Source of the DNA: Gautieria morchelliformis
Lineage: Eukaryota; Basidiomycota; Agaricomycetes; Gomphales; Gomphaceae
Direction of reading: 5' to 3'
Length of the DNA stretch: 64,000 nucleotides
NCBI GenBank assembly: GCA_015179125.1
Contig: WHVA01000276.1
Coordinates: forward strand, 62,001 to 126,000
How positions within the stretch are numbered: position 1 is the first letter of the stretch; each line of letters begins with the position of its first letter. Of the stretch, positions 1 through 64,000 are shown in pieces. The translations under genes and the position numbers were made by a program. Under the pieces are notes generated by a model. The model had not been told where the DNA came from, did no database searches, and saw nothing but the letters and a program-made list of their open reading frames with translations.

Positions 1-3000
1 GCTTGCCGTCCTGCGAGAATGCCACCGACATGACCATGTCGGTGTGGCCTTTGAATGGTGCTGAAATGGCCTCCCCAGTGTCTGCATTCCACACACGGAT
101 GGTGTTGTCGTAAGATCCGGAGACGACGCGCTTGCCGTCCTGCGAGAACGCCACCGACGCAACGCAGTCTGAGTGGCCCTCGAACGGTGCTGAAATTACC
201 TCACCGGTGTCGGCGTTCCACACACGGATCGTCTTGTCATAAGACCCAGAGACGATGCGCGTTCCGTCCCCAGATAACGCCACCGATGTGACGCAGTCGG
301 TGTGGCCTTCGATTGGTGCTGAGATGACCTCCCCGGTGTCTGCATTCCACATACGGATCGTCTTGTCAAAAGACCCGGAGACGATGCGCTTGCCGTCCTG
401 CAAGAATGCCACCGACGTGACCCAGTCGGTGTGGCCTTTGAATGGTGCTGAAATGGCCTCCCCGGTGTCTGCATTCCACACACGTATCGTGTTGTCTTCA
501 GACCCAGAGACGATGCGCTTGCCGTCCGGTGAAAATGCCACCGACCAGACGGACAAGGTATGACCTACCAGAACGGTTTGAATAGGTGGCCACGTCATCG
601 CTTTCCCGGTCTCGATGCGGAGTAATCGTGGAAATCGTGGAAGGTAAGTCTTCGACAGTTTCGACCTTTCAGGTGCAAATGGGAGTGCCGACAAATAAAG
701 ATGGGGAGCACTCTGCGAGATTACACTCCCAAAAGCAGCTACAAACTTCCCGGCATCCGTTGCGAATGCTGTAGTGCCATTATCCTGAAGATCATCAGAC
801 TCACATCTGAGCTCGTCTATCAAGGCATACCACGTGCTCACCTGGCTCCAGACAATGATCGATGAGAGCGCTGCGGATGCATCGAATACCTTCTTGATCA
901 AACTCAAAACTTCTAGCCAGTAGAGTAGCTTGGTCTCTAAGAAGTCCTTGACTTTCGCATCCATACCCGGCGTCCAGGTGGTGGCGTGAATATGGTCCGC
1001 CCAAAAACGGCAAGAGTACGAAAGTTGTGAGGTTATATACTTCTTCGTCCGTGTTGCCAAGTCGACAATATCGTCGTTACGCAGATGTGATGTTTCAAGC
1101 CGACAAATGTTGAAAAAAAGTTCATCCTTCATCACGCGCAAACATGAGAGCGCAAGGCCGCCATGATGCGTAGGTGTGTCGATGTAGTATGGTCCACTCT
1201 GGCTGTGATCTGTCAAGAAGTCACGAAAAGAGGTGTGTAGCAGACTGATTGTGCCAGATTCTTGAGAAGGCAGGCTCAGCAGAGAACCCATAGGTCCAAC
1301 TATATCATGAACCTCGGTACCCAAATCGTCTTCCTTGCACAATTTCTGCAGGGCAGACATCGAGAGCGGTTCTCTGGCGGCAAGCATGCAGCCCATCACC
1401 AAGTGAAACCGATGCCTGAAATCGTCATCATCCGTCAAGTCATCGTCATCCCCGAATATCTGCTTGAGAACACTGAGATATAGCTGATCCAGCCCACTGT
1501 TCTTGGCCAAAAGTCTCTGCAGTTGGTTAACAGGATCCCGACCATACTTCCCATCTCCTTTGATAAAACGACAAGCCGTGGATGCCCATTGAAAGTGACC
1601 CTCCGCTTTCTGAACTAATAATCGACACCAGTCACTGTTAGGCCATTTACGTTCGAGGGACGTAATATGACCTAGTTGGTCTTTCACAAAGCGAGAGACG
1701 TCGTCGGCAGGGTTGGGGTCAATATCCTTTATGGACCTGGACAGCACATGCTTCTTCCCAAGAAGGGCGTCCCGTATGTCTTTTTCGGCACGTGAAGTGA
1801 TAAGAAGGCGGAGATTAGATGGCAGTTTTGCTGCTTCACCGCCGAGGACAGACAAGAGACCCTTGCGAGATTCCTCGTCTCCGCTCTCGTCCAATGCATC
1901 AATGACGATCACCGTCGGTCCAACGGCGGTTAGGCCCTGAGCGGGACCTAGAATGAACCTCTCGAACTGCACGCTAGGCACGAATGTGGTCCGAAGTTCT
2001 CGCGTCTCCCGAACCACTTTCAATAACGATGCCTTGCGTTCTGGATCTAGATCAGCCAGACCACGAGCAATTGTGCTGAAGACATTTTTGGGGGAGCGTT
2101 CTGCCTGATGAGCGCGGTCGAAACAGTACGAAGATCCGAGACGTTTGAGCCTGTCAAATCGTCGAGCGACCTCGTGAGCAACCGCAGATTTGCCAGCACC
2201 CGCGACATCGTTCAAGAAAAATATCCCGGGGGTGTCATCGCTGTCCTGGTTGACCCAATCGCAGATCGCCCCAACAACCTTCTCGCGAGTACCCTGCAGA
2301 CAACCTTTTTTAGGATCGCAACCAGCTCCCGCTGCGTGGGGCATGTCATTAAGCTGAACTTCGCCAGCTGGTTGCAAGGTGTATTAGCCTCGGGAAAGGC
2401 CCCAAATCAAGAAACTCACAGAGGTCGCCGACGGCATCCAGAACACGTAGTACAGTGATTTCAGTATGGATGACGGCATTTTCCTGTAACGCCAACCTGA
2501 GTTTGTTGAACGTGTCCTGATATTGTTTGACCTTGCTGTCGACATCCGACACGAGATTCTTCGCGGTTCTTTTCCCTGAATAAAGATCATCAGCCATGGC
2601 ATCCTGACACAATGGGTCCAACATACAGAAGTTCTTGTTTTTGGCATAGTCGCGGATAAAATAACTACACTCTACTGTCTGATTCGCCAAGGATATGAGA
2701 ATTGGCCTTTGCGATTCAACTTTCTTCAACGGCTCGGCCAAGTGGACGAATGTATAGGCGTCTCCCATGGTTTTCGCCAGCTCATTGATGCCATCGTCCC
2801 GGTCCTTCTGAGCGATGATCGTCTAGCCAGACGTCAGCTATGGTACTCAGCTGGTGCATGAGACAGATCTACCTTTGGCACACTAGACAGAATAGACCAA
2901 GCCATTTTCGCGTAAGGATGGACCTAGAATCGTGTATATGAGATGACCTGGGAGACCGCCGGCATTTGAACCATACCTCGGAGATACCATCCACGATCTC

Positions 3001-3670
3001 GGTAAACAGCTTGATATTCTCCAAAAGTGGATCCCAAGCCGCCATTATCGGGATGACTGTATTATTGGTGGTGGAAATGATGCCGTCGACCACATTCCCT
3101 GCACCAATAATTCGGGACAGCGCGGGGTTCATATTATCGAGCACTGTCGCTTTGCCGACTGCTTCGATCAACTGGCCCTCCAGCGCCTCGTCGGACGTCC
3201 CGAAAGACGTGATGGTGAACTCTAGGACAGTCTGAACATCATGCATGTTCCCGGCCTTATCGCATTTACGCAGTTTGCGAGGAACGGCCGCTGTGTTCGA
3301 TGATTACGTCTGCGCTCAGTCGTTGAGCGACGAGGACTGACCTCCAGTTGCTCCTTCTGCAAGCAGTAACTCAATCCTTTCCTTCGCACCGCCAATGTAC
3401 TCATCACTACCAATTGTATGATGCCTATAGACTTCGACTCCTAATACGGAATCCCGATGCAAGTCGTTGCTGGGCATGGATTTAAGCTCGCGCGAGGATA
3501 ATAACACTGGAATTAAACGAACAAAAAGAATGACTCATTCCACGAGGCAGCATTGCCTCTCGCAGCTACGGCAGTCTTCTTGACACCCTCGTCGACAAAG
3601 AGTTTCACGTAGTATTTGCCAGGACGTTTGCCGAACGGTCCGATATTGGGACGGTGATTGCATTTCAAGT
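1..3670 (-). CDS. C2-NACHT-WD40 NLR-like protein (3' end off the window)
   Basis: STAND-type receptor of the kind linked to fungal non-self recognition. Read on the minus strand: a C2-like domain (about 3670-3342), a helical fungal NLR linker (3290-2420), NACHT with Walker A GAGKS at about 2186-2200 and Walker [11 protein letters not shown] at about 1888-1917, a helical winged region, then WD40 repeats from about 570 to base 1, each 43 residues (129 bp). Four whole repeats and part of a fifth are visible and nearly identical, as in HET-E/HNWD proteins. Introns: 3291-3341, 2924-2976, 2823-2872, 2368-2419; from 2367 to 1 the frame stays open at every point I spot-checked. Oddity: the two halves of the C2 domain lie in frames offset by one base near 3510-3516, and no first exon joins cleanly (a possible ATG lies near 3868), so the N-terminus is either decayed or spliced in a way I cannot see. 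Family call secure; activity not. Confidence 0.85.
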
Positions 3671-4485
3671 CTGTGGTCGATCGTCAAGATTCAGTATACG
3701 ATAGACAGCGCAAACGAAAGAGCCTTTCCTGCCACTTTGACGGCGCTTGTGGCTGCAGGAACGCTTCGTGGTGGACAGTCAAGTATTGGCTTATTGGAAA
3801 AGTTACGGTGAACTTACGCTACTGCGCATACTAGCACATCATTGCCATTATCGGTGCTCATCGTTCGCAGCGTTCGAGGGGGGTGGTGGGCGGGAAAGGG
3901 CGCGGCATGGCACTCCCGTAACCTCTCAGGGACTGCCGCATTCAGGCCGTGTCACGAAGACATGAAGAAACGCGAGCTCAGGACGGTCTTGTCACGCCTC
4001 TACTCTTCTGTCACACGACCACGTGACGGCGTCACCGCCAATAGACGACAACGCGCACGCACACGAAGATCGTGACGTATCCCCTACCTCTAGGGTATCT
4101 GGGAGTCTTAGGTGCTTTGCCATGTCGACCGCTGATAAATGGGACCCGTCCGGGCTGCCTCGGCGATGGAAACGAAGCTGATCCGTTTTCCATACTATGT
4201 TATGTTGAAAATCCGACACCTTTAACTCGTCCTTCTGCTCTTCACCTCCACCCACCCCGAGTTCACGTGGAGTATAACGCCAGTTACCGGCCCCTGCGAA
4301 GCTGCAATCATAGGAAGAGCGATGAAGTGGACACCTTGGCAATGGCATCGTGAGCACCCAAGGTCTGAGTCGCGCTTCATTACAATCTATTACATTGAGG
4401 AATAAATATTCTCTTCCTCTCCATTCAGACATTCCTTTTGCTATAGCCTGATATCTTGAATATGGTTCCAATATGCTATATGCCG
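3671..4485. other. Gene-poor stretch upstream of the NLR gene
   Basis: Holds the presumed promoter and first exon(s) of the minus-strand NLR gene. A minus-strand open frame at 3992-4471 has no recognisable domain and biased composition; I do not treat it as a gene. Confidence 0.4.
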
Positions 4486-5140
4486 CTTGGTAACCATTGA
4501 AGCGTGTTATATCTTCTAAATCTTCTGACTCAGATACTTCTATTATCTGTCCTAGAGGATTATCACTTGGTCTAATACTAAAATCAGGCCAGCCTACATT
4601 AATCCCTTGATATTCTACTAGTCCTACATCTTCTGGTTATAACTGAGCCCTACTTTGTGGATATAATCCCCTCTGAGGTCCTGGGATAAGAGTAATTGCA
4701 AGAGAATATATGGCTTTTCTAAAAGATTTGGAGTTAATCTCATAGGTACCATTCTTCATTCCCAAAAGACCTACATTAGAGTTAAGTTTTCCTACAAACT
4801 TAGGATCTCCCAGCTTATAAGATAGGGCTTCATCAACCTCATGGTGGTAATACAAGAACCAAGGTATCTAACAATGTCATTAATAGGGATGTCATCCTTA
4901 GGTATTTCATCATGGAGAAAACCTACAAATCTTTCTGATATGATATTGTACAAGTATTCACCTCCATCCTTTTGCCAAGTTCCTCCTTCAAAATACCACC
5001 ATTCTTTATCAGAATGAACTAATTCTCCAACAAGAATGTTATCACAATGACTACCTATATGATCCATGAAAGATAGCTCTTGTAACTTAGATGAAGCCTT
5101 TTCATAGCTGCCAGACATTGTCCTACCATATACTATTATA
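4486..5140 (-). other. AT-rich virus-like fossil: D5-type primase-helicase fragment
   Basis: Base composition drops sharply to AT-rich. The minus-strand reading at 5118-4637 has features of the D5 N-terminal region of large DNA virus primase-helicases: a WWYFEGGTWQ-like block followed by an LLGMKNGTYEI-like block and FR. It is broken (at least one break) and only a fragment; the helicase motor motifs are not present. Composition and family suggest an old insertion from a nucleocytoplasmic-type DNA virus or a related virus-like element. A plasmid or mitochondrial origin is possible. The matching right flank may be at 21925-22620, beyond the nested LTR elements. Confidence 0.5.
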
Positions 5141-5460
5141 GACTACAAATATCAATTTATCTAACAACACGAATATTATCAATAATGTGCTGATATGAAT
5201 ATCACAGAATACAAATTGCATAATTTTACCACAACAAAATAATATGATATAGAGGGAAGGGGTGGGGGGTCACCGGCCTTGGGTCTGGATCCCAAACAGT
5301 AACATGGCTAACCGCTTAGGGGGGTCCCATGTGGTAAAACTCACAACTTCAGCATCACATTTTTACCACTATCATTGATAACATATAGATCAACATATCT
5401 TCTCATTAATTATATATAAATGTTAAAATATCACTGTTTTGACATATTTATACTGTTCCC
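5141..5460. other. AT-rich spacer with a short GC-rich island
   Basis: AT-rich non-coding DNA with a GC-rich patch at about 5251-5340. No gene seen. The change to GC-rich sequence at about 5460 marks the truncated left end of gypsy element B; no B LTR is present there. Confidence 0.4.
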
Positions 5461-5462
5461 AG

Positions 5463-6498
5463 TTTAGTCAACGCGGAACTGGAGCGTGAGGAATGAGAGG
5501 CAGAGAAGAAGAGGGAGGAATTGAAGGAGAAGTGTCGTCTCGCCCAGGAGCGCAAGGACGTGGGGGATAAAAAGAGGAAGGAGGACGAGGCATGGAAGGT
5601 GAAAGAAGCTGAGGAGGAACAGGAACAGCAATGCAAAGCGGAGGCCGAGGAGGAGGAGCGCAAGGCTCAGGAAGCCGAGGAAGAAGTGCGGAGGGCCCGG
5701 GAAGCTGAAGAAGAGGCTCGGGAGGCCGAGAAGAAGGCCTGAGAGGAGGAGGCCAAGAAAGCCGAGGTAGCTACCCATGCTCATCTAAGACAACGCCTTG
5801 ACGATATGATTAAGGAGTTTCAGGAGCGGCAAGCCTCAGTTAGCCAAGGAATTCGGATCCCATCACCCGAGTTCCGAGTTGGTGGTTTTGGATTCGGCAG
5901 CTGCGAAAGCGTGGATTATTATGTCGCTGCAGGCTCAGGAGCGGAGCCAAGTGAAAGCGAAGCCGAAGGCAACGGGGGCGAAGAAACGGAAAGTGATGGA
6001 GGAGGAGTTGGAAGAGGAAGAAGTGAGTCTTCCGTTATGGCTCGGCTCGGGTTCTGACTTGTTTTTTAGGAATTCCCTTGCGACAATTGTGACAGGCAGA
6101 AAGTCCCTTGCATATGGGGGACTAACATGGTGTGCCGGGTTTGTAATGCGCACAAGGTCCATTGCAGCTTTACTGAGGGAAAACGGAAGCGCAGGGTTGG
6201 GGTCAGGACCGAGGTGCCGGCGGCCAAAACGGCTTGGCTGACGCCTGTGAAGCCGATGGGAGTCAAGCCGTTGGTAGAGATTAAGGCGGGCCCTTCAGGA
6301 TCGGGATCCAAAAAGGGGTCCGGGCGGCCCAAGTTAACGGGCCTTTCAGGAGATCAGGCCTCGGCGGCCATTCGGGAGCTCCTCGCTCAACAGAATGCGC
6401 TCTTCCAGCACATGCATGATACGCTCCAAGGGATACTGGAGTTTGCCAAGAGAACTCACCGGCAAAACTCGCATCTCAGCAAGCGGGTTCAGTGATGG
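5463..6498 (+). other. Antisense accessory frame of gypsy element B with Zn2Cys6-like cluster
   Basis: Runs opposite to B's gag-pol, between chromodomain and the missing 3' LTR. First part (about 5521-5742) is a Glu/Lys/Arg/Ala-rich coiled coil. At 6079-6165, one open frame has six cysteines spaced C-x2-C-x6-C-x7-C-x2-C-x6-C, which fits the fungal Zn2Cys6 (Gal4-type) pattern, with basic residues between the first cysteines. A TTTTTTAG splice-acceptor-like site precedes this block. A Gly/Ser/Lys-rich linker and a short helical tail follow. The element is an old copy and the frame is not whole. Elements A and C carry a comparable antisense frame. Function unknown; DNA binding is inferred only from cysteine spacing. 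Confidence 0.55.
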
Positions 6499-6941
6499 AC
6501 AGGTGCAGCCAAAGAAGCTGGGGTCTGGGGTTCGGGTTTGGGTGCGGATTGGGAAGGGTTCGGGTTCATGGGGGGATCGGGTTCGGGAAGTGGGGACAAG
6601 GGAAAAGAGAAAGAGGATAAGGAAGAGGAAGGAGTGGAGATGAATACGGGTTTGGGGGCAGAAAATGGAGGTGGGGATGCGGGTGATGCGAGAAATGGTG
6701 GTTCGGATGTGGGATCGGGGAATGATGACGGAATGGATGCAGATGGGGATGTGACTATGAGAGAGGACTAGAATACTAATGATGTTTTTTTCTGAATTAT
6801 GTGAATCTTTTTTCTTGGTGTTTTTTGTCTGGGGTTCGGAATCGGAATCGGGAGTGAGGGGACAGATACGGGACCGAGAACTACAGGCATATTTATTCAG
6901 CAAGGCGGCCAAGATAAAACATAGCAAAAGAGTGCTTGTGT

Positions 6942-6946
6942 CTAAC
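6942..6946. repeat. Target-site duplication of element A (left, CTAAC)
   Basis: CTAAC precedes the 5' LTR and is repeated at 15720-15724 right after the 3' LTR. This shows that A inserted as a complete unit into element B. Confidence 0.9.
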
Positions 6947-7494
6947 TGTAAGGACCCGGCCTTTGGCCGGTTACTTACCGGTATAACCTTTCTTCTGAGA
7001 CGAGCCTTGTGATACTCGTGCCCGAGTACTGGTGATTCTAATCCTGTGCCCGAGCTAGAGCTAGAGCTAGAGCTCATATCCGACCTTGACCCCATGCCCG
7101 AATCCCCTTAGTTACTGATTCCGCCCCACCACGCATCATTCGTATATTACCTCACCCTGACCTCGCCCTGACCTTCCCCCGCATTTGCTTGCCCCTGACT
7201 CGTACCATCTCTTGTATATAAACCCCCCTTGTATGCATTCCTACTCCTCAGTCTGAAAATCAACTATCGTATATGATCCCTAGTTAGTTTCTAAGCCTCG
7301 CCTCTTAAGCCAAACCTCGCCTCTTGTTCGTTTGCCTCCGAAGTTGGGACTTGTGCGTAGGGTCGGCGCAGCACATAAGCTGAAACCTAGTCACTCTCCG
7401 ACTTCCCTCTCAGAACCTCGCCCCGTAACCTCAGACTGTACCTCGGGTTTCGCCCCCGAGCTTGGTCAACCTTACGAAGGATCTTATCGTAACA
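6947..7494 (+). repeat. 5' LTR of element A
   Basis: TG...CA ends. TATATAAA at about 7215 and the predicted RNA start at about 7250 (start of agtctgaaaat) form the core promoter. A TGTATG motif lies between them and recurs in the LTRs of B and of the solo LTR in C. Confidence 0.92.
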
Positions 7495-7496
7495 GT

Positions 7497-7507
7497 ATTT
7501 TCAGACT
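7497..7507 (+). promoter_or_regulatory. Self-priming type primer binding site of element A
   Basis: attttcagact, two bases inside the 5' LTR, is the exact reverse complement of agtctgaaaat at 7250-7260, the predicted 5' end of the element's own RNA. No tRNA 3'-end match is evident here. This arrangement is known from the Tf1/sushi chromoviruses. Confidence 0.75.
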
Positions 7508-7538
7508 GCTTACACCCTACGTATCCCTTTTCTTCACT

Positions 7539-8759
7539 ATGTCCATGATAACTCGTTCCCGCACCCTTTGGGGTATCTCAGAACAACGACTTTTCTCGGA
7601 AGCCCCTGACAATTCACCACCATCCCCGGGGATACCCCTCGCAGACCACGCCAAGCCTAGTAACAAAGGCAAAGGTAGGGCTGACACTGGTGACCCTTCA
7701 GGTGATCCAGGTGATAGCTCTGGAGGTTCCGACAACGACCAGGACCTCCCCAACCTGCCACCCGAGGACCTCTGTGACCTTGAGGACAACGAGCTAATGC
7801 ATCGAGTATTCATCAAGCTCGCAAAACCTCGTGAGTCCGAAGCACGAGCCAAGGTCAAGGAACCAGATAGTTACGACGGTACTGACCAGGCCAAGCTTCG
7901 CACCTTCTTCCTGCAATGCATACTCAACTTCCGAGACCGCCCCTCAGCCTTCAAAACTGGGGCCTCGAAGGTACAGTATGCTATCTCTTACCTGTCTGGT
8001 TCGGCTCTACAATACTTTGAACCGGCGATCCTCGGCGAAGTCCAACCCGAGCCAGATTGGCTCGAGGACTGGGACAGCTTCAAGGCCGAGCTTGAGCTCA
8101 ACTTCAGCCCATATGACAATGCTTCCCAAGCCGAGATCGACCTCGAGAAGATCATTATGAAAGAGCATCACAAGGCCACGCGATTCTTTATCGACTTCGC
8201 CCGAGCTTCGACTAGGACTCAGTGGAACGATGCGGCCCTCCGACACTTCGCCTACAAGGGCTTGGCCAAACGAATCAAGGACTATTTGCTTCACTTCCCT
8301 CGATTCAGCAGCCTCGCCAAGCTTAGGAGATTCGCGCTGGAATGCGACAGCCGTTACTGGGAGCGTAAGGAATACGACGCTATGATCAATGGTCGTAGCT
8401 CCCAGCCTGCGCGCACCGCTAATCAGTCCAGCAGCAATGCCACTAACAACAATCAGTCAGCCAGCGGTTCCAATAACAACAAGAACAGCAACAAGACCAA
8501 CAACCACAGCAAGGGTTCCAACAACAACTCTTCGAACAACAAGAGCCAGCCCGACATATCGAGCAAGCTCGGGAAGGATGGGAAACTACTTCCCGAGGAA
8601 TGCCAACGTCGGGTCGACCAGGGCCTTTGCCTGCTTTGCGGCACCAAAGACCACATCGTCAAGGACTGCCTGAAGAACAAGTCTACCAATGGTAGCGGTT
8701 TTAAAGGTCGGGCAGCGAAGACCCCAACGAGGGGACTTCGGCCTCCATTACGGAGGTGA
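7539..8759 (+). CDS. gag: Element A gag
   Basis: An open frame starting at the ATG at 7539 (the frame is open upstream into the LTR, but that part is not expected to be gag). Acidic, low-complexity N-terminus; retrotransposon gag capsid-like core at about 7840-8380; Asn/Ser-rich linker; zinc knuckle of the CCHC type (C-x2-C-x4-H-x4-C) at about 8631-8672; basic tail. Element C has a diverged copy at 49195-50425. The role is assembly of the virus-like particle. Confidence 0.85.
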   Translation: MSMITRSRTLWGISEQRLFSEAPDNSPPSPGIPLADHAKPSNKGKGRADTGDPSGDPGDSSGGSDNDQDLPNLPPEDLCDLEDNELMHRVFIKLAKPRESEARAKVKEPDSYDGTDQAKLRTFFLQCILNFRDRPSAFKTGASKVQYAISYLSGSALQYFEPAILGEVQPEPDWLEDWDSFKAELELNFSPYDNASQAEIDLEKIIMKEHHKATRFFIDFARASTRTQWNDAALRHFAYKGLAKRIKDYLLHFPRFSSLAKLRRFALECDSRYWERKEYDAMINGRSSQPARTANQSSSNATNNNQSASGSNNNKNSNKTNNHSKGSNNNSSNNKSQPDISSKLGKDGKLLPEECQRRVDQGLCLLCGTKDHIVKDCLKNKSTNGSGFKGRAAKTPTRGLRPPLRR

Positions 8760-8817
8760 AAAAATAGGTAGCAACCTCGGAACCACATGATCTGAGGATT
8801 GTGGTAACCTCACCCGT

Positions 8818-10960
8818 GTGCTCAGACTCAGTGCCACTTCTCATTCATTGTCCAAAGATTCCCTTAATGTAAACCTAACCTCCCCTTCGCTTCCCGACGT
8901 CTCTTTTGTTGCATTAGTTGACTGCGGGTCTTCCGATTGTTTTATTGAATCCAGATTTGTCCAGAAGTACTCTATGCCTGCTTATCCTGTCTCTCCTATA
9001 CCCTTGAAACTATTTGACGGTAGTAATAACACTACCATTACCCAAGCTCTAGACCTCTGTATCTGCTTTCCGACTGGCGAACAACAATGGGTTACCTTCT
9101 ACGTAACCTCGCTTGGCTCGAGTTGCTCAGTGGTACTTGGCCACAACTGGCTCACCCGCTACAATCCATCGATTGACTGGGTATTGGGCAGTATTACTTT
9201 CAAGACCATCGATTTGACTACGACTCCAGCGACCGCGGCGACTTCAGCCCACTCAGCTTCGGCTACGACATCGACTTCGCCTACGGCATCTTCGCCTCCA
9301 CCTTCGACCTCGCCTCAGAACTCGCCTCCGAAGTTGCAAGCACCCCTCGTGTCCCTAATCAATGCACCCGCTTTCATGCGTGCATCCAGATTAGAAGGGT
9401 CCGAAGTGTTTCAGCTCAATCTGGCTTCGCCTGAGCTTGTCGCCCGAGGAGCAACATCAGGAGGAAGCTGTCCCGAGCTTTCTGAGAACGTTAAGAAACA
9501 TGTTCCTGAAGTATATCACGAATTTGCAGATGTGTTTAGCAAAGCACGCGCTGACACTCTAGCTCCCCACTGACCCCATGATATCAAAATCAACCTTGAA
9601 GAAGGGACTTCGCCACCTATCAGCCCCATCTACTCTCTTTCAGGTTCCGAACTCAAAGCACTTTGCGAGTTCATCGACAAGCACTTGAACATCGGTTTCA
9701 TCCGACCTTCATGCTCACCTCATGATGCACCAGTATTGTTTGTTCACAAAAAAGATGGCTCACTTCGGTTGTGTGTTGACTTCCAAGGTTTAAACAAGAT
9801 CTCGAAAAAAGATCAGTATCCATTGCCATTGATTGCTGACTTACTTGATGCCCCAAAGAATGCTCGCATCTATATGAAGATTGACCTTCGTCACGCTTAC
9901 CACCTCATACGGGTGGCCGAGGGTGACGAATGGAAAACCGCCTTCAGGACTCGCTATGGGTCGTTTGAATGGTTGGTTATGCCATTTGGTCTTACTAATG
10001 GCCCTGCTGCTTTCCAGAGATTCATGAACGAGATTTTCACTGACCTTTTCGATGTTTGTGTGGTGGTATACTTGGATGACATTCTAATCTATTCCAGTGA
10101 CCCCTCCAAACATGTTGAACATGTCAAGGAAGTCTTGCGACGACTGCGACTCAACAACCTCTTCGCCAAAGAGGACAAATGCGAGTTTCATCGCGATTTG
10201 GTTGAATTCCTCGGCTACATACTCTCTCCCGAGGGCTTCACTATGGCCGATGACAAGGTAAAGGTCATTCAAGACTGGCCTGAACCTCGCAAAGTTCACA
10301 ACATCCAATATTTCCTCGGTTTCGCCAATTTCTACCGACGTTTCATTCACAACTACTCGGACATCACCATTCCTCTCACCCGACTTACCCGCAAGGGTAC
10401 CCCTTGGAACTTTTCCGAGGATTGTCGACAAGCCTTCAACTTGTTGAAAAAGGCGTTCACCGCTGCTCCTATCCTTATCCACTGGATTCCTGACCTTCCA
10501 CTAATCGTAGAGACTGATGCTTCAGAGTACGCCTTAGCTGCAATCTTATCATTATGAACCTCGGAAGGCGAACTTCATCCCATCGCTTTTCACTCCCGCA
10601 CATTCACCTCTACCGAGCTCAACTACAATGTTCACGACAAGGAGCTCCTAGCTATCTTTGAAGCTTTTCAATGCTGGCAACACTACCTCGAGGGTTCTGG
10701 CGACCCTGTCGACGTTATCACTGATCATAAGAACCTCGAATATTTTTCAACAACGAAGCTCCTAACCCATTGACAAGCTCAGTGGTGAGAATACCTCTCC
10801 CAATTCAACCTCGCCATCCGTTTCCGACCTGGTTGCCTCGGAACAAAGCCTGACTCTCTCACTAGACGATGGGATGTCTACCTTAAAGAGGGGAATAGCG
10901 ACTATGCCACCATAAACCACAGACCCTACGGCCAGTGTTTACTCAACACCAGCTGGCATT
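8818..10960 (+). CDS. pol: Element A protease, reverse transcriptase and RNase H region
   Basis: Aspartic protease around 8900-9200 with the active-site block VDCGSSD. Reverse transcriptase from about 9640, with the YLDDILIYS box at about 10066-10092 and the preceding MPFGL block. RNase H-like block at about 10505-10800 (ETDAS start, then a DHKNLEYF block). Broken at a few places, as expected of an old copy. Confidence 0.85.
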
Positions 10961-11029
10961 GTCCCTTAGAGCTACTAACCTCGCTCCCGTCATGCTCCGA
11001 GCTGCTTCGCTGCTTGATACTGAGCAGAT

Positions 11030-12056
11030 CTGAGCCGACATACTAGCGAACCTCCCCTTGGACCCCATAGCCAAGTCGCACCTCGGCTTGGTTGATGACC
11101 CGAGGTGGACCACAGACTCCGAGGGCTTTCTCAAGCTTGACAACCGAACCTATGTTCCAGTGGCAGACGACCTTCAACTTCGCATCCTGCAATACAAGAA
11201 CACCCACATTCTCTCGGGACACTTCGGGGTCAACAAGACCTTGGAACTGATCAGACGAGACTACACTTGGCCAGGGATTAGATCCTTTGTCAAGGAGTAT
11301 TGCAAGACTTGCACCACTTGTATGCGAAGCAAGCCGCAACGTCACAAGCCCTATGGTCTCCTGAAACAACTCCCCGTTCCCAAGAAGCCTTGGAATTCCA
11401 TCTCTATGGATTTCATTGAGCAGCTCCCACCTTCATCCGAGTTCACCTCCATACTAGTGATTGTTGACCGCTTCACTAAGCAGGTTATCTTCATTCCAAC
11501 CACAGACAAGATAACCTTGCAAGAGCTCGCCCACCTCTTTGTCCTCCATGTCTTTTCCAAGCATGGAGTCCCCTCACACGTCACCTCGGACAGGGGTTCC
11601 AAGTTCATCTCGCACTTCTGGCGTTCTCTAGGGAAAGCATTGGACATGCGGTTGCATTTCACCTCGGGATATCATCTCGAGGGTGACGGTCAGACCAAGC
11701 GTGCTAACCAGACCTTGGAACAGTACCTCAGGATTTACTGCAACTATCAGCAGTCCAACTGGGCTTCGCTCCTTCCCCTAGCTGAGTTCACTTACAACAA
11801 TGCGCCTAGCGCAACCACTGGTATATCCCTGTTCTTTGCTAACAAGGGTTACCACCTGAACCTCGTGGTTCACCCCGAGTGCGACCTTGCCTCGGCACGA
11901 GCTTGAGACTTCGTGGTGGACCTGGACGAGCTTCACCAAGAACTTCGCCATGCCATCCTCGAGGCTCAAAAGACCTACCAAGCCTTGGCCGATGTTCGTC
12001 GCAAGCCCGCCCCTGATTTCCATGTAGGCTCCCTTGCCTTTGTAAAGGCACAGTAC
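11030..12056 (+). CDS. int: Element A integrase
   Basis: Begins with the HHCC zinc-binding region (GHFGVNKT followed by CKTCTTC, about 11210-11325). The catalytic core with MDFIEQLPP, TSDRG and the later Glu region lies at about 11400-11760. The frame runs close to the point where a 1.27 kb insertion separates it from the chromodomain. Confidence 0.85.
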
Positions 12057-13328
12057 TGTCAAGATTGGTTTTTAGGCGTTAATATCGTGTATTAGTGAAC
12101 ACAACGAATGCCCAAATATCTTGTGTGAATAAGTATGCCGTTCGGCGAATAAGTGAACCAATGAATGTTCACGAAACAAAGGGGTTGCCTGAACGGGGCT
12201 CGCCCTGTCTACAGTCATAGCGAAACAGCTCGCAGTACTTGACGACGCAACGTGCAAGATATTGCGGAAGGGCTGTCTAAGTTTCGACGGTCCCTTTGCT
12301 GGCGAAGGTGCTCCTTAGGAGCCCTTCGCCAACAGCACAGAAAGTAGTTCGAAGGCTAAGGTAACGAAGATGAAGTATGAGAACTCACCAGTGATGCCTA
12401 AGTCCTTGGCTGGTCGAAGATGGAAATCTTCAAGGAGAGGCTTAAGACGACGATCACAGTGAGGTCATTTGGCACAAGATGGACGACGTATGATAATTGA
12501 ACTGGAGAATATACATGCGAATGTAAACTACTTATATTGAATGCTCGTACGGTATCATCGAATAGGAAAGAGGCTGTCACGAGTCAGGGTTAGATAGGGG
12601 TGCGCAGTCATGATACTAAGGAGATGGAATAAACATACAATAGAGTGAGGGAGGGGTGCGAATATGAAACGACGGAGAGTAAAGGTGGCGAAGGTACTTA
12701 TGTACGAAACCATGTCTTGGGACCTGCATACATGTCACCCTGCACAGACTCTTCATTCACTGGGTCGATCCCACATGACCTTCTGAGGGAAAGCTCCGCG
12801 AACATACTTTGGCCATACGAAAACCCAAAGGGGTTGGATTTAAGATGATGATGGGGTTAGTGATGAATCAGCACGCCGGGTAAATGGTACCGATCGTATT
12901 TGATGGTGTGCCTTTGTTGGCAAAATGTGCGAGCAGCGAATAGCGGTTCGGCGAAATGCGGCAAAGGGTGAATGGAGAGAACATAGAGGAGGCATGGCCC
13001 GAGGGAGGGGCGAAGCCGAGCGAACACGGAGGAGGAGTAGCGAACGAGGGAATGGGGGTAACAAGGTGCAGGAAATACATAGGTCATGGCAATCTGATTG
13101 TCAGAACACCATCGAAGAGGGCCGAGCAGAGGAGGTGGTAGGCCCAACAATGACTGCTAAGTTAGTCTGAAGACGTCGATCGCTTGTTGACGGCATAACC
13201 ATGGTCATTGTCGCGAACAGCGAGAATTGGTTGCCGAACATGACAATGGCGATCGGAACGTCCACGGAGATGGGGTGACAAATGGTAAGACAGAGCACCT
13301 GAATATGAGAAATAGACGCGTCATGACA
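12057..13328. mobile_element. 1.27 kb insertion in element A (possible solo LTR)
   Basis: Comparison with the uninterrupted stretch in element C (around 54360) places an insert here, flanked by AGTAC on both sides (12052-12056 and 13329-13333). Its ends are TGTCAAGA...TCATGACA, an imperfect inverted repeat with TG/CA termini. The 5-bp duplication and TG...CA ends fit a solo LTR of another family. A non-autonomous terminal-inverted-repeat element is the alternative. No long coding frame or recognised domain inside. Confidence 0.7.
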
Positions 13329-13333
13329 AGTAC

Positions 13334-13765
13334 TTCAGAACAACTCGGCCCACTAAGAAGCTCGCCGAGAAGCTTTTGGGTCTTTTGAGATCATTTCCCA
13401 AGCGGGTACTCACTCCTTCACCCTTCGACTTCCAGAACACATGCATTCAGTCCATCCAGTATTCCACGTATCCATGCTTGAACCAGCCTCGCCCAACACC
13501 ATCCCGAACCGAGTTCAGCCTCCTCTGCCTCCAGTTGTCATCGACGGCGAGCCTGAGTTCTAAGTCTCGGAAATCCTCAACTCCAAGATCGATAATAGAC
13601 GAAAGAGCTGCAAGCTACTCTATCTTGTTAGGTGGACTGGTTACGAGGGTACTGACGAAGAAACCTCGTGGATCCTCGCTTCCGAGCTTGATCATGCCTC
13701 GGAGCTGGTCACTGACTTCCACAAGTCTTATCCGGGCAAGCCGGGACCTTTGACTGCTCTATGAT
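13334..13765 (+). CDS. Element A integrase C-terminus and chromodomain
   Basis: After the insertion the integrase tail resumes, followed by a chromodomain recognisable by its YLVRWTGYEG-like and ETSWIL-like blocks (about 13615-13680). This places A among the chromoviruses, whose chromodomain is thought to steer integration to heterochromatin. The region is broken. Confidence 0.8.
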
Positions 13766-13962
13766 CATTTCCTGGTTTAACCCCCATGACCCCCAGTAGT
13801 TAGATAACAAAAAATCCTCGCAATCGAACAACAAACAAAAAGAAAAGAAAAACACCAAGAAATTCCATTATCCCCTTAGTTAGTTTACTCCAACATCCTC
13901 ATATCTTCCCCCTCACTTCCCTCGCTATTCTCGCCCGACTCCTACTCATGACTACTACTACT

Positions 13963-15033
13963 TCACTCCACTAGACCCCCATGTCCCCCATAGCTCGCCA
14001 AATCCCTCGCCACCTGCATCCGCTTCAGATAGTTCCGCCGCCTCCTTATCCTCATGAATTCCACGTCCACCCTGTTCATCCTATCATTCGCCGCCCTAAA
14101 CTCCCCCAACAACTCACAAACCCTCTCCCCAACCTCACACACCTTCTGTCCCACATCCCTCGCCGCCGCTATCAACTCCCTCATCTCAGCACTTCGCTCC
14201 GACCTTTTCGTTTTCTTGTCCTTCTTCGCCCTCCGACCTTCCTCGACCTCGGTTTCCTTTCCCTCACTCTGCCTCCTCACCTCCTCAACCTCGCTCCCCT
14301 CAGCCTCCTTTCCCTTCTCCTCACTCAACCTCGCTTCCATCTGCTCCACCCTTGCCTCCAAGTTTCGCTTGACCCAATCGCTTGAGTCATCGTCGTTTTC
14401 GACATCGTCCCGAACCTTGGTCTCTTTCTTTGGCCTCGGTCCGTCCTTGCTGTCCTCACTCCTCGCCCGCTTCCTGCCTGCCTCGCTCGCCTGACCTTTC
14501 CCTGGGTTCGCCTTGCTGTGACGACCATGGGCTATACTACAGCCCAAAGATCATGTCCTGCGCCATACGCAGGCACCCTGGTCGGCGAGGCCGAAGTCGA
14601 GGCTAACGGCCTGAACTCTTTGCAGTGCCCGCACCTCGCCTCGGCCTTGGTCACGAGTTGCCACTCACGAGGTCCTCCATCGGCAAGCTTGTACCCGTAT
14701 AGGGACAAGTCGGTGGGGTGGTACAAGAACAGCATGCGTTTATACTACACAAATCAGCAGCGTCCATGACGAGACTACGACAGTACTCACCTTCTTGCCT
14801 TTCGGCCCTTCCTGCCACGGCTCCCACATATCTATGGCCGCCACATCCTCGATGGGCCATGGGACCACCTCGGGTAGAACCTCAGGCATAACCTCGCCTG
14901 AGGGACCGTCCTCCTCAGATAGCAGGGTCTGGTCGAACGCGTTATTCGCGCTAGTTTCGTCAATAGCAGAGTTGAATAGTGGTTGAGGGCGCACCATATT
15001 CGTTGGCACTTGGGTTTGCTGCCTCCTACCCAC
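13963..15033 (-). other. Antisense accessory region of element A
   Basis: Opposite strand to gag-pol, between chromodomain and 3' LTR. Blocks in order: acidic N-terminal block (15033 to about 14790); a block with a YHPTDLSLYGYKLADGG-like motif and the start of a cysteine cluster (about 14735-14600); and a Lys/Glu-rich coiled-coil block with an RRRRNYLKRMQ motif (14547-13963). The same blocks lie at 54909-55890 in element C. The cysteine cluster is only partly legible here; it is clear in C. Function unknown. Confidence 0.6.
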
Positions 15034-15156
15034 CCTTTTATCTAACCTCGGCTACGATTTAAGCTTCGCCTTTCTAGCTACTTAACATCGGGCCGGGATC
15101 TAGATTCAAGGATAGGCAAACCTTGTTCATATTACGGCCTCGAGGGTCTTGGCCAT

Positions 15157-15166
15157 AAGGGGGGAT
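15157..15166 (+). promoter_or_regulatory. Polypurine tract of element A
   Basis: Purine run AAGGGGGGA directly upstream of the 3' LTR, at the position where plus-strand DNA synthesis is primed in LTR elements. Element C has AAGGAGGGG at about 56132-56140. Confidence 0.75.
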
Positions 15167-15168
15167 AC

Positions 15169-15719
15169 TGTAAGGACCCGGCCTTTGGCCAGTTACTTAC
15201 TGGTATAACCTTTCTTCTGAGATGAGCCTTGTGATACTCGTGCCCGAGTACTGGTGATTCTAATCCTGTGCCCGAGCTAGAGCTAGAGCTAGAGCTCATA
15301 TCCGACCTTGACCCCATGCCCGAATCCCCTTAGTTACTGATTCCGCCCCACCATGCATCATTCGTATATTACCTCACCCTGACCTCGCCCTGACCTTCCC
15401 CCGCATTTGCTTGCCCCTGACTCGTACCATCGCTTGTATATAAACCCCCCTTGTATGCATTCCTACTCCTCAGTCTGAAAATCAACTATCGTATACTTTG
15501 ATCCCTAGTTAGTTTCTAAGCCTCGCCTCTTAAGCCAAACCTCGCCTCTTATTCGTTTGCCTCCGAAGTTGGGACTCGTGCGTAGGGTCGGCGCAGCACA
15601 TAAGCTGAAGCCTAGTCCCTCTCTGACTTCCCTATCAGAACCTCACCCCGTAACCTCGGACCGTACCTCGGGTTTTGCCCACGAGCTTGGTCAACCTTAC
15701 GAAGGATCTTATCGTAACA
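15169..15719 (+). repeat. 3' LTR of element A
   Basis: Matches 6947-7494 with about 17 substitutions by eye. TG...CA ends, followed by the CTAAC duplication at 15720-15724. Confidence 0.92.
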
Positions 15720-15754
15720 CTAACTCAGAAAGTGACCATATAATGAGTGAAAAG

Positions 15755-16280
15755 AAACGGGGGAGCCAAAGCTCAGGTTCAAGGAACCGATGGTCCAGGC
15801 TTGGCAGGGTAGGCCGAGTGGAAGTCAGTCACGATCTCGGATGCATGGCCAAGCTTGGTCACGAGGACCCATGATGTCTCCTTGTCGTTACCTTCATAAC
15901 CAGCCCAACGGACAAGGTACAGGAGGTTACAAGGTCTGTGGCATCGGTCAATCTTGGAATCAAGGATCTCGGAAATCTCGTACTCTGTCTCGTCGTCGAT
16001 CTTGAATGGAGGTGGCGGAGACTGAACCCAGTTCGGGATGGTGTTCGGGGTCGCGGGTTCGAGCATTGAGACATGGAAGACCGGGTGGACTGCCCGAAGG
16101 CTGTCCGGAAGCTGTAGGATGTAAGCTCGGGATCCGGGATGGCCAATGATCTTGAAGGGGCTGAGGTACTTTCAGCCAGCTTCTTCAAGGGCCGGGTTGT
16201 CCAGAAGAAGTGGGCTTTTACAAACGCTAAGGATCTGATCGTGAACTCGGGGGTGGGAGCACAACGCACGTCAGCCGAGA
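15755..16280 (-). pseudogene. Element B chromodomain region
   Basis: Minus-strand frames at 16269-15859 and 16066-15779 show the integrase tail and a chromodomain with YLVRWAGYEG and ETSWVL blocks. Broken. Confidence 0.75.
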
Positions 16281-16356
16281 CCTGATACCAAGGTTGAGTG
16301 GATTTGATTTGCTCTTTGAAGGCAGCGTGAAGCTGGTCAAGGTCGACTGCAAAGTC

Positions 16357-17253
16357 TCAGGCCCGAGAGGAAGCAAGGCCCCTTTCAGGGTGAACTGTTA
16401 AGTTCGGGTTGTAGCCTTTGTTGGCAAAGAACGGTGAAATGCCGGTGGTGGCACTGGGAGCATTATTGTACGCAAACTCCGCAAGCAGGAGCAACTCGGA
16501 CCAATTGTCTTGTTGGTAGTTGAAATATACCCGGAGATATTGTTCAAGAGTTTGATTTACATGTTCGGTTTGACCATCGCCTTTGGGGTGATGACCGGAG
16601 GTAAAATGCAAGTTCATGTCGAGAGCTTTGCCGAGGGAACGGAAGAAGTGGGATACGAATTCAGAACCTCGGTCCGATGTCACATGACTTGGGACACCGT
16701 GCTTTGAGAACACATGCAAGACAAACAGGTGGGCTAGGCCGGCAGAAGTGATCGTGTCGTAGGTCGGAATGAAGATGCTCTGCTTGGTTAAGTGGCAGAC
16801 TACCACGAGGATCGCAGTGAATCCCAAGGATGCCAGCAACTGCTCGATGAAATCCATAGAGATGGAATTCCATGGTTGCTCGGGTATCGGGAGCTGCTTG
16901 AGGGTGCCATAGGGCCAGTGACGCTGTGACTTGGAACGGGAGCAAGTGGTGCAGGACTTGCAGAAGTCGATGATGAAAGACCGAATTGTGGGCCAGGTAT
17001 ATTCCCAGCGGATTAGAGCAAGGGTCTTGTTTTGGCTGAAATGTCCTGAGAGTATGTGGTCATGGTTATACTGGAGTACTCGGAGCCAGAGATCATGAGC
17101 ATTGGGAATGTATATGCGGCCGTCATGGCGTAGAAAGCCATCGTCGGTTTGCATCCATCTCGGGTCAGAACTATCACCGAGATGCCGGCAGCCAATGGGG
17201 TCAGATGCCAGGTTGGATAAGATGTCGGCATGAAGCTTCTCGAAGTCCATCAT
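16357..17253 (-). CDS. int: Element B integrase
   Basis: Long open frame with the GHFSQNKT...CKSCTTC zinc-binding region and catalytic core blocks MDFIEQ and TSDRGSEF, then the conserved GHHPKGDGQTEHVNQTLEQ-like region. Homologous to the integrase of elements A and C. Confidence 0.85.
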   Translation of the reverse strand: MMDFEKLHADILSNLASDPIGCRHLGDSSDPRWMQTDDGFLRHDGRIYIPNAHDLWLRVLQYNHDHILSGHFSQNKTLALIRWEYTWPTIRSFIIDFCKSCTTCSRSKSQRHWPYGTLKQLPIPEQPWNSISMDFIEQLLASLGFTAILVVVCHLTKQSIFIPTYDTITSAGLAHLFVLHVFSKHGVPSHVTSDRGSEFVSHFFRSLGKALDMNLHFTSGHHPKGDGQTEHVNQTLEQYLRVYFNYQQDNWSELLLLAEFAYNNAPSATTGISPFFANKGYNPNLTVHPERGLASSRA

Positions 17254-17349
17254 AGTTCTCGCTTGGAGGATTGGTGTGAGCAGATAAGTTGCCCGGAGTG
17301 ACTCCGATAATTGTTGATTTGTGAAAATCGGTCGGAAGTTTTGCAGGTT

Positions 17350-18840
17350 GACTGAGCCGTAGTCATTACCTCCCTCTTTAAGGTAGACATCCCATCGTCT
17401 AGTTAAAGCGTTGGGTTTTGTACTGAGCTTTCCGGGACGGAACCGAATAATGAGGTTAAATTGCGAGAGGAACTCGGACCAGCGGGCTTGTCATCCAGTT
17501 AGCAACTTAGTGGTGGAAAAATACTCCAAGTTTTTGTGATGAGTGACAACATCGATAGGGGAGCCGGAGCCCTCCAAGTAATGTCTCCAACGTTGAAATG
17601 CTTCAAAGACTGCCAGTAGCTCTTTATCGTGGACATCGTAATTGAGTTTGGCACCAGAAAAAGTCTGAGAGTGGAAGGCAACGGGATGTAGTTTGCCTGC
17701 GTCATTGAACAGAGACATAAATTGCACCGAGGGGATAATCCCAGGCGTCGGTTTCCATGACCATAGGTCGGTTGGGAACCCAGTGTGACAGGATCGGAGC
17801 CGAAGTGAAAGCCTCCTTGAGGTAATTGAAGGACTTTCGGCACTCTTCGGTAAATGCCTATGGGGTGCCTTTACGGGTAAGCCGAGTGAGGGGAACAGTG
17901 ATGTTGGAATATTGAAGATAAAATTGCGGTAAAAATTGGCGAAGCCGAGGAAGGACTGTATGTCTTTTACCTTCCGAGGTTTGGGCCAATCGTGGATTGT
18001 TTGGACTTTGTCTTCTGACATGGTAAATCCATCGGTAGAGAGCATATACCCGAGGAATTCCACGGAGTCATGGTGCCATTCGCATTTATCGGGTTTGGCG
18101 TAGAGGCCGTGTTTCCGAAGATGCCGCAATACTTCACAGACATGTTCCCCATGTTTGACTGGGTCATCGGAGTAGATGAGTATGTCGTCAAGGTACACGA
18201 CGACACATACATCAAGCATATCTCCGAAGACATCATTCATGAAACGTTGAAAGACCGCCGGACCATTGGTAAGGCTGAACAGCATGACCAGCCATTCAAA
18301 GGATCCGTACCGGGTCCGGAAAGCTGTTTTCCACTCTTCGCCTTCGGCAACTAGGACGAGATGGAATGCATGCCGAAGGTTGATTTTGTATAGATCTGAG
18401 CCTTTCGGGGTGCATCCAACAAGTGGGTAATCAACGGAAGTGGATAGCGATCTTTCTTCATAATCTTGTTGAGTGCTTGGAAATCGACATAAAGCCGAAG
18501 TTCACTGCTCTTCTTTTTGACAAAGAGGATGGGGGCTCCGTGCGAAGACCAAGTGGGCCGAATGTAACCCATATTCAGATGCTCATCTATGAATGCCCGG
18601 AGTGTGGCAAGCTCCAAGGTAGCGAGTGAATATAACGGAGGTTGAGGGGGCATAGCACTGGCCTCCAGAGTGATCTTGAGATCGTAGGGTCCGTGTGGAG
18701 CCAAGGTATCAGCTTTGGACTTGCTGAACACATCCGCAAAGTCATGATACTCCGGCGGGACGTCCTTGAGATCCACAGGTTTGGATTTTGCGGAAGCCGA
18801 GCGGGCCGAAGCCTCGTTCTCGGGCATCGCCAGATTTAGC
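17350..18840 (-). pseudogene. pol: Element B reverse transcriptase and RNase H
   Basis: Reverse transcriptase N-terminus at 18827-18351 and the [11 protein letters not shown] active-site box at about 18180-18210 in the frame starting at 18285. RNase H blocks (DVVTHHKNLEYF) at about 17510-17560. Broken. Confidence 0.8.
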
Positions 18841-21302
18841 TGGAAGCACTGGGAGCCCTCTAACTTTCAGGCATGATAAAATGCCGCAGCGTTAAGGAGA
18901 GTAACCCGAGGAGCCTCCAGACTCGGGGGTGGCTCGGCCGTTGCGGCACGAGCCAAAGCCGGCGGGGGTCCACAGGACTGCCCGGAAGGGAAGTTCGGAA
19001 AGTAATACTGCCCAATACCCAGTCAATCACCAGATTGTAGCGGGTGAGCCAGTTGTGTCCGAGAACTGCTGAAACAGATGAATCAAGGGGGGTGACATAA
19101 AAGTCTATGGAATGGGTGTGACCATTTGGGAAACAGATAGGTAGCTCTACAGCTTCAGTAATTACCGAATTTGTACTGCCATCGAATAAACGGAGCGGGA
19201 TTGGATCTACAGAACATGTTTGGAGAGTGTATTTAGGGACAAAGGCGGATTCTATGAAACAATGGGTAGAGCCGGAATCTACTAATGCTTTAAAATTTTG
19301 GTTCGGGACAAGAGACGAGGATAAACTAATTACAAGAGAGTTCGGAGAAAAGAGAGCAGAAGCGTTGATTCTTACCTCCCCTACTGCGCAAGTTGAGTCA
19401 ATGCAACCCTCGGTTTGCGCGGGGGTCGGAGGGTCACTGATTATTTTTTTACGCTTGAAGCCGAAGATTTGGCCTTGTGGTTGGACGTCTTCCCGTCAGA
19501 AGCCGTTGCCGCCCGAGCCGACGTGGCTTTCGGGCATTCCTTCGCATGGTGGCCACTCTGCGTGCAAACTAGGCAGAGATTGTTATCCATGCGACACTGG
19601 CGTTCTTCGGGCATGAGTTTGCCATCCTTGCAGAGCTTGTTAGCATAGTCGGGTTTTTTCTGACCCTCGGACGCATTATTCCCTTTGTGCTTGTCCTTGC
19701 TTTTGCCATGGTTGCTATTACCGGCATTGACATTGGAGTTGCCGGAACTTTGACCTTGATGTCGGTCATTGTTCTGGGGGGCTCGGTTTTGGTTGGACTT
19801 GTCCTTGGCCTCGGGTTTGGGTGCAGATTGAGTCTCGTGAGAGGCTTCACCACGGCGTTCCCAATACCTTTGGTCAATTTTCTGGACCATGTAAGGGAAA
19901 CCCTGGCTGGTTGTGGGGATCACACTACCACACAACTGACAAGGGGAAATCCAAAGTATGTATAAATGAACAGAGTATACAAGAGAGGGGATTCTCACCT
20001 GACAAGGGGAAATCCAAAGAGAAAAGTCTAAGGAGCCCCAATGTCAGCGAGCCCGTATTATACTACGCTGCGCAGCCAGGGACAACACTTGGCACCTGCC
20101 ATCAACCCTGCATCCTCCTGACCTCCCTGACCCTTGATTGACCCTTGATGCCACCTATTACACGAGTCGCTTGATTTCTGACACTGTTCCGAGAGTGGAA
20201 GTCGGAAATTGGAGCGGAACTGGCAAGGCGAACAGAACTGGTGGAAGTTCTCCCAGAAGCGGAATCATTTCCGAAAGCGGAGGCGGAGATGGAATCGGAA
20301 CCGGAAGCGGAGTCGGAAATGGAGTCGGAACTGGGTGTGGTGTCGGAACTGGAAATGGAAAACAGGGTGTCCCCTGATAGACCAGATCTCGGAGGTCATC
20401 AAGGGATCAGGGTTTGTCAAAATGCACCATTTCGTCTTTGATTCGCTTTGGCAAAGCAAGGTAAGCTCGGCGATGTAAAGCCGAATCGTTGTGCTGGAGC
20501 ATGGATGCAAGTCTGTAGAAGTCGACAAAAAACCCTTGTGACTGTCCTTCATGACGAGGTTTTCGATTTCTACCTCGGCATTGGCAGCCTGGTCATAGGG
20601 GCCGAAGTTCAGGTAAAGCTCTTCCATGAAAATGCCATTGTCCGAGGCCCAGAGGGGCTCGTGAATGGGGTCGTCAGTGAGGAAGGGCTCGAAATAATCA
20701 AGAGCCGTCCCTTTGAGGAAAGACAGGACATAGTTCACTTTCGCAGAACCATCTCGGAAAGCTTGGGGTTTGGCACGGAAATTCAACGTGCACTGGAGAA
20801 GGAAACCTCAAAGTTTTTTCAGGTCTGAACCGTCGAATTGGTCAGGCTCCCGAATTTTCACCTTTGAATCAGCGCGGTCTCCTCCACCGAGTCCATTCTC
20901 GGCGAGCTTTTCCAAAGCTGCGAGCATATGGCGCCCAACCTGTTCCTCACCGTCCGCCTCTGCATTCGGGTTGGGGTTCGGTCTCGGGGCCTCTGCATTG
21001 GGATTGGAATTGTGCTCAGAACCGGAGTTGTTATTGCCACCATGACCACCGTCTCCGGGGTCGCTAGGGTTGGGGGACTCACCGCAGGGGTCCTCAGGAA
21101 CCTCGCTGATATGTCCATGACTGACACCTATAACTCGGCGTTGAGATGAGTTCAAAGATGGAGGGCGGTTGTTGTAGTGGTGACAGAATGGGGGGTTTTC
21201 GGGGTGGTGTGAAGCACTTCGTACATGGTGGGCCTCTATGGTCGGGGTGATGCGGCTACTGCGGGCACAGGTGTAAGATCTAGGGATAGGCATATCAAAC
21301 AA
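18841..21302 (-). pseudogene. gag: Element B gag and protease
   Basis: Gag frames at 21302-20808 and 20786-20265, a zinc knuckle (CLVCTQSGHHAKEC) at about 19580, and the protease further left around 19270. Between about 19930 and 20400 the region holds extra GGAA/TCGGAA-rich low-complexity DNA and a ~60 bp tandem repeat not found in A or C. Broken. Confidence 0.75.
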
Positions 21303-21314
21303 CTGTGTGTGGAG

Positions 21315-21325
21315 AGTTCTGATAT
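21315..21325 (-). promoter_or_regulatory. Self-priming type primer binding site of element B
   Basis: Minus-strand atatcagaact, two bases inside the LTR, is the exact reverse complement of agttctgatat, which begins at 21557 in the LTR about 30 nt downstream of the TATA box. The sequence differs from that of element A, yet the 11-base pairing and geometry are the same. Confidence 0.75.
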
Positions 21326-21327
21326 AC

Positions 21328-21800
21328 TGTTAAGAATGTGAGTTGTACTTAAGGCTCAACCCGAGGGCCGAGCCGAGGTTAGCCGAAGTTCGGGAACAGA
21401 GGGCTTGGCTTCAACTTCGTAGGTTGCGACCACTACACTGTTCCGCCCTAATTTCGGGAAACAGATTCGGGAACGGATTCGGCTGGAAGCCGAGATTCGG
21501 AATGAGGTCAGACAGAGAAGTGGAAAGATACGAGGACTCTAAGTCGATATCAGAACTGAGGAATTAGCATACATGACGGGGGGTTTATATACTAATTGCA
21601 AGGAACGGAAAGAGGGCATCAATGCCCGTATTGAGCAGGAAGCAGGGTCGATGGATGATCATCAGAAATGGAACAGGACTATCTAGGAAAGGGGATCAGG
21701 GTGAATGATGAACCGATAAGGAATCCGAGTTAAGCCGAAGGTTCCCGAGCGAGATCTGAGGCCGAGGCCTCGGGTCCAGACTGGGGAACGGGTCTTAACA
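21328..21800 (-). repeat. 5' LTR of element B
   Basis: On the minus strand it starts TGTTAAGACC at 21800 and ends CTTAACA at 21328. TATATAAA lies at about 21592-21584 and the predicted RNA start is at about 21557. Its partner LTR is missing from the left end of B. Confidence 0.85.
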
Positions 21801-21850
21801 ATTACACTTTATGACTCATAGATTACCTCACCAAGTTGTAAAATGTAAGA

Positions 21851-21921
21851 GACCAAATAGCTTAGTTGGTAAAGCACCCTATATACTCATGGGGTCCCAG
21901 GTTCGAACCCTGGTCTGGTTA
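21851..21921 (+). tRNA. tRNA-like sequence, anticodon arm irregular
   Basis: A perfect T arm (CCAGG, loop TTCGAAC, CCTGG), a D arm (GCTT...AAGC) and A-box and B-box promoter matches are visible. The acceptor stem pairs except for one wobble and one mismatch; the discriminator base is A. The stretch between D and T arms is 2 nt short and gives either an 8-nt loop or unpaired stem bases, so I cannot assign an anticodon. It lies in AT-rich DNA next to the virus-like fossil, so it may be a virus-derived tRNA, a tRNA pseudogene or a tRNA-derived fragment. Confidence 0.5.
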
Positions 21922-21924
21922 ATT

Positions 21925-22620
21925 GAATTTTCATTATCAGGGTCTGTACTACTTTCAAGTATATGTGTAAACATATATTCAACAATGTCACAGACCTCTA
22001 ATGAATCTTCTGTGATTTTTATACCAAATGGTCTATATAAAATCATAGGGGTTCGACCTCTTATTTCTATATTTGTTGTTTTGTACACTTTCATCTTCCA
22101 TCTTGTAGTACGAGTATACCATAAATAATGATTTTCTCTTCTGGTTGAGAGTAATACATTGTCGAATATAATGCAAACATCATACCCCTCATTAGACTAT
22201 TATATATACAACCTTTATTACATTTATCATATGCTACAACAAAAGGATACTTTGTTTACCAGTCGATATTACCCTTGCAATCCTTATACAATGGGAATCA
22301 GGACTTAACACCCATTGTGAAACCATAAAATCTGAGATGCTCTTTATTATTAATCTATATAGATCATCAGAACTATAGAGCTGTGGAAGTATAATGAGCT
22401 CTCCACTAGAAAAATCTGACCATTTTTCCAAGAAAACATGTTTGTCATAACAGACAAAGGTTTCTGTTTTTATCTTCAAACCTCCCGTTTTAATGACAGA
22501 CCTGTGTCCAATTGCCTTGATACCATCTGATTCAAAGGTTAGGATACTACCAAAAAAGGCAGATATCTTATTGACAATCCATTTTATAGTGAGCATCATC
22601 TCCTTCATCTATATGAATTG
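21925..22620 (-). other. AT-rich block, probable right flank of the virus-like fossil
   Basis: Same AT-rich character as 4486-5460, directly outside the 5' LTR of element B. Minus-strand open frames at 22608-22234 and 22094-21879 have no family I recognise. If the two AT-rich flanks belong together, B inserted into an older virus-like segment. Broken relic. Confidence 0.35.
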
Positions 22621-24176
22621 ACAACTTTGTAAAATCAGTTTTTATTTAGCATTTTGTATGTCATCAAACCAGTAGAATTCTGCAACTGTAGATAATAATC
22701 ATATGATTCTATAACTAATAGAGGGTAGGAGCTGTAGTGATTATATGAATCCTGTCAAAACAAAAAGTGAATACACACTGAGTGTAATATAATATACAAG
22801 CTGGACCAACGATGTCATATATCCCTACAGTAGGAGATAAAGTGACATTTATACATCCAACCCTGATATGGAGCTGGAATCGTACCACAAGTTTTTGGTG
22901 AAACTTGCTGCTGTGTGCAAACACTTTGCTTACTACGCCACCCAGGAAGTATTTTGCAACCTGGAATTCACCTGTTGGGGGGTTATCAATGGAATTGATA
23001 GCACCAGAGCCTTGCTACGCAAATGTTAGGAAAAAGCTTCAACTCCTCGAAACATCATTGACTTGGCGGGGTGTACAACATGGGCTCCCGGAATATTGAG
23101 AAGCACCTTGACGATGCTCAGGAAAGATGTCTAAAACTCCCCTGGAATGATTCCGTTTCTAGTGTGACTCGACACCTTGACAATGCTCACATTGTCAGGT
23201 GCAAACATCTCCCATGCCCTGCTGTGAATGGTCAACTCCAAGCACTGGAACAGTTGGTATTTACATGCGCGTAATGGATGATCTGAACATTGCCGATGGT
23301 GGACCATAGGGTTTTTTATGGTGGGGCGCAGGAGGATTGTGGGGCGGAGGGAGGTGGGAGGCCGGAGGGGGTGTTATTATGCGGTGTTGAGAAGGTGGAA
23401 GGGCGGGAACATCTGGACAGGGCGAGTGTGGAGAGCCATGCATATACCAGTGGGACCGCAAATGGCAGCACATTGATCGATATACCATGTGCAGAGCGAG
23501 GCGGCACCATCTCTGTGCCTTCTATGCCCTCCCACGCCCCCTCCGTCCACTCGGACACCTCCTCGTCATTGACACGAAGAGTCTCCCCACCCGCCAGTGC
23601 CGGGGCGGACTTATAAGCCCCTCTGCCCCGTGCGACGACCAAGCTGCACACCATGCTCCGCAAACCGGGCCCCAGCCCCATCCACGCCAGCACTGTGTCA
23701 TCCCCCATGCCTTGGCCGCGCCCCCGCCCGAGCGCGCCAGCGTGCACGGCGGGGACCATGACGATCCTGGGCATACACACTCGGCACTGCATGGAGGTGA
23801 TAGCGGGCTGGTGGAGGATGTAGGGGAGGGGGGGAGGGGCGCGGACTGTGGGCGCTGGGAAGACGATCCAGAACCTGTAGAATGTTCTGGGGCAGGAGCA
23901 CGCAGGCACAGGTGCAGGTGCTACTGGAGGGAGATGGTGCAAGGGAGGAGGCCACAGGGGTGGCGGACGCGAGCCATGTATCTTCTTCCTCGGCAGCTGC
24001 TCCGTATTTGACCCCGAGTCGGTAACGCCCAACTTCCATAGTCCCCAACTCTCTCCGAAGGAGAGGGAGGGCTGGTTGAACGCGAATGTCCGTGACTTCA
24101 CTGACGGGGATTCACTTTCTAATTTTCTTGGCAGACACATCCTATTGAATTTCAATCCGTGGGGCTTTACTTATCT
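22621..24176. other. Region without a confident gene
   Basis: AT-rich up to about 23000, then GC-rich. A 279-codon minus-strand open frame (24155-23316) and overlapping frames on the other strand exist, but they are Pro/Arg-rich, show no domain and look like products of high GC. I do not assign a gene. Confidence 0.3.
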
Positions 24177-24178
24177 TA

Positions 24179-24512
24179 CAGCTGTTTGCATTACCTAAGG
24201 CGCGCGTCACTTTTGACTCCGCGTAAACGCCCAGAACTTGCGAACATGATATCTCGACCGTTTCTCAATGAAATGGCATGAAAGTTGAATCAAAATACTC
24301 AGAAGAAAATCAGCTAGTGCACCCATGGCATATTGTTGTATGAAAATTCATGTTGGAAATCTCTCTAAAACGGCCCTTGTAGCAAGACAGTGAACGCGAG
24401 TGCTGCGAAGCTTTTGCACTTCGCAAGTCAAACAGAGCATAGTTATAGAGTATAGAACAAATTTATTGGTATTACACCATGTTCGTGTATATACAAGCCC
24501 CATTGCCGGTCT
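24179..24512 (+). repeat. Left terminal inverted repeat of T1
   Basis: Matches the reverse complement of 33367-33714 along its length with scattered substitutions and small gaps. Outer end CAGCTGTTTGCATTACC preceded by TA. Confidence 0.85.
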
Positions 24513-25316
24513 GATGGACTAATAATGTGTAGATGAAGGGCCATGGCCGTGCATATAATGAGACGATGAAAACAACTGTCGGCGCTCTGATACTTGTACA
24601 TACAAAAAGTATCAGGAGTCTGGAGAATAGCAGGTGAAGAGGCCCAGGGCACGATGGGGTCTCTCAAGTCGTGAAAGACCGACGAGTGAGGCCAATAGTG
24701 TGAACAACACAGTCCTCCAGACTCTTCAGTGCCATCGATAGCATCTGTGCTGAGGATAGACACGAGCCCTTCGACGTCCTCAGGGAGAGTCTGGCTCGGA
24801 ACACTTTTCATGAGATCAACCAATCGTAAACGGCCTGGCTGCTATGGCAGTCGAAATGCACAAAAATTAGCCCGCGCCCGCGCTAGTCATGAATCTTGTC
24901 CAGTTTGGTGTCGCGATCCTTATTGGGTTTGGCCTGTGGCTTAAACGTGGCCTCGAATTCGTCGAATGATGCCTCAAGAAGAGAATTTCAGTGCTCGAAG
25001 GCCTGGATTCCCGTTGTTCACACACTTATAATTTTTCAAGATTGCTCATGGCGCACTCAGTGAATGCACAAAAAAAAGTTTTTTGAGCAATGGAAGCCAA
25101 TTAACAGTACAAAGCATCAGACACATATCTATGTGATGAGGCAAGGATGAACACAGCGAACAGCGAGCGGCGATTGAGACCCATAGCAAGAGCTATCTAT
25201 CAGCAGCAGGCAAAGAGGGATCATATGACTTAGAAGCGATATAGAGGGGACATGCATACCTAATTGTTGACGGGTTTCAATCCCTCCTTCTTGGCATTGG
25301 GCTTGTTCCCTTTTGA
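24513..25316. other. T1 internal stretch without a confident gene
   Basis: A minus-strand open frame (24823-24443) overlaps the inverted repeat and shows no known domain. Otherwise nothing recognised. Confidence 0.3.
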
Positions 25317-25317
25317 T

Positions 25318-26644
25318 CAAGTGGCAGCATCGGACTCAAGTGCATACGAGTCAGAATCACTCAGCGTCTGACTCCTGTCTTCAGAAGGATTTTGCTGCAC
25401 ATTGAAATTTAGCGTAAGATCATCAGCACGGCACAAATAAATGCCCAGCACCTCGTGGTCGTCTTCCCCTTGATCTTCCACATCACCCTGCTCGTCCTCA
25501 GCATCACCTGCGTCATTACTGTCCACAGCCAACTCTTGTGCCTGAGCCTCTTGCAGCACAGTGGCGCGTTCTTCTCCATTTTCTTCGAGGCTCACATGGA
25601 CCTGCCAAACACAATATATGTTAGCAATTAATTATTATAATAACTAATATAATAACTAATATATACCTCTTCGTGCTGTTCCTGTCGTTCTTGTCGTTCC
25701 TGTTGTTCCTGATGGCACACGGGCACGAGCGGCCTTCCTGTATCGTTCCTTGTGCCTCTGGTAGTCGCTCTTGTTGCAAAGAATCTACGTGATCATGGCT
25801 TCGATGGGCCACGAGTTTTCGTATTGCTTCAACTCCGGGAATCGTTTCTCAACCTATGATACTGCATTAGAAAGCCCCAATAACATCATGTAGATGGATT
25901 AATTACTGAGCGCAAGATTAATGCGACTTTCTGGGGGTCTTGTTTACGCTTTCTGCCCTCAAGATGATGACTAACAACCTCGTCGCGGACTGCAGCCTAT
26001 AGGAGGTCAAAATGATCAGTAATGACCATTCATAGTACGCGTGTACGTACCCTGATGTCCAAGTATTTTGCGCCGTCGCTCTCCAAGCCCATATGTTCCT
26101 TGAGGTTATACCCTTTACTCCCGTGTTCACCTGTCCCTTTCTTTCCAGCAGCCCCGAACGGCTTAGGGATCAGGGCTCGTATCTTCTTGTCCTTACGCTT
26201 GTATTGGTGGGAGCGACTGTCACTGTCGGAAGAATCAGAATCAGATTCAGAGACTGGGCGTATGTACGTGTCAGTCTCAAGCACTTGGTAGAGTATAATA
26301 GTAGCTCAGGGTATTTGTGGGAATTTTTGGAATTTTTCTTCGTTTGCTGCTTGGGTTCACTGCCTGAAACACATAATATTGTGAAATATCTTGTCACCAC
26401 GTTAAAGGGCTCACATACCGGAAGACATTTCGAAACCCTCCGCATCGCTGCCAACTCCAGAACTTTCGGAATCATGGGCGATGACCTTCTTCTTTCAAGC
26501 GGCCTTCTTTTTGTGCATGTTACCCTTCGCATCCTCCAGCTGTTGCATGTAGAGCTTGTGGCGTTCTTTATATGAAGGACGGGGACTTGAGGTCTTCTTG
26601 GGGTTAGATTTTGCCTTGCTGGTATGTTTTGAAGCTTTGACCAT
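25318..26644 (-). pseudogene. Gene X: decayed basidiomycete hypothetical protein
   Basis: Several intron-separated blocks in order: Lys-rich start (26644 onward), an SDSDSSDSDS-rich stretch with an IPKPFGAAGK...GYNLKEHMGL-like motif (26284-26030), AAVRDEVVSHHLEG block (about 26000-25920), KRFPELKQYENSWPIEAM block (about 25850-25790), and an acidic C-terminus (25595-25318). These blocks resemble a hypothetical protein type I know from agaricomycetes, name and function unknown. Two in-frame stops (TGA near 26495, TAG near 25790) both fit a C-to-T change (CGA, CAG), so this copy is probably dead. Intron boundaries between blocks are partly unresolved. Confidence 0.5.
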
Positions 26645-27104
26645 GATGACGAAAGAGAGGGCAAGTGGTGGAAGCAGCTGGAAGAACACATGGCTCAAGA
26701 AACACATATGTCAGGAGAGAGTGAAATGTCACGTGATCTATCCGTGCAACGTGTTATGGTGTCCTGTTGATCATCTGGATGCAGGCTTCAAACTCCGATG
26801 CACCCCTCACCGCCCACAAGGCTTCATGTACATCAGTAATTAGAAAAATACCAATTAAGAGATTAAAAGAATTGTTGAGCGTATATTTTACTGTTTCTCC
26901 CGGGCACACGAAGAGGACCGACGGGGTTCTCTACGACGTTGAAAGGGAATCCCTCGACCTTTTTTTTATATACATCAAAATCCCAAAATAGTCTCCTAGA
27001 AATGTCCCTGTTATTCTGAGAACCCATGTAGAACTGATCACGAAGGTTTGGCCTATGGAGAAAAGAAGCACGGGGACAAGAGTTGCGTATATCTTAAACC
27101 ATGT

Positions 27105-27412
27105 CAAGAGCGCAAGTGCCATGTTGTAGAGGGAGGAGGATCAGTCAGGATGCAGTGCATGTCATAGCTTGAGTGCTTCTCGATGCAATGAAATCGCCTC
27201 CTCCAGGTCTTTGTGTCGACTGTACTGCTCAAACCGTGTCGACAGCGCAGTTGCGATGTTGCCTTTCGATAACGTGAAATTGTCAAATCCAAGTCCTCCT
27301 GTTCACCAGACTTGTTAAATCGTGTTCCAAGGGTGGCGAGGGAGAGGGCCGGATCAGAATGCGGCGCAGGTTCCAGAACAAGTGTTTCTCTGAATGATGA
27401 AATTGTGGCCAC
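27105..27412 (-). pseudogene. Relic of a tetratricopeptide-repeat protein
   Basis: The minus-strand reading has repeat-like blocks (ATISSFRETLVLEPAPHSDPALSLATLGTRF-type spacing, then EDLDLTISRYRKAT) that match the ~42-residue TPR units of fungal NB-ARC/CHAT-associated TPR proteins. It is short and frame-broken on both sides. Position inside T1 suggests another picked-up fragment. Confidence 0.45.
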
Positions 27413-27864
27413 CAGACCTTCCTGATGACCGCGTTCTATCCGATCGTCGGTGTCAGATGGTGCCGATGTCTCTACTCTTCGATGGCATGCTGCTGGGATG
27501 TTTTGTCAACTAAGTCACCAGTGTCGTCAGGGTTTTCGCGGGGAATCTGACCATCCTAATAGAATGGAGCTATTAGCGCAAACCTCTCAGAAAAGTCGCT
27601 CTGCCGTACAGGATCGAGGTGATTTCGCAGGGTTAGTCTCACGCGCAGCAGCGTTCCTGCTGCACCGTCGCATGCAAGAGACACAGTCTTGGCCTGGCTG
27701 GCATGGTGCTGTGCGAGGAAACCATGGTTTAGCCAGCGTAATAATGCACGTGACAGGTCGTTTGTTTTGATACCTTTTCATACTTACTGGCTGCCTGTTT
27801 TCCTGGAACTCTTGAATCTTCCTCACCGGTCTCCCCACTCAGCCTCGTAAAGCTTACAACGTAG

Positions 27865-29070
27865 ATGTCTGAATGCTTCAAGGCAACTCGTCGTCACTAT
27901 TCTGACGATCTCAAGCAGCATATAATCTACCAGCATGTGAAGTTTGGAATGACGACTGCTCAAATTGCTGAGAACTTGGACATGTCTATTCGGGTAGTTC
28001 AGAGAACCCTGCATATCTGGCAAGAAATCGGTAACGTAGTCAAAGATCCAAGGACATACGCAAAACGCGGTAAGGCTTGTTTACTTGATTCGGGCAGCGT
28101 TGAGGTATGCAACATTACTACTTTTGGACCAACAACGTATGCTAATATTATCATACATACCAGTTTATACTTGCATTACTTGAACAACAGCCCGACATTT
28201 ACTTAGATGACATCGCTGAAGAGTTGCTGGCGCAACGGAATGTCTCTGTATCGCTGTCAACTATTCAGAGGACATTGGAACTTCTTGGAGTTACTTCAAA
28301 GAAGGTGAGAGCAGCTGTTAGGTTAGAATGGAATGCAACTGACCGCTATTAGCTCTCTAAAGCAGCAGCAGAACGCTGCGAAGATGCACATCGAAGGCTT
28401 TGTTTTGCACTGGGGCATGAGCCGGCATGGCGCATGGTGTTTACAGACGAAAGTTCAGTAAACATGCTTACAACCTATCGGACCATGGGCCATGCATATA
28501 AAGGCCAACGCGCTAAAGTTCGCAGTTTCTTTCAGCGGGGAGACAGGTATGTACATGTTCGCTGATGTAGTCTTTTATTCACCGTTTATTGTAGATATTC
28601 TGTCTTGCCTGCGCTCGCAGTAGACAGCATTTTATACGCTCATGTTGTAAAAGGCTCCTTCAACGGCGCAACCTTCAAGCTCTTTATACAAGGTTTGCTG
28701 CAAAATATGAACCCTTACCCTGCCCCCAAGAGTGTTTTGATTATGGACAACTGTGCCATCCATCACGTAGATTGTATTCAGGAGAGGTGCGATGAGCGGT
28801 GTTTTTTTTTTTTATCTAGTTTTTCCTCGTATTTATCTTGATTTCAGGGGTGTAAAGCTCTACTACTTACCACCCTATTCACCTGATTATAACCCTATAG
28901 AGGAGTGCTTTTCTTATATGAAAAGCTACATTCGACGTCATGGGAAGCGGTTCAGGGCTGAGGTGGAAGCCGGTCATCGAGATCGGCCTTATCTATTTCT
29001 GTATGAAGCACTAAGTAAGGTGACAGCTCATCAGTCATGGGGGTGGTTTCATCACTCGAAATATGTGTAA
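27865..29070 (+). CDS. DDE transposase, Tc1/mariner (IS630-like) superfamily (copy D1)
   Basis: Five exons: 27865-28104, 28164-28304, 28353-28546, 28595-28798, 28848-29070 (1002 nt, 333 residues), all introns GT-AG of 48-59 nt and in frame. An N-terminal helix-turn-helix (residues about 10-60, TAQIAENLDMSIRVVQRTL) is followed by a linker helix region, then the catalytic core: first Asp in VFTDESS, second Asp in LIMDNCAIHH, and the third acidic residue in SPDYNPIEECF. Reaction: cut-and-paste of DNA at TA sites. It looks whole. It lies inside T1, tail to tail with family Y gene Y1. Copy D2 (59180-60411) shares all four intron positions. Confidence 0.9.
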
Positions 29071-29398
29071 CTTCAAACGCGACGTGTTTCTTGTAAAAGG
29101 TATTTACACTGCGTTTTCCACCCAAAAATTGCTTTTGTATCAATTCTCAAATAATACTTTCATTGAGAAGTCACCTCGGGGTGTCCCCAGGTTTATCCTT
29201 GGATGAAATTTGAAATGTCTCATAGGCTTGTCACGGCGGACACAAGGTGCAGCGGATTTCTACCACACGCGTCGCGTCTTCAATGTCCTCATCGCTCCTA
29301 CTGCTCTGAACTATAGCTAAGCTCCGTTTGGCACCACGACATTGTGGAATTCTCAGTCTTAGTCGCTTCCTGTGTACTCTGTACAAATTCGGTGCATG

Positions 29399-29808
29399 CC
29401 TTGTGGTCTTCGTCCCTGCGGCTCATCAAAGCGTGCACGGCGCCGTTGCCACTGCACCTCCAGATGCGCAACTACATCTACTAGTTCGAGTGGCCATACA
29501 GCTGGGGGAGCTGGTGCGCGCAGATACACGAGTGGGGCACCCGCGAGTTCTATATCCATTCGAAGGCGATGGACGTCGTGTTGGCAGATGCGGGGTGGCA
29601 TTGCAGGTGTGCGTCTCCTCCCATGGCTGGCTGCGCCGCCGGTGGCTAATGTTGAGGTTGACGGGCGCTGCAGTTATTGCTTCAGGTATATCCATGAATT
29701 CGTGACGAAAATGCAAGGTGCGTTTTTTCAGTTCACGGTGTGCTTTGGCTGGCAGTCAGTCAATTACTTATTGTGTGGTTTGCGCGTAGGCTTCTCGCAT
29801 GCCGATTG
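29399..29808 (+). pseudogene. Captured fragment of the GT17 glycosyltransferase gene
   Basis: Matches the intact GT17 gene at about 37700-38115, from mid exon 2 through exon 3 to the start of exon 4, with both intervening introns still present. So the copy was made from DNA, not from spliced RNA. It starts and stops inside the gene and has a TAG where the intact gene has a Ser codon (near 29494). It lies inside T1, about 7.6 kb from the intact gene, between the transposase and Y1. Not expected to make protein. Confidence 0.88.
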
Positions 29809-30061
29809 TACTTTCGCCTTCCGGGACGATGAAGGTTTCAGAAAAGTTTTTGCATCGAAAACTGGGGCTTGCGGAGTTCTAGAAAGTGCCCTTCCAGGAG
29901 GGGTCGCTGCTCTGGATTTCTTTATTATAACTTTTTCATCTGTGGTGGGCTTGTTTGGGAATGGGGGACAGGCGAATTATAGCAGGTCGGCAGTAGCCTC
30001 TGGATTCATGACATTCACTATCTAATACGGCTAACGCGGCGCAAACACTACGTTAGATGGA

Positions 30062-30502
30062 ATGGTGCGCAACTGGGATAACGCCTTCACCTTCGTATTG
30101 CCGGCGGTGACAGATGGCGGCGGCTTAGCATCGGAGACCCGGGAGCAAGGGGGACGACTAGGTCATCTGACGGTTGGTCAACAGTTCACTGCGAGCGATT
30201 TCTCATCTGATTTAAGTAATTTCTACAGCCTTGGGGTATGTCTTCTCAACGTGCGTATGAAAGTCCGGGTGTGACTGTTGCAAAATTCAAACTCATTCTA
30301 TTTTCCAGGGATCTGTTACTGCCTTGAAGATGGCATTCGGAAACTAGCAGATGGCCCTTTTTGGCAGTATATCCCCGACTTTGATTGGAATCTTGTGCAA
30401 AGGCATCTTGGTTCTTCGGCACTATTCGAACATCTGGTGGCCATGACTGCCGACAAGGTTGATAGGTTGTATGAAGAAAAGTGTCGCATCATGTTGTGCT
30501 AG
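30062..30502 (+). other. Unassigned open frames inside T1
   Basis: Two plus-strand open stretches (30062-30235 and about 30309-30502) separated by a possible GT-AG intron. Joined by the obvious sites they go out of frame. The second has a well-formed look (KLADGPFWQYIPDFDWNLVQ) but no family I recognise. May be a decayed gene. Confidence 0.25.
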
Positions 30503-30539
30503 AAAGTGTAGACATAGTGACATAGTTGAAACAAAGGTA

Positions 30540-32249
30540 CTACAACTGTGTTAACCCATGTTGTGCTGCTTTTTTACCCCTAACCTGGTCTCGAACGCTC
30601 CTAACAACGAACTGAGCATTGCCCTGGCTTAAAGAGTAAGGTGGTGCTTCAAAGAAAGCCTCGTTTTCCTGCGCAAGTTCGTCAATTGTATAAAAGTCCC
30701 GTTCAAGAAGTTGATTTGTCAAGTTGTTGAAATTACGCCTAGGGTTAGCCGCTGCAAGCTGCAGAAAAAACTCCTCGATGCTTGGGTAATCAATTGCGAG
30801 AGATAGGTCTGCACTGGGTGTTTGCCGTACCACCTGCTGTGCTTTTGCACCATTTGCACCAACCAAGCCAGCCATCCCCATCATCATGGCGGTCATAGCT
30901 TGCACAACTGCCATATCAGCAGTGGGGGCAGGGATGGCCGGGATAGCGGGGGCAATTGCCTGGGTTGGCTGAGTTACTCCAGGGTGGGATTCAGGGTCGG
31001 GTTTACGCATATGAAACTCAGCAAAGAGTTCACTGCGAGGTGGATTAGTATGGGATACACCGTCAATTCCCATTGCCTGCTCAAAAGTCAGAATACAAGT
31101 GAAAATAAAAACAGAGCCCTTACCAGTGCGGTGGCCCAACCTGACAAGTGTAGCATGTTCAATGCAATGTGCACACCGTGTTTGTTTACCTTACACCATA
31201 TGTCTGGGCCACATTTTTGACACTTGAGCAACTGCTCGAGCTTCGCATATTCACTGAGATGCTTTTCCGCTTGCTCTTGCTCTTCATCTAATCCACCTTC
31301 ATCATCCAGTGAGTCTAAATTGAGCAGCTTTTTCTTGCTGCCACACAAAGCCTTTTTCAGGGCTGCCTTAGCCGCCACACCCTTCATACTGCTCTCCTTC
31401 AACTTGTTACGAAGTGCTTCGATGTACTGGTAAAATAGTTGAGAAGGTAGGCAACTTTGATGCAAAATATGAAGCATTACCTCTTTTGGTTCAATAACTA
31501 TTTCCCCTTGTATAATTTTATCCTTTTTGCCGAGGGTCTTCACATGCTCGTGCAAACCTTGCCAGTCTTTTTCATTCTCTAAACCGATCGGAGTCCTCCC
31601 TGTTTTTTCCATTTTGTATTGGAGAATAGGCTTCTTTGGAATGTTTTGACATCCAATTGCATCGTGTAATTTTCTTAGTGCGATTTCAAATGAACAGACG
31701 AGTGGAATCGTTACTCGCGTAGATCCAGCTGAGAGACCAGATGGAACAAAAAAGGCTAGCTCTAAGTATAAGAATAGATACATCGTTATATGGGTCTTCT
31801 GATGATCTGATTTGATGGGAAACTTACCCCGATCGAGGTCTGACAGTTCCTCCTGCTTTGGTGGTCGACCCTGTCCCTTTTTTACTACAGCCACTTTGAC
31901 CTCCTTGACCTCAGATGCCAAGTCACTGTCAGATGCGTCGGATAAGTCAGATGTGGTGTTGACCTCCTGTGACCCATCTGAGATGTAGGGATGGTCCTCT
32001 TTCGAAGCCTGTGTACTGCTGTCGCTTTTGGCGGGGTGGGATTCAAGGCTTTCTAGGAGTTTCACAGTGGGGATTTTTTTTCCGTACAGGGCGACTTCGG
32101 TGAGCATCGTCATTCTCATCCAACTTCGCTGGTTCTACTGATTCGTGCTGGCCATCCACCTGAACAGGCTCATTGCAATTCTTTTTCTTTGCAGCCACAG
32201 CTTTGCGTAGGGCTGACTGCGACCGTTTGTTGCCCATGCGACTCTTCAA
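30540..32249 (-). CDS. Family Y protein (copy Y1), companion gene of T1
   Basis: Exons about 32249-31828, 31761-31481, 31426-31124, 31076-30540, introns 47-66 nt, about 513 codons. Parts: Ser/Asp/Lys-rich N-terminus with a GRPP motif; a helical domain (FEIALRKLHDAIGC...); a probable zinc site CQKCGPDIWCKVNKHGVH (C-x2-C, then C and H); an Ala/Pro/Met-rich linker; and a C-terminal helical domain starting YPSIEEFFLQLA that resembles SAM-like endings of such proteins. Function unknown. One A8 run (32074-32081) puts the two halves of exon 1 out of frame by one base, so this copy carries either a single-base change or an assembly error. Convergent with transposase D1; Y2 stands in the same relation to D2 in T2. 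Confidence 0.6.
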
Positions 32250-33366
32250 GGAGTTGAGAGTTGGAACCAGCTTTCACACACGCTGAAGGTTCGCTAATGC
32301 AGCTTCCGAATATTACCCACCTGTACTCTACACTCCTGCAGTTCAACAACAATATCATGATTTTTATTGCGTATGTGGCGAGCTACGTGGGGACCGTGAG
32401 CACCTCAGCATCGCTGGACAAGATGTGCAGATGATGACAGTGCCGACTGGGACGTCGCCTGTGCACTATGCCATAGGGATGGGCGCGGTAATTTCAACGA
32501 AGTCAGTGTGCAAAAGGCGGTATGTGGAACAAGGATGGGCAATCGGGTGCGTCTGTGCATGTTTCGCCTAGCTTGTCGTTCACTTCACGCTCACAGCCTG
32601 CTACAACATCAGCATCATTCTCGACTGGGCGTCCGGGTTCGCGACATTCCATGGGAATGTCTATACTTATGTACTTCATATCCATTGTTTGTCTTCCGGC
32701 GGCATATCTCGACAGATCGTCCTTCTCGGGAAATACGCCAAGAGCGCCTTCTACCTTGTTGACACGCTGCCGCAGGAGCTGGGCGTGCGATGTCTGTCTC
32801 CCTTCAGCTGTTCATCACTACCATCAGCTTGTTCTACCGGGTCTAGAGCAGTATTATTGCCACGCTAGGGCGTCAAAACTTGTACGACGATCCACTCATC
32901 CCTATCGACATATTCATTTGACCTCAACTTTATAGGCCCTTGAGTTTCTGTTAGCTCATCGTGAAACATTCTGATCTTGCCACGAGATAGCACGCTCATT
33001 CCGTAGCTGCAGCAAATCCAAGAAAAGGAATTACCAGAAAGCGACACCAAACGTGAGGGAGCAGTTGTCAAAGTCGCTGGTGCGTCCCCTTAACTTCCGC
33101 GATCAAACTACCTTGTGAATTTGCGCCAATGTTTACACTGATCGGCGTTTCGTATCAACACGGTAGCTTTCAATGCTTTCTGTCAAGTGGAGCTGGTACT
33201 TGAGGATACCGTGCCGGGCATGCTCGAAGTTACTTTGCAAGTGAATGGTGCGTAATCAACCTCGCGTCTCTTGGTGTCAATTAAGCCCCGAGCAGATATG
33301 ACGACGTCATTGTGCGGCCCACCCACTTTCAGACTTGATCCCTTGGGCCTCACCTACACTTGAGTC
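32250..33366. other. T1 internal stretch without a confident gene
   Basis: Open frames on both strands at 32503-32935 lack known domains. Nothing else recognised between gene Y1 and the right inverted repeat. Confidence 0.3.
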
Positions 33367-33714
33367 CGTCAGATGTATCCACCGGCAACAGGGCTTGTAT
33401 ATATCAGAACATCTTGTAATATACTACCAATAAAGTTGTTTCTATGCTCTATAGTGCTCTGTTGACTTGTGAACTGCAAAAACTTCGCCGCACTCGCGTT
33501 CGCCGTCTTGCTACAAGGGCCGTTGTAGGCAGATTTACAACATGCGTTTTCATACAATTATATGCCGTGAGTGCACTAGCTAATTTTCTTCTGAATATTT
33601 TGATTCAACTTTCATGCCATTTCATTGAGAAACAGTCGAGATATCATGTTCGCAAGTTCTGGGCGTTTACGCGGAGTCAAAAGTGACGCATGCCTTAGGT
33701 AATGCAAACAGCTG
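33367..33714 (-). repeat. Right terminal inverted repeat of T1
   Basis: Reverse complement of 24179-24512 with scattered differences; ends GCAAACAGCTG followed by TA. Confidence 0.85.
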
Positions 33715-33716
33715 TA

Positions 33717-36700
33717 AGGGGAAGCCCGTCCCTGATTCTCTCTGAAGAATAGGGGACTTCTTATATCTCGATTGAAAGTGTGACTAAGAGCATTTTCCTA
33801 TACACCCTTGTATCGTATAGATTCAGGTGTTGCTTGTGAGTCACACATTCAGTAGTCCTCTTTTGTTATCTGATGGTTTCATCGTGTTTCTTCACATAGC
33901 CTCTTCTATGGAAAACCAATTTAATCTGTTAGATTATCTTTAATGGTTTTGTAGGTCCCCAAGAGTCCTCGCTCCCGTTCAATTCTTAAGTAGATAGACT
34001 AGATACTCATTCCCGTTGGCCAGAATGTACTGATTGTCAGTATCTCCTGTGTCTGGAACAGCTTGGGCAATGCCGAGCGCAGTGTACATCATTGGTGCTG
34101 CCGATGGGGATTCTGAATTTATATTTACCAGGGGCAAGACAACCAAGGTTGAAGTTAATAGTTCCGAGAGGATCATGACTGATTTTGGGAGAATGACTCG
34201 ACTAGGGCTCGGCACTGTACCGTATGTTGGGCTGCCAGAACTGTCGACGGTACGGCCGTATTACGGGTTTACGGAACATATGGGTAATATATGTGAAAGG
34301 TAGGATTACAGACCCAGTACTTTGAGTATAAAAGCCAGTACGGGGACTCCTGAGCGGAACACCCTTCCTTTTTCCTACCACCCACTTCCCACCCCAGATC
34401 CTCTCCACCCCATGAATAAGTTTTGCATCTCTCCCAATACGTCTTGTGCGTCGCGCAAGGCACTTCTACACTCTTCTCCACCCAGGACCAAGCACCTCCC
34501 GCCACTGTGAGTACCATCCATTCCACCATTCACACCAGTTTTACCATGCTCACCATAATCCAATCTACACATGAAAAAGACTCTTCTGAAGATCTAAGAT
34601 AATCGCCAGTTACACTCCTATCCCTATCACCTTCGTCGGACACGACGTTCGTCCACGCCACCCACCACCACCACCTCATCTGAACCCTGTCTTACAAGAA
34701 ACTAAGTCTATATTGGATGGCCTGACTCATGACAAAGCATGCATACTTATAACGGTCAAAGCAGCCAACGATTTGCCTCAGCTCACATCTTGGTATGACA
34801 GACGTCACCATCCCTCAATGGCACTGGAACCAGACCCACCGTCTCTTCAGGAGCCACCCCCAGCATGTCGTGCAAACCGCAACATCATGTCAAGGCACCT
34901 GGTAGAGGTCTTACGGCGCCCTTCAAACCCTCCTGCATCCTCAAAAGGAAAGGCGGGGTGTTGATTATGTTGCCCTTGACACACCGGAAGGTCGATTGAT
35001 GCGAACCGCCGACATATCGGACCTACCCCTGCTGTCCCGATGACACCAACAACAAGAGATCCCCAGTGTTCTTCTATTCGACCCTCTCTTCATGGCAATG
35101 AGCTGACTGAATGGTAGTTGTATCAGCCAGCCTGAAGACAGAAACTCTTCCATAAAGCCCCAAGACCCACGATCCAAGTTCCGATGGCATGTTCCGATGG
35201 TAAGAAGGGAGGCAAGCCCACTTCTCTCCTGTCTCAGGTGTATGAGGACCTTGCGTTTTGTCCTCGGGATCTGAGTCACCTGCAGGGATGGTTCAGTTTT
35301 GGATGAAGAAGGCACAGACCGCGCTAGGCCAGCTGGGGTGTCGTCTAAGAAAATAAAGGCAAGGGTGTGGATCCTCTCGAGAGGGGGTTGTCAACACTTC
35401 TCAAGGGTGGACATCGGGGTGGTCATAATGATCAGGTATGCAATGCATGTCCCCAAGATGCGGCTGGTGTTGGCACTTGAAAGAGGACTTTGGCTCCTCC
35501 CTGTCTGCTAAGATCTGCTTGTAGCCGCTGTGTATCTAGCACGCTGGATCAGCCTCCGAGGCAGAGTGGCGGCACGCCTCAGCTGAGACACTAGTGGAGT
35601 CACTGGTGTTCAGCTGAGATGTGGCGCCACTCCTGAATGCAATGGTGCCGGCCCCTTGTTGGCCACAGAAGGCTCTGCGACTATGGCGAGGTCGTGATAC
35701 ACTCACCGTGCGCAACGACCTGACCATAATCACAAGAGCTTTCTATGGTGAAGACCTTGCTGGCCACCAAAGGTTCTGCAAGTTGCAGAGCCTTGGGTGG
35801 CCAGCAAGGTCTTCACCACAGCAGTCTCAGGAGAGTGGTATGTCCCCATCGACGATTGGATGGACGTTGATGAAGAATGAGAACTTTCCCCATTCACTCT
35901 TGCCTTCTGACCAAGACCAGAGCGATTATACGGATGTCGATGATGAGGATGTCGACTGTTCCCTTGAGACTCTGAGGATATCAGTTATCTTGGGATGTTC
36001 AATATGACCTCAGAGTCATGTTGCGGATCTAGGAACAGCATTGCTGGTTTCCAATCGCATTGGTGATCAATAGGTATAATCAATTAATGCACTCAAAGAC
36101 AGTATCTAACTTCATTCAAAGTCCCCAGGGCTTCACTGGGAAGTGTCACTGTGTGGCGCATGGGAGCGACCATCAGTACACTTCCCGCTACCAGAGTTGA
36201 TGGGTGCAAACTACAATACTTGCGCACTGCTCTCGTCAAGCATTAGCAACTGCAATCGGCAATACAACTACTCAAAGATTTGAAGACTTGAAAACTGTCA
36301 TGCTGAGTGGACGCAAATATGAATTCTTGTCTTTTCACCTGGAGACTAGCACACTCTTGTCCACCGGCTTGCAGTACAACACTTACAACCATTGTGCTAG
36401 GTTCGTGGATGGTTTGGCATTGGCGAACCGCCCAGGCAAGAGCTGGAGAGTCCCATTGTGAGCTTGAACTGCTCTCACACGAAGGCCTTTGGCGGGGCAT
36501 TGAGAATGTGGCGGAGATAGCAGCATCCCCACATTTTCCATGCAGATCCACGGCTGTGTGACTGGAAAGGGATGTTGGGCAGCGTTTTTCAATGAAGAAC
36601 ATGGGTGCAGGCGAGAGAAAATCCAGAGGGTGGGTGCACAGGCCATGCTTGAGCCGTTTGTCCACGTTAACATGAAGGGCATATGCAGTTTGGCATGAGA

Positions 36701-36950
36701 GTCTTTGAACCTCCTTCTGGAAATGTATCTCTAGCTCAGAGTAGTACAGCTTTATAGTAGTAGCACTGATAATAATCATGTGGTTTTATTCTTGAATATT
36801 CAAGTATATTTTCGTACTTATATAAGCATTAGAGAACGGTTGCGTCCACGCTGTGCATATGCCATATACTGTAGTATTGATACACATGGTATGAGATTAG
36901 GGACACGCACTTCAAATACAAAGATCAACTGTGATGGCAAGGGCCGGCCG
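33717..36950. other. Intergenic region, no confident gene
   Basis: Several open frames under 130 codons, none with a recognised domain. Contains the long hairpin at 35747-35817. A TATA-like stretch near 34322 (gagtataaaagccagtac) could be a promoter but no gene follows that I can support. Confidence 0.35.
35747..35817. repeat. 71-bp near-perfect hairpin
   Basis: Arms of 35 nt around a 1-nt centre: ggtgaagaccttgctggcc... pairs with ...ggccagcaaggtcttcacc, with about three mismatches near the middle. It could be a foldback relic, a cruciform or an RNA hairpin; no coding frame explains it. Confidence 0.8.
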
Positions 36951-37025
36951 ACGCCGCACAGCTTTGGAAGCCGACGCACCCACAGATATCAACAGAGTTC
37001 GGTCACTGGCCGGGCGTCTCACCGC

Positions 37026-37052
37026 CTCTCTCTCTCTCTCTCTCTCTCTCTC
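37026..37052 (+). promoter_or_regulatory. CT-repeat immediately upstream of the GT17 start codon
   Basis: A run of CT dinucleotides ending a few bases before the ATG at 37056. Pyrimidine tracts in this position are common around transcription starts of fungal genes; role here inferred. Confidence 0.45.
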
Positions 37053-37055
37053 CCC

Positions 37056-38525
37056 ATGGATCGCCGGCATCGGCGACTCCTCTCCCTCGCAGCCGCCCTC
37101 GCCTTCTTCTTCCTTCTCTACACCTATGCCTACCAGATCCGGAACACCATCTCCTACGGCTCCCGCCCGCTATGGGACACGCCCGACGGCCCGCGGCGCG
37201 TCGTCCCCCACTACTACGCGGAAGGCACCGCGTCCGACGCACAGCACTGTGCGCTGCACGGCTGGACCCTGCGGGACCGCGCGCGCGCGCCGGATGTGTG
37301 GGACGCGGTGCTGTTCAGCACGGAGCTGGACCTGCTCGAGATACGGATGCACGAGCTCGATACGGTCGTCGACAAGTTCTTCATCATCGAAAGCGACCGT
37401 ATGTTCATCGCCGTTTGTGCCTTTTTTTTTGTTGATCGTTGACCAAACATGCCTGCCTCTTCGTAGGTACGTTCACGGGCATCCCGAAGGCGCCCGTCTT
37501 TTCGCAGAATCGCGCCCGCTTCGACGCCTTCGCCGGCAAGATCGTCTATAAGCTCATCAGCGGGCGCGTCCCCGCGCGCGGGGAGACTGCGTTCGACGTC
37601 GAGCGCCACCAGCGCGCTGCGATGACCGCGCTGATCAACGCGCATGTCCCCGCGCAGGCGCGCCCGCTCGTCGTCTTCTCGGACGTGGACGAGATCCCGG
37701 CCGCGCATACCCTGCGTCTGATTAAGGCGTGCGCGGCGCCGTCGCCGCTGCACCTCCAGATGCGCAACTACATCTACTCGTTTGAGTGGCCGTACGGCTG
37801 GGGGAGCTGGCGCGCGCAGATACACGAGTGGGGCGCCCGTGAGTTTTACATGCACTCGAAGGCGACGGACGTCGTGTTGGCGGATGCGGGGTGGCATTGC
37901 AGGTGCGGTGTCTCTCATGGCTGGCCGCGGCTGCGGCTGCGTGCGCCGCCTGTGGCTGACGTTGACGTTGACGAGCGGTGCAGTTATTGTTTCAGGTATA
38001 TCCACGAGTTCGTGACGAAAATGCAAGGTGCGGTTTGTCAGTTCCCGGTGGTGACTTTGACTGGCATCAAATTAATGTACTTATGTGTGGTTTGCGCGTA
38101 GGTTTCTCGCACGCCGATCGTATTGGGGGAGATCGGTCCCTTCTCTCTCCAGCGAGGATTCAGAAGGTGATATGCGAGGGTACGGATATATTTAACATGT
38201 TGCCTGAGGTCCGTCGTTACTCCCATTCTACGCACTCAATACTCATCATTCATCTTGACCTTCAGGCATATTCCGTACGTCCCGCCAAGCATTCACTTGA
38301 CGTCGTCGACCCAACTGACCCCGCCAACCGCTTATCCAGTACAAAGACATGCTCTCTCTGATGCATCCCGATGCGTAAGCCCTAACGCCACATTCTGAGA
38401 CTCGTCTTTATGACCAGTCCAGCAGGTCGCAGAGTGCAGTCGGCTTACCGCACCACCTCATACGGCACGCGGACAAGTTCAAGTTCTTACTGCCCGGGGG
38501 GTGCGAGCGCGCGCTGGAAGATTGA
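37056..38525 (+). CDS. GT17 family beta-1,4-N-acetylglucosaminyltransferase-like protein
   Basis: Seven exons: 37056-37398, 37467-37902, 37984-38027, 38102-38208, 38266-38274 (9 nt), 38340-38374, 38423-38525; 1077 nt, 358 residues, every junction in frame. Type II membrane layout: short basic cytoplasmic tail (MDRRHRR), one membrane anchor (about residues 8-27), then a lumenal GT17 domain with the family's [34 protein letters not shown] and GWHCSYCF...FSHADR blocks and the [11 protein letters not shown] end. The family includes animal GnT-III (bisecting GlcNAc); the fungal substrate is not known. FSDVDEIP holds a likely metal-binding DxD. Alternative upstream ATGs exist, but this one gives the membrane anchor. 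A broken copy of the middle lies at 29399-29808. Confidence 0.93.
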
Positions 38526-41500
38526 ATCGCTTTACCGTGCGTAAAGGGTTTGGGTCCGGGTTCGTTGTTTGTCCTCGCACATTTTTAGGCCCGCCCGCAA
38601 CGCGACTCGCCTTTTGGTCACGTGCGAGGCAGGTGTAGTGCGTTATTTGCTAGGAGCCTCTTTCGCGCACCTCTGTCCCAGCGCAGTAAATACCAGCTTT
38701 GCGCCCCTCGTCCTCTGTGACGGCGGCTCCGGTACAGTCCACCCATATATATGTTCCGGCGGGACGTACGGCGCACTCGCACAGGCCAGACACACCCGCC
38801 GGAGGTTGGACTTCCCCCAGCTGCCGTTAAAGGTGTATATCTCGGGGGTGTATACTTATCTGAGGGGTTCTCACAAATTTACTTTGTATTTATGTAACTA
38901 GTAGGATGTACACCAGACCTAATACGTCCGTCCAGGCTCATAGCTCTCATGCATGTGCACGGTAGTACGTGAGGGGCGCTGTATATGGAGGCGGGATACG
39001 GGGCACGTGCACCGTACTGACAGGCTGGACACGGGGCGAGGTGCACCGTATGTAGAGGCGTAAGGACGGTCGGCGGTCACCGGGGACGGTTGAGGCGTAG
39101 GCCGACGTCTGAATTGAACACGCATGTATTTTGCAACACGTTGTACATGTTTCCCACAGCCTGCATCTCACTCCTATCCGCGAATTTTGCCACGTACTTA
39201 CATTTGCCATCGACAATTTGTCAAAGCTGGCAGTTTCTCCGGAAGGAGTGGTCTGCTGCGAGATTTCGAGCTATCGAAATTGACATTGCAAAGCATTGGA
39301 GGGAAAAATAGACGAAAGTGAGTTAGAGATGTGCCAGGCGAGGATTTACGCTGCCCATACTCCTGGTGCAACCCCGCCCGCTACCGGATCACCTCCAGCA
39401 CAGTGGGGCCAGACAAGCCACCTCTGAGCCGTGAAGTTAAGCCGATGGATTCTCGAATATCCCGCCGCAATTTTGTGCGTCGGCATGCGCCGGATCCGGG
39501 ACTATGGCGACAGTGCAGTATGTGGGGAGCCGTGGGGTGGGCGACATGGGGGTCCGGCGCTTGAGGAGTGGTCTGTGCGCACGCGACGGGTCGTCAGTCA
39601 GCGGACGCGCGCATACAAAGCACGCAGGACCCACTTCATAGCACCCCATCCCCGCGCACTCGTGTAGTACTCGTCGATCTGGAATGCGGCGCGCCGTGCA
39701 TGTGTGGGCAGGGTGCTGCACCTGCTGCGGGTGCGGGTGACTCTGGCTCTGCGACTGCGCCTGGTGCTGGCCGCCCTGTCCCTATGCGCTTCTGCCCGCA
39801 CCACGAACTCGCGAGCTGTTGCTGGGCCTGCTGCGTGGGACGCCAGCGCGGCGGCACCGTTATTCCCCGCGCCCGCACCCCCACCATCCCCCCCAAACGG
39901 CGGATATGCAAAGTTCAGGCTGCGCGAGGATGGAGGCGGCGGCCCAGACTCTACTGTCGGTGCTGAGGCGGACGCCCACGTTGAGGAGAGGGGTGCACGG
40001 TGGAGTGTGCATGTGGAGGCGGCGAGAGTGTGGAAAGGTGGGTGTGTGGCGGGGGAGGGAGCTGGTACGAGTGGAGGAGATGCGTCCCGAGCGTGTGTGA
40101 GCTCGGGTGTTTATGCGGGTGCTGGTGGGCTGTGTGTGTGACGATACGTGTCCTTGTTCCTCCTGGTGCCTTGTGGCCTAGTATCGGCCCAGTAGATCGG
40201 GTGCAGACAACCACGCAGGCAGCACGGAACAGACCCAGGGTGAAGCCACACCCGCAGAACCTCAGGAATCCCGCGCGTGAAGATGACTTCTTCCGACATA
40301 TCGATCGGTCAGTCGTTATATGAGCGTGAATTTCAGGGCGCACAGCTGGCCCGTCGATGTAAAGAGAACGCAAGCCGAAAACGCGGGGGCCCTTTACGTG
40401 CAGCGGGTAAACGCCACTCCTGGGAGACAATCAGCTGACGGCGCAGCTACAAGCTCACGGCGATCAGCGGTTAGGGTACTCCACGACGGGCTGGGACACC
40501 GCAACAAGAGCGAAGGTGTCGAAGGCAGTTAACGTGCTCTGGCCATCTATTATTTCGTCCAATCTTGACTATGAATATTTTCCTCTTCTTTTCCATTGCT
40601 CCATCAGATCTCTCTGCTGTGCAACCTGCTTGTCTCTCATCTATGCCACTCGGTCGTGTCTATCTCTGATGTTATATGTTTGTGTACTAGACTCGGAAGT
40701 GTAAAAGCGACTTCTGACCCAACAGCACTCTTCGACAGCCTTGCAACATTACATGTCGATGTATAAGAGAAAGCTGGGGGAATAATGCGCATGTTCAAAT
40801 GGGAGCCGGCCCAACGCAAAGTAGCGGACTGATTGGAATGGATATCGCGCGGTCAGTCCCATTGAGACCCCCAACTGCTTACGGGTACTCAGCCAAACTT
40901 TGAACGGCCGATGGGATAGGTTTCTGTGAACGGCTGGGGAAGCAGTGGCAAACGTAGGTGTCTGAGAAATTAGCATTTGAAAGCGACATGTTGTGTAACC
41001 AACGCACCGCGCCGCTTGTCAAGACCGTGATCATTGACGGGGCGTGCCACAATGCGATCAGTGGTCGGGAGCTGATAATAATGGGGTCCAATTCACTCTC
41101 GGGGCCGACTTGCAAATCAAGCAGAAGCGTTATAAACGACGAGTTTCTACCATGTGAGATAGTCTTCATCAGCTTAGTATCCCCGTGCTGGACGAAGAGA
41201 CAAAGGTAATGGAAGAAACTGTTGTGGGTAGATGCCTCTCCTACAATGTTTCCAAGCAAATTGGAATGCTTGGACAGCCACCAGGTATACGCGTGTCGGC
41301 ATTTAGCAGGGATGGACGAATTATAGGGGTCAGTTGGGGAACGTCTGCGCTGTTGTGCTTCCTTCGGTAATTGTGCGATATTTACCATCGTACTCAAGTC
41401 TCTATTTCTTTCGGCATGTATTCAGGTACGGAAATTAAGTGTGCCTTTCGGGTCGAATCGTCAATGGGAACCGTGTTATAAGTAGACATCCGTAGAAAGT

Positions 41501-41849
41501 CAAGTACGCACAGTTATTAAGGTCGCACATGAATTTATCATGTTCACGCAACTCGGGGCTTACAGTAAGATAGATAGGGAGAGTCCATTCAGGGCAAATA
41601 TGACCAGTTTTATATGGGAATAAGGATATGCTGCACGGAGCGAGACGGAGTAAGCAGCGGTGAGGTAGCCTGGATAGCCGAATTGGCCGAGATGCTGCAA
41701 AGGGCTCTGTATACGAGCGCGCATCTACGGCAAACCGATTTCGAGCACGCAAAATGTGGGGTGTGGGAACGCGTATGCGTCACGTGACGCATGTCAGCGC
41801 GGCATATGCCGCTCAAGTGCGGCACCTTTTCGCTCATCATACGATCCAT
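38526..41849. other. Long region without a confident gene
   Basis: Many overlapping open frames on both strands around 39430-40430 reflect high GC. None has a domain I recognise. Short degenerate repeats of a GCACGTGCACCGTA-type motif occur at about 38950-39060. A stretch near 39430 has a short GAAGTTAAGC match to 5S rRNA (see rejected list). Confidence 0.35.
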
Positions 41850-41851
41850 TA

Positions 41852-43408
41852 GGGGCTTTCAGTCCCGAGCTAAGAAGCAGCTTGTTCAACCAGCCGGGGT
41901 CGCTGGTTGAACAAGCTGCTTGTGGACTTTGAAGTTTTCTGGCTTCGACAGTTCAGTGCAGTTCCCAATATATCTTCGCATTCTTGTTCGCGCTCCATGG
42001 CAATAGTGATGGGCACGGCCTGGCTTGGCCTGAAAGCCGTGGCTTTGGCCCGGCTCGCCCCGGCTTTGGCTTGCTAAAAACCTGAGCCAGGCCATTAGCA
42101 CTTGGCCTGGCTCGGCTCCGGCTTGGCCTTGGCTTGGGCCATGGCCTGTTGGTGGGGGAATAGCCTTGTAGACAAGATATCATTCTCATATTGTATGTAG
42201 CGTACCAAAAGGTATTCAAGCTCCTCCTCGTTGTCGATGATATCATCGGGGCTGTTTTGTCTCCTGCACCTGTCTTCTTGATGCGTTGCCGGGTCACATT
42301 TAGGGGATCACGCAACGCCACACTGGGTTTCACCACACGTCCGGTGCTTGTGACTGCGACGCGTGCCCGGGCCCATCACGCAGAGCACAACCCCACGGTC
42401 TGGACAGTGCGCATCCGCGATGCACGGAGCGCGGCGGGGCGCCGGGGACGGGCCACGAGCTGCTCGGGTCGCAGAGGCCGGGCGCGGGGACACGGACGGC
42501 AAGCAGATGAAGCGCATGCGGATTAGCACTGCGGAGCGCGGCGACGCGCGGCTAGCTGGGCGCTGCAGGCGCGGGCATGGACATCGACGCGTCCAGCGCG
42601 GACGAGGAGGATGGGGAGCGCGGCGAAGGCGAGAACGAGAAGACTGGCGAGGAGCGCGAGAGGGAGCGCGCAGCGATTAGGAAGAAGCTCGAGGTGTCGC
42701 GCGCGCGGAGGAGAAGCAGCATGAGCGGGACATTTTTGATCGTTAGGGGATCCTAACGATCACGCAACGCCGCACTGGGTTTCACCATACGTCTGGTGCT
42801 TGTGACTGTCGGCGCCGTTAACTGCCTCAATTTCACTATCAGAATCAGCGATGCGAGGGTGGGGCATAGCAAGTGGGGTAAAGAGTAAGGGATAAGGAGA
42901 CTGTAACTACACTATCATCGAAAAAAATTATATTCGCTGCCAGTATCAGAGCAGACATATCCTTTTTTGTGACCGAAGATCTTGTATTTAGGCGCTCGCC
43001 AGGCTTGCCATCATGGCAAGCTTGTAGGGATACCATTCACTTCGTCGTTCTTGCTTTTTTTGGCAGCACCTTCACGTGGGGTGCCCGGGTTGGCGTGCTT
43101 CTGTGGCATCTTCATTCGAATTTCTAGTGTAGAATTTCATGTACTGTAGAATTTCGCGTACTGTAGTAATGTTAGCGTGTGATGACACCACGCGCTTGTC
43201 ACCTTGAGTCACAGTTTGCGCTTACGAAGGCTGTTGTGGGTGGGTGCAGGCGGCATGACGGATGTGCTGGCTGCCGAATGCCGAACAAGCAGCTTTGGGC
43301 GCTTGCGACCAGCAGCAGTCGCTGCTAGAAGCTACCCCCGGGGCAGCTTTTCCAACAAGCAGCTTCTAGCAGCCAGAAGCTGCTTCTCACCTCGGGACTG
43401 AAAGCCCC
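41852..43408. mobile_element. Non-autonomous inverted-repeat element bounded by TA
   Basis: Ends GGGGCTTTCAGTCCCGAG (41852) and its reverse complement (to 43408), inverted match about 27-30 bp, each flanked by TA (41850-41851; 43409-43410). Each end has a subterminal hairpin built around AAGCAGCTT: 19-bp arms at 41876-41894/41902-41920 and 11-bp arms at 43357-43367/43375-43385. No transposase inside. The interior holds GGCTTGGCC-rich low complexity DNA (about 42015-42160) and a GC-rich segment between two copies of a ~55 bp repeat (42301-42356 and 42744-42808). Superfamily not certain; TA points to Tc1/mariner or a related group. Confidence 0.7.
42357..42743 (+). other. GC-rich segment with acidic/basic open frame inside the TIR element
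   Basis: Lies between the direct repeats described for the parent element. One plus-strand frame (from about 42575) reads a charged stretch, MDIDASSADEEDGERGEGEN followed by ERERERAAIRKKLEV, then ARRRSSM, which looks like a piece of a host nuclear protein. No start or end is defined. A captured host exon is possible; chance at high GC is the alternative. A perfect palindrome, tgatcgttagg-ggat-cctaacgatca, closes the segment at about 42737-42762. Confidence 0.35.
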
Positions 43409-43499
43409 TATTGAGGCAATTTGTGTCAGGTTGTCAAATTTCAATGAGTACCTTGGTAAGTATGGGATGTGTGCCTTCTACGAGCACATGATTTTCAAG

Positions 43500-45785
43500 C
43501 TACAGTTTCACATGGGCCGACTGGCTCTCGTTGAAAACCCTCATGTTCTCCGCGACTGTCTTGCCTCTGCATAAGGCTTTTGTGGCCACGGCATCTATCT
43601 CGTTGTCGTCGAGAGGTTTCCAGCACGTCTCCTCCAGATGTCTCCGGAGATGATCTTTCCGGGCGTACGTCGTCGGCACACCATATCTTGTGCACCCGTA
43701 GGGGCACGGCACCTCCAGCTCCTCTGCACAGCGAAGGTCAGCCTCGGATTTGATGATCTTGGCATCAGATAGGTCCATCGACCCATTCTTAATGTGCCTA
43801 AGCTCACGCATGAGGTGGGACTTGAAGTGCCGTTTGCCGTTTATGGATACATCTGCACCGCATGTCTTGCCGCATCCACTGTCAAAACGGCACTGGTATG
43901 AGTGCTGTGCCGTCTCCATATGCTGCCCATCGCCGTCGACGTTATTTGATGGCCCGGGGTGCGGGCTTGGAGAGGAAGCTACTGGATCTGGTTGCATTGC
44001 CAGGGATCCCACCATCTCCAAACTGGCAGCATTTGCTGCCGGTGGGGTGGCCGTGGTGGTCCACGCCACCCCCTGGTTGTAATATAAAAGTTTGTTTTGG
44101 ATGGTGGGCCTGTAGCATGCGTCAAGGTTATGTCTCTGTCTGTCGAACACACGCGAAGCCACACACATATTCTGCCCACCATCTGTATATTTTGTCATTC
44201 CACTATCATAGGAGAAGGACATTCCCTGATATGGTGATGGAACATTGTCACTGTATAGCACATTTTCCTGCGGTAGGTAAAGGCCTCTAACGTCTTGACC
44301 GCTTGAGAACTAGATCAGATATGTGCTATTACACCCATTAAAAATATTTGCCTACCCGGGATATTCCCTCAAGGCTGAATATGAGCTGAAGGGCCGCGTC
44401 TGTCTGACTGGGAGCTGCGTGGCATGAGATCGGCCCTAGCTCTTCCGCGCCAAGCTCAGAAGCATTGTCGGCATACGCAGCTTGCGGTAGAAAACTGGGT
44501 CCTGTGTCTTGACCCCTTATAACCACGTCAGGTATGCACTATTGCACAATAAGGTTTGCGCCTACCCGAAGTATTGCCTTGAATCCTCAGCGAATGTCCC
44601 ATCTGTCTGTCCACTGGGGGGGGAATTCTTGCCTCACAAGTTGCGGATACTCAGAGTGGGTGCCAGAGAGTGGTATGCCATTCGGAGGTTGAGATGGATA
44701 ACTGTTAATGGGCCATGGGTGATAAAGTCCTTCCGGCTCCCGGCTTCGGACAAAATGATTAATTTTCTATTGTCACGTATAACGGCCACGTGCTTACCCG
44801 AAAGCATACTCCTCCACACGATAACCGACAGGTGAGCTTGTCGAGCCAGGGTGATGAGCCGCGCGGTACGGCATAATGTTTGCCACAGGCTCTTGGTTGC
44901 CTACGTGGTCATAACCGGTGTAGGGTATGTCCTGCCGGACGGAACGGAACTGAAAGTACTCTGAGCGAGCACCACTAACTGCTGTGCTGTTCTGGAGTGT
45001 CCGCTCGCCGTAAACATGCGGAACATTGTCTATCCGGGGTGCGCAATGCCGCCATCCCTGTTGGCTGCTTGAGAAAAAGGTGAGTACTGTTCTAGCATGC
45101 TGTAGAATGCTTGTACCTACCTATACTCTATCTGACCAGCCGAGTAATATGGCACATGTTCCGTCCCTGGTTGAAAGTCTGCATCGGCGACTGGTCCAAC
45201 GGCAACACATGGTGGAAACTGCGGAACAAAGCCATCTGCCGTCAGAAGCCGCGCATTTCTGTGCGTCAGCCAGTGAGCTTTTTTGTCTTCACTCTGACAG
45301 AACCTGACGAAGCATACTCAAAAGGTTGACCGGCGTTGTCAATCCAACCTGGGGTGACCGAGGTGCTAGCTGACACATCTCCAACAAGCTGCTCTAGCGG
45401 ATACTCGAACAGGCATGCTTGTGGGTCGACGACAGGTGCGTCCTGCTGGACGTGATCTACAGCCGCATAATATGGGGTGGCGTATGCGGCCGAAACCTGG
45501 TCACTCCAGTGTTCTGACACGACTACATCACCCTGAAACATTGTTAGTGGCGTACATCTCAAGCTTGAGAAGAATGCTAACTTTTTTTTCCTGTGTAAAG
45601 GGCCGGTTAGTCCAAGCATATTCACTCGGACCTGCCACTGATGGTTGTGGCTCATAGAAATCATCCTGGGGACTGTTATACTCGATCCGGACAGGAGATT
45701 GCTGCGAGGGAAAAGATGGCGCGGAGGCAGTTACCGGGGACGTCGTACTAGTAGAGTAGTGCGTATACTTGGTTTGGGACGCCAT
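43500..45785 (-). CDS. C2H2-like zinc-finger protein
   Basis: Seven exons on the minus strand: 45785-45582, 45532-45304, 45235-45121, 45064-44798, 44613-44566, 44494-44356, 44267-43500; 1770 nt, 589 residues, with all introns GT-AG (49-184 nt) and phases consistent. The N-terminal two thirds is Ser/Tyr/Pro/Gln-rich and probably disordered (activation-domain-like). The C-terminal part holds two Cys/His finger-like modules: CRFDSGCGKTC...H...H at about residues 455-490 and CPYGCTRYG...RKDHLRRHLEETC at about 520-550. Likely a sequence-specific transcription factor in the nucleus; targets unknown. Start chosen as the first ATG before the continuous N-terminal exon. It looks whole. Confidence 0.82.
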
Positions 45786-46389
45786 CTGGGATCAGAGTAT
45801 GTTGCGGTAAGGAAACGAACGCAAGCCCTTTATATATCTACTTGGAGCATTCCACAAATAGTCATCCTAATCCACGACTGCGTTGAGTCCGATACGCTGA
45901 GAACGGCGTTGTAGAGTTTACAACGTGTCAAAAACGTTGAAACACGCATCAACGCCTCGCAGATCACACGACAAGAAGCATGGGTTAAACATTTCAACTA
46001 TAATGGCTGTGCTCTCGAGCTCAATGATACAAATTTGAATACGATAGAATCAGGGAAGAGGAAGGGCAGTGACTCACTTGATCCAGTATCCTGGGGAATC
46101 ACCCATCTTCCCATGCAATAGATTGTGGTATGGCTCAGTTAATTGTGAACTCTTTATTCTCGATTTAAGTCACGTCCCGGTGCTCAAGGCCTCCGAGTCA
46201 GGGAGCAGTCAAACGTTGACCAAGTTCGGATCGATCCAGTCGAGTCGCAATAATAAGCCATGCCTGACACTCTAACCACGGGGTGTAAACGCTAGCTTCT
46301 GGCCAAGAATATCTAACCATGGTTTGAGCAATCACAGAAGCACGACAAAATATTCCGGTGTACATGAGTGCCAAAGTGCCATGGGGGTT
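45786..46389. other. Upstream region of the zinc-finger gene
   Basis: Presumed promoter for the minus-strand gene; ctttatatatct at 45829-45840 is a TATA-like element about 45 bp upstream of the ATG. No gene seen from here to the left end of T2. Confidence 0.4.
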
Positions 46390-46391
46390 TA

Positions 46392-46846
46392 CAGCTGTTT
46401 CGGGTCCCGAAGGCGGACTTTGAAACTAGCGCTAAAAATTCATTGAAATTTTGTTTGAGCTCAAACTCGTGAACCAGGATGAGTTAAGGGCCAATATTTT
46501 GTATCATATATATACACACAGATAAATGTGATTCTATGTATGAAGGGAGCTCTCAAATAAGCCCAATGGAAATGCCATTCTGCAGCATATACGTGCATCG
46601 GCTCTTCCCAGGCAGCCACCAGCAGCCTGGGCTATATACTTTCAACAATATATTGATGAAGGGGGCTCCCCTATCTACTCACTATCTCTTAGAATCATTC
46701 AGGAAAGTTGTCTGCCTTGGCATAGAATTTTCTACACTTCATGCTTGTTGTTGACTTATTATGTCTGCATGCTGCACAGGTAAAGTATAATTTTCAGCAT
46801 ACTACACACATATCTATATTGGCTGAATTTTTGACAAGAGGAACAA
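46392..46846 (+). repeat. Left terminal inverted repeat of T2
   Basis: Matches the reverse complement of 61342-61795 over its full length with few differences. Shares only the outer CAGCTGTTT and weak similarity beyond it with the T1 ends, so T1 and T2 are different families of one group. Confidence 0.9.
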
Positions 46847-46853
46847 GTATTTA

Positions 46854-48250
46854 GCCGCCACACCACTGTGTCGGTCGCAATTTATCAGCGGATGGGTCGG
46901 CATGAACCCTTAGACCTCAAAGACAGCTGTCTCGGAGGAGTATGCTCAAGAGTAATACTCACCGGCTAGATATCTATGGAACTCCAAAGACTCCTCAACA
47001 GGGTGACCCAGGAGTGGCTGAGCCCCTTTGGTGGCAGACTGATGGTAGACTTGACGATCGTCAGGTTCACCATTTGTGTGTGCGGTTCCTGTGCACCGTA
47101 CGTGCATACGGTGGATGATGGACATTAATTGTACGTGGATACTGTGACGGTGCACATGCACCGTACATGCCTACGGCAGACAGTGCACGGGAACCGCAGG
47201 CACGAACGGTGCAGCTATTTTGATATTTTTGGTTTTGACGTGTACTGTGAAGGGCTGCAGCAACCCATGTCGTTGTCCCCTGCCAGTGCGAAAAACACTG
47301 GCTTCCACGGTCCAGTATTACATTCCAGCCGGTTCAGTGCCAAAGTAGACGGTATCATGAGGGAAATCCCAGAATCACCACCCTCAGAGAAGGACACCAT
47401 GTCGATTGTGGTCGTCAGCAGTGGAAAATCAGCCCAAGAGTCTGTCGTTCAGATGCCAGCCTAGCCATGGCAGGTGCTGATTCTTTCACAACAGCTCTGC
47501 ATACCTAGCGAGCAAAGGCCAAAAAGTATCGATGGTCTTCGAGACTGCTGATGCCATCCTTGCAGTCACCAGTCCGCACCCAGATTTCATCTGGAAAAGC
47601 CGGTACGGTTGGTACCGATTCACTCACAGAGATTTTAGTTATCATATTCCATATGCTGCGGTCGATTTTCCTCCCAAGCCAAGCAGTATGAAGCGTCTGT
47701 CATGCATAAGCACACTGCATACGTGGGGACGTCATAGCGAAGTGCTCACTCGAGACGCGTGTGTAGCTCAATATGTGCAGACAGTATGGTTAAAAGCTGC
47801 CGTGGGTCGATTTGTGCGTTCGAGCATGGGAACCACCGTATCCACGTACAGTGCACGGGAACCGCACGCACGAACGGTGCAGGTGAACCATCTGCCCTCT
47901 GCACATGTGGTTCACGTGCACTGTCTGCCGTAGGCACGTATGGTGCACGTGCACCGTCGCAGTATCCACATACAGTTCACATCCATCGTCCGCCGTATGC
48001 ATGTATGGTACACGGGAACCACACGCACGAACGGTGAGCGTGACGATCGTCAAGTCTACTGTCAGTCTGCCACCAAAGGGGCTCGGCCACTCCCGGGTCG
48101 CCCTGTCGAGGAGTCTTTTGAGTTCCATAGATATCTAGCTGGTGAGTATTACTCATGAGCATACTCCTCTGAGACAGCTGTCTTTGGGGTCTAAGGGTTC
48201 ATGCCGACCCATCCGCTGATAAATCACGACCGACACAGTGGTGCTGCGGC
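46854..48250. mobile_element. Foldback element with ~350-bp inverted arms
   Basis: 46854 to about 47210 and about 47850-48250 are inverted copies (GCCGC ends, TA on both sides at 46852-46853 and 48251-48252). Arms contain repeats of a GTGCACGTGCACCGTA-type motif. The ~640 bp centre has no coding frame I recognise. It sits next to the inner edge of T2's left inverted repeat. Confidence 0.75.
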
Positions 48251-48377
48251 TAAAAATGAAGCTGGTCAGTCCGGCTTTCCATAAGTCCGGCTTTGCATAA
48301 TTGTCAGTCACGAGTCTGTCACATGCGTGATGTGGCTCTTGCGTCATTTGCTCACCCACACTTAGCTTGGTTATACC

Positions 48378-48603
48378 ATGGCTAAGACATCCAGCAAGTG
48401 AAAGGCATCCCAAAAGGTTACTTCAAGGGCGCAGGATACACCAGATCCATCATTAGTTATACCAGGACAACACATAAGAAAACTGTCTGAGTGTGCTAAG
48501 TCAGCGGAGATTATTGTTACCAAGATGCAGGCTACTAGGGAGATTATGACCCTATCTGATGTCCCGGAAGGCTCTGAACCAGAGGACGAGGAGGCAGTGT
48601 CCA
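48378..48603 (+). pseudogene. Family Y gene Y2, first exon part (interrupted by element C)
   Basis: Starts at the ATG at 48378 and reads into the GTCCA target duplication of element C. The frame continues right after C at 56693, so C landed in this exon. An in-frame TGA follows the seventh codon (CGA to TGA type). See the second part at 56693-58873. Confidence 0.6.
48599..48603. repeat. Target-site duplication of element C (left, GTCCA)
   Basis: GTCCA before the 5' LTR is repeated at 56693-56697 after the 3' LTR. Confidence 0.9.
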
Positions 48604-49152
48604 TGTAAGAACCCGGCCTTTGGCCGGTTACTTACCGGTATAACTTTCTTCCAAGCCCAAGCCTTGTGATACTCGTGCCGAGTACATATGATTCTTATCC
48701 TGCGCCCGAGCCCGAGCCTGAGCTAGAGCTCATATCTGACCTTGATCCCATGCCCGTATCCCCTTAGTTACTGATTCCGCTCCATCATGCATCATTCACA
48801 TATTACCTCGCCCTGACCTTGCCCTGATCTCCACTAATATGTTCGCCCCTGACTCATACCCTCGCCCCATATATAAACCCTCCTGTATGCATTCCTACTC
48901 CTCAGTCTGAAAAACAACTACCGTATAACTTCGATCCCTAGCTAGTTTCTAAGCCTCGCCTCTTAAGCCAAACCTCGCCTCTTATTCGTTTGCCTCCAAA
49001 GTTGGGACTCATGCTTAGGGTCGGCGCAGCACATAAGCTGAAGCCTAGTCCCTCTCTGACTTCCCCTTCCAAACCTCGCCTCATAACCCCGGACCGTACC
49101 TCAGGTTTTGCTCCCGACCTCGGTCAACCTTACGACAGATCATATCGTAACA
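48604..49152 (+). repeat. 5' LTR of element C
   Basis: TG...CA ends; atatataaac TATA region at about 48869; predicted RNA start at about 48904 (agtctgaaaa). Confidence 0.92.
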
Positions 49153-49154
49153 GT

Positions 49155-49165
49155 ATTTTCAGACT
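49155..49165 (+). promoter_or_regulatory. Self-priming type primer binding site of element C
   Basis: attttcagact two bases inside the LTR; ten of its bases (ttttcagact) pair with agtctgaaaa in the LTR at the predicted RNA start. Confidence 0.7.
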
Positions 49166-49194
49166 GCTTACACCCTACATACCCCTTTTCTTCA

Positions 49195-50425
49195 CTATGT
49201 CCATGATAACTCGTTCTCGCACCCTTCGAGGTATATCAGAACAACGACGTTTCTCGGAAGCCCCCGACGATTGACCACCGTCCCCGGGGATACCCCTCGC
49301 AGACCCCGCCGAGCCTAGTAACAAAGGCAAAGGTAGGGCTGACACCGGTGACCCTTCAGGTGATCCAGGTAATGGCTCTGGGGGTTCTGACAACGATCGG
49401 GACCTCCCCAATCTGCCGCCCGAGGACCTCGGTGACCTCGAGGACAACGAGCTTATGCGTCGGGTGTTCATCAAACTCGCGAAACCTCGCGAGTCCGAAG
49501 CACGAGCCAAGGTCAAGGAACCGGATAGTTATGATGGTACCGACCAGGCCAAGCTTCGCACCTTTTATCCTTCAATGCGTACACAACTTCCGACATCGTC
49601 CCACAGCGTTCAAGACTGGGGCCCCGAAGGTGCAGTATGCTATTTCTTACCTGTCCAGGTCAGCTCTACAGTATTTCGAGCCGGCGATCCTTGGCGAAGT
49701 CCAACCTGAGACAGGTTGGCTCAACGACTGGGACAGCTTCAAGGCTGAGCTCGAGCTCAACTTCGGTCCATACGACAACGCTGCCCAAGCCGAGATTGAC
49801 CTCGAGAAGATCGTTATGAAGGAGCACCACAAGGCCGCGCGATTCTTTATCGACTTCGCCCGAGCTTCGACTCGGACTCAGTGGAACGACGCGGCCCTCC
49901 GACACTTCGCCTACAAGGGCTTGGCCAAATGAATCAAGGACAACTTACTTCACTTCCCTCGATTCCGCAGCCTCGCCGAGCTTAGGAACTTCGTGCTGGA
50001 ATGCGACAGCCGTTACTGGGAGCGTAAGGAATATGACGCCATGATCAATGGTCGTAGCTCCCAGCCTGCACGCGCCACTAATCAGTCCAGCAGCAATGCC
50101 ACTAACAACAACCAGTCTTCCAGCGGTTCCAACAACAATAAGAACCGCAACAAGACTACCAACAATGGCAAGGGTTCCAACAACAACTCTTCAAACAACA
50201 AGAGCCAGCCCGACATATCGAGCAAGCTCGGGAAGGATGGCAAACTCCTTCCCAAGGAACGCCAATGTCGGGTCGACCAGGGCCTTTGTCTGCTTTGCGG
50301 CACCAAAGCCACATTGTCAAGGACTGCCCGAAGAACAAGTCTACCAGCGGTAGCGGTTCTAAAGGTCGGGCAGCGAAGACCCCTAACGAGGGGACTTCGG
50401 CGTCCATTATGGAGGTGAAAAAATA
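49195..50425 (+). pseudogene. gag: Element C gag
   Basis: Diverged copy of element A's gag with the same order: acidic N-terminus, capsid-like core, Asn/Ser-rich linker, zinc-knuckle region. Broken. Confidence 0.8.
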
Positions 50426-50476
50426 GGTAGCAACCTCGGAACCACACGATCCGAGGATTGCGGTAACCTCACCCAT

Positions 50477-52960
50477 GTGCTCAGACTCAGCGCCGCTTCT
50501 CATTCATTGTCCAAAGATTCCCTTAATGTAGATCTAACCTCGCCTTCGCTCCCCAACCTCACTTTTGTTGCATTAGTTGACTGCGGGTCCTCAGATTGTT
50601 TTATTGAATCCAGACTTGTCCAGAAGTACTCTATGCCTGCTTATCCTGTCTCTCCTATACCCTTGAAACTATTTGACGGTAGTACTAACACTACCATTAC
50701 CCAAGCTCTAGACCTCTGTATCTGCTTTCCGACCGGCGAACAACAATGGGTTACCTTCTACGTAACCTCGCTCGACTCGCGTTGCTCGATGGTACTTGGC
50801 CACAACTGGCTCACCTGCTACAATGCGTCGATTGACTGGGTATTGGGCAGTATTACTTTCAAGACCATCGACCTAACTACGACTCCAGCGACCACGGCGA
50901 CGTCAGCCCGCTCAGCTTCGGCTACGACTTCGACCTTGCCTACGGCATCTTTGACCTTGCCTCAGAACTCGCCTCCGAAGTTGCAAGCACCGCTCGTTTC
51001 CCTAATCAATGCATCCGCTTTCATGCGCACGTCTAGATTGGAAGGGTGTTACGCATCGAGATTTCCACTAAGTCGGAACTGGAAAGGACAGCGGCTTCAA
51101 CTTATAGGTTGCACCCCCAATGAACTATCGTCCTAAGTATTGAACCAAAGGTTGGTCGGAACTTGAGTCGGAACTGAGGCGGAAGGCGGAAGGAAGGCAG
51201 AGAGAGACTGAGATCTTGCTAGACTTGCTGTACTAAGAACAGGAGATGGAGCGAAGGAAATCAAGTATCGAAGATGATTATCTGATTGCAGAATAAGAGA
51301 CATACATGACAGGCTTTTATACAAAGAGCTGAGAGAACAGGTAATGATATGGTACTAAGCAAATTCCGGGGGACGCGGAAGTCGAGTAGACAATGCGTGG
51401 GAACTAACTAATTGGGAACAATGGGACTACAAGGGGGGTTCAAGGTAAGGTAGAACAATGGCAAAGAACAAGGGGTCGGGAAAACATATCTGACAATGAA
51501 ACACAAGGAGGGCCAGACATATGGTCTTGATGAATGGTGAGGTGGGTCCAGTGGGTCCGAGTAATAGAGTCGAAACAACAAGTGAAATGTACAAGGGGAG
51601 GAATGTCGGAAATATCGGAGGGGTGGAAGGTGTTGCGGAAATATTGGAGGGGCTGAAGGTTTTGCGGAACTGAGGGTCGGAAGTCGGAAATGAACGGTCG
51701 TAACAAAGGGTCCGAAGTGTTTCAGCTCAATCTGGCCTCGCCTGAGCTCCTCGCCCGAGGAGCAACATCGGGAGAAAGCTCTTCCGAGCTTTCTGAGAAC
51801 GTTAAAAAACATGTTCCTGAAGTATATCACGAATTTGCAGATGTGTTCAGCAAGGCACACGCTGACACTCTAGCCCCCCACCGACCCCACGATATCAAGA
51901 TCAACCTTGAAGAAGGGACCTCGCCGCCTATCGGTCCCATCTACTCCCTCTCAGTTTCTGAACTCAAAGCACTTCGCGAGTTCATCGACAAGCACTTGAA
52001 CATCGGTTTCATCTGACCTTCGTGCTCGCCTCATGGTGCACCGGTATTGTTTGTCTGCAAAAAAGATGGCTCACTTCGGTTGTGTGTCGACTTCCGAGGT
52101 TTAAACAAGATCTTGAAAAAGGATCGGTACCCATTACCATTGATTGCTGACTTACTTGATGCTCCAAAGAATGCTCGCATCGATACGAAGATTGACCTCC
52201 ATCACGCTTACCACCTCGTAAGGGTGGCCGAGGGTGACGAATGGAAAACCGCCTTCAGGACTCGCTACGGGTCTTTTGAATGGTTGGTTATGCCATTTGG
52301 TCTCACTAATGGCCCTGCTGCTTTCCAGAGATTCATGAACGAGATTTTCGCCGACCTTTTGGACGTTTGTGTGGTGGTATACTTGGATGACATTCTAATC
52401 TACTCCAGTGACCCCTCCAAACATGTTGAACATGTCAAGGAAGTCTTGCGACGACTGCGACTCAACAACCTTTCGCCAAAGAAGACAAATGCGAGTTTCA
52501 TCGCGACTCGGTCAAATTCCTCGGCTACATACTCTCTCCCGAGGGCCTCACTATGGCGGATGACAAGGTAAAGGTCATTCAAGACTGGCCTGAACCTCGC
52601 AAAGTTCGCGACATCCAGTCTTTCCTCAGTTTCGCCAGCTTCTACCGACGTTTCATTCACAACTACTCCGACATCACCATCCCTCTCACCTGACTCACCC
52701 GCAAGGGTACCCCTTGGAACCTTTCTGAGGATTGTCGACAAGCTTTCAACCTGTTGAAGAAGGCGTTCACTACCGCTCCTATCCTTACCCACTGGATTCC
52801 TGACCTTCCACTAATCATAGAGACTGATGCTTCAGATTATGCCTTAGCGGCAATCTTATCGTTGCGAACCTCGGAAGGCGAACTTCACCCCATCGCTTTC
52901 ACTCCTGCACATTCACCTCTACTGAGCTCAACTACGATGTGCATGACAAAGAGCTCCTAG
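50477..52960 (+). pseudogene. pol: Element C protease and reverse transcriptase (split by a solo LTR)
   Basis: Protease with VDCGSSD near 50580. The region is interrupted by the solo LTR at 51047-51705. Reverse transcriptase from about 51900 with YLDDILIYS at about 52380-52405. Broken. Confidence 0.85.
51047..51705 (-). repeat. Solo LTR of another gypsy family, inside element C
   Basis: 659 bp with TGTTACG...CGTAACA ends and an AAGGG duplication (51042-51046; 51706-51710). On the minus strand it has GTATAAAAG near 51325, then TGTATG and a predicted start around AATCAGATAATC, the same core-promoter layout as the LTRs of A and B. The homologous stretch in A (around 9397) is uninterrupted, which fixes the borders. 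Confidence 0.88.
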
Positions 52961-54216
52961 CAATTTTTGAAGCGTTTCAACGCTGGAGACACTACCTCGA
53001 GGGCTCTGGCGACCCTGTCGACGTTATCACCGATCACAAGAACCTCGAATACTTTTCAACAACGATGCTCTTGACCCGTCGACAAGCTCGGTGGTCAGAA
53101 TACCTCTCCCAATTCAACCTCGCCATCCGTTTCCGACCTGGTCGCCTTGGAACGAAACCTGACTCTCTCACTAGACGATGGGATGTCTACCTTAAAGAGG
53201 GGAATAGCGACTATGCCACCATAAACCCACAGAACCTACGGCCAGTGTTTGCTCAACACCAGCTGGCATCATCCCTTAAAGCTACTAACCTCGCTCCCAT
53301 CATACTCAGAGCCACTTCGCTGCTTGATACTGAGCAGATCCGAGCTGACATGCTAACGAACCTCCCCTCAGACCCCATAGCCAAGTCGCACCTCGGCTTG
53401 GGTGATGACCCGAGGTGGACCACAGACCCCGAGGGTTATCTCAAGCTTGACAACCGAACCTATGTTCCAGCGGCCCAAGACCTTCGACTTCGCATCCTGC
53501 AATACAAGCACGATCATATCCTCTCGGGACACTTCGGGGTCAACAAGACCTTGGAGCTGATCCGACGAGACTACACTTGGCCAGGGATTAGATCCTTTGT
53601 CAAGGAGTATTGCAAGACGTGTACCACTTCTATGCGAAGCAAGCCGCAACGTCACAAGCCCTATGGTCTCCTTAAACAACTTCCAGTTCCAGAGAAGCCT
53701 TGGAATTCCATCTCTATGGATTTCATTGAGCAGCTTCCCCCTTCATCCGAGTTCACCTCCATACTAGTGATTGTTGACCGCTTCACTAAGCAGGTTATCT
53801 TCATTCCAACCACCGACAAGATAACCTCGCAAGAGCTCGCTCACCTCTTCGTCCTTCATGTCTTTTCCAAGCATGGAGTCCCCTCGCACGTCACCTCGGA
53901 CAGGGGTTCTGAGTTCGTCTCGCACTTCTGGTGTTCTCTAGGGAAGGCCTTGGACATGCGGTTGCATTTTACCTCAGGATATCATCCCGAGGGTGACGGT
54001 CAAACCGGGCGTGCTAACCAGACCTTGGAACAGTACCTCAGGATATACTGCAACTATCAACAGTCCAATTGGGCTTCACTCCTTCCCCTCGCCGAGTTTG
54101 CTTACAACAATGCGCCTAGCGCAACCACCGGCATATCCCCATTTTTTGCTAATAAGGGTTACCACCAGAACCTCGCAGTCCACCCCGAGCGTGACCTCGC
54201 CTCGGCACGAGCTTGA
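52939..54216 (+). CDS. int: Element C RNase H and integrase
   Basis: One long open frame: RNase H end (DHKNLEYF), connector, HHCC zinc-binding region (GHFGVNKT...CKTCTTS), catalytic core with MDFIEQLPP, TSDRGSEF and the GYHPEGDGQTGRANQTLEQ-like block. The best-preserved integrase of the three elements, though one of the zinc-binding positions looks altered. Confidence 0.88.
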   Translation: MHDKELLAIFEAFQRWRHYLEGSGDPVDVITDHKNLEYFSTTMLLTRRQARWSEYLSQFNLAIRFRPGRLGTKPDSLTRRWDVYLKEGNSDYATINPQNLRPVFAQHQLASSLKATNLAPIILRATSLLDTEQIRADMLTNLPSDPIAKSHLGLGDDPRWTTDPEGYLKLDNRTYVPAAQDLRLRILQYKHDHILSGHFGVNKTLELIRRDYTWPGIRSFVKEYCKTCTTSMRSKPQRHKPYGLLKQLPVPEKPWNSISMDFIEQLPPSSEFTSILVIVDRFTKQVIFIPTTDKITSQELAHLFVLHVFSKHGVPSHVTSDRGSEFVSHFWCSLGKALDMRLHFTSGYHPEGDGQTGRANQTLEQYLRIYCNYQQSNWASLLPLAEFAYNNAPSATTGISPFFANKGYHQNLAVHPERDLASARA

Positions 54217-54222
54217 GACTTT

Positions 54223-54798
54223 GTGGTTGACCTGGACGAGCTACACCAGGAACTTCGCCGTGCCATCCTCGAGGCTCAGAAGACCTACCAAGCCTCGGCC
54301 GATGTTCGCCGCAAACCCGCTCTTGATTTCCAAATTGGATCCCTCACCTTTGTAAAGGCACAGTACTTCCGAACAACTCGGCCTACCAAGAAGCTCACCG
54401 AGAAGTTTTTGGGTCCTTTTGAGATCATTTCCCAAGCAGGTACTCACTCCTTCACCCTTCGACTTCCAGAACACATGCCTTCAGTCGATCCAGTATTCCA
54501 CGTATCCATGCTCGAACCAGCCTCACCCAACACCATCCTGAACCAAGTCCAGCCTCCTCTGCCCCCAGTCATCATTGACGGCAAGCCCGAGTTCAATGTC
54601 TCGGAGATCCTCGACTCCAAGATCGATAATAGACGGAAGAGCTGCAAACTGCTGTATCTTGTTAGGTGGACTGGTTAGGAAGGTACCGATGAAGAAACCT
54701 CGTGGATCCTCGCTTCCGAGCTTGATCATGCCTCGGAGCTGGTCACCGATTTCCACGAGTCTTATCCGGGCAAGCCGGGACCTTTGACTGCTCTATGA
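54223..54798 (+). pseudogene. Element C integrase tail and chromodomain
   Basis: Integrase C-terminus, then a chromodomain with LYLVRWTG and ETSWIL-like blocks, ending near 54798. Broken. Confidence 0.8.
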
Positions 54799-54908
54799 TC
54801 GTTTCCTTGTTTAACCCCCATGAACCTAGTAGTTAGATAACAAAATCCCCTCACAACTGAACAACAAAAACCAATAAAATCCAAGAAATTCCATTATTCC
54901 CTTAGTAG

Positions 54909-55890
54909 TTACTCCAACATCCTCATATCCTCTCCCTCGCTCTCCTCGCTACCCTCGCCTGACTCCTCCTCATTACTACTGCTACTTCGCTCCACCAGAC
55001 CCCCATGTCCCCCATAATCCGCCAAGTCCCTCGCCCCCTGCATCCGCTTCAAGTAATTCCGCCTCCTCCTTATCCTCATGAACTCCAGATTCGCCCGGTT
55101 CATCCTATCATTCGCCGCCCTAAACTCCCCCAACAACTCACACACCCTTTCCCCAACCTCGCCAACCTTCTGTCCCACGTCCCTCACCGCCGCTATCAAC
55201 TCCCTCATCTCCGCACTTCGCTCCGACCTTTTCGTCTTTTTGTCTTTCTTCGCCCTCCGACCTTCCACCTCGGTTTCCTTCCCCCCACTATGCCTCTCTC
55301 CCTCTGACCCCTTACCTGTATCCTCACTCAAACTCGCTTCCATCCGTTCCATCCTCGTCTCAAGGTTCCTCTCGACCCAGTCGCTTGAGTCGTCATCCTC
55401 CTCGTCCCGAACCTTGGCCTCTTTCCTCGGCCTCGGTCCGTCCTTGGCATCCTCGCTCCTCACTCGCTTCTTGCCCATGGCACTCGCCTAACCTTTTCCT
55501 GGGGTCGCCTTGCTGCAACCACCATGGGCTATACTACAACCCAAGGAGCGTGTCCTGCACCACACGCAGGCACCCTGGTCGGCAAGGCCGAAGTCAAGGC
55601 TAACGGCCTGAAGGCATGTATAGTCATGCTCTTTGCAGCGCGCGCACCTCGCCTCGGCCTTGGTCGCGAGTTGCCACTCACGAGGTCCCCCGTCGGCGAG
55701 CTTGTACCCGTATAGGGACAAGTCGGTAGGGTGGTACGAGAATAACATGCGTTTATACTGTACAAGTCAGCAGCGTTCATGACCAGACAACAACGGTACT
55801 CACCTTCTTGCCGTTGGGCCCTTCCTGCCACGGTTTCCGCATATCTATGGCCCCCGCATCCTCGATGGGTCGCGGGACCACGTCGGGTCA
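54909..55890 (-). other. Antisense accessory region of element C with Zn2Cys6-like cluster
   Basis: Opposite to gag-pol, between chromodomain and 3' LTR. In the single open frame 55748-55488, six cysteines at residues 35, 38, 45, 61, 64 and 71 give C-x2-C-x6-C-x15-C-x2-C-x6-C (bases 55646-55536), close to the fungal binuclear Zn cluster. The block before it is YHPTDLSLYGYKLADGG. Frame 55478-54909 holds a Lys/Glu-rich coiled coil with RRRRNYLKRMQ and an acidic end. The same order is seen in element A. An old copy, not expected to be whole. Confidence 0.6.
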
Positions 55891-56144
55891 AACCTCGGGC
55901 ATAACCTCGCCCGAGGGACTGTCCTCCTCAGAGAGGGGGGTCTGGTCGAACGCGTTGTTCGCGCTGTGTTCGTCGATAGCGGCACTTGGGTTTGCTGCCT
56001 CCTACCCACCCTTTTATCTAACCTCGGCTACGATTAAGCTTTGCCTTTCCGGCGACTTAACATCGGGCCGGGATCTAGATTCGAGGATAGGCGAACCTTG
56101 TTCATATTACGGCCTCGAGGGTCTCGGCCATAAGGAGGGGATAC

Positions 56145-56692
56145 TGTAAGAACCCGGCCTTTGGCTGGTTACTTACCGGTATAACTTTCTTCCGAGCCCG
56201 AGCCTTGTGATACTCGTGCCGAGTACATATGATTCTTATCCTGCACCCGAGCCCGAGCTGAGCTAGAGCTCATATCCGACCTTGATCCCATGCCCGTATC
56301 CCCTTATTTACTGATTCCGCTCCATCATGCATCATTCACATATTACCTCGCCCTGACCTTGCCCTGATCTCCACTAATATGCTCGCCCCTGACTCGTACC
56401 CTCGCCCCGTATATAAACCCTCCTGTATGCATTCCTACTCCTCAGTCTGAAAAACAACTACCGTATAACTTCGATCCCTAGCTAGTTTCTAAGCCTCGCC
56501 TCTTAAGCCAAACCTCGCCTCTTATTCGTTTGCCTCCAAAGTTGGGACTCATGCTTAGGGTCGGCGCAGCACATAAGCTGAAGCCTAGTCCCTCTCTGAC
56601 TTCCCCTTCTAAACCTCGCCCCGTAACCCCGGACCGTCCCTCGGGTTTTGCTCCCGACCTCGGTCAACCTTACGACGGATCGTATCGTAACA
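56145..56692 (+). repeat. 3' LTR of element C
   Basis: Matches 48604-49152; preceded by the purine tract AAGGAGGGG and followed by GTCCA. Confidence 0.92.
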
Positions 56693-58873
56693 GTCCATCG
56701 CAAGCCGAAAGGAAACATCTGACTACGACCCCATGGCAGCTCCATCAGAGGAATCCAACTCAGATGATGAGGCATCAAACGTCTCTATTGATTCCGAGCC
56801 TGTGAAGGCCAAGGTAGCGGCCAAACCTGCATCGAAGCCTTCTATCAAAAAGGCTTCGAAGGGGTCTCAACAAGTAACACGTGAGTGCAGCCCATTTTCT
56901 ATATGCCCCATTTTGTACTAATTGTAACTAGATATACGTTTCCACGTACCTTACAAGGATTCCGATGGGCAATAATACAAACAATGGGTCTCGCCTTCAG
57001 TCAGTGACACGCTTGAAGAAGTAACACAGGCACTCTATTCTATTATTGGCTGCACCGATATTCACAAGTCTAATCTCCTGGCCCTGTCTTGTCAGTTCTC
57101 AAAGGACCCGCTGAAAGTTAAGTATAAGCTTTCAGAGGACAATTGGGACATTATCAAGAAGGAATATCAAACTGAAGTGCAGAAAAAGCGGGACGATGAA
57201 AAGATCGATATCTCACTCCCCCCTCAGGTAAGCAAGCGACTTTGTCTTTTTATCTTAGACTAGGACTAATCAAAAACTAATATAATGTTATCTCAGTTCC
57301 TGGATAATCTCCTTGCCTGGGCAGAAAGTCAGGGTCTATCAAGGAGCTCCTGGGTGCAAAGAACTCGATGGAGACGTTACTGGGATACGTAGTGACGACA
57401 GGCAGGCTGAAATCAGCGTTCGGTGATGTTTCCCCGTCACTCACTTAAAAATGTATAAGATAACTAGCTTGACAGGGATGCTAGAATACAAGACGACAGA
57501 CAGCATCGTTGTGCCATCACGCGACCAAAACCCTCAAAACACCCCACTCACACCGCTTGCGCAGCGACGCGTACCGACTCGTCGCAGCAAGACCAAGAAG
57601 AAGTCCGTGAACCCCTCTTTACCTTCAACTGCGGCGCTCCCACACATCGTGCCAGCCCGCCCCGGCGGCCGAGCACATAGAAAGCCAGACCACCCACACA
57701 CTAGAACAACCAACAGGGGAACGGGAGTACTTACCTCAAAAGGGTGGGGTGAGAAACGGCTCAAGGAGTCGGGCTGGCGGGGGGCAGGGAGCTCATCGTC
57801 AGTGCACACGCCCGCTCGAGGACACAGAGGGATGGGAGCCCTAGGGAGCGAGAGGGAAGGCCCACCCAATTATTAGTACAACGCATGTAGCGACCACCAT
57901 AGGCCTAGCCTGGGGTTGATTAAAATGACATAAAATAAAATAAAATAAAAAATTCTCCTTGCGTCTAAAAAACTCCAAAAGGCCAAAAACGCTACCGTTT
58001 CCACAAAACATGGAAAGGTAATGGGTTCGAAGAACCTTTATTCAGCTAATGATGAGTACATTGATGAAGAGGATCGGCTCGACATGGATGCACACTACTT
58101 CCCAAGCTATCAGATGCTTGAGGCCAGGGTGCGTAAAGAGCTTAGCAAGTGCCAGCTCCACAAGGGCGAGCTCTGCAAAATAAACAAGCACAACAAGCAT
58201 CAAAGGATTTCTAACGTCCTGCTCCGGGAACGGGTGGAAGCCTTGGTGCATCACAATATGTTGTTATATTTGCTTTATTCATCATGTTTATCTACAGCAA
58301 AAAAATGAGCCTAACGTCACTATGACCATTCCAACAAAATCCCCGGCATTTGAATTATTTCACTTTGATATCGGCAACCCTCTTGAAAGGCCGGCTATGA
58401 CACGGAAGGACCGACACCAAGTTACCCAGGGCCCTGCGAATCAGCAGCCAGCACCCACCACTCCAGTGATCAATATTGTCATTCCTTTGGGTCGGAAGCT
58501 CAAGAATCTGCTTCAAGATGACTCTTCATCCCCCGCTGCCTCTCAAGGTAGCAAATTGAAGCGGGTTTATCATTCGCCATCGCCATCTGAAGCCAACCAA
58601 TACGGTGATTTCAACCAGACCGTCGGGGCTTGGCTGGGTTCCATATCTAACACCCCTGATGCGAGACATATTGATCTTGAGGATCTCCATAATAGGCTTG
58701 CTGAACATGGGTTCATTGATGTTCCGCTCATATTTCTCAACGGGTTACCTCGGGGCGAGCTCAAGACTACAATTGGACTCAACCTGGTCACATATAGCTT
58801 CATATGCATGAGCCTGGAACAGCTCTTTGAAAAGCCATTGCAGGGTAGGGATAAGTGGGCAAAATTCATGTAG
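56693..58873 (+). pseudogene. Family Y gene Y2, remaining exons
   Basis: Continues the exon cut by element C. Blocks in order: Ser/Asp/Lys-rich part (56700-56880); helical block with ALYSIIGCTDIH (about 57000-57230), matching FEIALRKLHDAIGC of Y1; a short exon near 57300; an unrelated GC-rich segment (57440-57980); a block with CKINKHNKH (about 58185), matching CKVNKHGVH of Y1; and the C-terminal domain (58322-58873). It has in-frame stops (for example TAA near 56972) and an altered Cys site, so it is decayed. Function unknown. Convergent with transposase D2, whose last exon ends at 59180. Confidence 0.6.
57440..57985. other. GC-rich segment ending in an (AAAAT)n run within Y2
   Basis: Breaks the Y2 homology between the block ending near 57400 and the one starting at 58021. 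It ends with repeats of AAAAT at about 57930-57955. The A-rich tail hints at a retroposon, but no target duplication or pol III boxes are clear. It may instead be a long decayed intron. Confidence 0.35.
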
Positions 58874-58897
58874 AGGGATAACCGTTGGGCATAATGT

Positions 58898-59176
58898 GCA
58901 CAACCAAAACCTGCATTGATTCACCGTGCTAACCATTTTCTTGGCTTCTAATATAGAGTAGACAATTTAGAACATGCTTTGAATAGAAAACAATATGATC
59001 AGTTTACAGTGTACACTTGTACCTGGATAACACAAAACGCGCACAACCAAAACCTGCATTGATTCACCGTGCTAACCATTTTCTTGGCTTCTAATATAGA
59101 GTAGACAATTTAGAACATGGTTTGAATAGAAAACAACATGATCAGTTTACAGCGTACACTTGTACCTGGATAACAT
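58898..59176. repeat. 143-bp tandem duplication
   Basis: Two head-to-tail copies starting gcacaaccaaaacctgcatt at 58898 and 59041, differing at only a few bases, so the duplication is recent. It lies in the short gap between the ends of Y2 and transposase D2. Confidence 0.9.
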
Positions 59177-59179
59177 GGG

Positions 59180-60411
59180 CTAAAATTCGGTACACAGATA
59201 ACTTGCATGTCCCATCCACCCTTGAGCCTTCTCTGGCGATATCGTTGCTAAGGCCGAGTTTATGAGATAATAAAGCATGGCAAAGTCTTTACTTTCCACT
59301 GCTGCTCTGAAATCTGTACTGTGACGCCGAATTACAGACTTGACATACGCAAAAGCTTCTTCGATAGGATTTAGATCAGGAGAATATGGTGGCAAATAAT
59401 ACAAGCGGACACCCCTTATAAAATGAGTTAGTTATTCACAATATACCAATAGAACTGATGAAAACTTACTTCGTTTCGCAGAGTGGTGCGATGTCATCTA
59501 AATGGTGTATTGCACAGTTATCCATAACCAGCACACTGCGCGGCTGGGGCCATGGGTTCATGTGCTCCAAGAGTTCTTCTATATAGCCAACAAAGGCATC
59601 ACCATCATACGCACCTTCCCGAATATCAGTATGGATAATGCCTTGCATGCAGAGGGCCGGAAGCAATGAAATCCTTTGAAAACATTAGCAGCATCTAATG
59701 AAAACATGGAAGTGTACATACCCTGGCCCATGAACAAATTTTGCACTAATTCGCGCACGCTCCCCTTTGTAAGCCCATCCATACAGCCTGTATGTAGTGC
59801 TGCAGTCGATCCGGCTTTCATCAATAAAAACAAGCCGTTCTGGTGATTCGGCACCAATCTGAGAACGATATCGGGCCCGTGAGTGTTCATTCCGTTCGGC
59901 CGCTGATTTGGAAAACTGAAAATAGACTGATAAGGTTAGATATTTCTAGTTAGCGGTGCCACAAACCCGTTTCCTCGTAAGGCCAAGTTCAATCAACGTG
60001 TCCCATATAGTTGACCTCCCAACAATAACACCATGGAGCTGCTGAAGCTCAACTTGCATCTCATCCAGATAGAGGTCAGGGTGTGATTCTAGAAGGACAA
60101 GCAAGAACTTCAAGTAAACAGCATCATTAGACTATATTGACTGTCAAATAAAGTATATTTACCTCGATTTCATGCTCTGTCATGACCCTTCTCTTTCTTT
60201 TTGGCTCCTGCTGGTTTGGTGAGACAACTTCACCAGTTGTCTTCCACCAATACAGTGTGCTCTCGACAGCGCGTTGTGACATGTTGAGGTTGCATGCGAT
60301 CTGAGCGATTCGGTAGTGAAGGGTGTATTTTTGATAGACAACAAGCTCCCGGCGATCAGATGTATACATCCTGCGACAGGGAAGTTCAGCAGGTATTACC
60401 CTTCGAGGCAT
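59180..60411 (-). pseudogene. DDE transposase, Tc1/mariner (IS630-like) superfamily (copy D2)
   Basis: Five exons on the minus strand: 60411-60163, 60107-59967, 59917-59722, 59673-59470, 59414-59180; introns 48-55 nt at the same places as in D1. Start chosen at MPRRVIP, which aligns with D1's start. Helix-turn-helix (RIAQIACNLNMSQRAVES), then catalytic blocks VFIDESR, LVMDNCAIHH and SPDLNPIEEAF are all present. Exon 3 is 196 nt against 194 in D1: a 2-bp insertion (CACAC run near 59881) shifts the frame, so this copy is probably inactive although otherwise complete. It is the presumed former transposase of T2. Confidence 0.88.
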
Positions 60412-60694
60412 GAGGGGTAGGTTTGCAGAATGGTCACATGATGTGACATCCTTTACCCACACTTGTAAATGCAGCCACTCAACGGTCCCCATCTTCGCAG
60501 GTTTTCTTGCAATGTCAGCTATATGTCATGCTAATTCTACTCTTCCATTTACAGACCATCTGACTTTGGGATATCTCAGGATTGCACAGAAGTACGCCCA
60601 ATACTCAGCCCGGAACATTCCACACGTTTGACAAATTTTCAACTGCAAGATATATACTTGAAGGGCACAATCATAATGTCAACTCATTCATCTG

Positions 60695-61335
60695 ATGCTT
60701 CCCCTCATTGTTTCTGCTGATGATGACAGACAGATCAAACTTTGGAGGCTGAGCGAAACCAAGGCTTGGGAAATCAACACCTGCCGTGGACATTTCAACA
60801 ACATCTCTGGTGCTCATTTCCACCCTCAACAGGAACATACTCTGTCCGTCAGAGAGGACAAGACTATATGTGTTTGGGAGATGGGCAAGAGCACAGCCCT
60901 TCAAACCTTGGACACAAGCATGATTGATTCTGGGTTATGGAATGTCATCCAGAGCTCAATTCTTTTGCTGCAGGTGTGTAAATTCGTTGTGTGGTATATG
61001 TCATTGATGTGCTGCAGCTCATGATAACAGTCTCATTGTATTCAAACTCGAGCACGAGCGCCCTGTGTTCATGCTTCATCTTGACAACCTATATTACACC
61101 CAGGGAACAATATGTCCGACAGTATGATCTGAAAATGGACTCGGACGTAGGAGTACTCAGCATATGGAAGCTTGGCTATCAGTATATTCAGCCACAAATG
61201 CTCAGTTTCAATACCACTGAACACACCCGCGTACCGCCACCACTGGCACTGAGCTTGAAGGTGGAGATGTCGCTGACATGGGCCTGCCCCAAGAGCTTGA
61301 GATTTGGGGAGCAACTTCACCCACTTTCAGAGCTG
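60695..61335 (+). pseudogene. Captured fragment of coatomer alpha subunit (alpha-COP)
   Basis: The reading [33 protein letters not shown] and [12 protein letters not shown] matches the N-terminal WD40 propeller of alpha-COP, a conserved COPI coat protein. Further blocks ([17 protein letters not shown], then EQYVRQYDLKMDSDVGVLS and QYIQP) follow in other frames up to about 61200. It has no start, many breaks and stops right next to T2's right inverted repeat. A host gene piece picked up by T2 is the simplest reading; the intact gene is not in the window. Confidence 0.82.
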
Positions 61336-61341
61336 ACACAT

Positions 61342-61795
61342 TGTTCCTCTTGTCACAAATTCAGCCCATATAGATATGTGTGTAGTATGCTGAAAATTAT
61401 ACTTTACCTGTGCAGCATGCAGACATAATAAGTCAACAACAAGCATGAAGTGTAGAAAATTCTATACCAAAGCAGACAACTTTCCTGAATGATTCTAAGA
61501 GATATTGAGTAGATAGGGGATCCCCCTTCATCAATATATTGTTTAAAGTATATAGCCCAGGCTGCGGGTGGCTGCCCGGGAAGAGCCGATGCATGTATAT
61601 GCTGCAGAATGGCATTTCCATTGGGCTTATTTGAGAGCTCCCTTCATACATAGAATCACATTTATCTGTGTGTATATATATGATACAAAATATTGGACCT
61701 TAACTCATCCTGGTTCACGAGTTTGAGCTCAAACAAAATTTCAATGAATTTTTAGCGCTAGTTTCAAAGTCCGCCTTCGGGACCCAAAACAGCTG
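61342..61795 (-). repeat. Right terminal inverted repeat of T2
   Basis: Reverse complement of 46392-46846; ends AACAGCTG followed by TA. Confidence 0.9.
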
Positions 61796-61797
61796 TA

Positions 61798-63873
61798 AAA
61801 ATGTTTCCTGGCAGTGCCTCTATTTATGGACGTGGAAGAATGGCACTGCTGAGGACAGCTTTGACCTGTGAAGGTTGTAATTAGCATGTGTCTGTTGCAT
61901 TCCAACCCACCTATTTTGAAATGTTACCGCCAGCGAGCCCGAGCATGACCAGGGACCTTCTCAGAACCCAATAGTTTATCAGCCAATTGCCTTTCTCCAG
62001 GCTCTCGTCCAGTGATTATCGGTGAGCTCTGCCATGCAATTCAACCACACCCACATTCCCTCGATCCTCTGCCCCCTCCCCCCCCCCCCACCACGGGCGT
62101 GAGCGGAGATGCTGCTTGCTACTCGGAAACATTTTTACAATCAATATGGGCCATGGAATGTGTACGTGGAGTGATCGGGCACAACCAAACTCACCTTCTG
62201 CTTGGTAATTGTAGTTTCGACTATGTTTGCTCCGTATCAGAAGCTTCAAGTTAATTCGGATTGTGGACATTCCGCTCACAGTGTACACTTCAGTTTTACG
62301 AACCCCACCATTTTCAGGCAGAGCAATTGACTTAAACACTCGCTACCCAATGCAGACTCACGGAATGATAATTTTGCAGATTGGGGAATAATTCATAATG
62401 GCTGCATCCATGCTCGCAATACATATACCTAGAATACACGACATCACAGTCGCAATCACAGCCAAGGGTGGGTATAATCACTTGTACATAGACTATCAAA
62501 TGAAGCAAAAAATAGCCGGGTCAGCTGTCAGCCCTTCAAGTGGTCATATGAATGCATGGAGCCTCACACACGTCCTTCGCATACGCCTGGAACACAGCCA
62601 TCCCCGTCATTTTCAGTGCGAGTCTATTCACCCTATGCGCAATTCGGCGAACTGCACCACGCGGCCTTCCATGCTCCTGTGCCCATCCTCGTCAGCACCA
62701 GGGCTGCACTTGCGCTCATCGCGCCCCATCCCCCTGTCCAGCATCATAGACATGCTGCGACTGCGGCACTCGCTTGGCAGCGCCATCCTTCCACAAGTCC
62801 ATAAATAGTGTCTGAAACCATTTTTAAACCCCAATGCCATTGGCAATGGCACTTTGGTGCTCATGTATGTTCACTGGGAATATTTTCTCGGGCTTCTGTG
62901 CAGTGGTCAACATTTGACTGCTACATGAAGGCCTGACGCCTTCAATCTGGGCACAGAAAAGTGACTTACATCAAGATACTGAGTTTGCATAATGACACCA
63001 GGGATCGCGCAATCGATGGAATGGAAAGATGGGTGTGATTCTACCGAATAGGAGTGGATCAATTGCATCACTCCCTTCCTCCTCTCTGATTCTATCATAT
63101 CTATTTGGATTGTCGAGAGCACAACCGTTGTATTTGAAATACAACCGCTTACCCCAGGCTTCTTTTCCTGTGATCCGTGAGGTGTTGGTTCGTGCTTCTC
63201 AGACGCATTTGCTGAACAGGTGTGCCTTGGATGCCATCAGGTATCAACATTTTTGACACGTTTTAGACTCTATAATGCCGTTCTCATGGTATCGGACTCA
63301 ATGCAGTTGTGCATTAGGATAACTATTCATGGAATGACCCAAGTCGCCAGACTGTGTGAAATGACTATGCGCTTCTGGCACCAACGACCTCTTCGGTTCG
63401 AATCCCATGCAAGGCTGGCGTTCATTTTTTATCATATTTCTTTCACTGCAGAAAGTGCCAGCACCTAAAAATCAGATGAAACGGAACTTGAGTTTCAGTA
63501 CAAAACCAGCTAAAAATCAGTACTTGAGCACTGATTTTTAGCTCCTGAAGCATTCTCAGCCCCTTCGACCATGAACTGATTTCTAGTAGTGACAATGTCC
63601 CACTTTGTACTGTTTTTTTAGCTCAAAAAGAACTTAATTCTAGCTTGTTTAGCACTAATAAAAAGTACATTCAGTACTAATTTTTAGGTACACACATCAT
63701 TGCCTAGCGAGCATATGTGAACCGGTACTGGATGGAAACAGGATGGAAATAGAGAGGTATGCAGCCACAAGGAAAATTCACTCGACGTGGCGAAGAAGCG
63801 ACATCAACTATTAAAACTCAGTCAGAAATGCCAGCCTGAACAAAGTCAGGGAGTCTGTTGCCCGTGCAGGATA
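61798..63873. other. Region without a confident gene
   Basis: Open frames at 62398-62864 overlap on both strands and have no known domain. Contains a poly-C run (about 62080) and the palindrome at 63508-63543. Nothing else recognised. Confidence 0.35.
63508..63543. repeat. Perfect 14-bp palindrome in a foldback-like repeat cluster
   Basis: agctaaaaatcagt and actgatttttagct enclose an 8-nt loop. Partial copies (ctaaaaatcag, actaatttttag) lie at about 63465 and 63677, suggesting ends of a small foldback element. Confidence 0.7.
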
Positions 63874-64000
63874 TGGCAGAGGCCTCAACGACCACTACGC
63901 CCAGCGCATTCGGCATGATGAGTTTGACATTGCCCTTGACAAGGGCTTTCCGCAAGAGTGACGACCCCAAGTATTCAGAGGACAGTGATGAAATTGACGA
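63800..64000 (+). other. Possible exon at the right edge
   Basis: Two overlapping frames are open. One (to the stop at about 63961) reads ARAGYGRGLNDHYAQRIRHD, which looks like real protein. The other starts at the ATG at 63874 and runs acidic to the window end. I cannot tell which, if either, is coding. Confidence 0.3.

What the first reader, a model, noticed from the sequence alone, without database searches (positions are those of the whole stretch)
24179..61795. Two TA-bounded transposons carry the same convergent gene pair: DDE transposase plus family Y protein
T1 (24179-33714) and T2 (46392-61795) each have long inverted ends that start CAGCTGTTT and sit exactly between TA dinucleotides, the target of Tc1/mariner elements. 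Each holds an IS630/mariner-type transposase and, tail to tail with it, a gene of one otherwise unassigned family (helical domain, a Cys-x2-Cys...Cys...His site, SAM-like end). The inner parts of the ends are diverged between T1 and T2, so this is not one recent duplication; the shared plan points to a conserved two-gene transposon. Standard Tc1/mariner elements have one gene and are under 3 kb. The companion could help transposition, choose targets, or be repeated cargo.
Basis: partly seen in the sequence, partly recalled or inferred. Interest (0 to 1): 0.82.

Follow-up and report, generated by a model that had tools for sequence, protein, structure and literature searches.

The report
Two-gene fungal jumping element family
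A fungal genome holds many jumping DNA elements of which most that were examined carry, besides the usual cut-and-paste enzyme, a second facing gene for an unusual protein; the two genes have diverged in parallel, so the second one probably serves the element itself, although what it does is untested.

Summary
Confirmed and extended. T1 and T2 are real insertions: both ends read TA|CAGCTGTTT, and junction-spanning empty sites of equal length, with a single TA, exist elsewhere in the host genome for both (7 of 13 sites queried). Fifteen further inward end pairs were read and one rejected; of the 16 elements kept, T1 and T2 included, 16 have a Tc1/mariner-group transposase and 15 have gene Y convergent with it. 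Families with other end sequences share TTTnnnnTACnTAAGGCG (189 genome sites, control 0). Of 182 Y loci taken from capped lists, 73 have a listed transposase within 6 kb, 70 convergent; shifted control mean 2.3. Transposase and Y trees have the same family-level topology; Y shows purifying selection. Y is predicted as a PB1 fold, a Cys/His site and a SAM-like end, with no Pfam family. Exceptions: family I and element C287 lack Y; family J is not convergent. Best reading: a two-gene Tc1/mariner lineage whose Y is an element-encoded accessory protein; its function is inferred.

The parts
24177..24178 (.). T1 left TA (target-site copy)
   Evidence: empty sites
24179..24431 (+). T1 left terminal inverted repeat (family E, CAGCTGTTTGCATTACCTAAGGCG)
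   Evidence: a further T1-like end at C10:5465 (97% over 1513 bp)
27865..29070 (+). T1 transposase, five exons, DDE_3, DD34E
   Evidence: open reading frame after splicing
30543..32237 (-). T1 gene Y (PB1-like fold, C-x2-C...C...H site, SAM-like end), convergent with the transposase; 3' limit approximate, splicing not verified
   Evidence: copy 97% alike in DNA at C659, annotated there as hypothetical protein P0001
33462..33714 (-). T1 right terminal inverted repeat
33715..33716 (.). T1 right TA
46390..46391 (.). T2 left TA
46392..46846 (+). T2 left terminal inverted repeat (family C, CAGCTGTTTCGGGTCCCGAAGGCG)
46850..48254 (.). foldback (inverted duplication) inside T2; complex relation to C295
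   Evidence: I3
48378..58873 (+). T2 gene Y, interrupted by inserts, with a stop codon (broken copy); outer limits approximate
48604..56692 (+). nested Gypsy-type LTR element (LTRs 48604-49152 and 56145-56692, 97% alike, TSD GTCCA) inside T2's Y
57316..57954 (.). further insert of about 0.64 kb in T2's Y, absent from C295 (limits approximate)
59180..60411 (-). T2 transposase, DDE_3, DD34E, convergent with Y; splicing not verified
61341..61795 (-). T2 right terminal inverted repeat
61796..61797 (.). T2 right TA

Best explanation
T1 and T2 belong to a diverse lineage of DNA transposons of the IS630/Tc1/mariner group that carry two genes, mostly convergent, between long inverted ends: a DD34E transposase that recognises the ends and inserts at TA, and Y, a protein of the element itself. 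SHOWN by sequence: borders, TA duplication, inverted ends, both genes in most elements examined, convergent layout in most, parallel descent of the two genes, purifying selection on Y. INFERRED: cut-and-paste movement (from the transposase family), and that Y is an accessory factor of the element rather than passenger cargo. Y has a predicted PB1 fold and a SAM-like end, two kinds of domain known (recalled) for protein-protein assembly, around a Cys/His site, so the mechanism I think most likely is that Y assembles into chains or bridges on transposase-bound ends and helps to pair the ends of these large elements. Confidence: two-gene transposon about 0.95; Y serves the element about 0.7; end-pairing scaffold in particular about 0.35.
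Against: ITm elements usually carry one ORF (PMC8533490, passage), so a helper is not generally needed. Family I (C347, 4.7 kb) has the transposase and no detectable Y; C287 has none. In family J (C226, C382) Y and transposase are not convergent and lie 6.4 and 7.1 kb apart. 109 of 182 Y loci had no listed transposase within 6 kb. No experiment; DNA binding by Y not tested. No exact repeat of 9 or more bases inside the T1 or T2 left end that would suggest arrayed binding sites. For the youngest pairs the transposase itself is near neutral (dN/dS 1.06 for T1-C659, 0.93 for T2-C295). The Foldseek matches of the Y model are weak: none at E 0.001 or below, best 0.0066. Selection on Y would also fit a regulatory role.
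Confidence: 0.65

Rival explanations
1. Y is an element-encoded anti-silencing or expression regulator, not part of the transposition machinery: it keeps the element expressed in a genome that silences repeats.
For: Parallel descent and selection on Y fit any element-serving role; an AT-hook-like RGRPP in P0001 and P0002 (seen; one of 8 Y sequences has a Pfam AT_hook hit at E 0.047) would suit DNA or chromatin binding; other transposon classes have such proteins (VANC of Hiun, recalled).
Against: No Pfam match that would name a regulator; no expression or methylation data here; family I exists without Y.
Confidence: 0.2
2. Y is passenger cargo or a captured host gene carried along without a role in the element.
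For: Family I and C287 lack Y; J has another layout; 109 of 182 Y loci lacked a listed transposase within 6 kb; Y is also in Ramaria and Sphaerobolus, context unknown.
Against: The same topology for both genes across eight families and selection on Y since synonymous saturation mean long retention in the element; repeated capture would break the match.
Confidence: 0.1
3. The layout is a coincidence of nested or neighbouring repeats in a repeat-rich genome.
For: The stretch between T1 and T2 is multi-copy, T2 holds nested inserts, and one of 15 further end pairs, C182, was a palindrome and not an element.
Against: Empty sites; 15 of 16 elements with the same layout; 70 of 73 adjacent pairs convergent, 73 against 2.3 in the shifted control.
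Confidence: 0.02

Closest known systems
IS630/Tc1/mariner (ITm) transposons in general
   Same: TA target duplication, inverted ends, HTH plus DDE_3 catalytic domain, DD34E spacing; the one PDB sequence match of T2's transposase at E 0.01 or below is Sleeping Beauty transposase, E 9e-4.
   Different: Usually one ORF (PMC8533490, passage) and 1-5 kb (PMC2874221, passage); here two genes in 15 of 16 elements, and 3.9-9.5 kb in 13 of 16, 13-15 kb in 3.
Ciliate Tec and TBE elements
   Different: Three ORFs; [quoted passage not shown] TBE1 target ANT and telomeric repeats in the ends. Y has no Pfam kinase or recombinase match, and none of 16 elements has C4A4 or A4C4 in the outer 600 bp.
PIF/Harbinger, Mutator and En/Spm two-gene elements (recalled, not compared here)
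   Same: A second element-encoded protein beside the transposase.
   Different: Other transposase superfamilies and target sites; partner proteins of other kinds.

Membership tests
IS630/Tc1/mariner superfamily | TA target-site duplication | tested here: met
   Junction-spanning empty sites for 7 of 13 sites, T1 and T2 included; place and query have equal length (182) for T1, T2, C160, C176, C403 and differ by 1-3 bases for C133 and C153; alignments were not printed. The other 6 had no listed match, 40 candidates being scored.
IS630/Tc1/mariner superfamily | DDE/D catalytic domain of this group with its spacing | tested here: met
   DDE_3 E 1.4e-25 (T1) and 8.6e-29 (T2); 34 residues between second D and E in 14 of 23 merged rows, T1 and T2 included; C160 gave 28, with residues missing from its merged row, and 8 rows gave no count.
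IS630/Tc1/mariner superfamily | N-terminal HTH region | tested here: met
   HTH_23 above its cut-off in T1; in T2 only HTH_32, below its cut-off.
IS630/Tc1/mariner superfamily | Terminal inverted repeats | tested here: met
   aligned spans of 76-550 bp in the 16 kept elements.
Canonical one-gene Tc1/mariner element (typical layout, not defining for the superfamily) | Single ORF, 1-5 kb | tested here: not met
   Two genes in 15 of 16; 15 of 16 longer than 5 kb, range 3.9-15.4 kb.
Ciliate TBE elements | 57 kD zinc-finger/kinase ORF; telomeric repeats in the ends | tested here: not met
   No Pfam kinase in Y; C4A4 and A4C4 in 0 of 16 elements. The 22 kD ORF was not sought.
PB1 domain (N-terminal part of Y) | PB1 fold (two strands, helix, two strands, helix, strand) | tested here: met
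PB1 domain (N-terminal part of Y) | Basic or acidic (OPCA) binding surface | not tested
   Residues not mapped on the model.
SAM domain (C-terminal part of Y) | Five-helix SAM fold | tested here: inconclusive

The most novel reading that the evidence does not exclude
An ancient lineage of Tc1/mariner-group transposons, at least as old as the split of Gomphales and Geastrales, that depends on two proteins: a DD34E transposase and a PB1-zinc-SAM scaffold that polymerises to pair or place the ends of elements larger than is usual for the group, and that family I dispensed with by changing how it moves.
Probability: 0.3. Interest if true: 0.82.

Novelty: new variant of a known kind. Interest (0 to 1): 0.68.

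Why it matters
Tc1/mariner elements are known as movers that usually need only their one transposase, and some are common gene-delivery tools. A fungal lineage in which a second protein has co-descended with the transposase through eight families asks directly why these elements keep it, offers a natural with/without comparison (families with Y, family I without), and could yield a helper that lets such transposases carry larger loads. It also gives a home to a gene family that the searched sources name only as hypothetical proteins.

Tried and rejected
C182 (17.3 kb inward pair) was rejected: its flanks are a perfect inverted repeat (30/30) and it has no transposase or Y match, so the motif is not its border. 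C537 (L027, L028), with two plus-strand ends and one minus-strand end, looked composite and was left out of the element counts, although it holds Y pieces. The 15 pairs read came from the first 100 of 148 sites, the only ones listed; other listed sites (for example C58, C502) were not read as elements. C295 was left out of the empty-site query (duplicated flank and a second degenerate end beside it), and C287 and C308 were cut from the query sent, so 13 of 16 kept sites were tested.

I first took the transposase family of C237 (H) to lack Y or to have it in tandem (of five partly fetched H copies only C237 showed Y, in tandem). Later lists show convergent Y for C186, C323, C841 and C237 beyond what I had fetched, and an extra Y piece in C237; C663 is not among the rows listed. 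The complete H copies C156 and C429 are convergent.

I first read the outward pairs of TACAGCTGTTT as another kind of element; C143 and the C90 and C58 ends showed a family (G) whose end is TACAGCGCTTTG and which has the motif inside the repeat. C143's left border lies just outside what I fetched (listed at 72109).

Sub-terminal repeats in the T1 and T2 left ends: no exact repeat of 9, 10 or 12 bases, two 8-mers in T2. The PDB sequence search with the Y profile gave one chance-level match, E 0.56. Pfam gave no family for Y.

Circularity to note: the Y profile was built from sequences of six elements it was then run on (T1, C295, C160, C356, C176, C143) and from P0001 of C659, so detection there is by construction; the others are independent. 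The motif was derived from the data before it was counted. The lists were merged by hand from the printed rows, which were capped for (312, 166, 389 and 205 matches in all); I did not recheck them row by row. The two J pairs, over 6 kb apart, are not counted there. The dN/dS pairs share elements and are not independent.

Papers: ten searches in the open library. For 'PB1 domain' + 'SAM domain' + transposon + transposase, for three of Tc1, mariner, TAAGGCG, Ramaria and for Sphaerobolus stellatus with transposable element, Tc1 and mariner no paper was found; among those listed I saw no title or abstract start that describes such an element in fungi. Subscription papers and repeat libraries were not searched, so this is no proof of novelty. 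PMC4724952, PMC7325037, PMC8533490, PMC2874221 and PMC7550596 were seen as passages only.
Full report
Where it is. The window is bases 62001-126000 of contig C311 of a 122 Mb, 1113-contig assembly. Contig lengths given for proteins found by search (244997, 403843, 356621, 331366) equal those of C143, C382, C537 and C659, and these proteins are labelled Gautieria morchelliformis, so the host is that fungus (Agaricomycetes, Phallomycetidae, Gomphales). PMC7550596 (passages) counts it with ectomycorrhizal species; its held main text has no Tc1 or mariner.

The observation. Beyond the TA the two sides are unrelated (8 and 9 of 30 bp). Each element holds a DDE_3 transposase and, convergent with it, a Y gene. 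T1's transposase stays open through four GT-AG introns. T2's great length is due to nested inserts: an LTR element with TSD GTCCA at 48604-56692, a piece of about 0.64 kb near 57316-57954 and a foldback. Its family mate C295 is 7.0 kb and 96-97% alike in the longest shared blocks.

Insertion borders. I joined the flanks of 13 of the 16 elements around one TA and searched the host genome. Seven of 13, namely T1, T2, C133, C153, C160, C176 and C403, have matches of 96-99% that run through the junction over (almost) the whole 182 bp; place and query are of equal length for five of them, T1 and T2 included, and differ by 1-3 bases for C133 and C153. T1's site is empty at C399:106496-106677 and C222:35935-36116, T2's at C222, C293 and C271. 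For the other six nothing was listed, but only 40 candidates were scored. A diverged empty copy of T2's site also lies in the window near 62.8 kb, in the opposite arm of the older inverted repeat into which T2 inserted. This is direct evidence for the borders and the TA duplication.

A family of families. TACAGCTGTTT occurs 148 times in the genome against 36 for the backward control. Of 15 further inward pairs read, C182 is not an element. The 14 others, with T1 and T2, make 16 elements in families A (5), B (6), C (2), D (2) and E (1) by end sequence, with aligned ends of 76-550 bp. Transposase was found in 16 of 16 and Y in 15 of 16, convergent in 15 of 15; C287 lacks Y. Families G (CAGCGCTTTGCAGTACGTAAGGCGG), H (CACCCGTTTGCAGTACCTAAGGCG), I (CACCTGTTTGCAGTACGTAAGGCG) and J (CAGCTCTTTGCATGACATAAGGCG) have related ends. 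The pattern TACANCNNTTTNNNNTACNTAAGGCG, made from them, has 189 sites against 0; families A, B, C and J depart from it at one or more places. G (C143), H (C156, C429) and the second E copy C659 are convergent as well. I (one copy read, C347) has only the transposase. In J (C226, C382) the two genes lie 6.4 and 7.1 kb apart and are not convergent; between the two copies the transposase block is inverted relative to Y, and the stretches between were not read.

Genome-wide association. From the printed rows of five searches I merged 182 Y loci and 146 transposase loci. 73 of 182 Y loci have a listed transposase within 6 kb: 70 convergent, 2 tandem, 1 divergent. Shifting Y by 20-80 kb gives 2.3 on average, 6 at most. 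71 of 146 transposase loci have a listed Y. Four of the five lists were cut, so these are lower bounds.

Common descent and selection. Over 21 elements the transposase and Y distance matrices correlate at 0.96; over one representative per family (8) at 0.64, p 0.0026 by permutation. Trees of the two proteins, midpoint-rooted, show the same family-level groups AB, CD, GH, EJ and ABCD against EGHJ (lowest support 0.70, for GH in the Y tree). Between A and B synonymous sites are saturated while Y dN is 0.32-0.37 and transposase dN 0.19-0.21 (3 pairs). Within families Y dN/dS is 0.31-0.75 in 11 of 11 pairs, lower than the transposase value in 10 of 11; the transposase value is near 1 for T1-C659 and T2-C295 (simple counting method, stops dropped, pairs not independent). 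So Y has been kept as a protein, together with the transposase, over a long time.

How it may work. The ends and the DD34E transposase suffice to explain cutting and TA insertion. Y, built of two assembly-type domains, most likely helps the element; pairing of distant ends by a Y assembly is my preferred mechanism, with silencing control as the main rival. No step of Y's action is shown.

Known or new. It has the tested defining features of the Tc1/mariner group. The closest layout in print that I saw is that of ciliate Tec and TBE elements, with extra ORFs and DD34E, but their partner proteins are of other kinds. In the open library I found no paper with PB1 domain, SAM domain, transposon and transposase together. 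I rate it a new variant of a known kind.

Noticed in passing
window 34000-36000: The stretch between T1 and T2 is multi-copy in the genome (long copies, 85-97% alike, on C154, C399, C222, C113, C204, C846 and others); C222 carries both the T1-empty and the T2-empty site about 14 kb apart.
   Followed up: partly
window 45840-46066 and 63073-63344: T2 sits between the arms of an older, diverged inverted repeat.
   Followed up: partly
window 9877-10918 and 17346-18387: Long diverged inverted arms (70-73%) about 7 kb apart in the left part of the window.
   Followed up: no
window 25250-26700 (-): T1 holds a further acidic/basic open stretch beginning MVKASKHTSKAK between its left end and the transposase; whether other families have it was not tested separately.
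   Followed up: no
L043 (C347:45050-50000): Family I: 4.7 kb element with a related end and transposase but no detectable Y, a natural comparison for what Y does.
   Followed up: partly
C226:224000-237000 and C382:90000-103500 (L038-L041): Family J copies are 95-97% alike in two blocks, but the transposase block is inverted relative to Y between them.
   Followed up: partly
C182:333388-350681 (L025, L026): A long inverted repeat whose arms run on past TACAGCTGTTT with 30 of 30 flank bases matching; not an element of this family.
   Followed up: no
L017 (C295:87700-97600): C295 is flanked by a repeated TAATATTGATGCTACGGCT and a second, degenerate end beside it.
   Followed up: no
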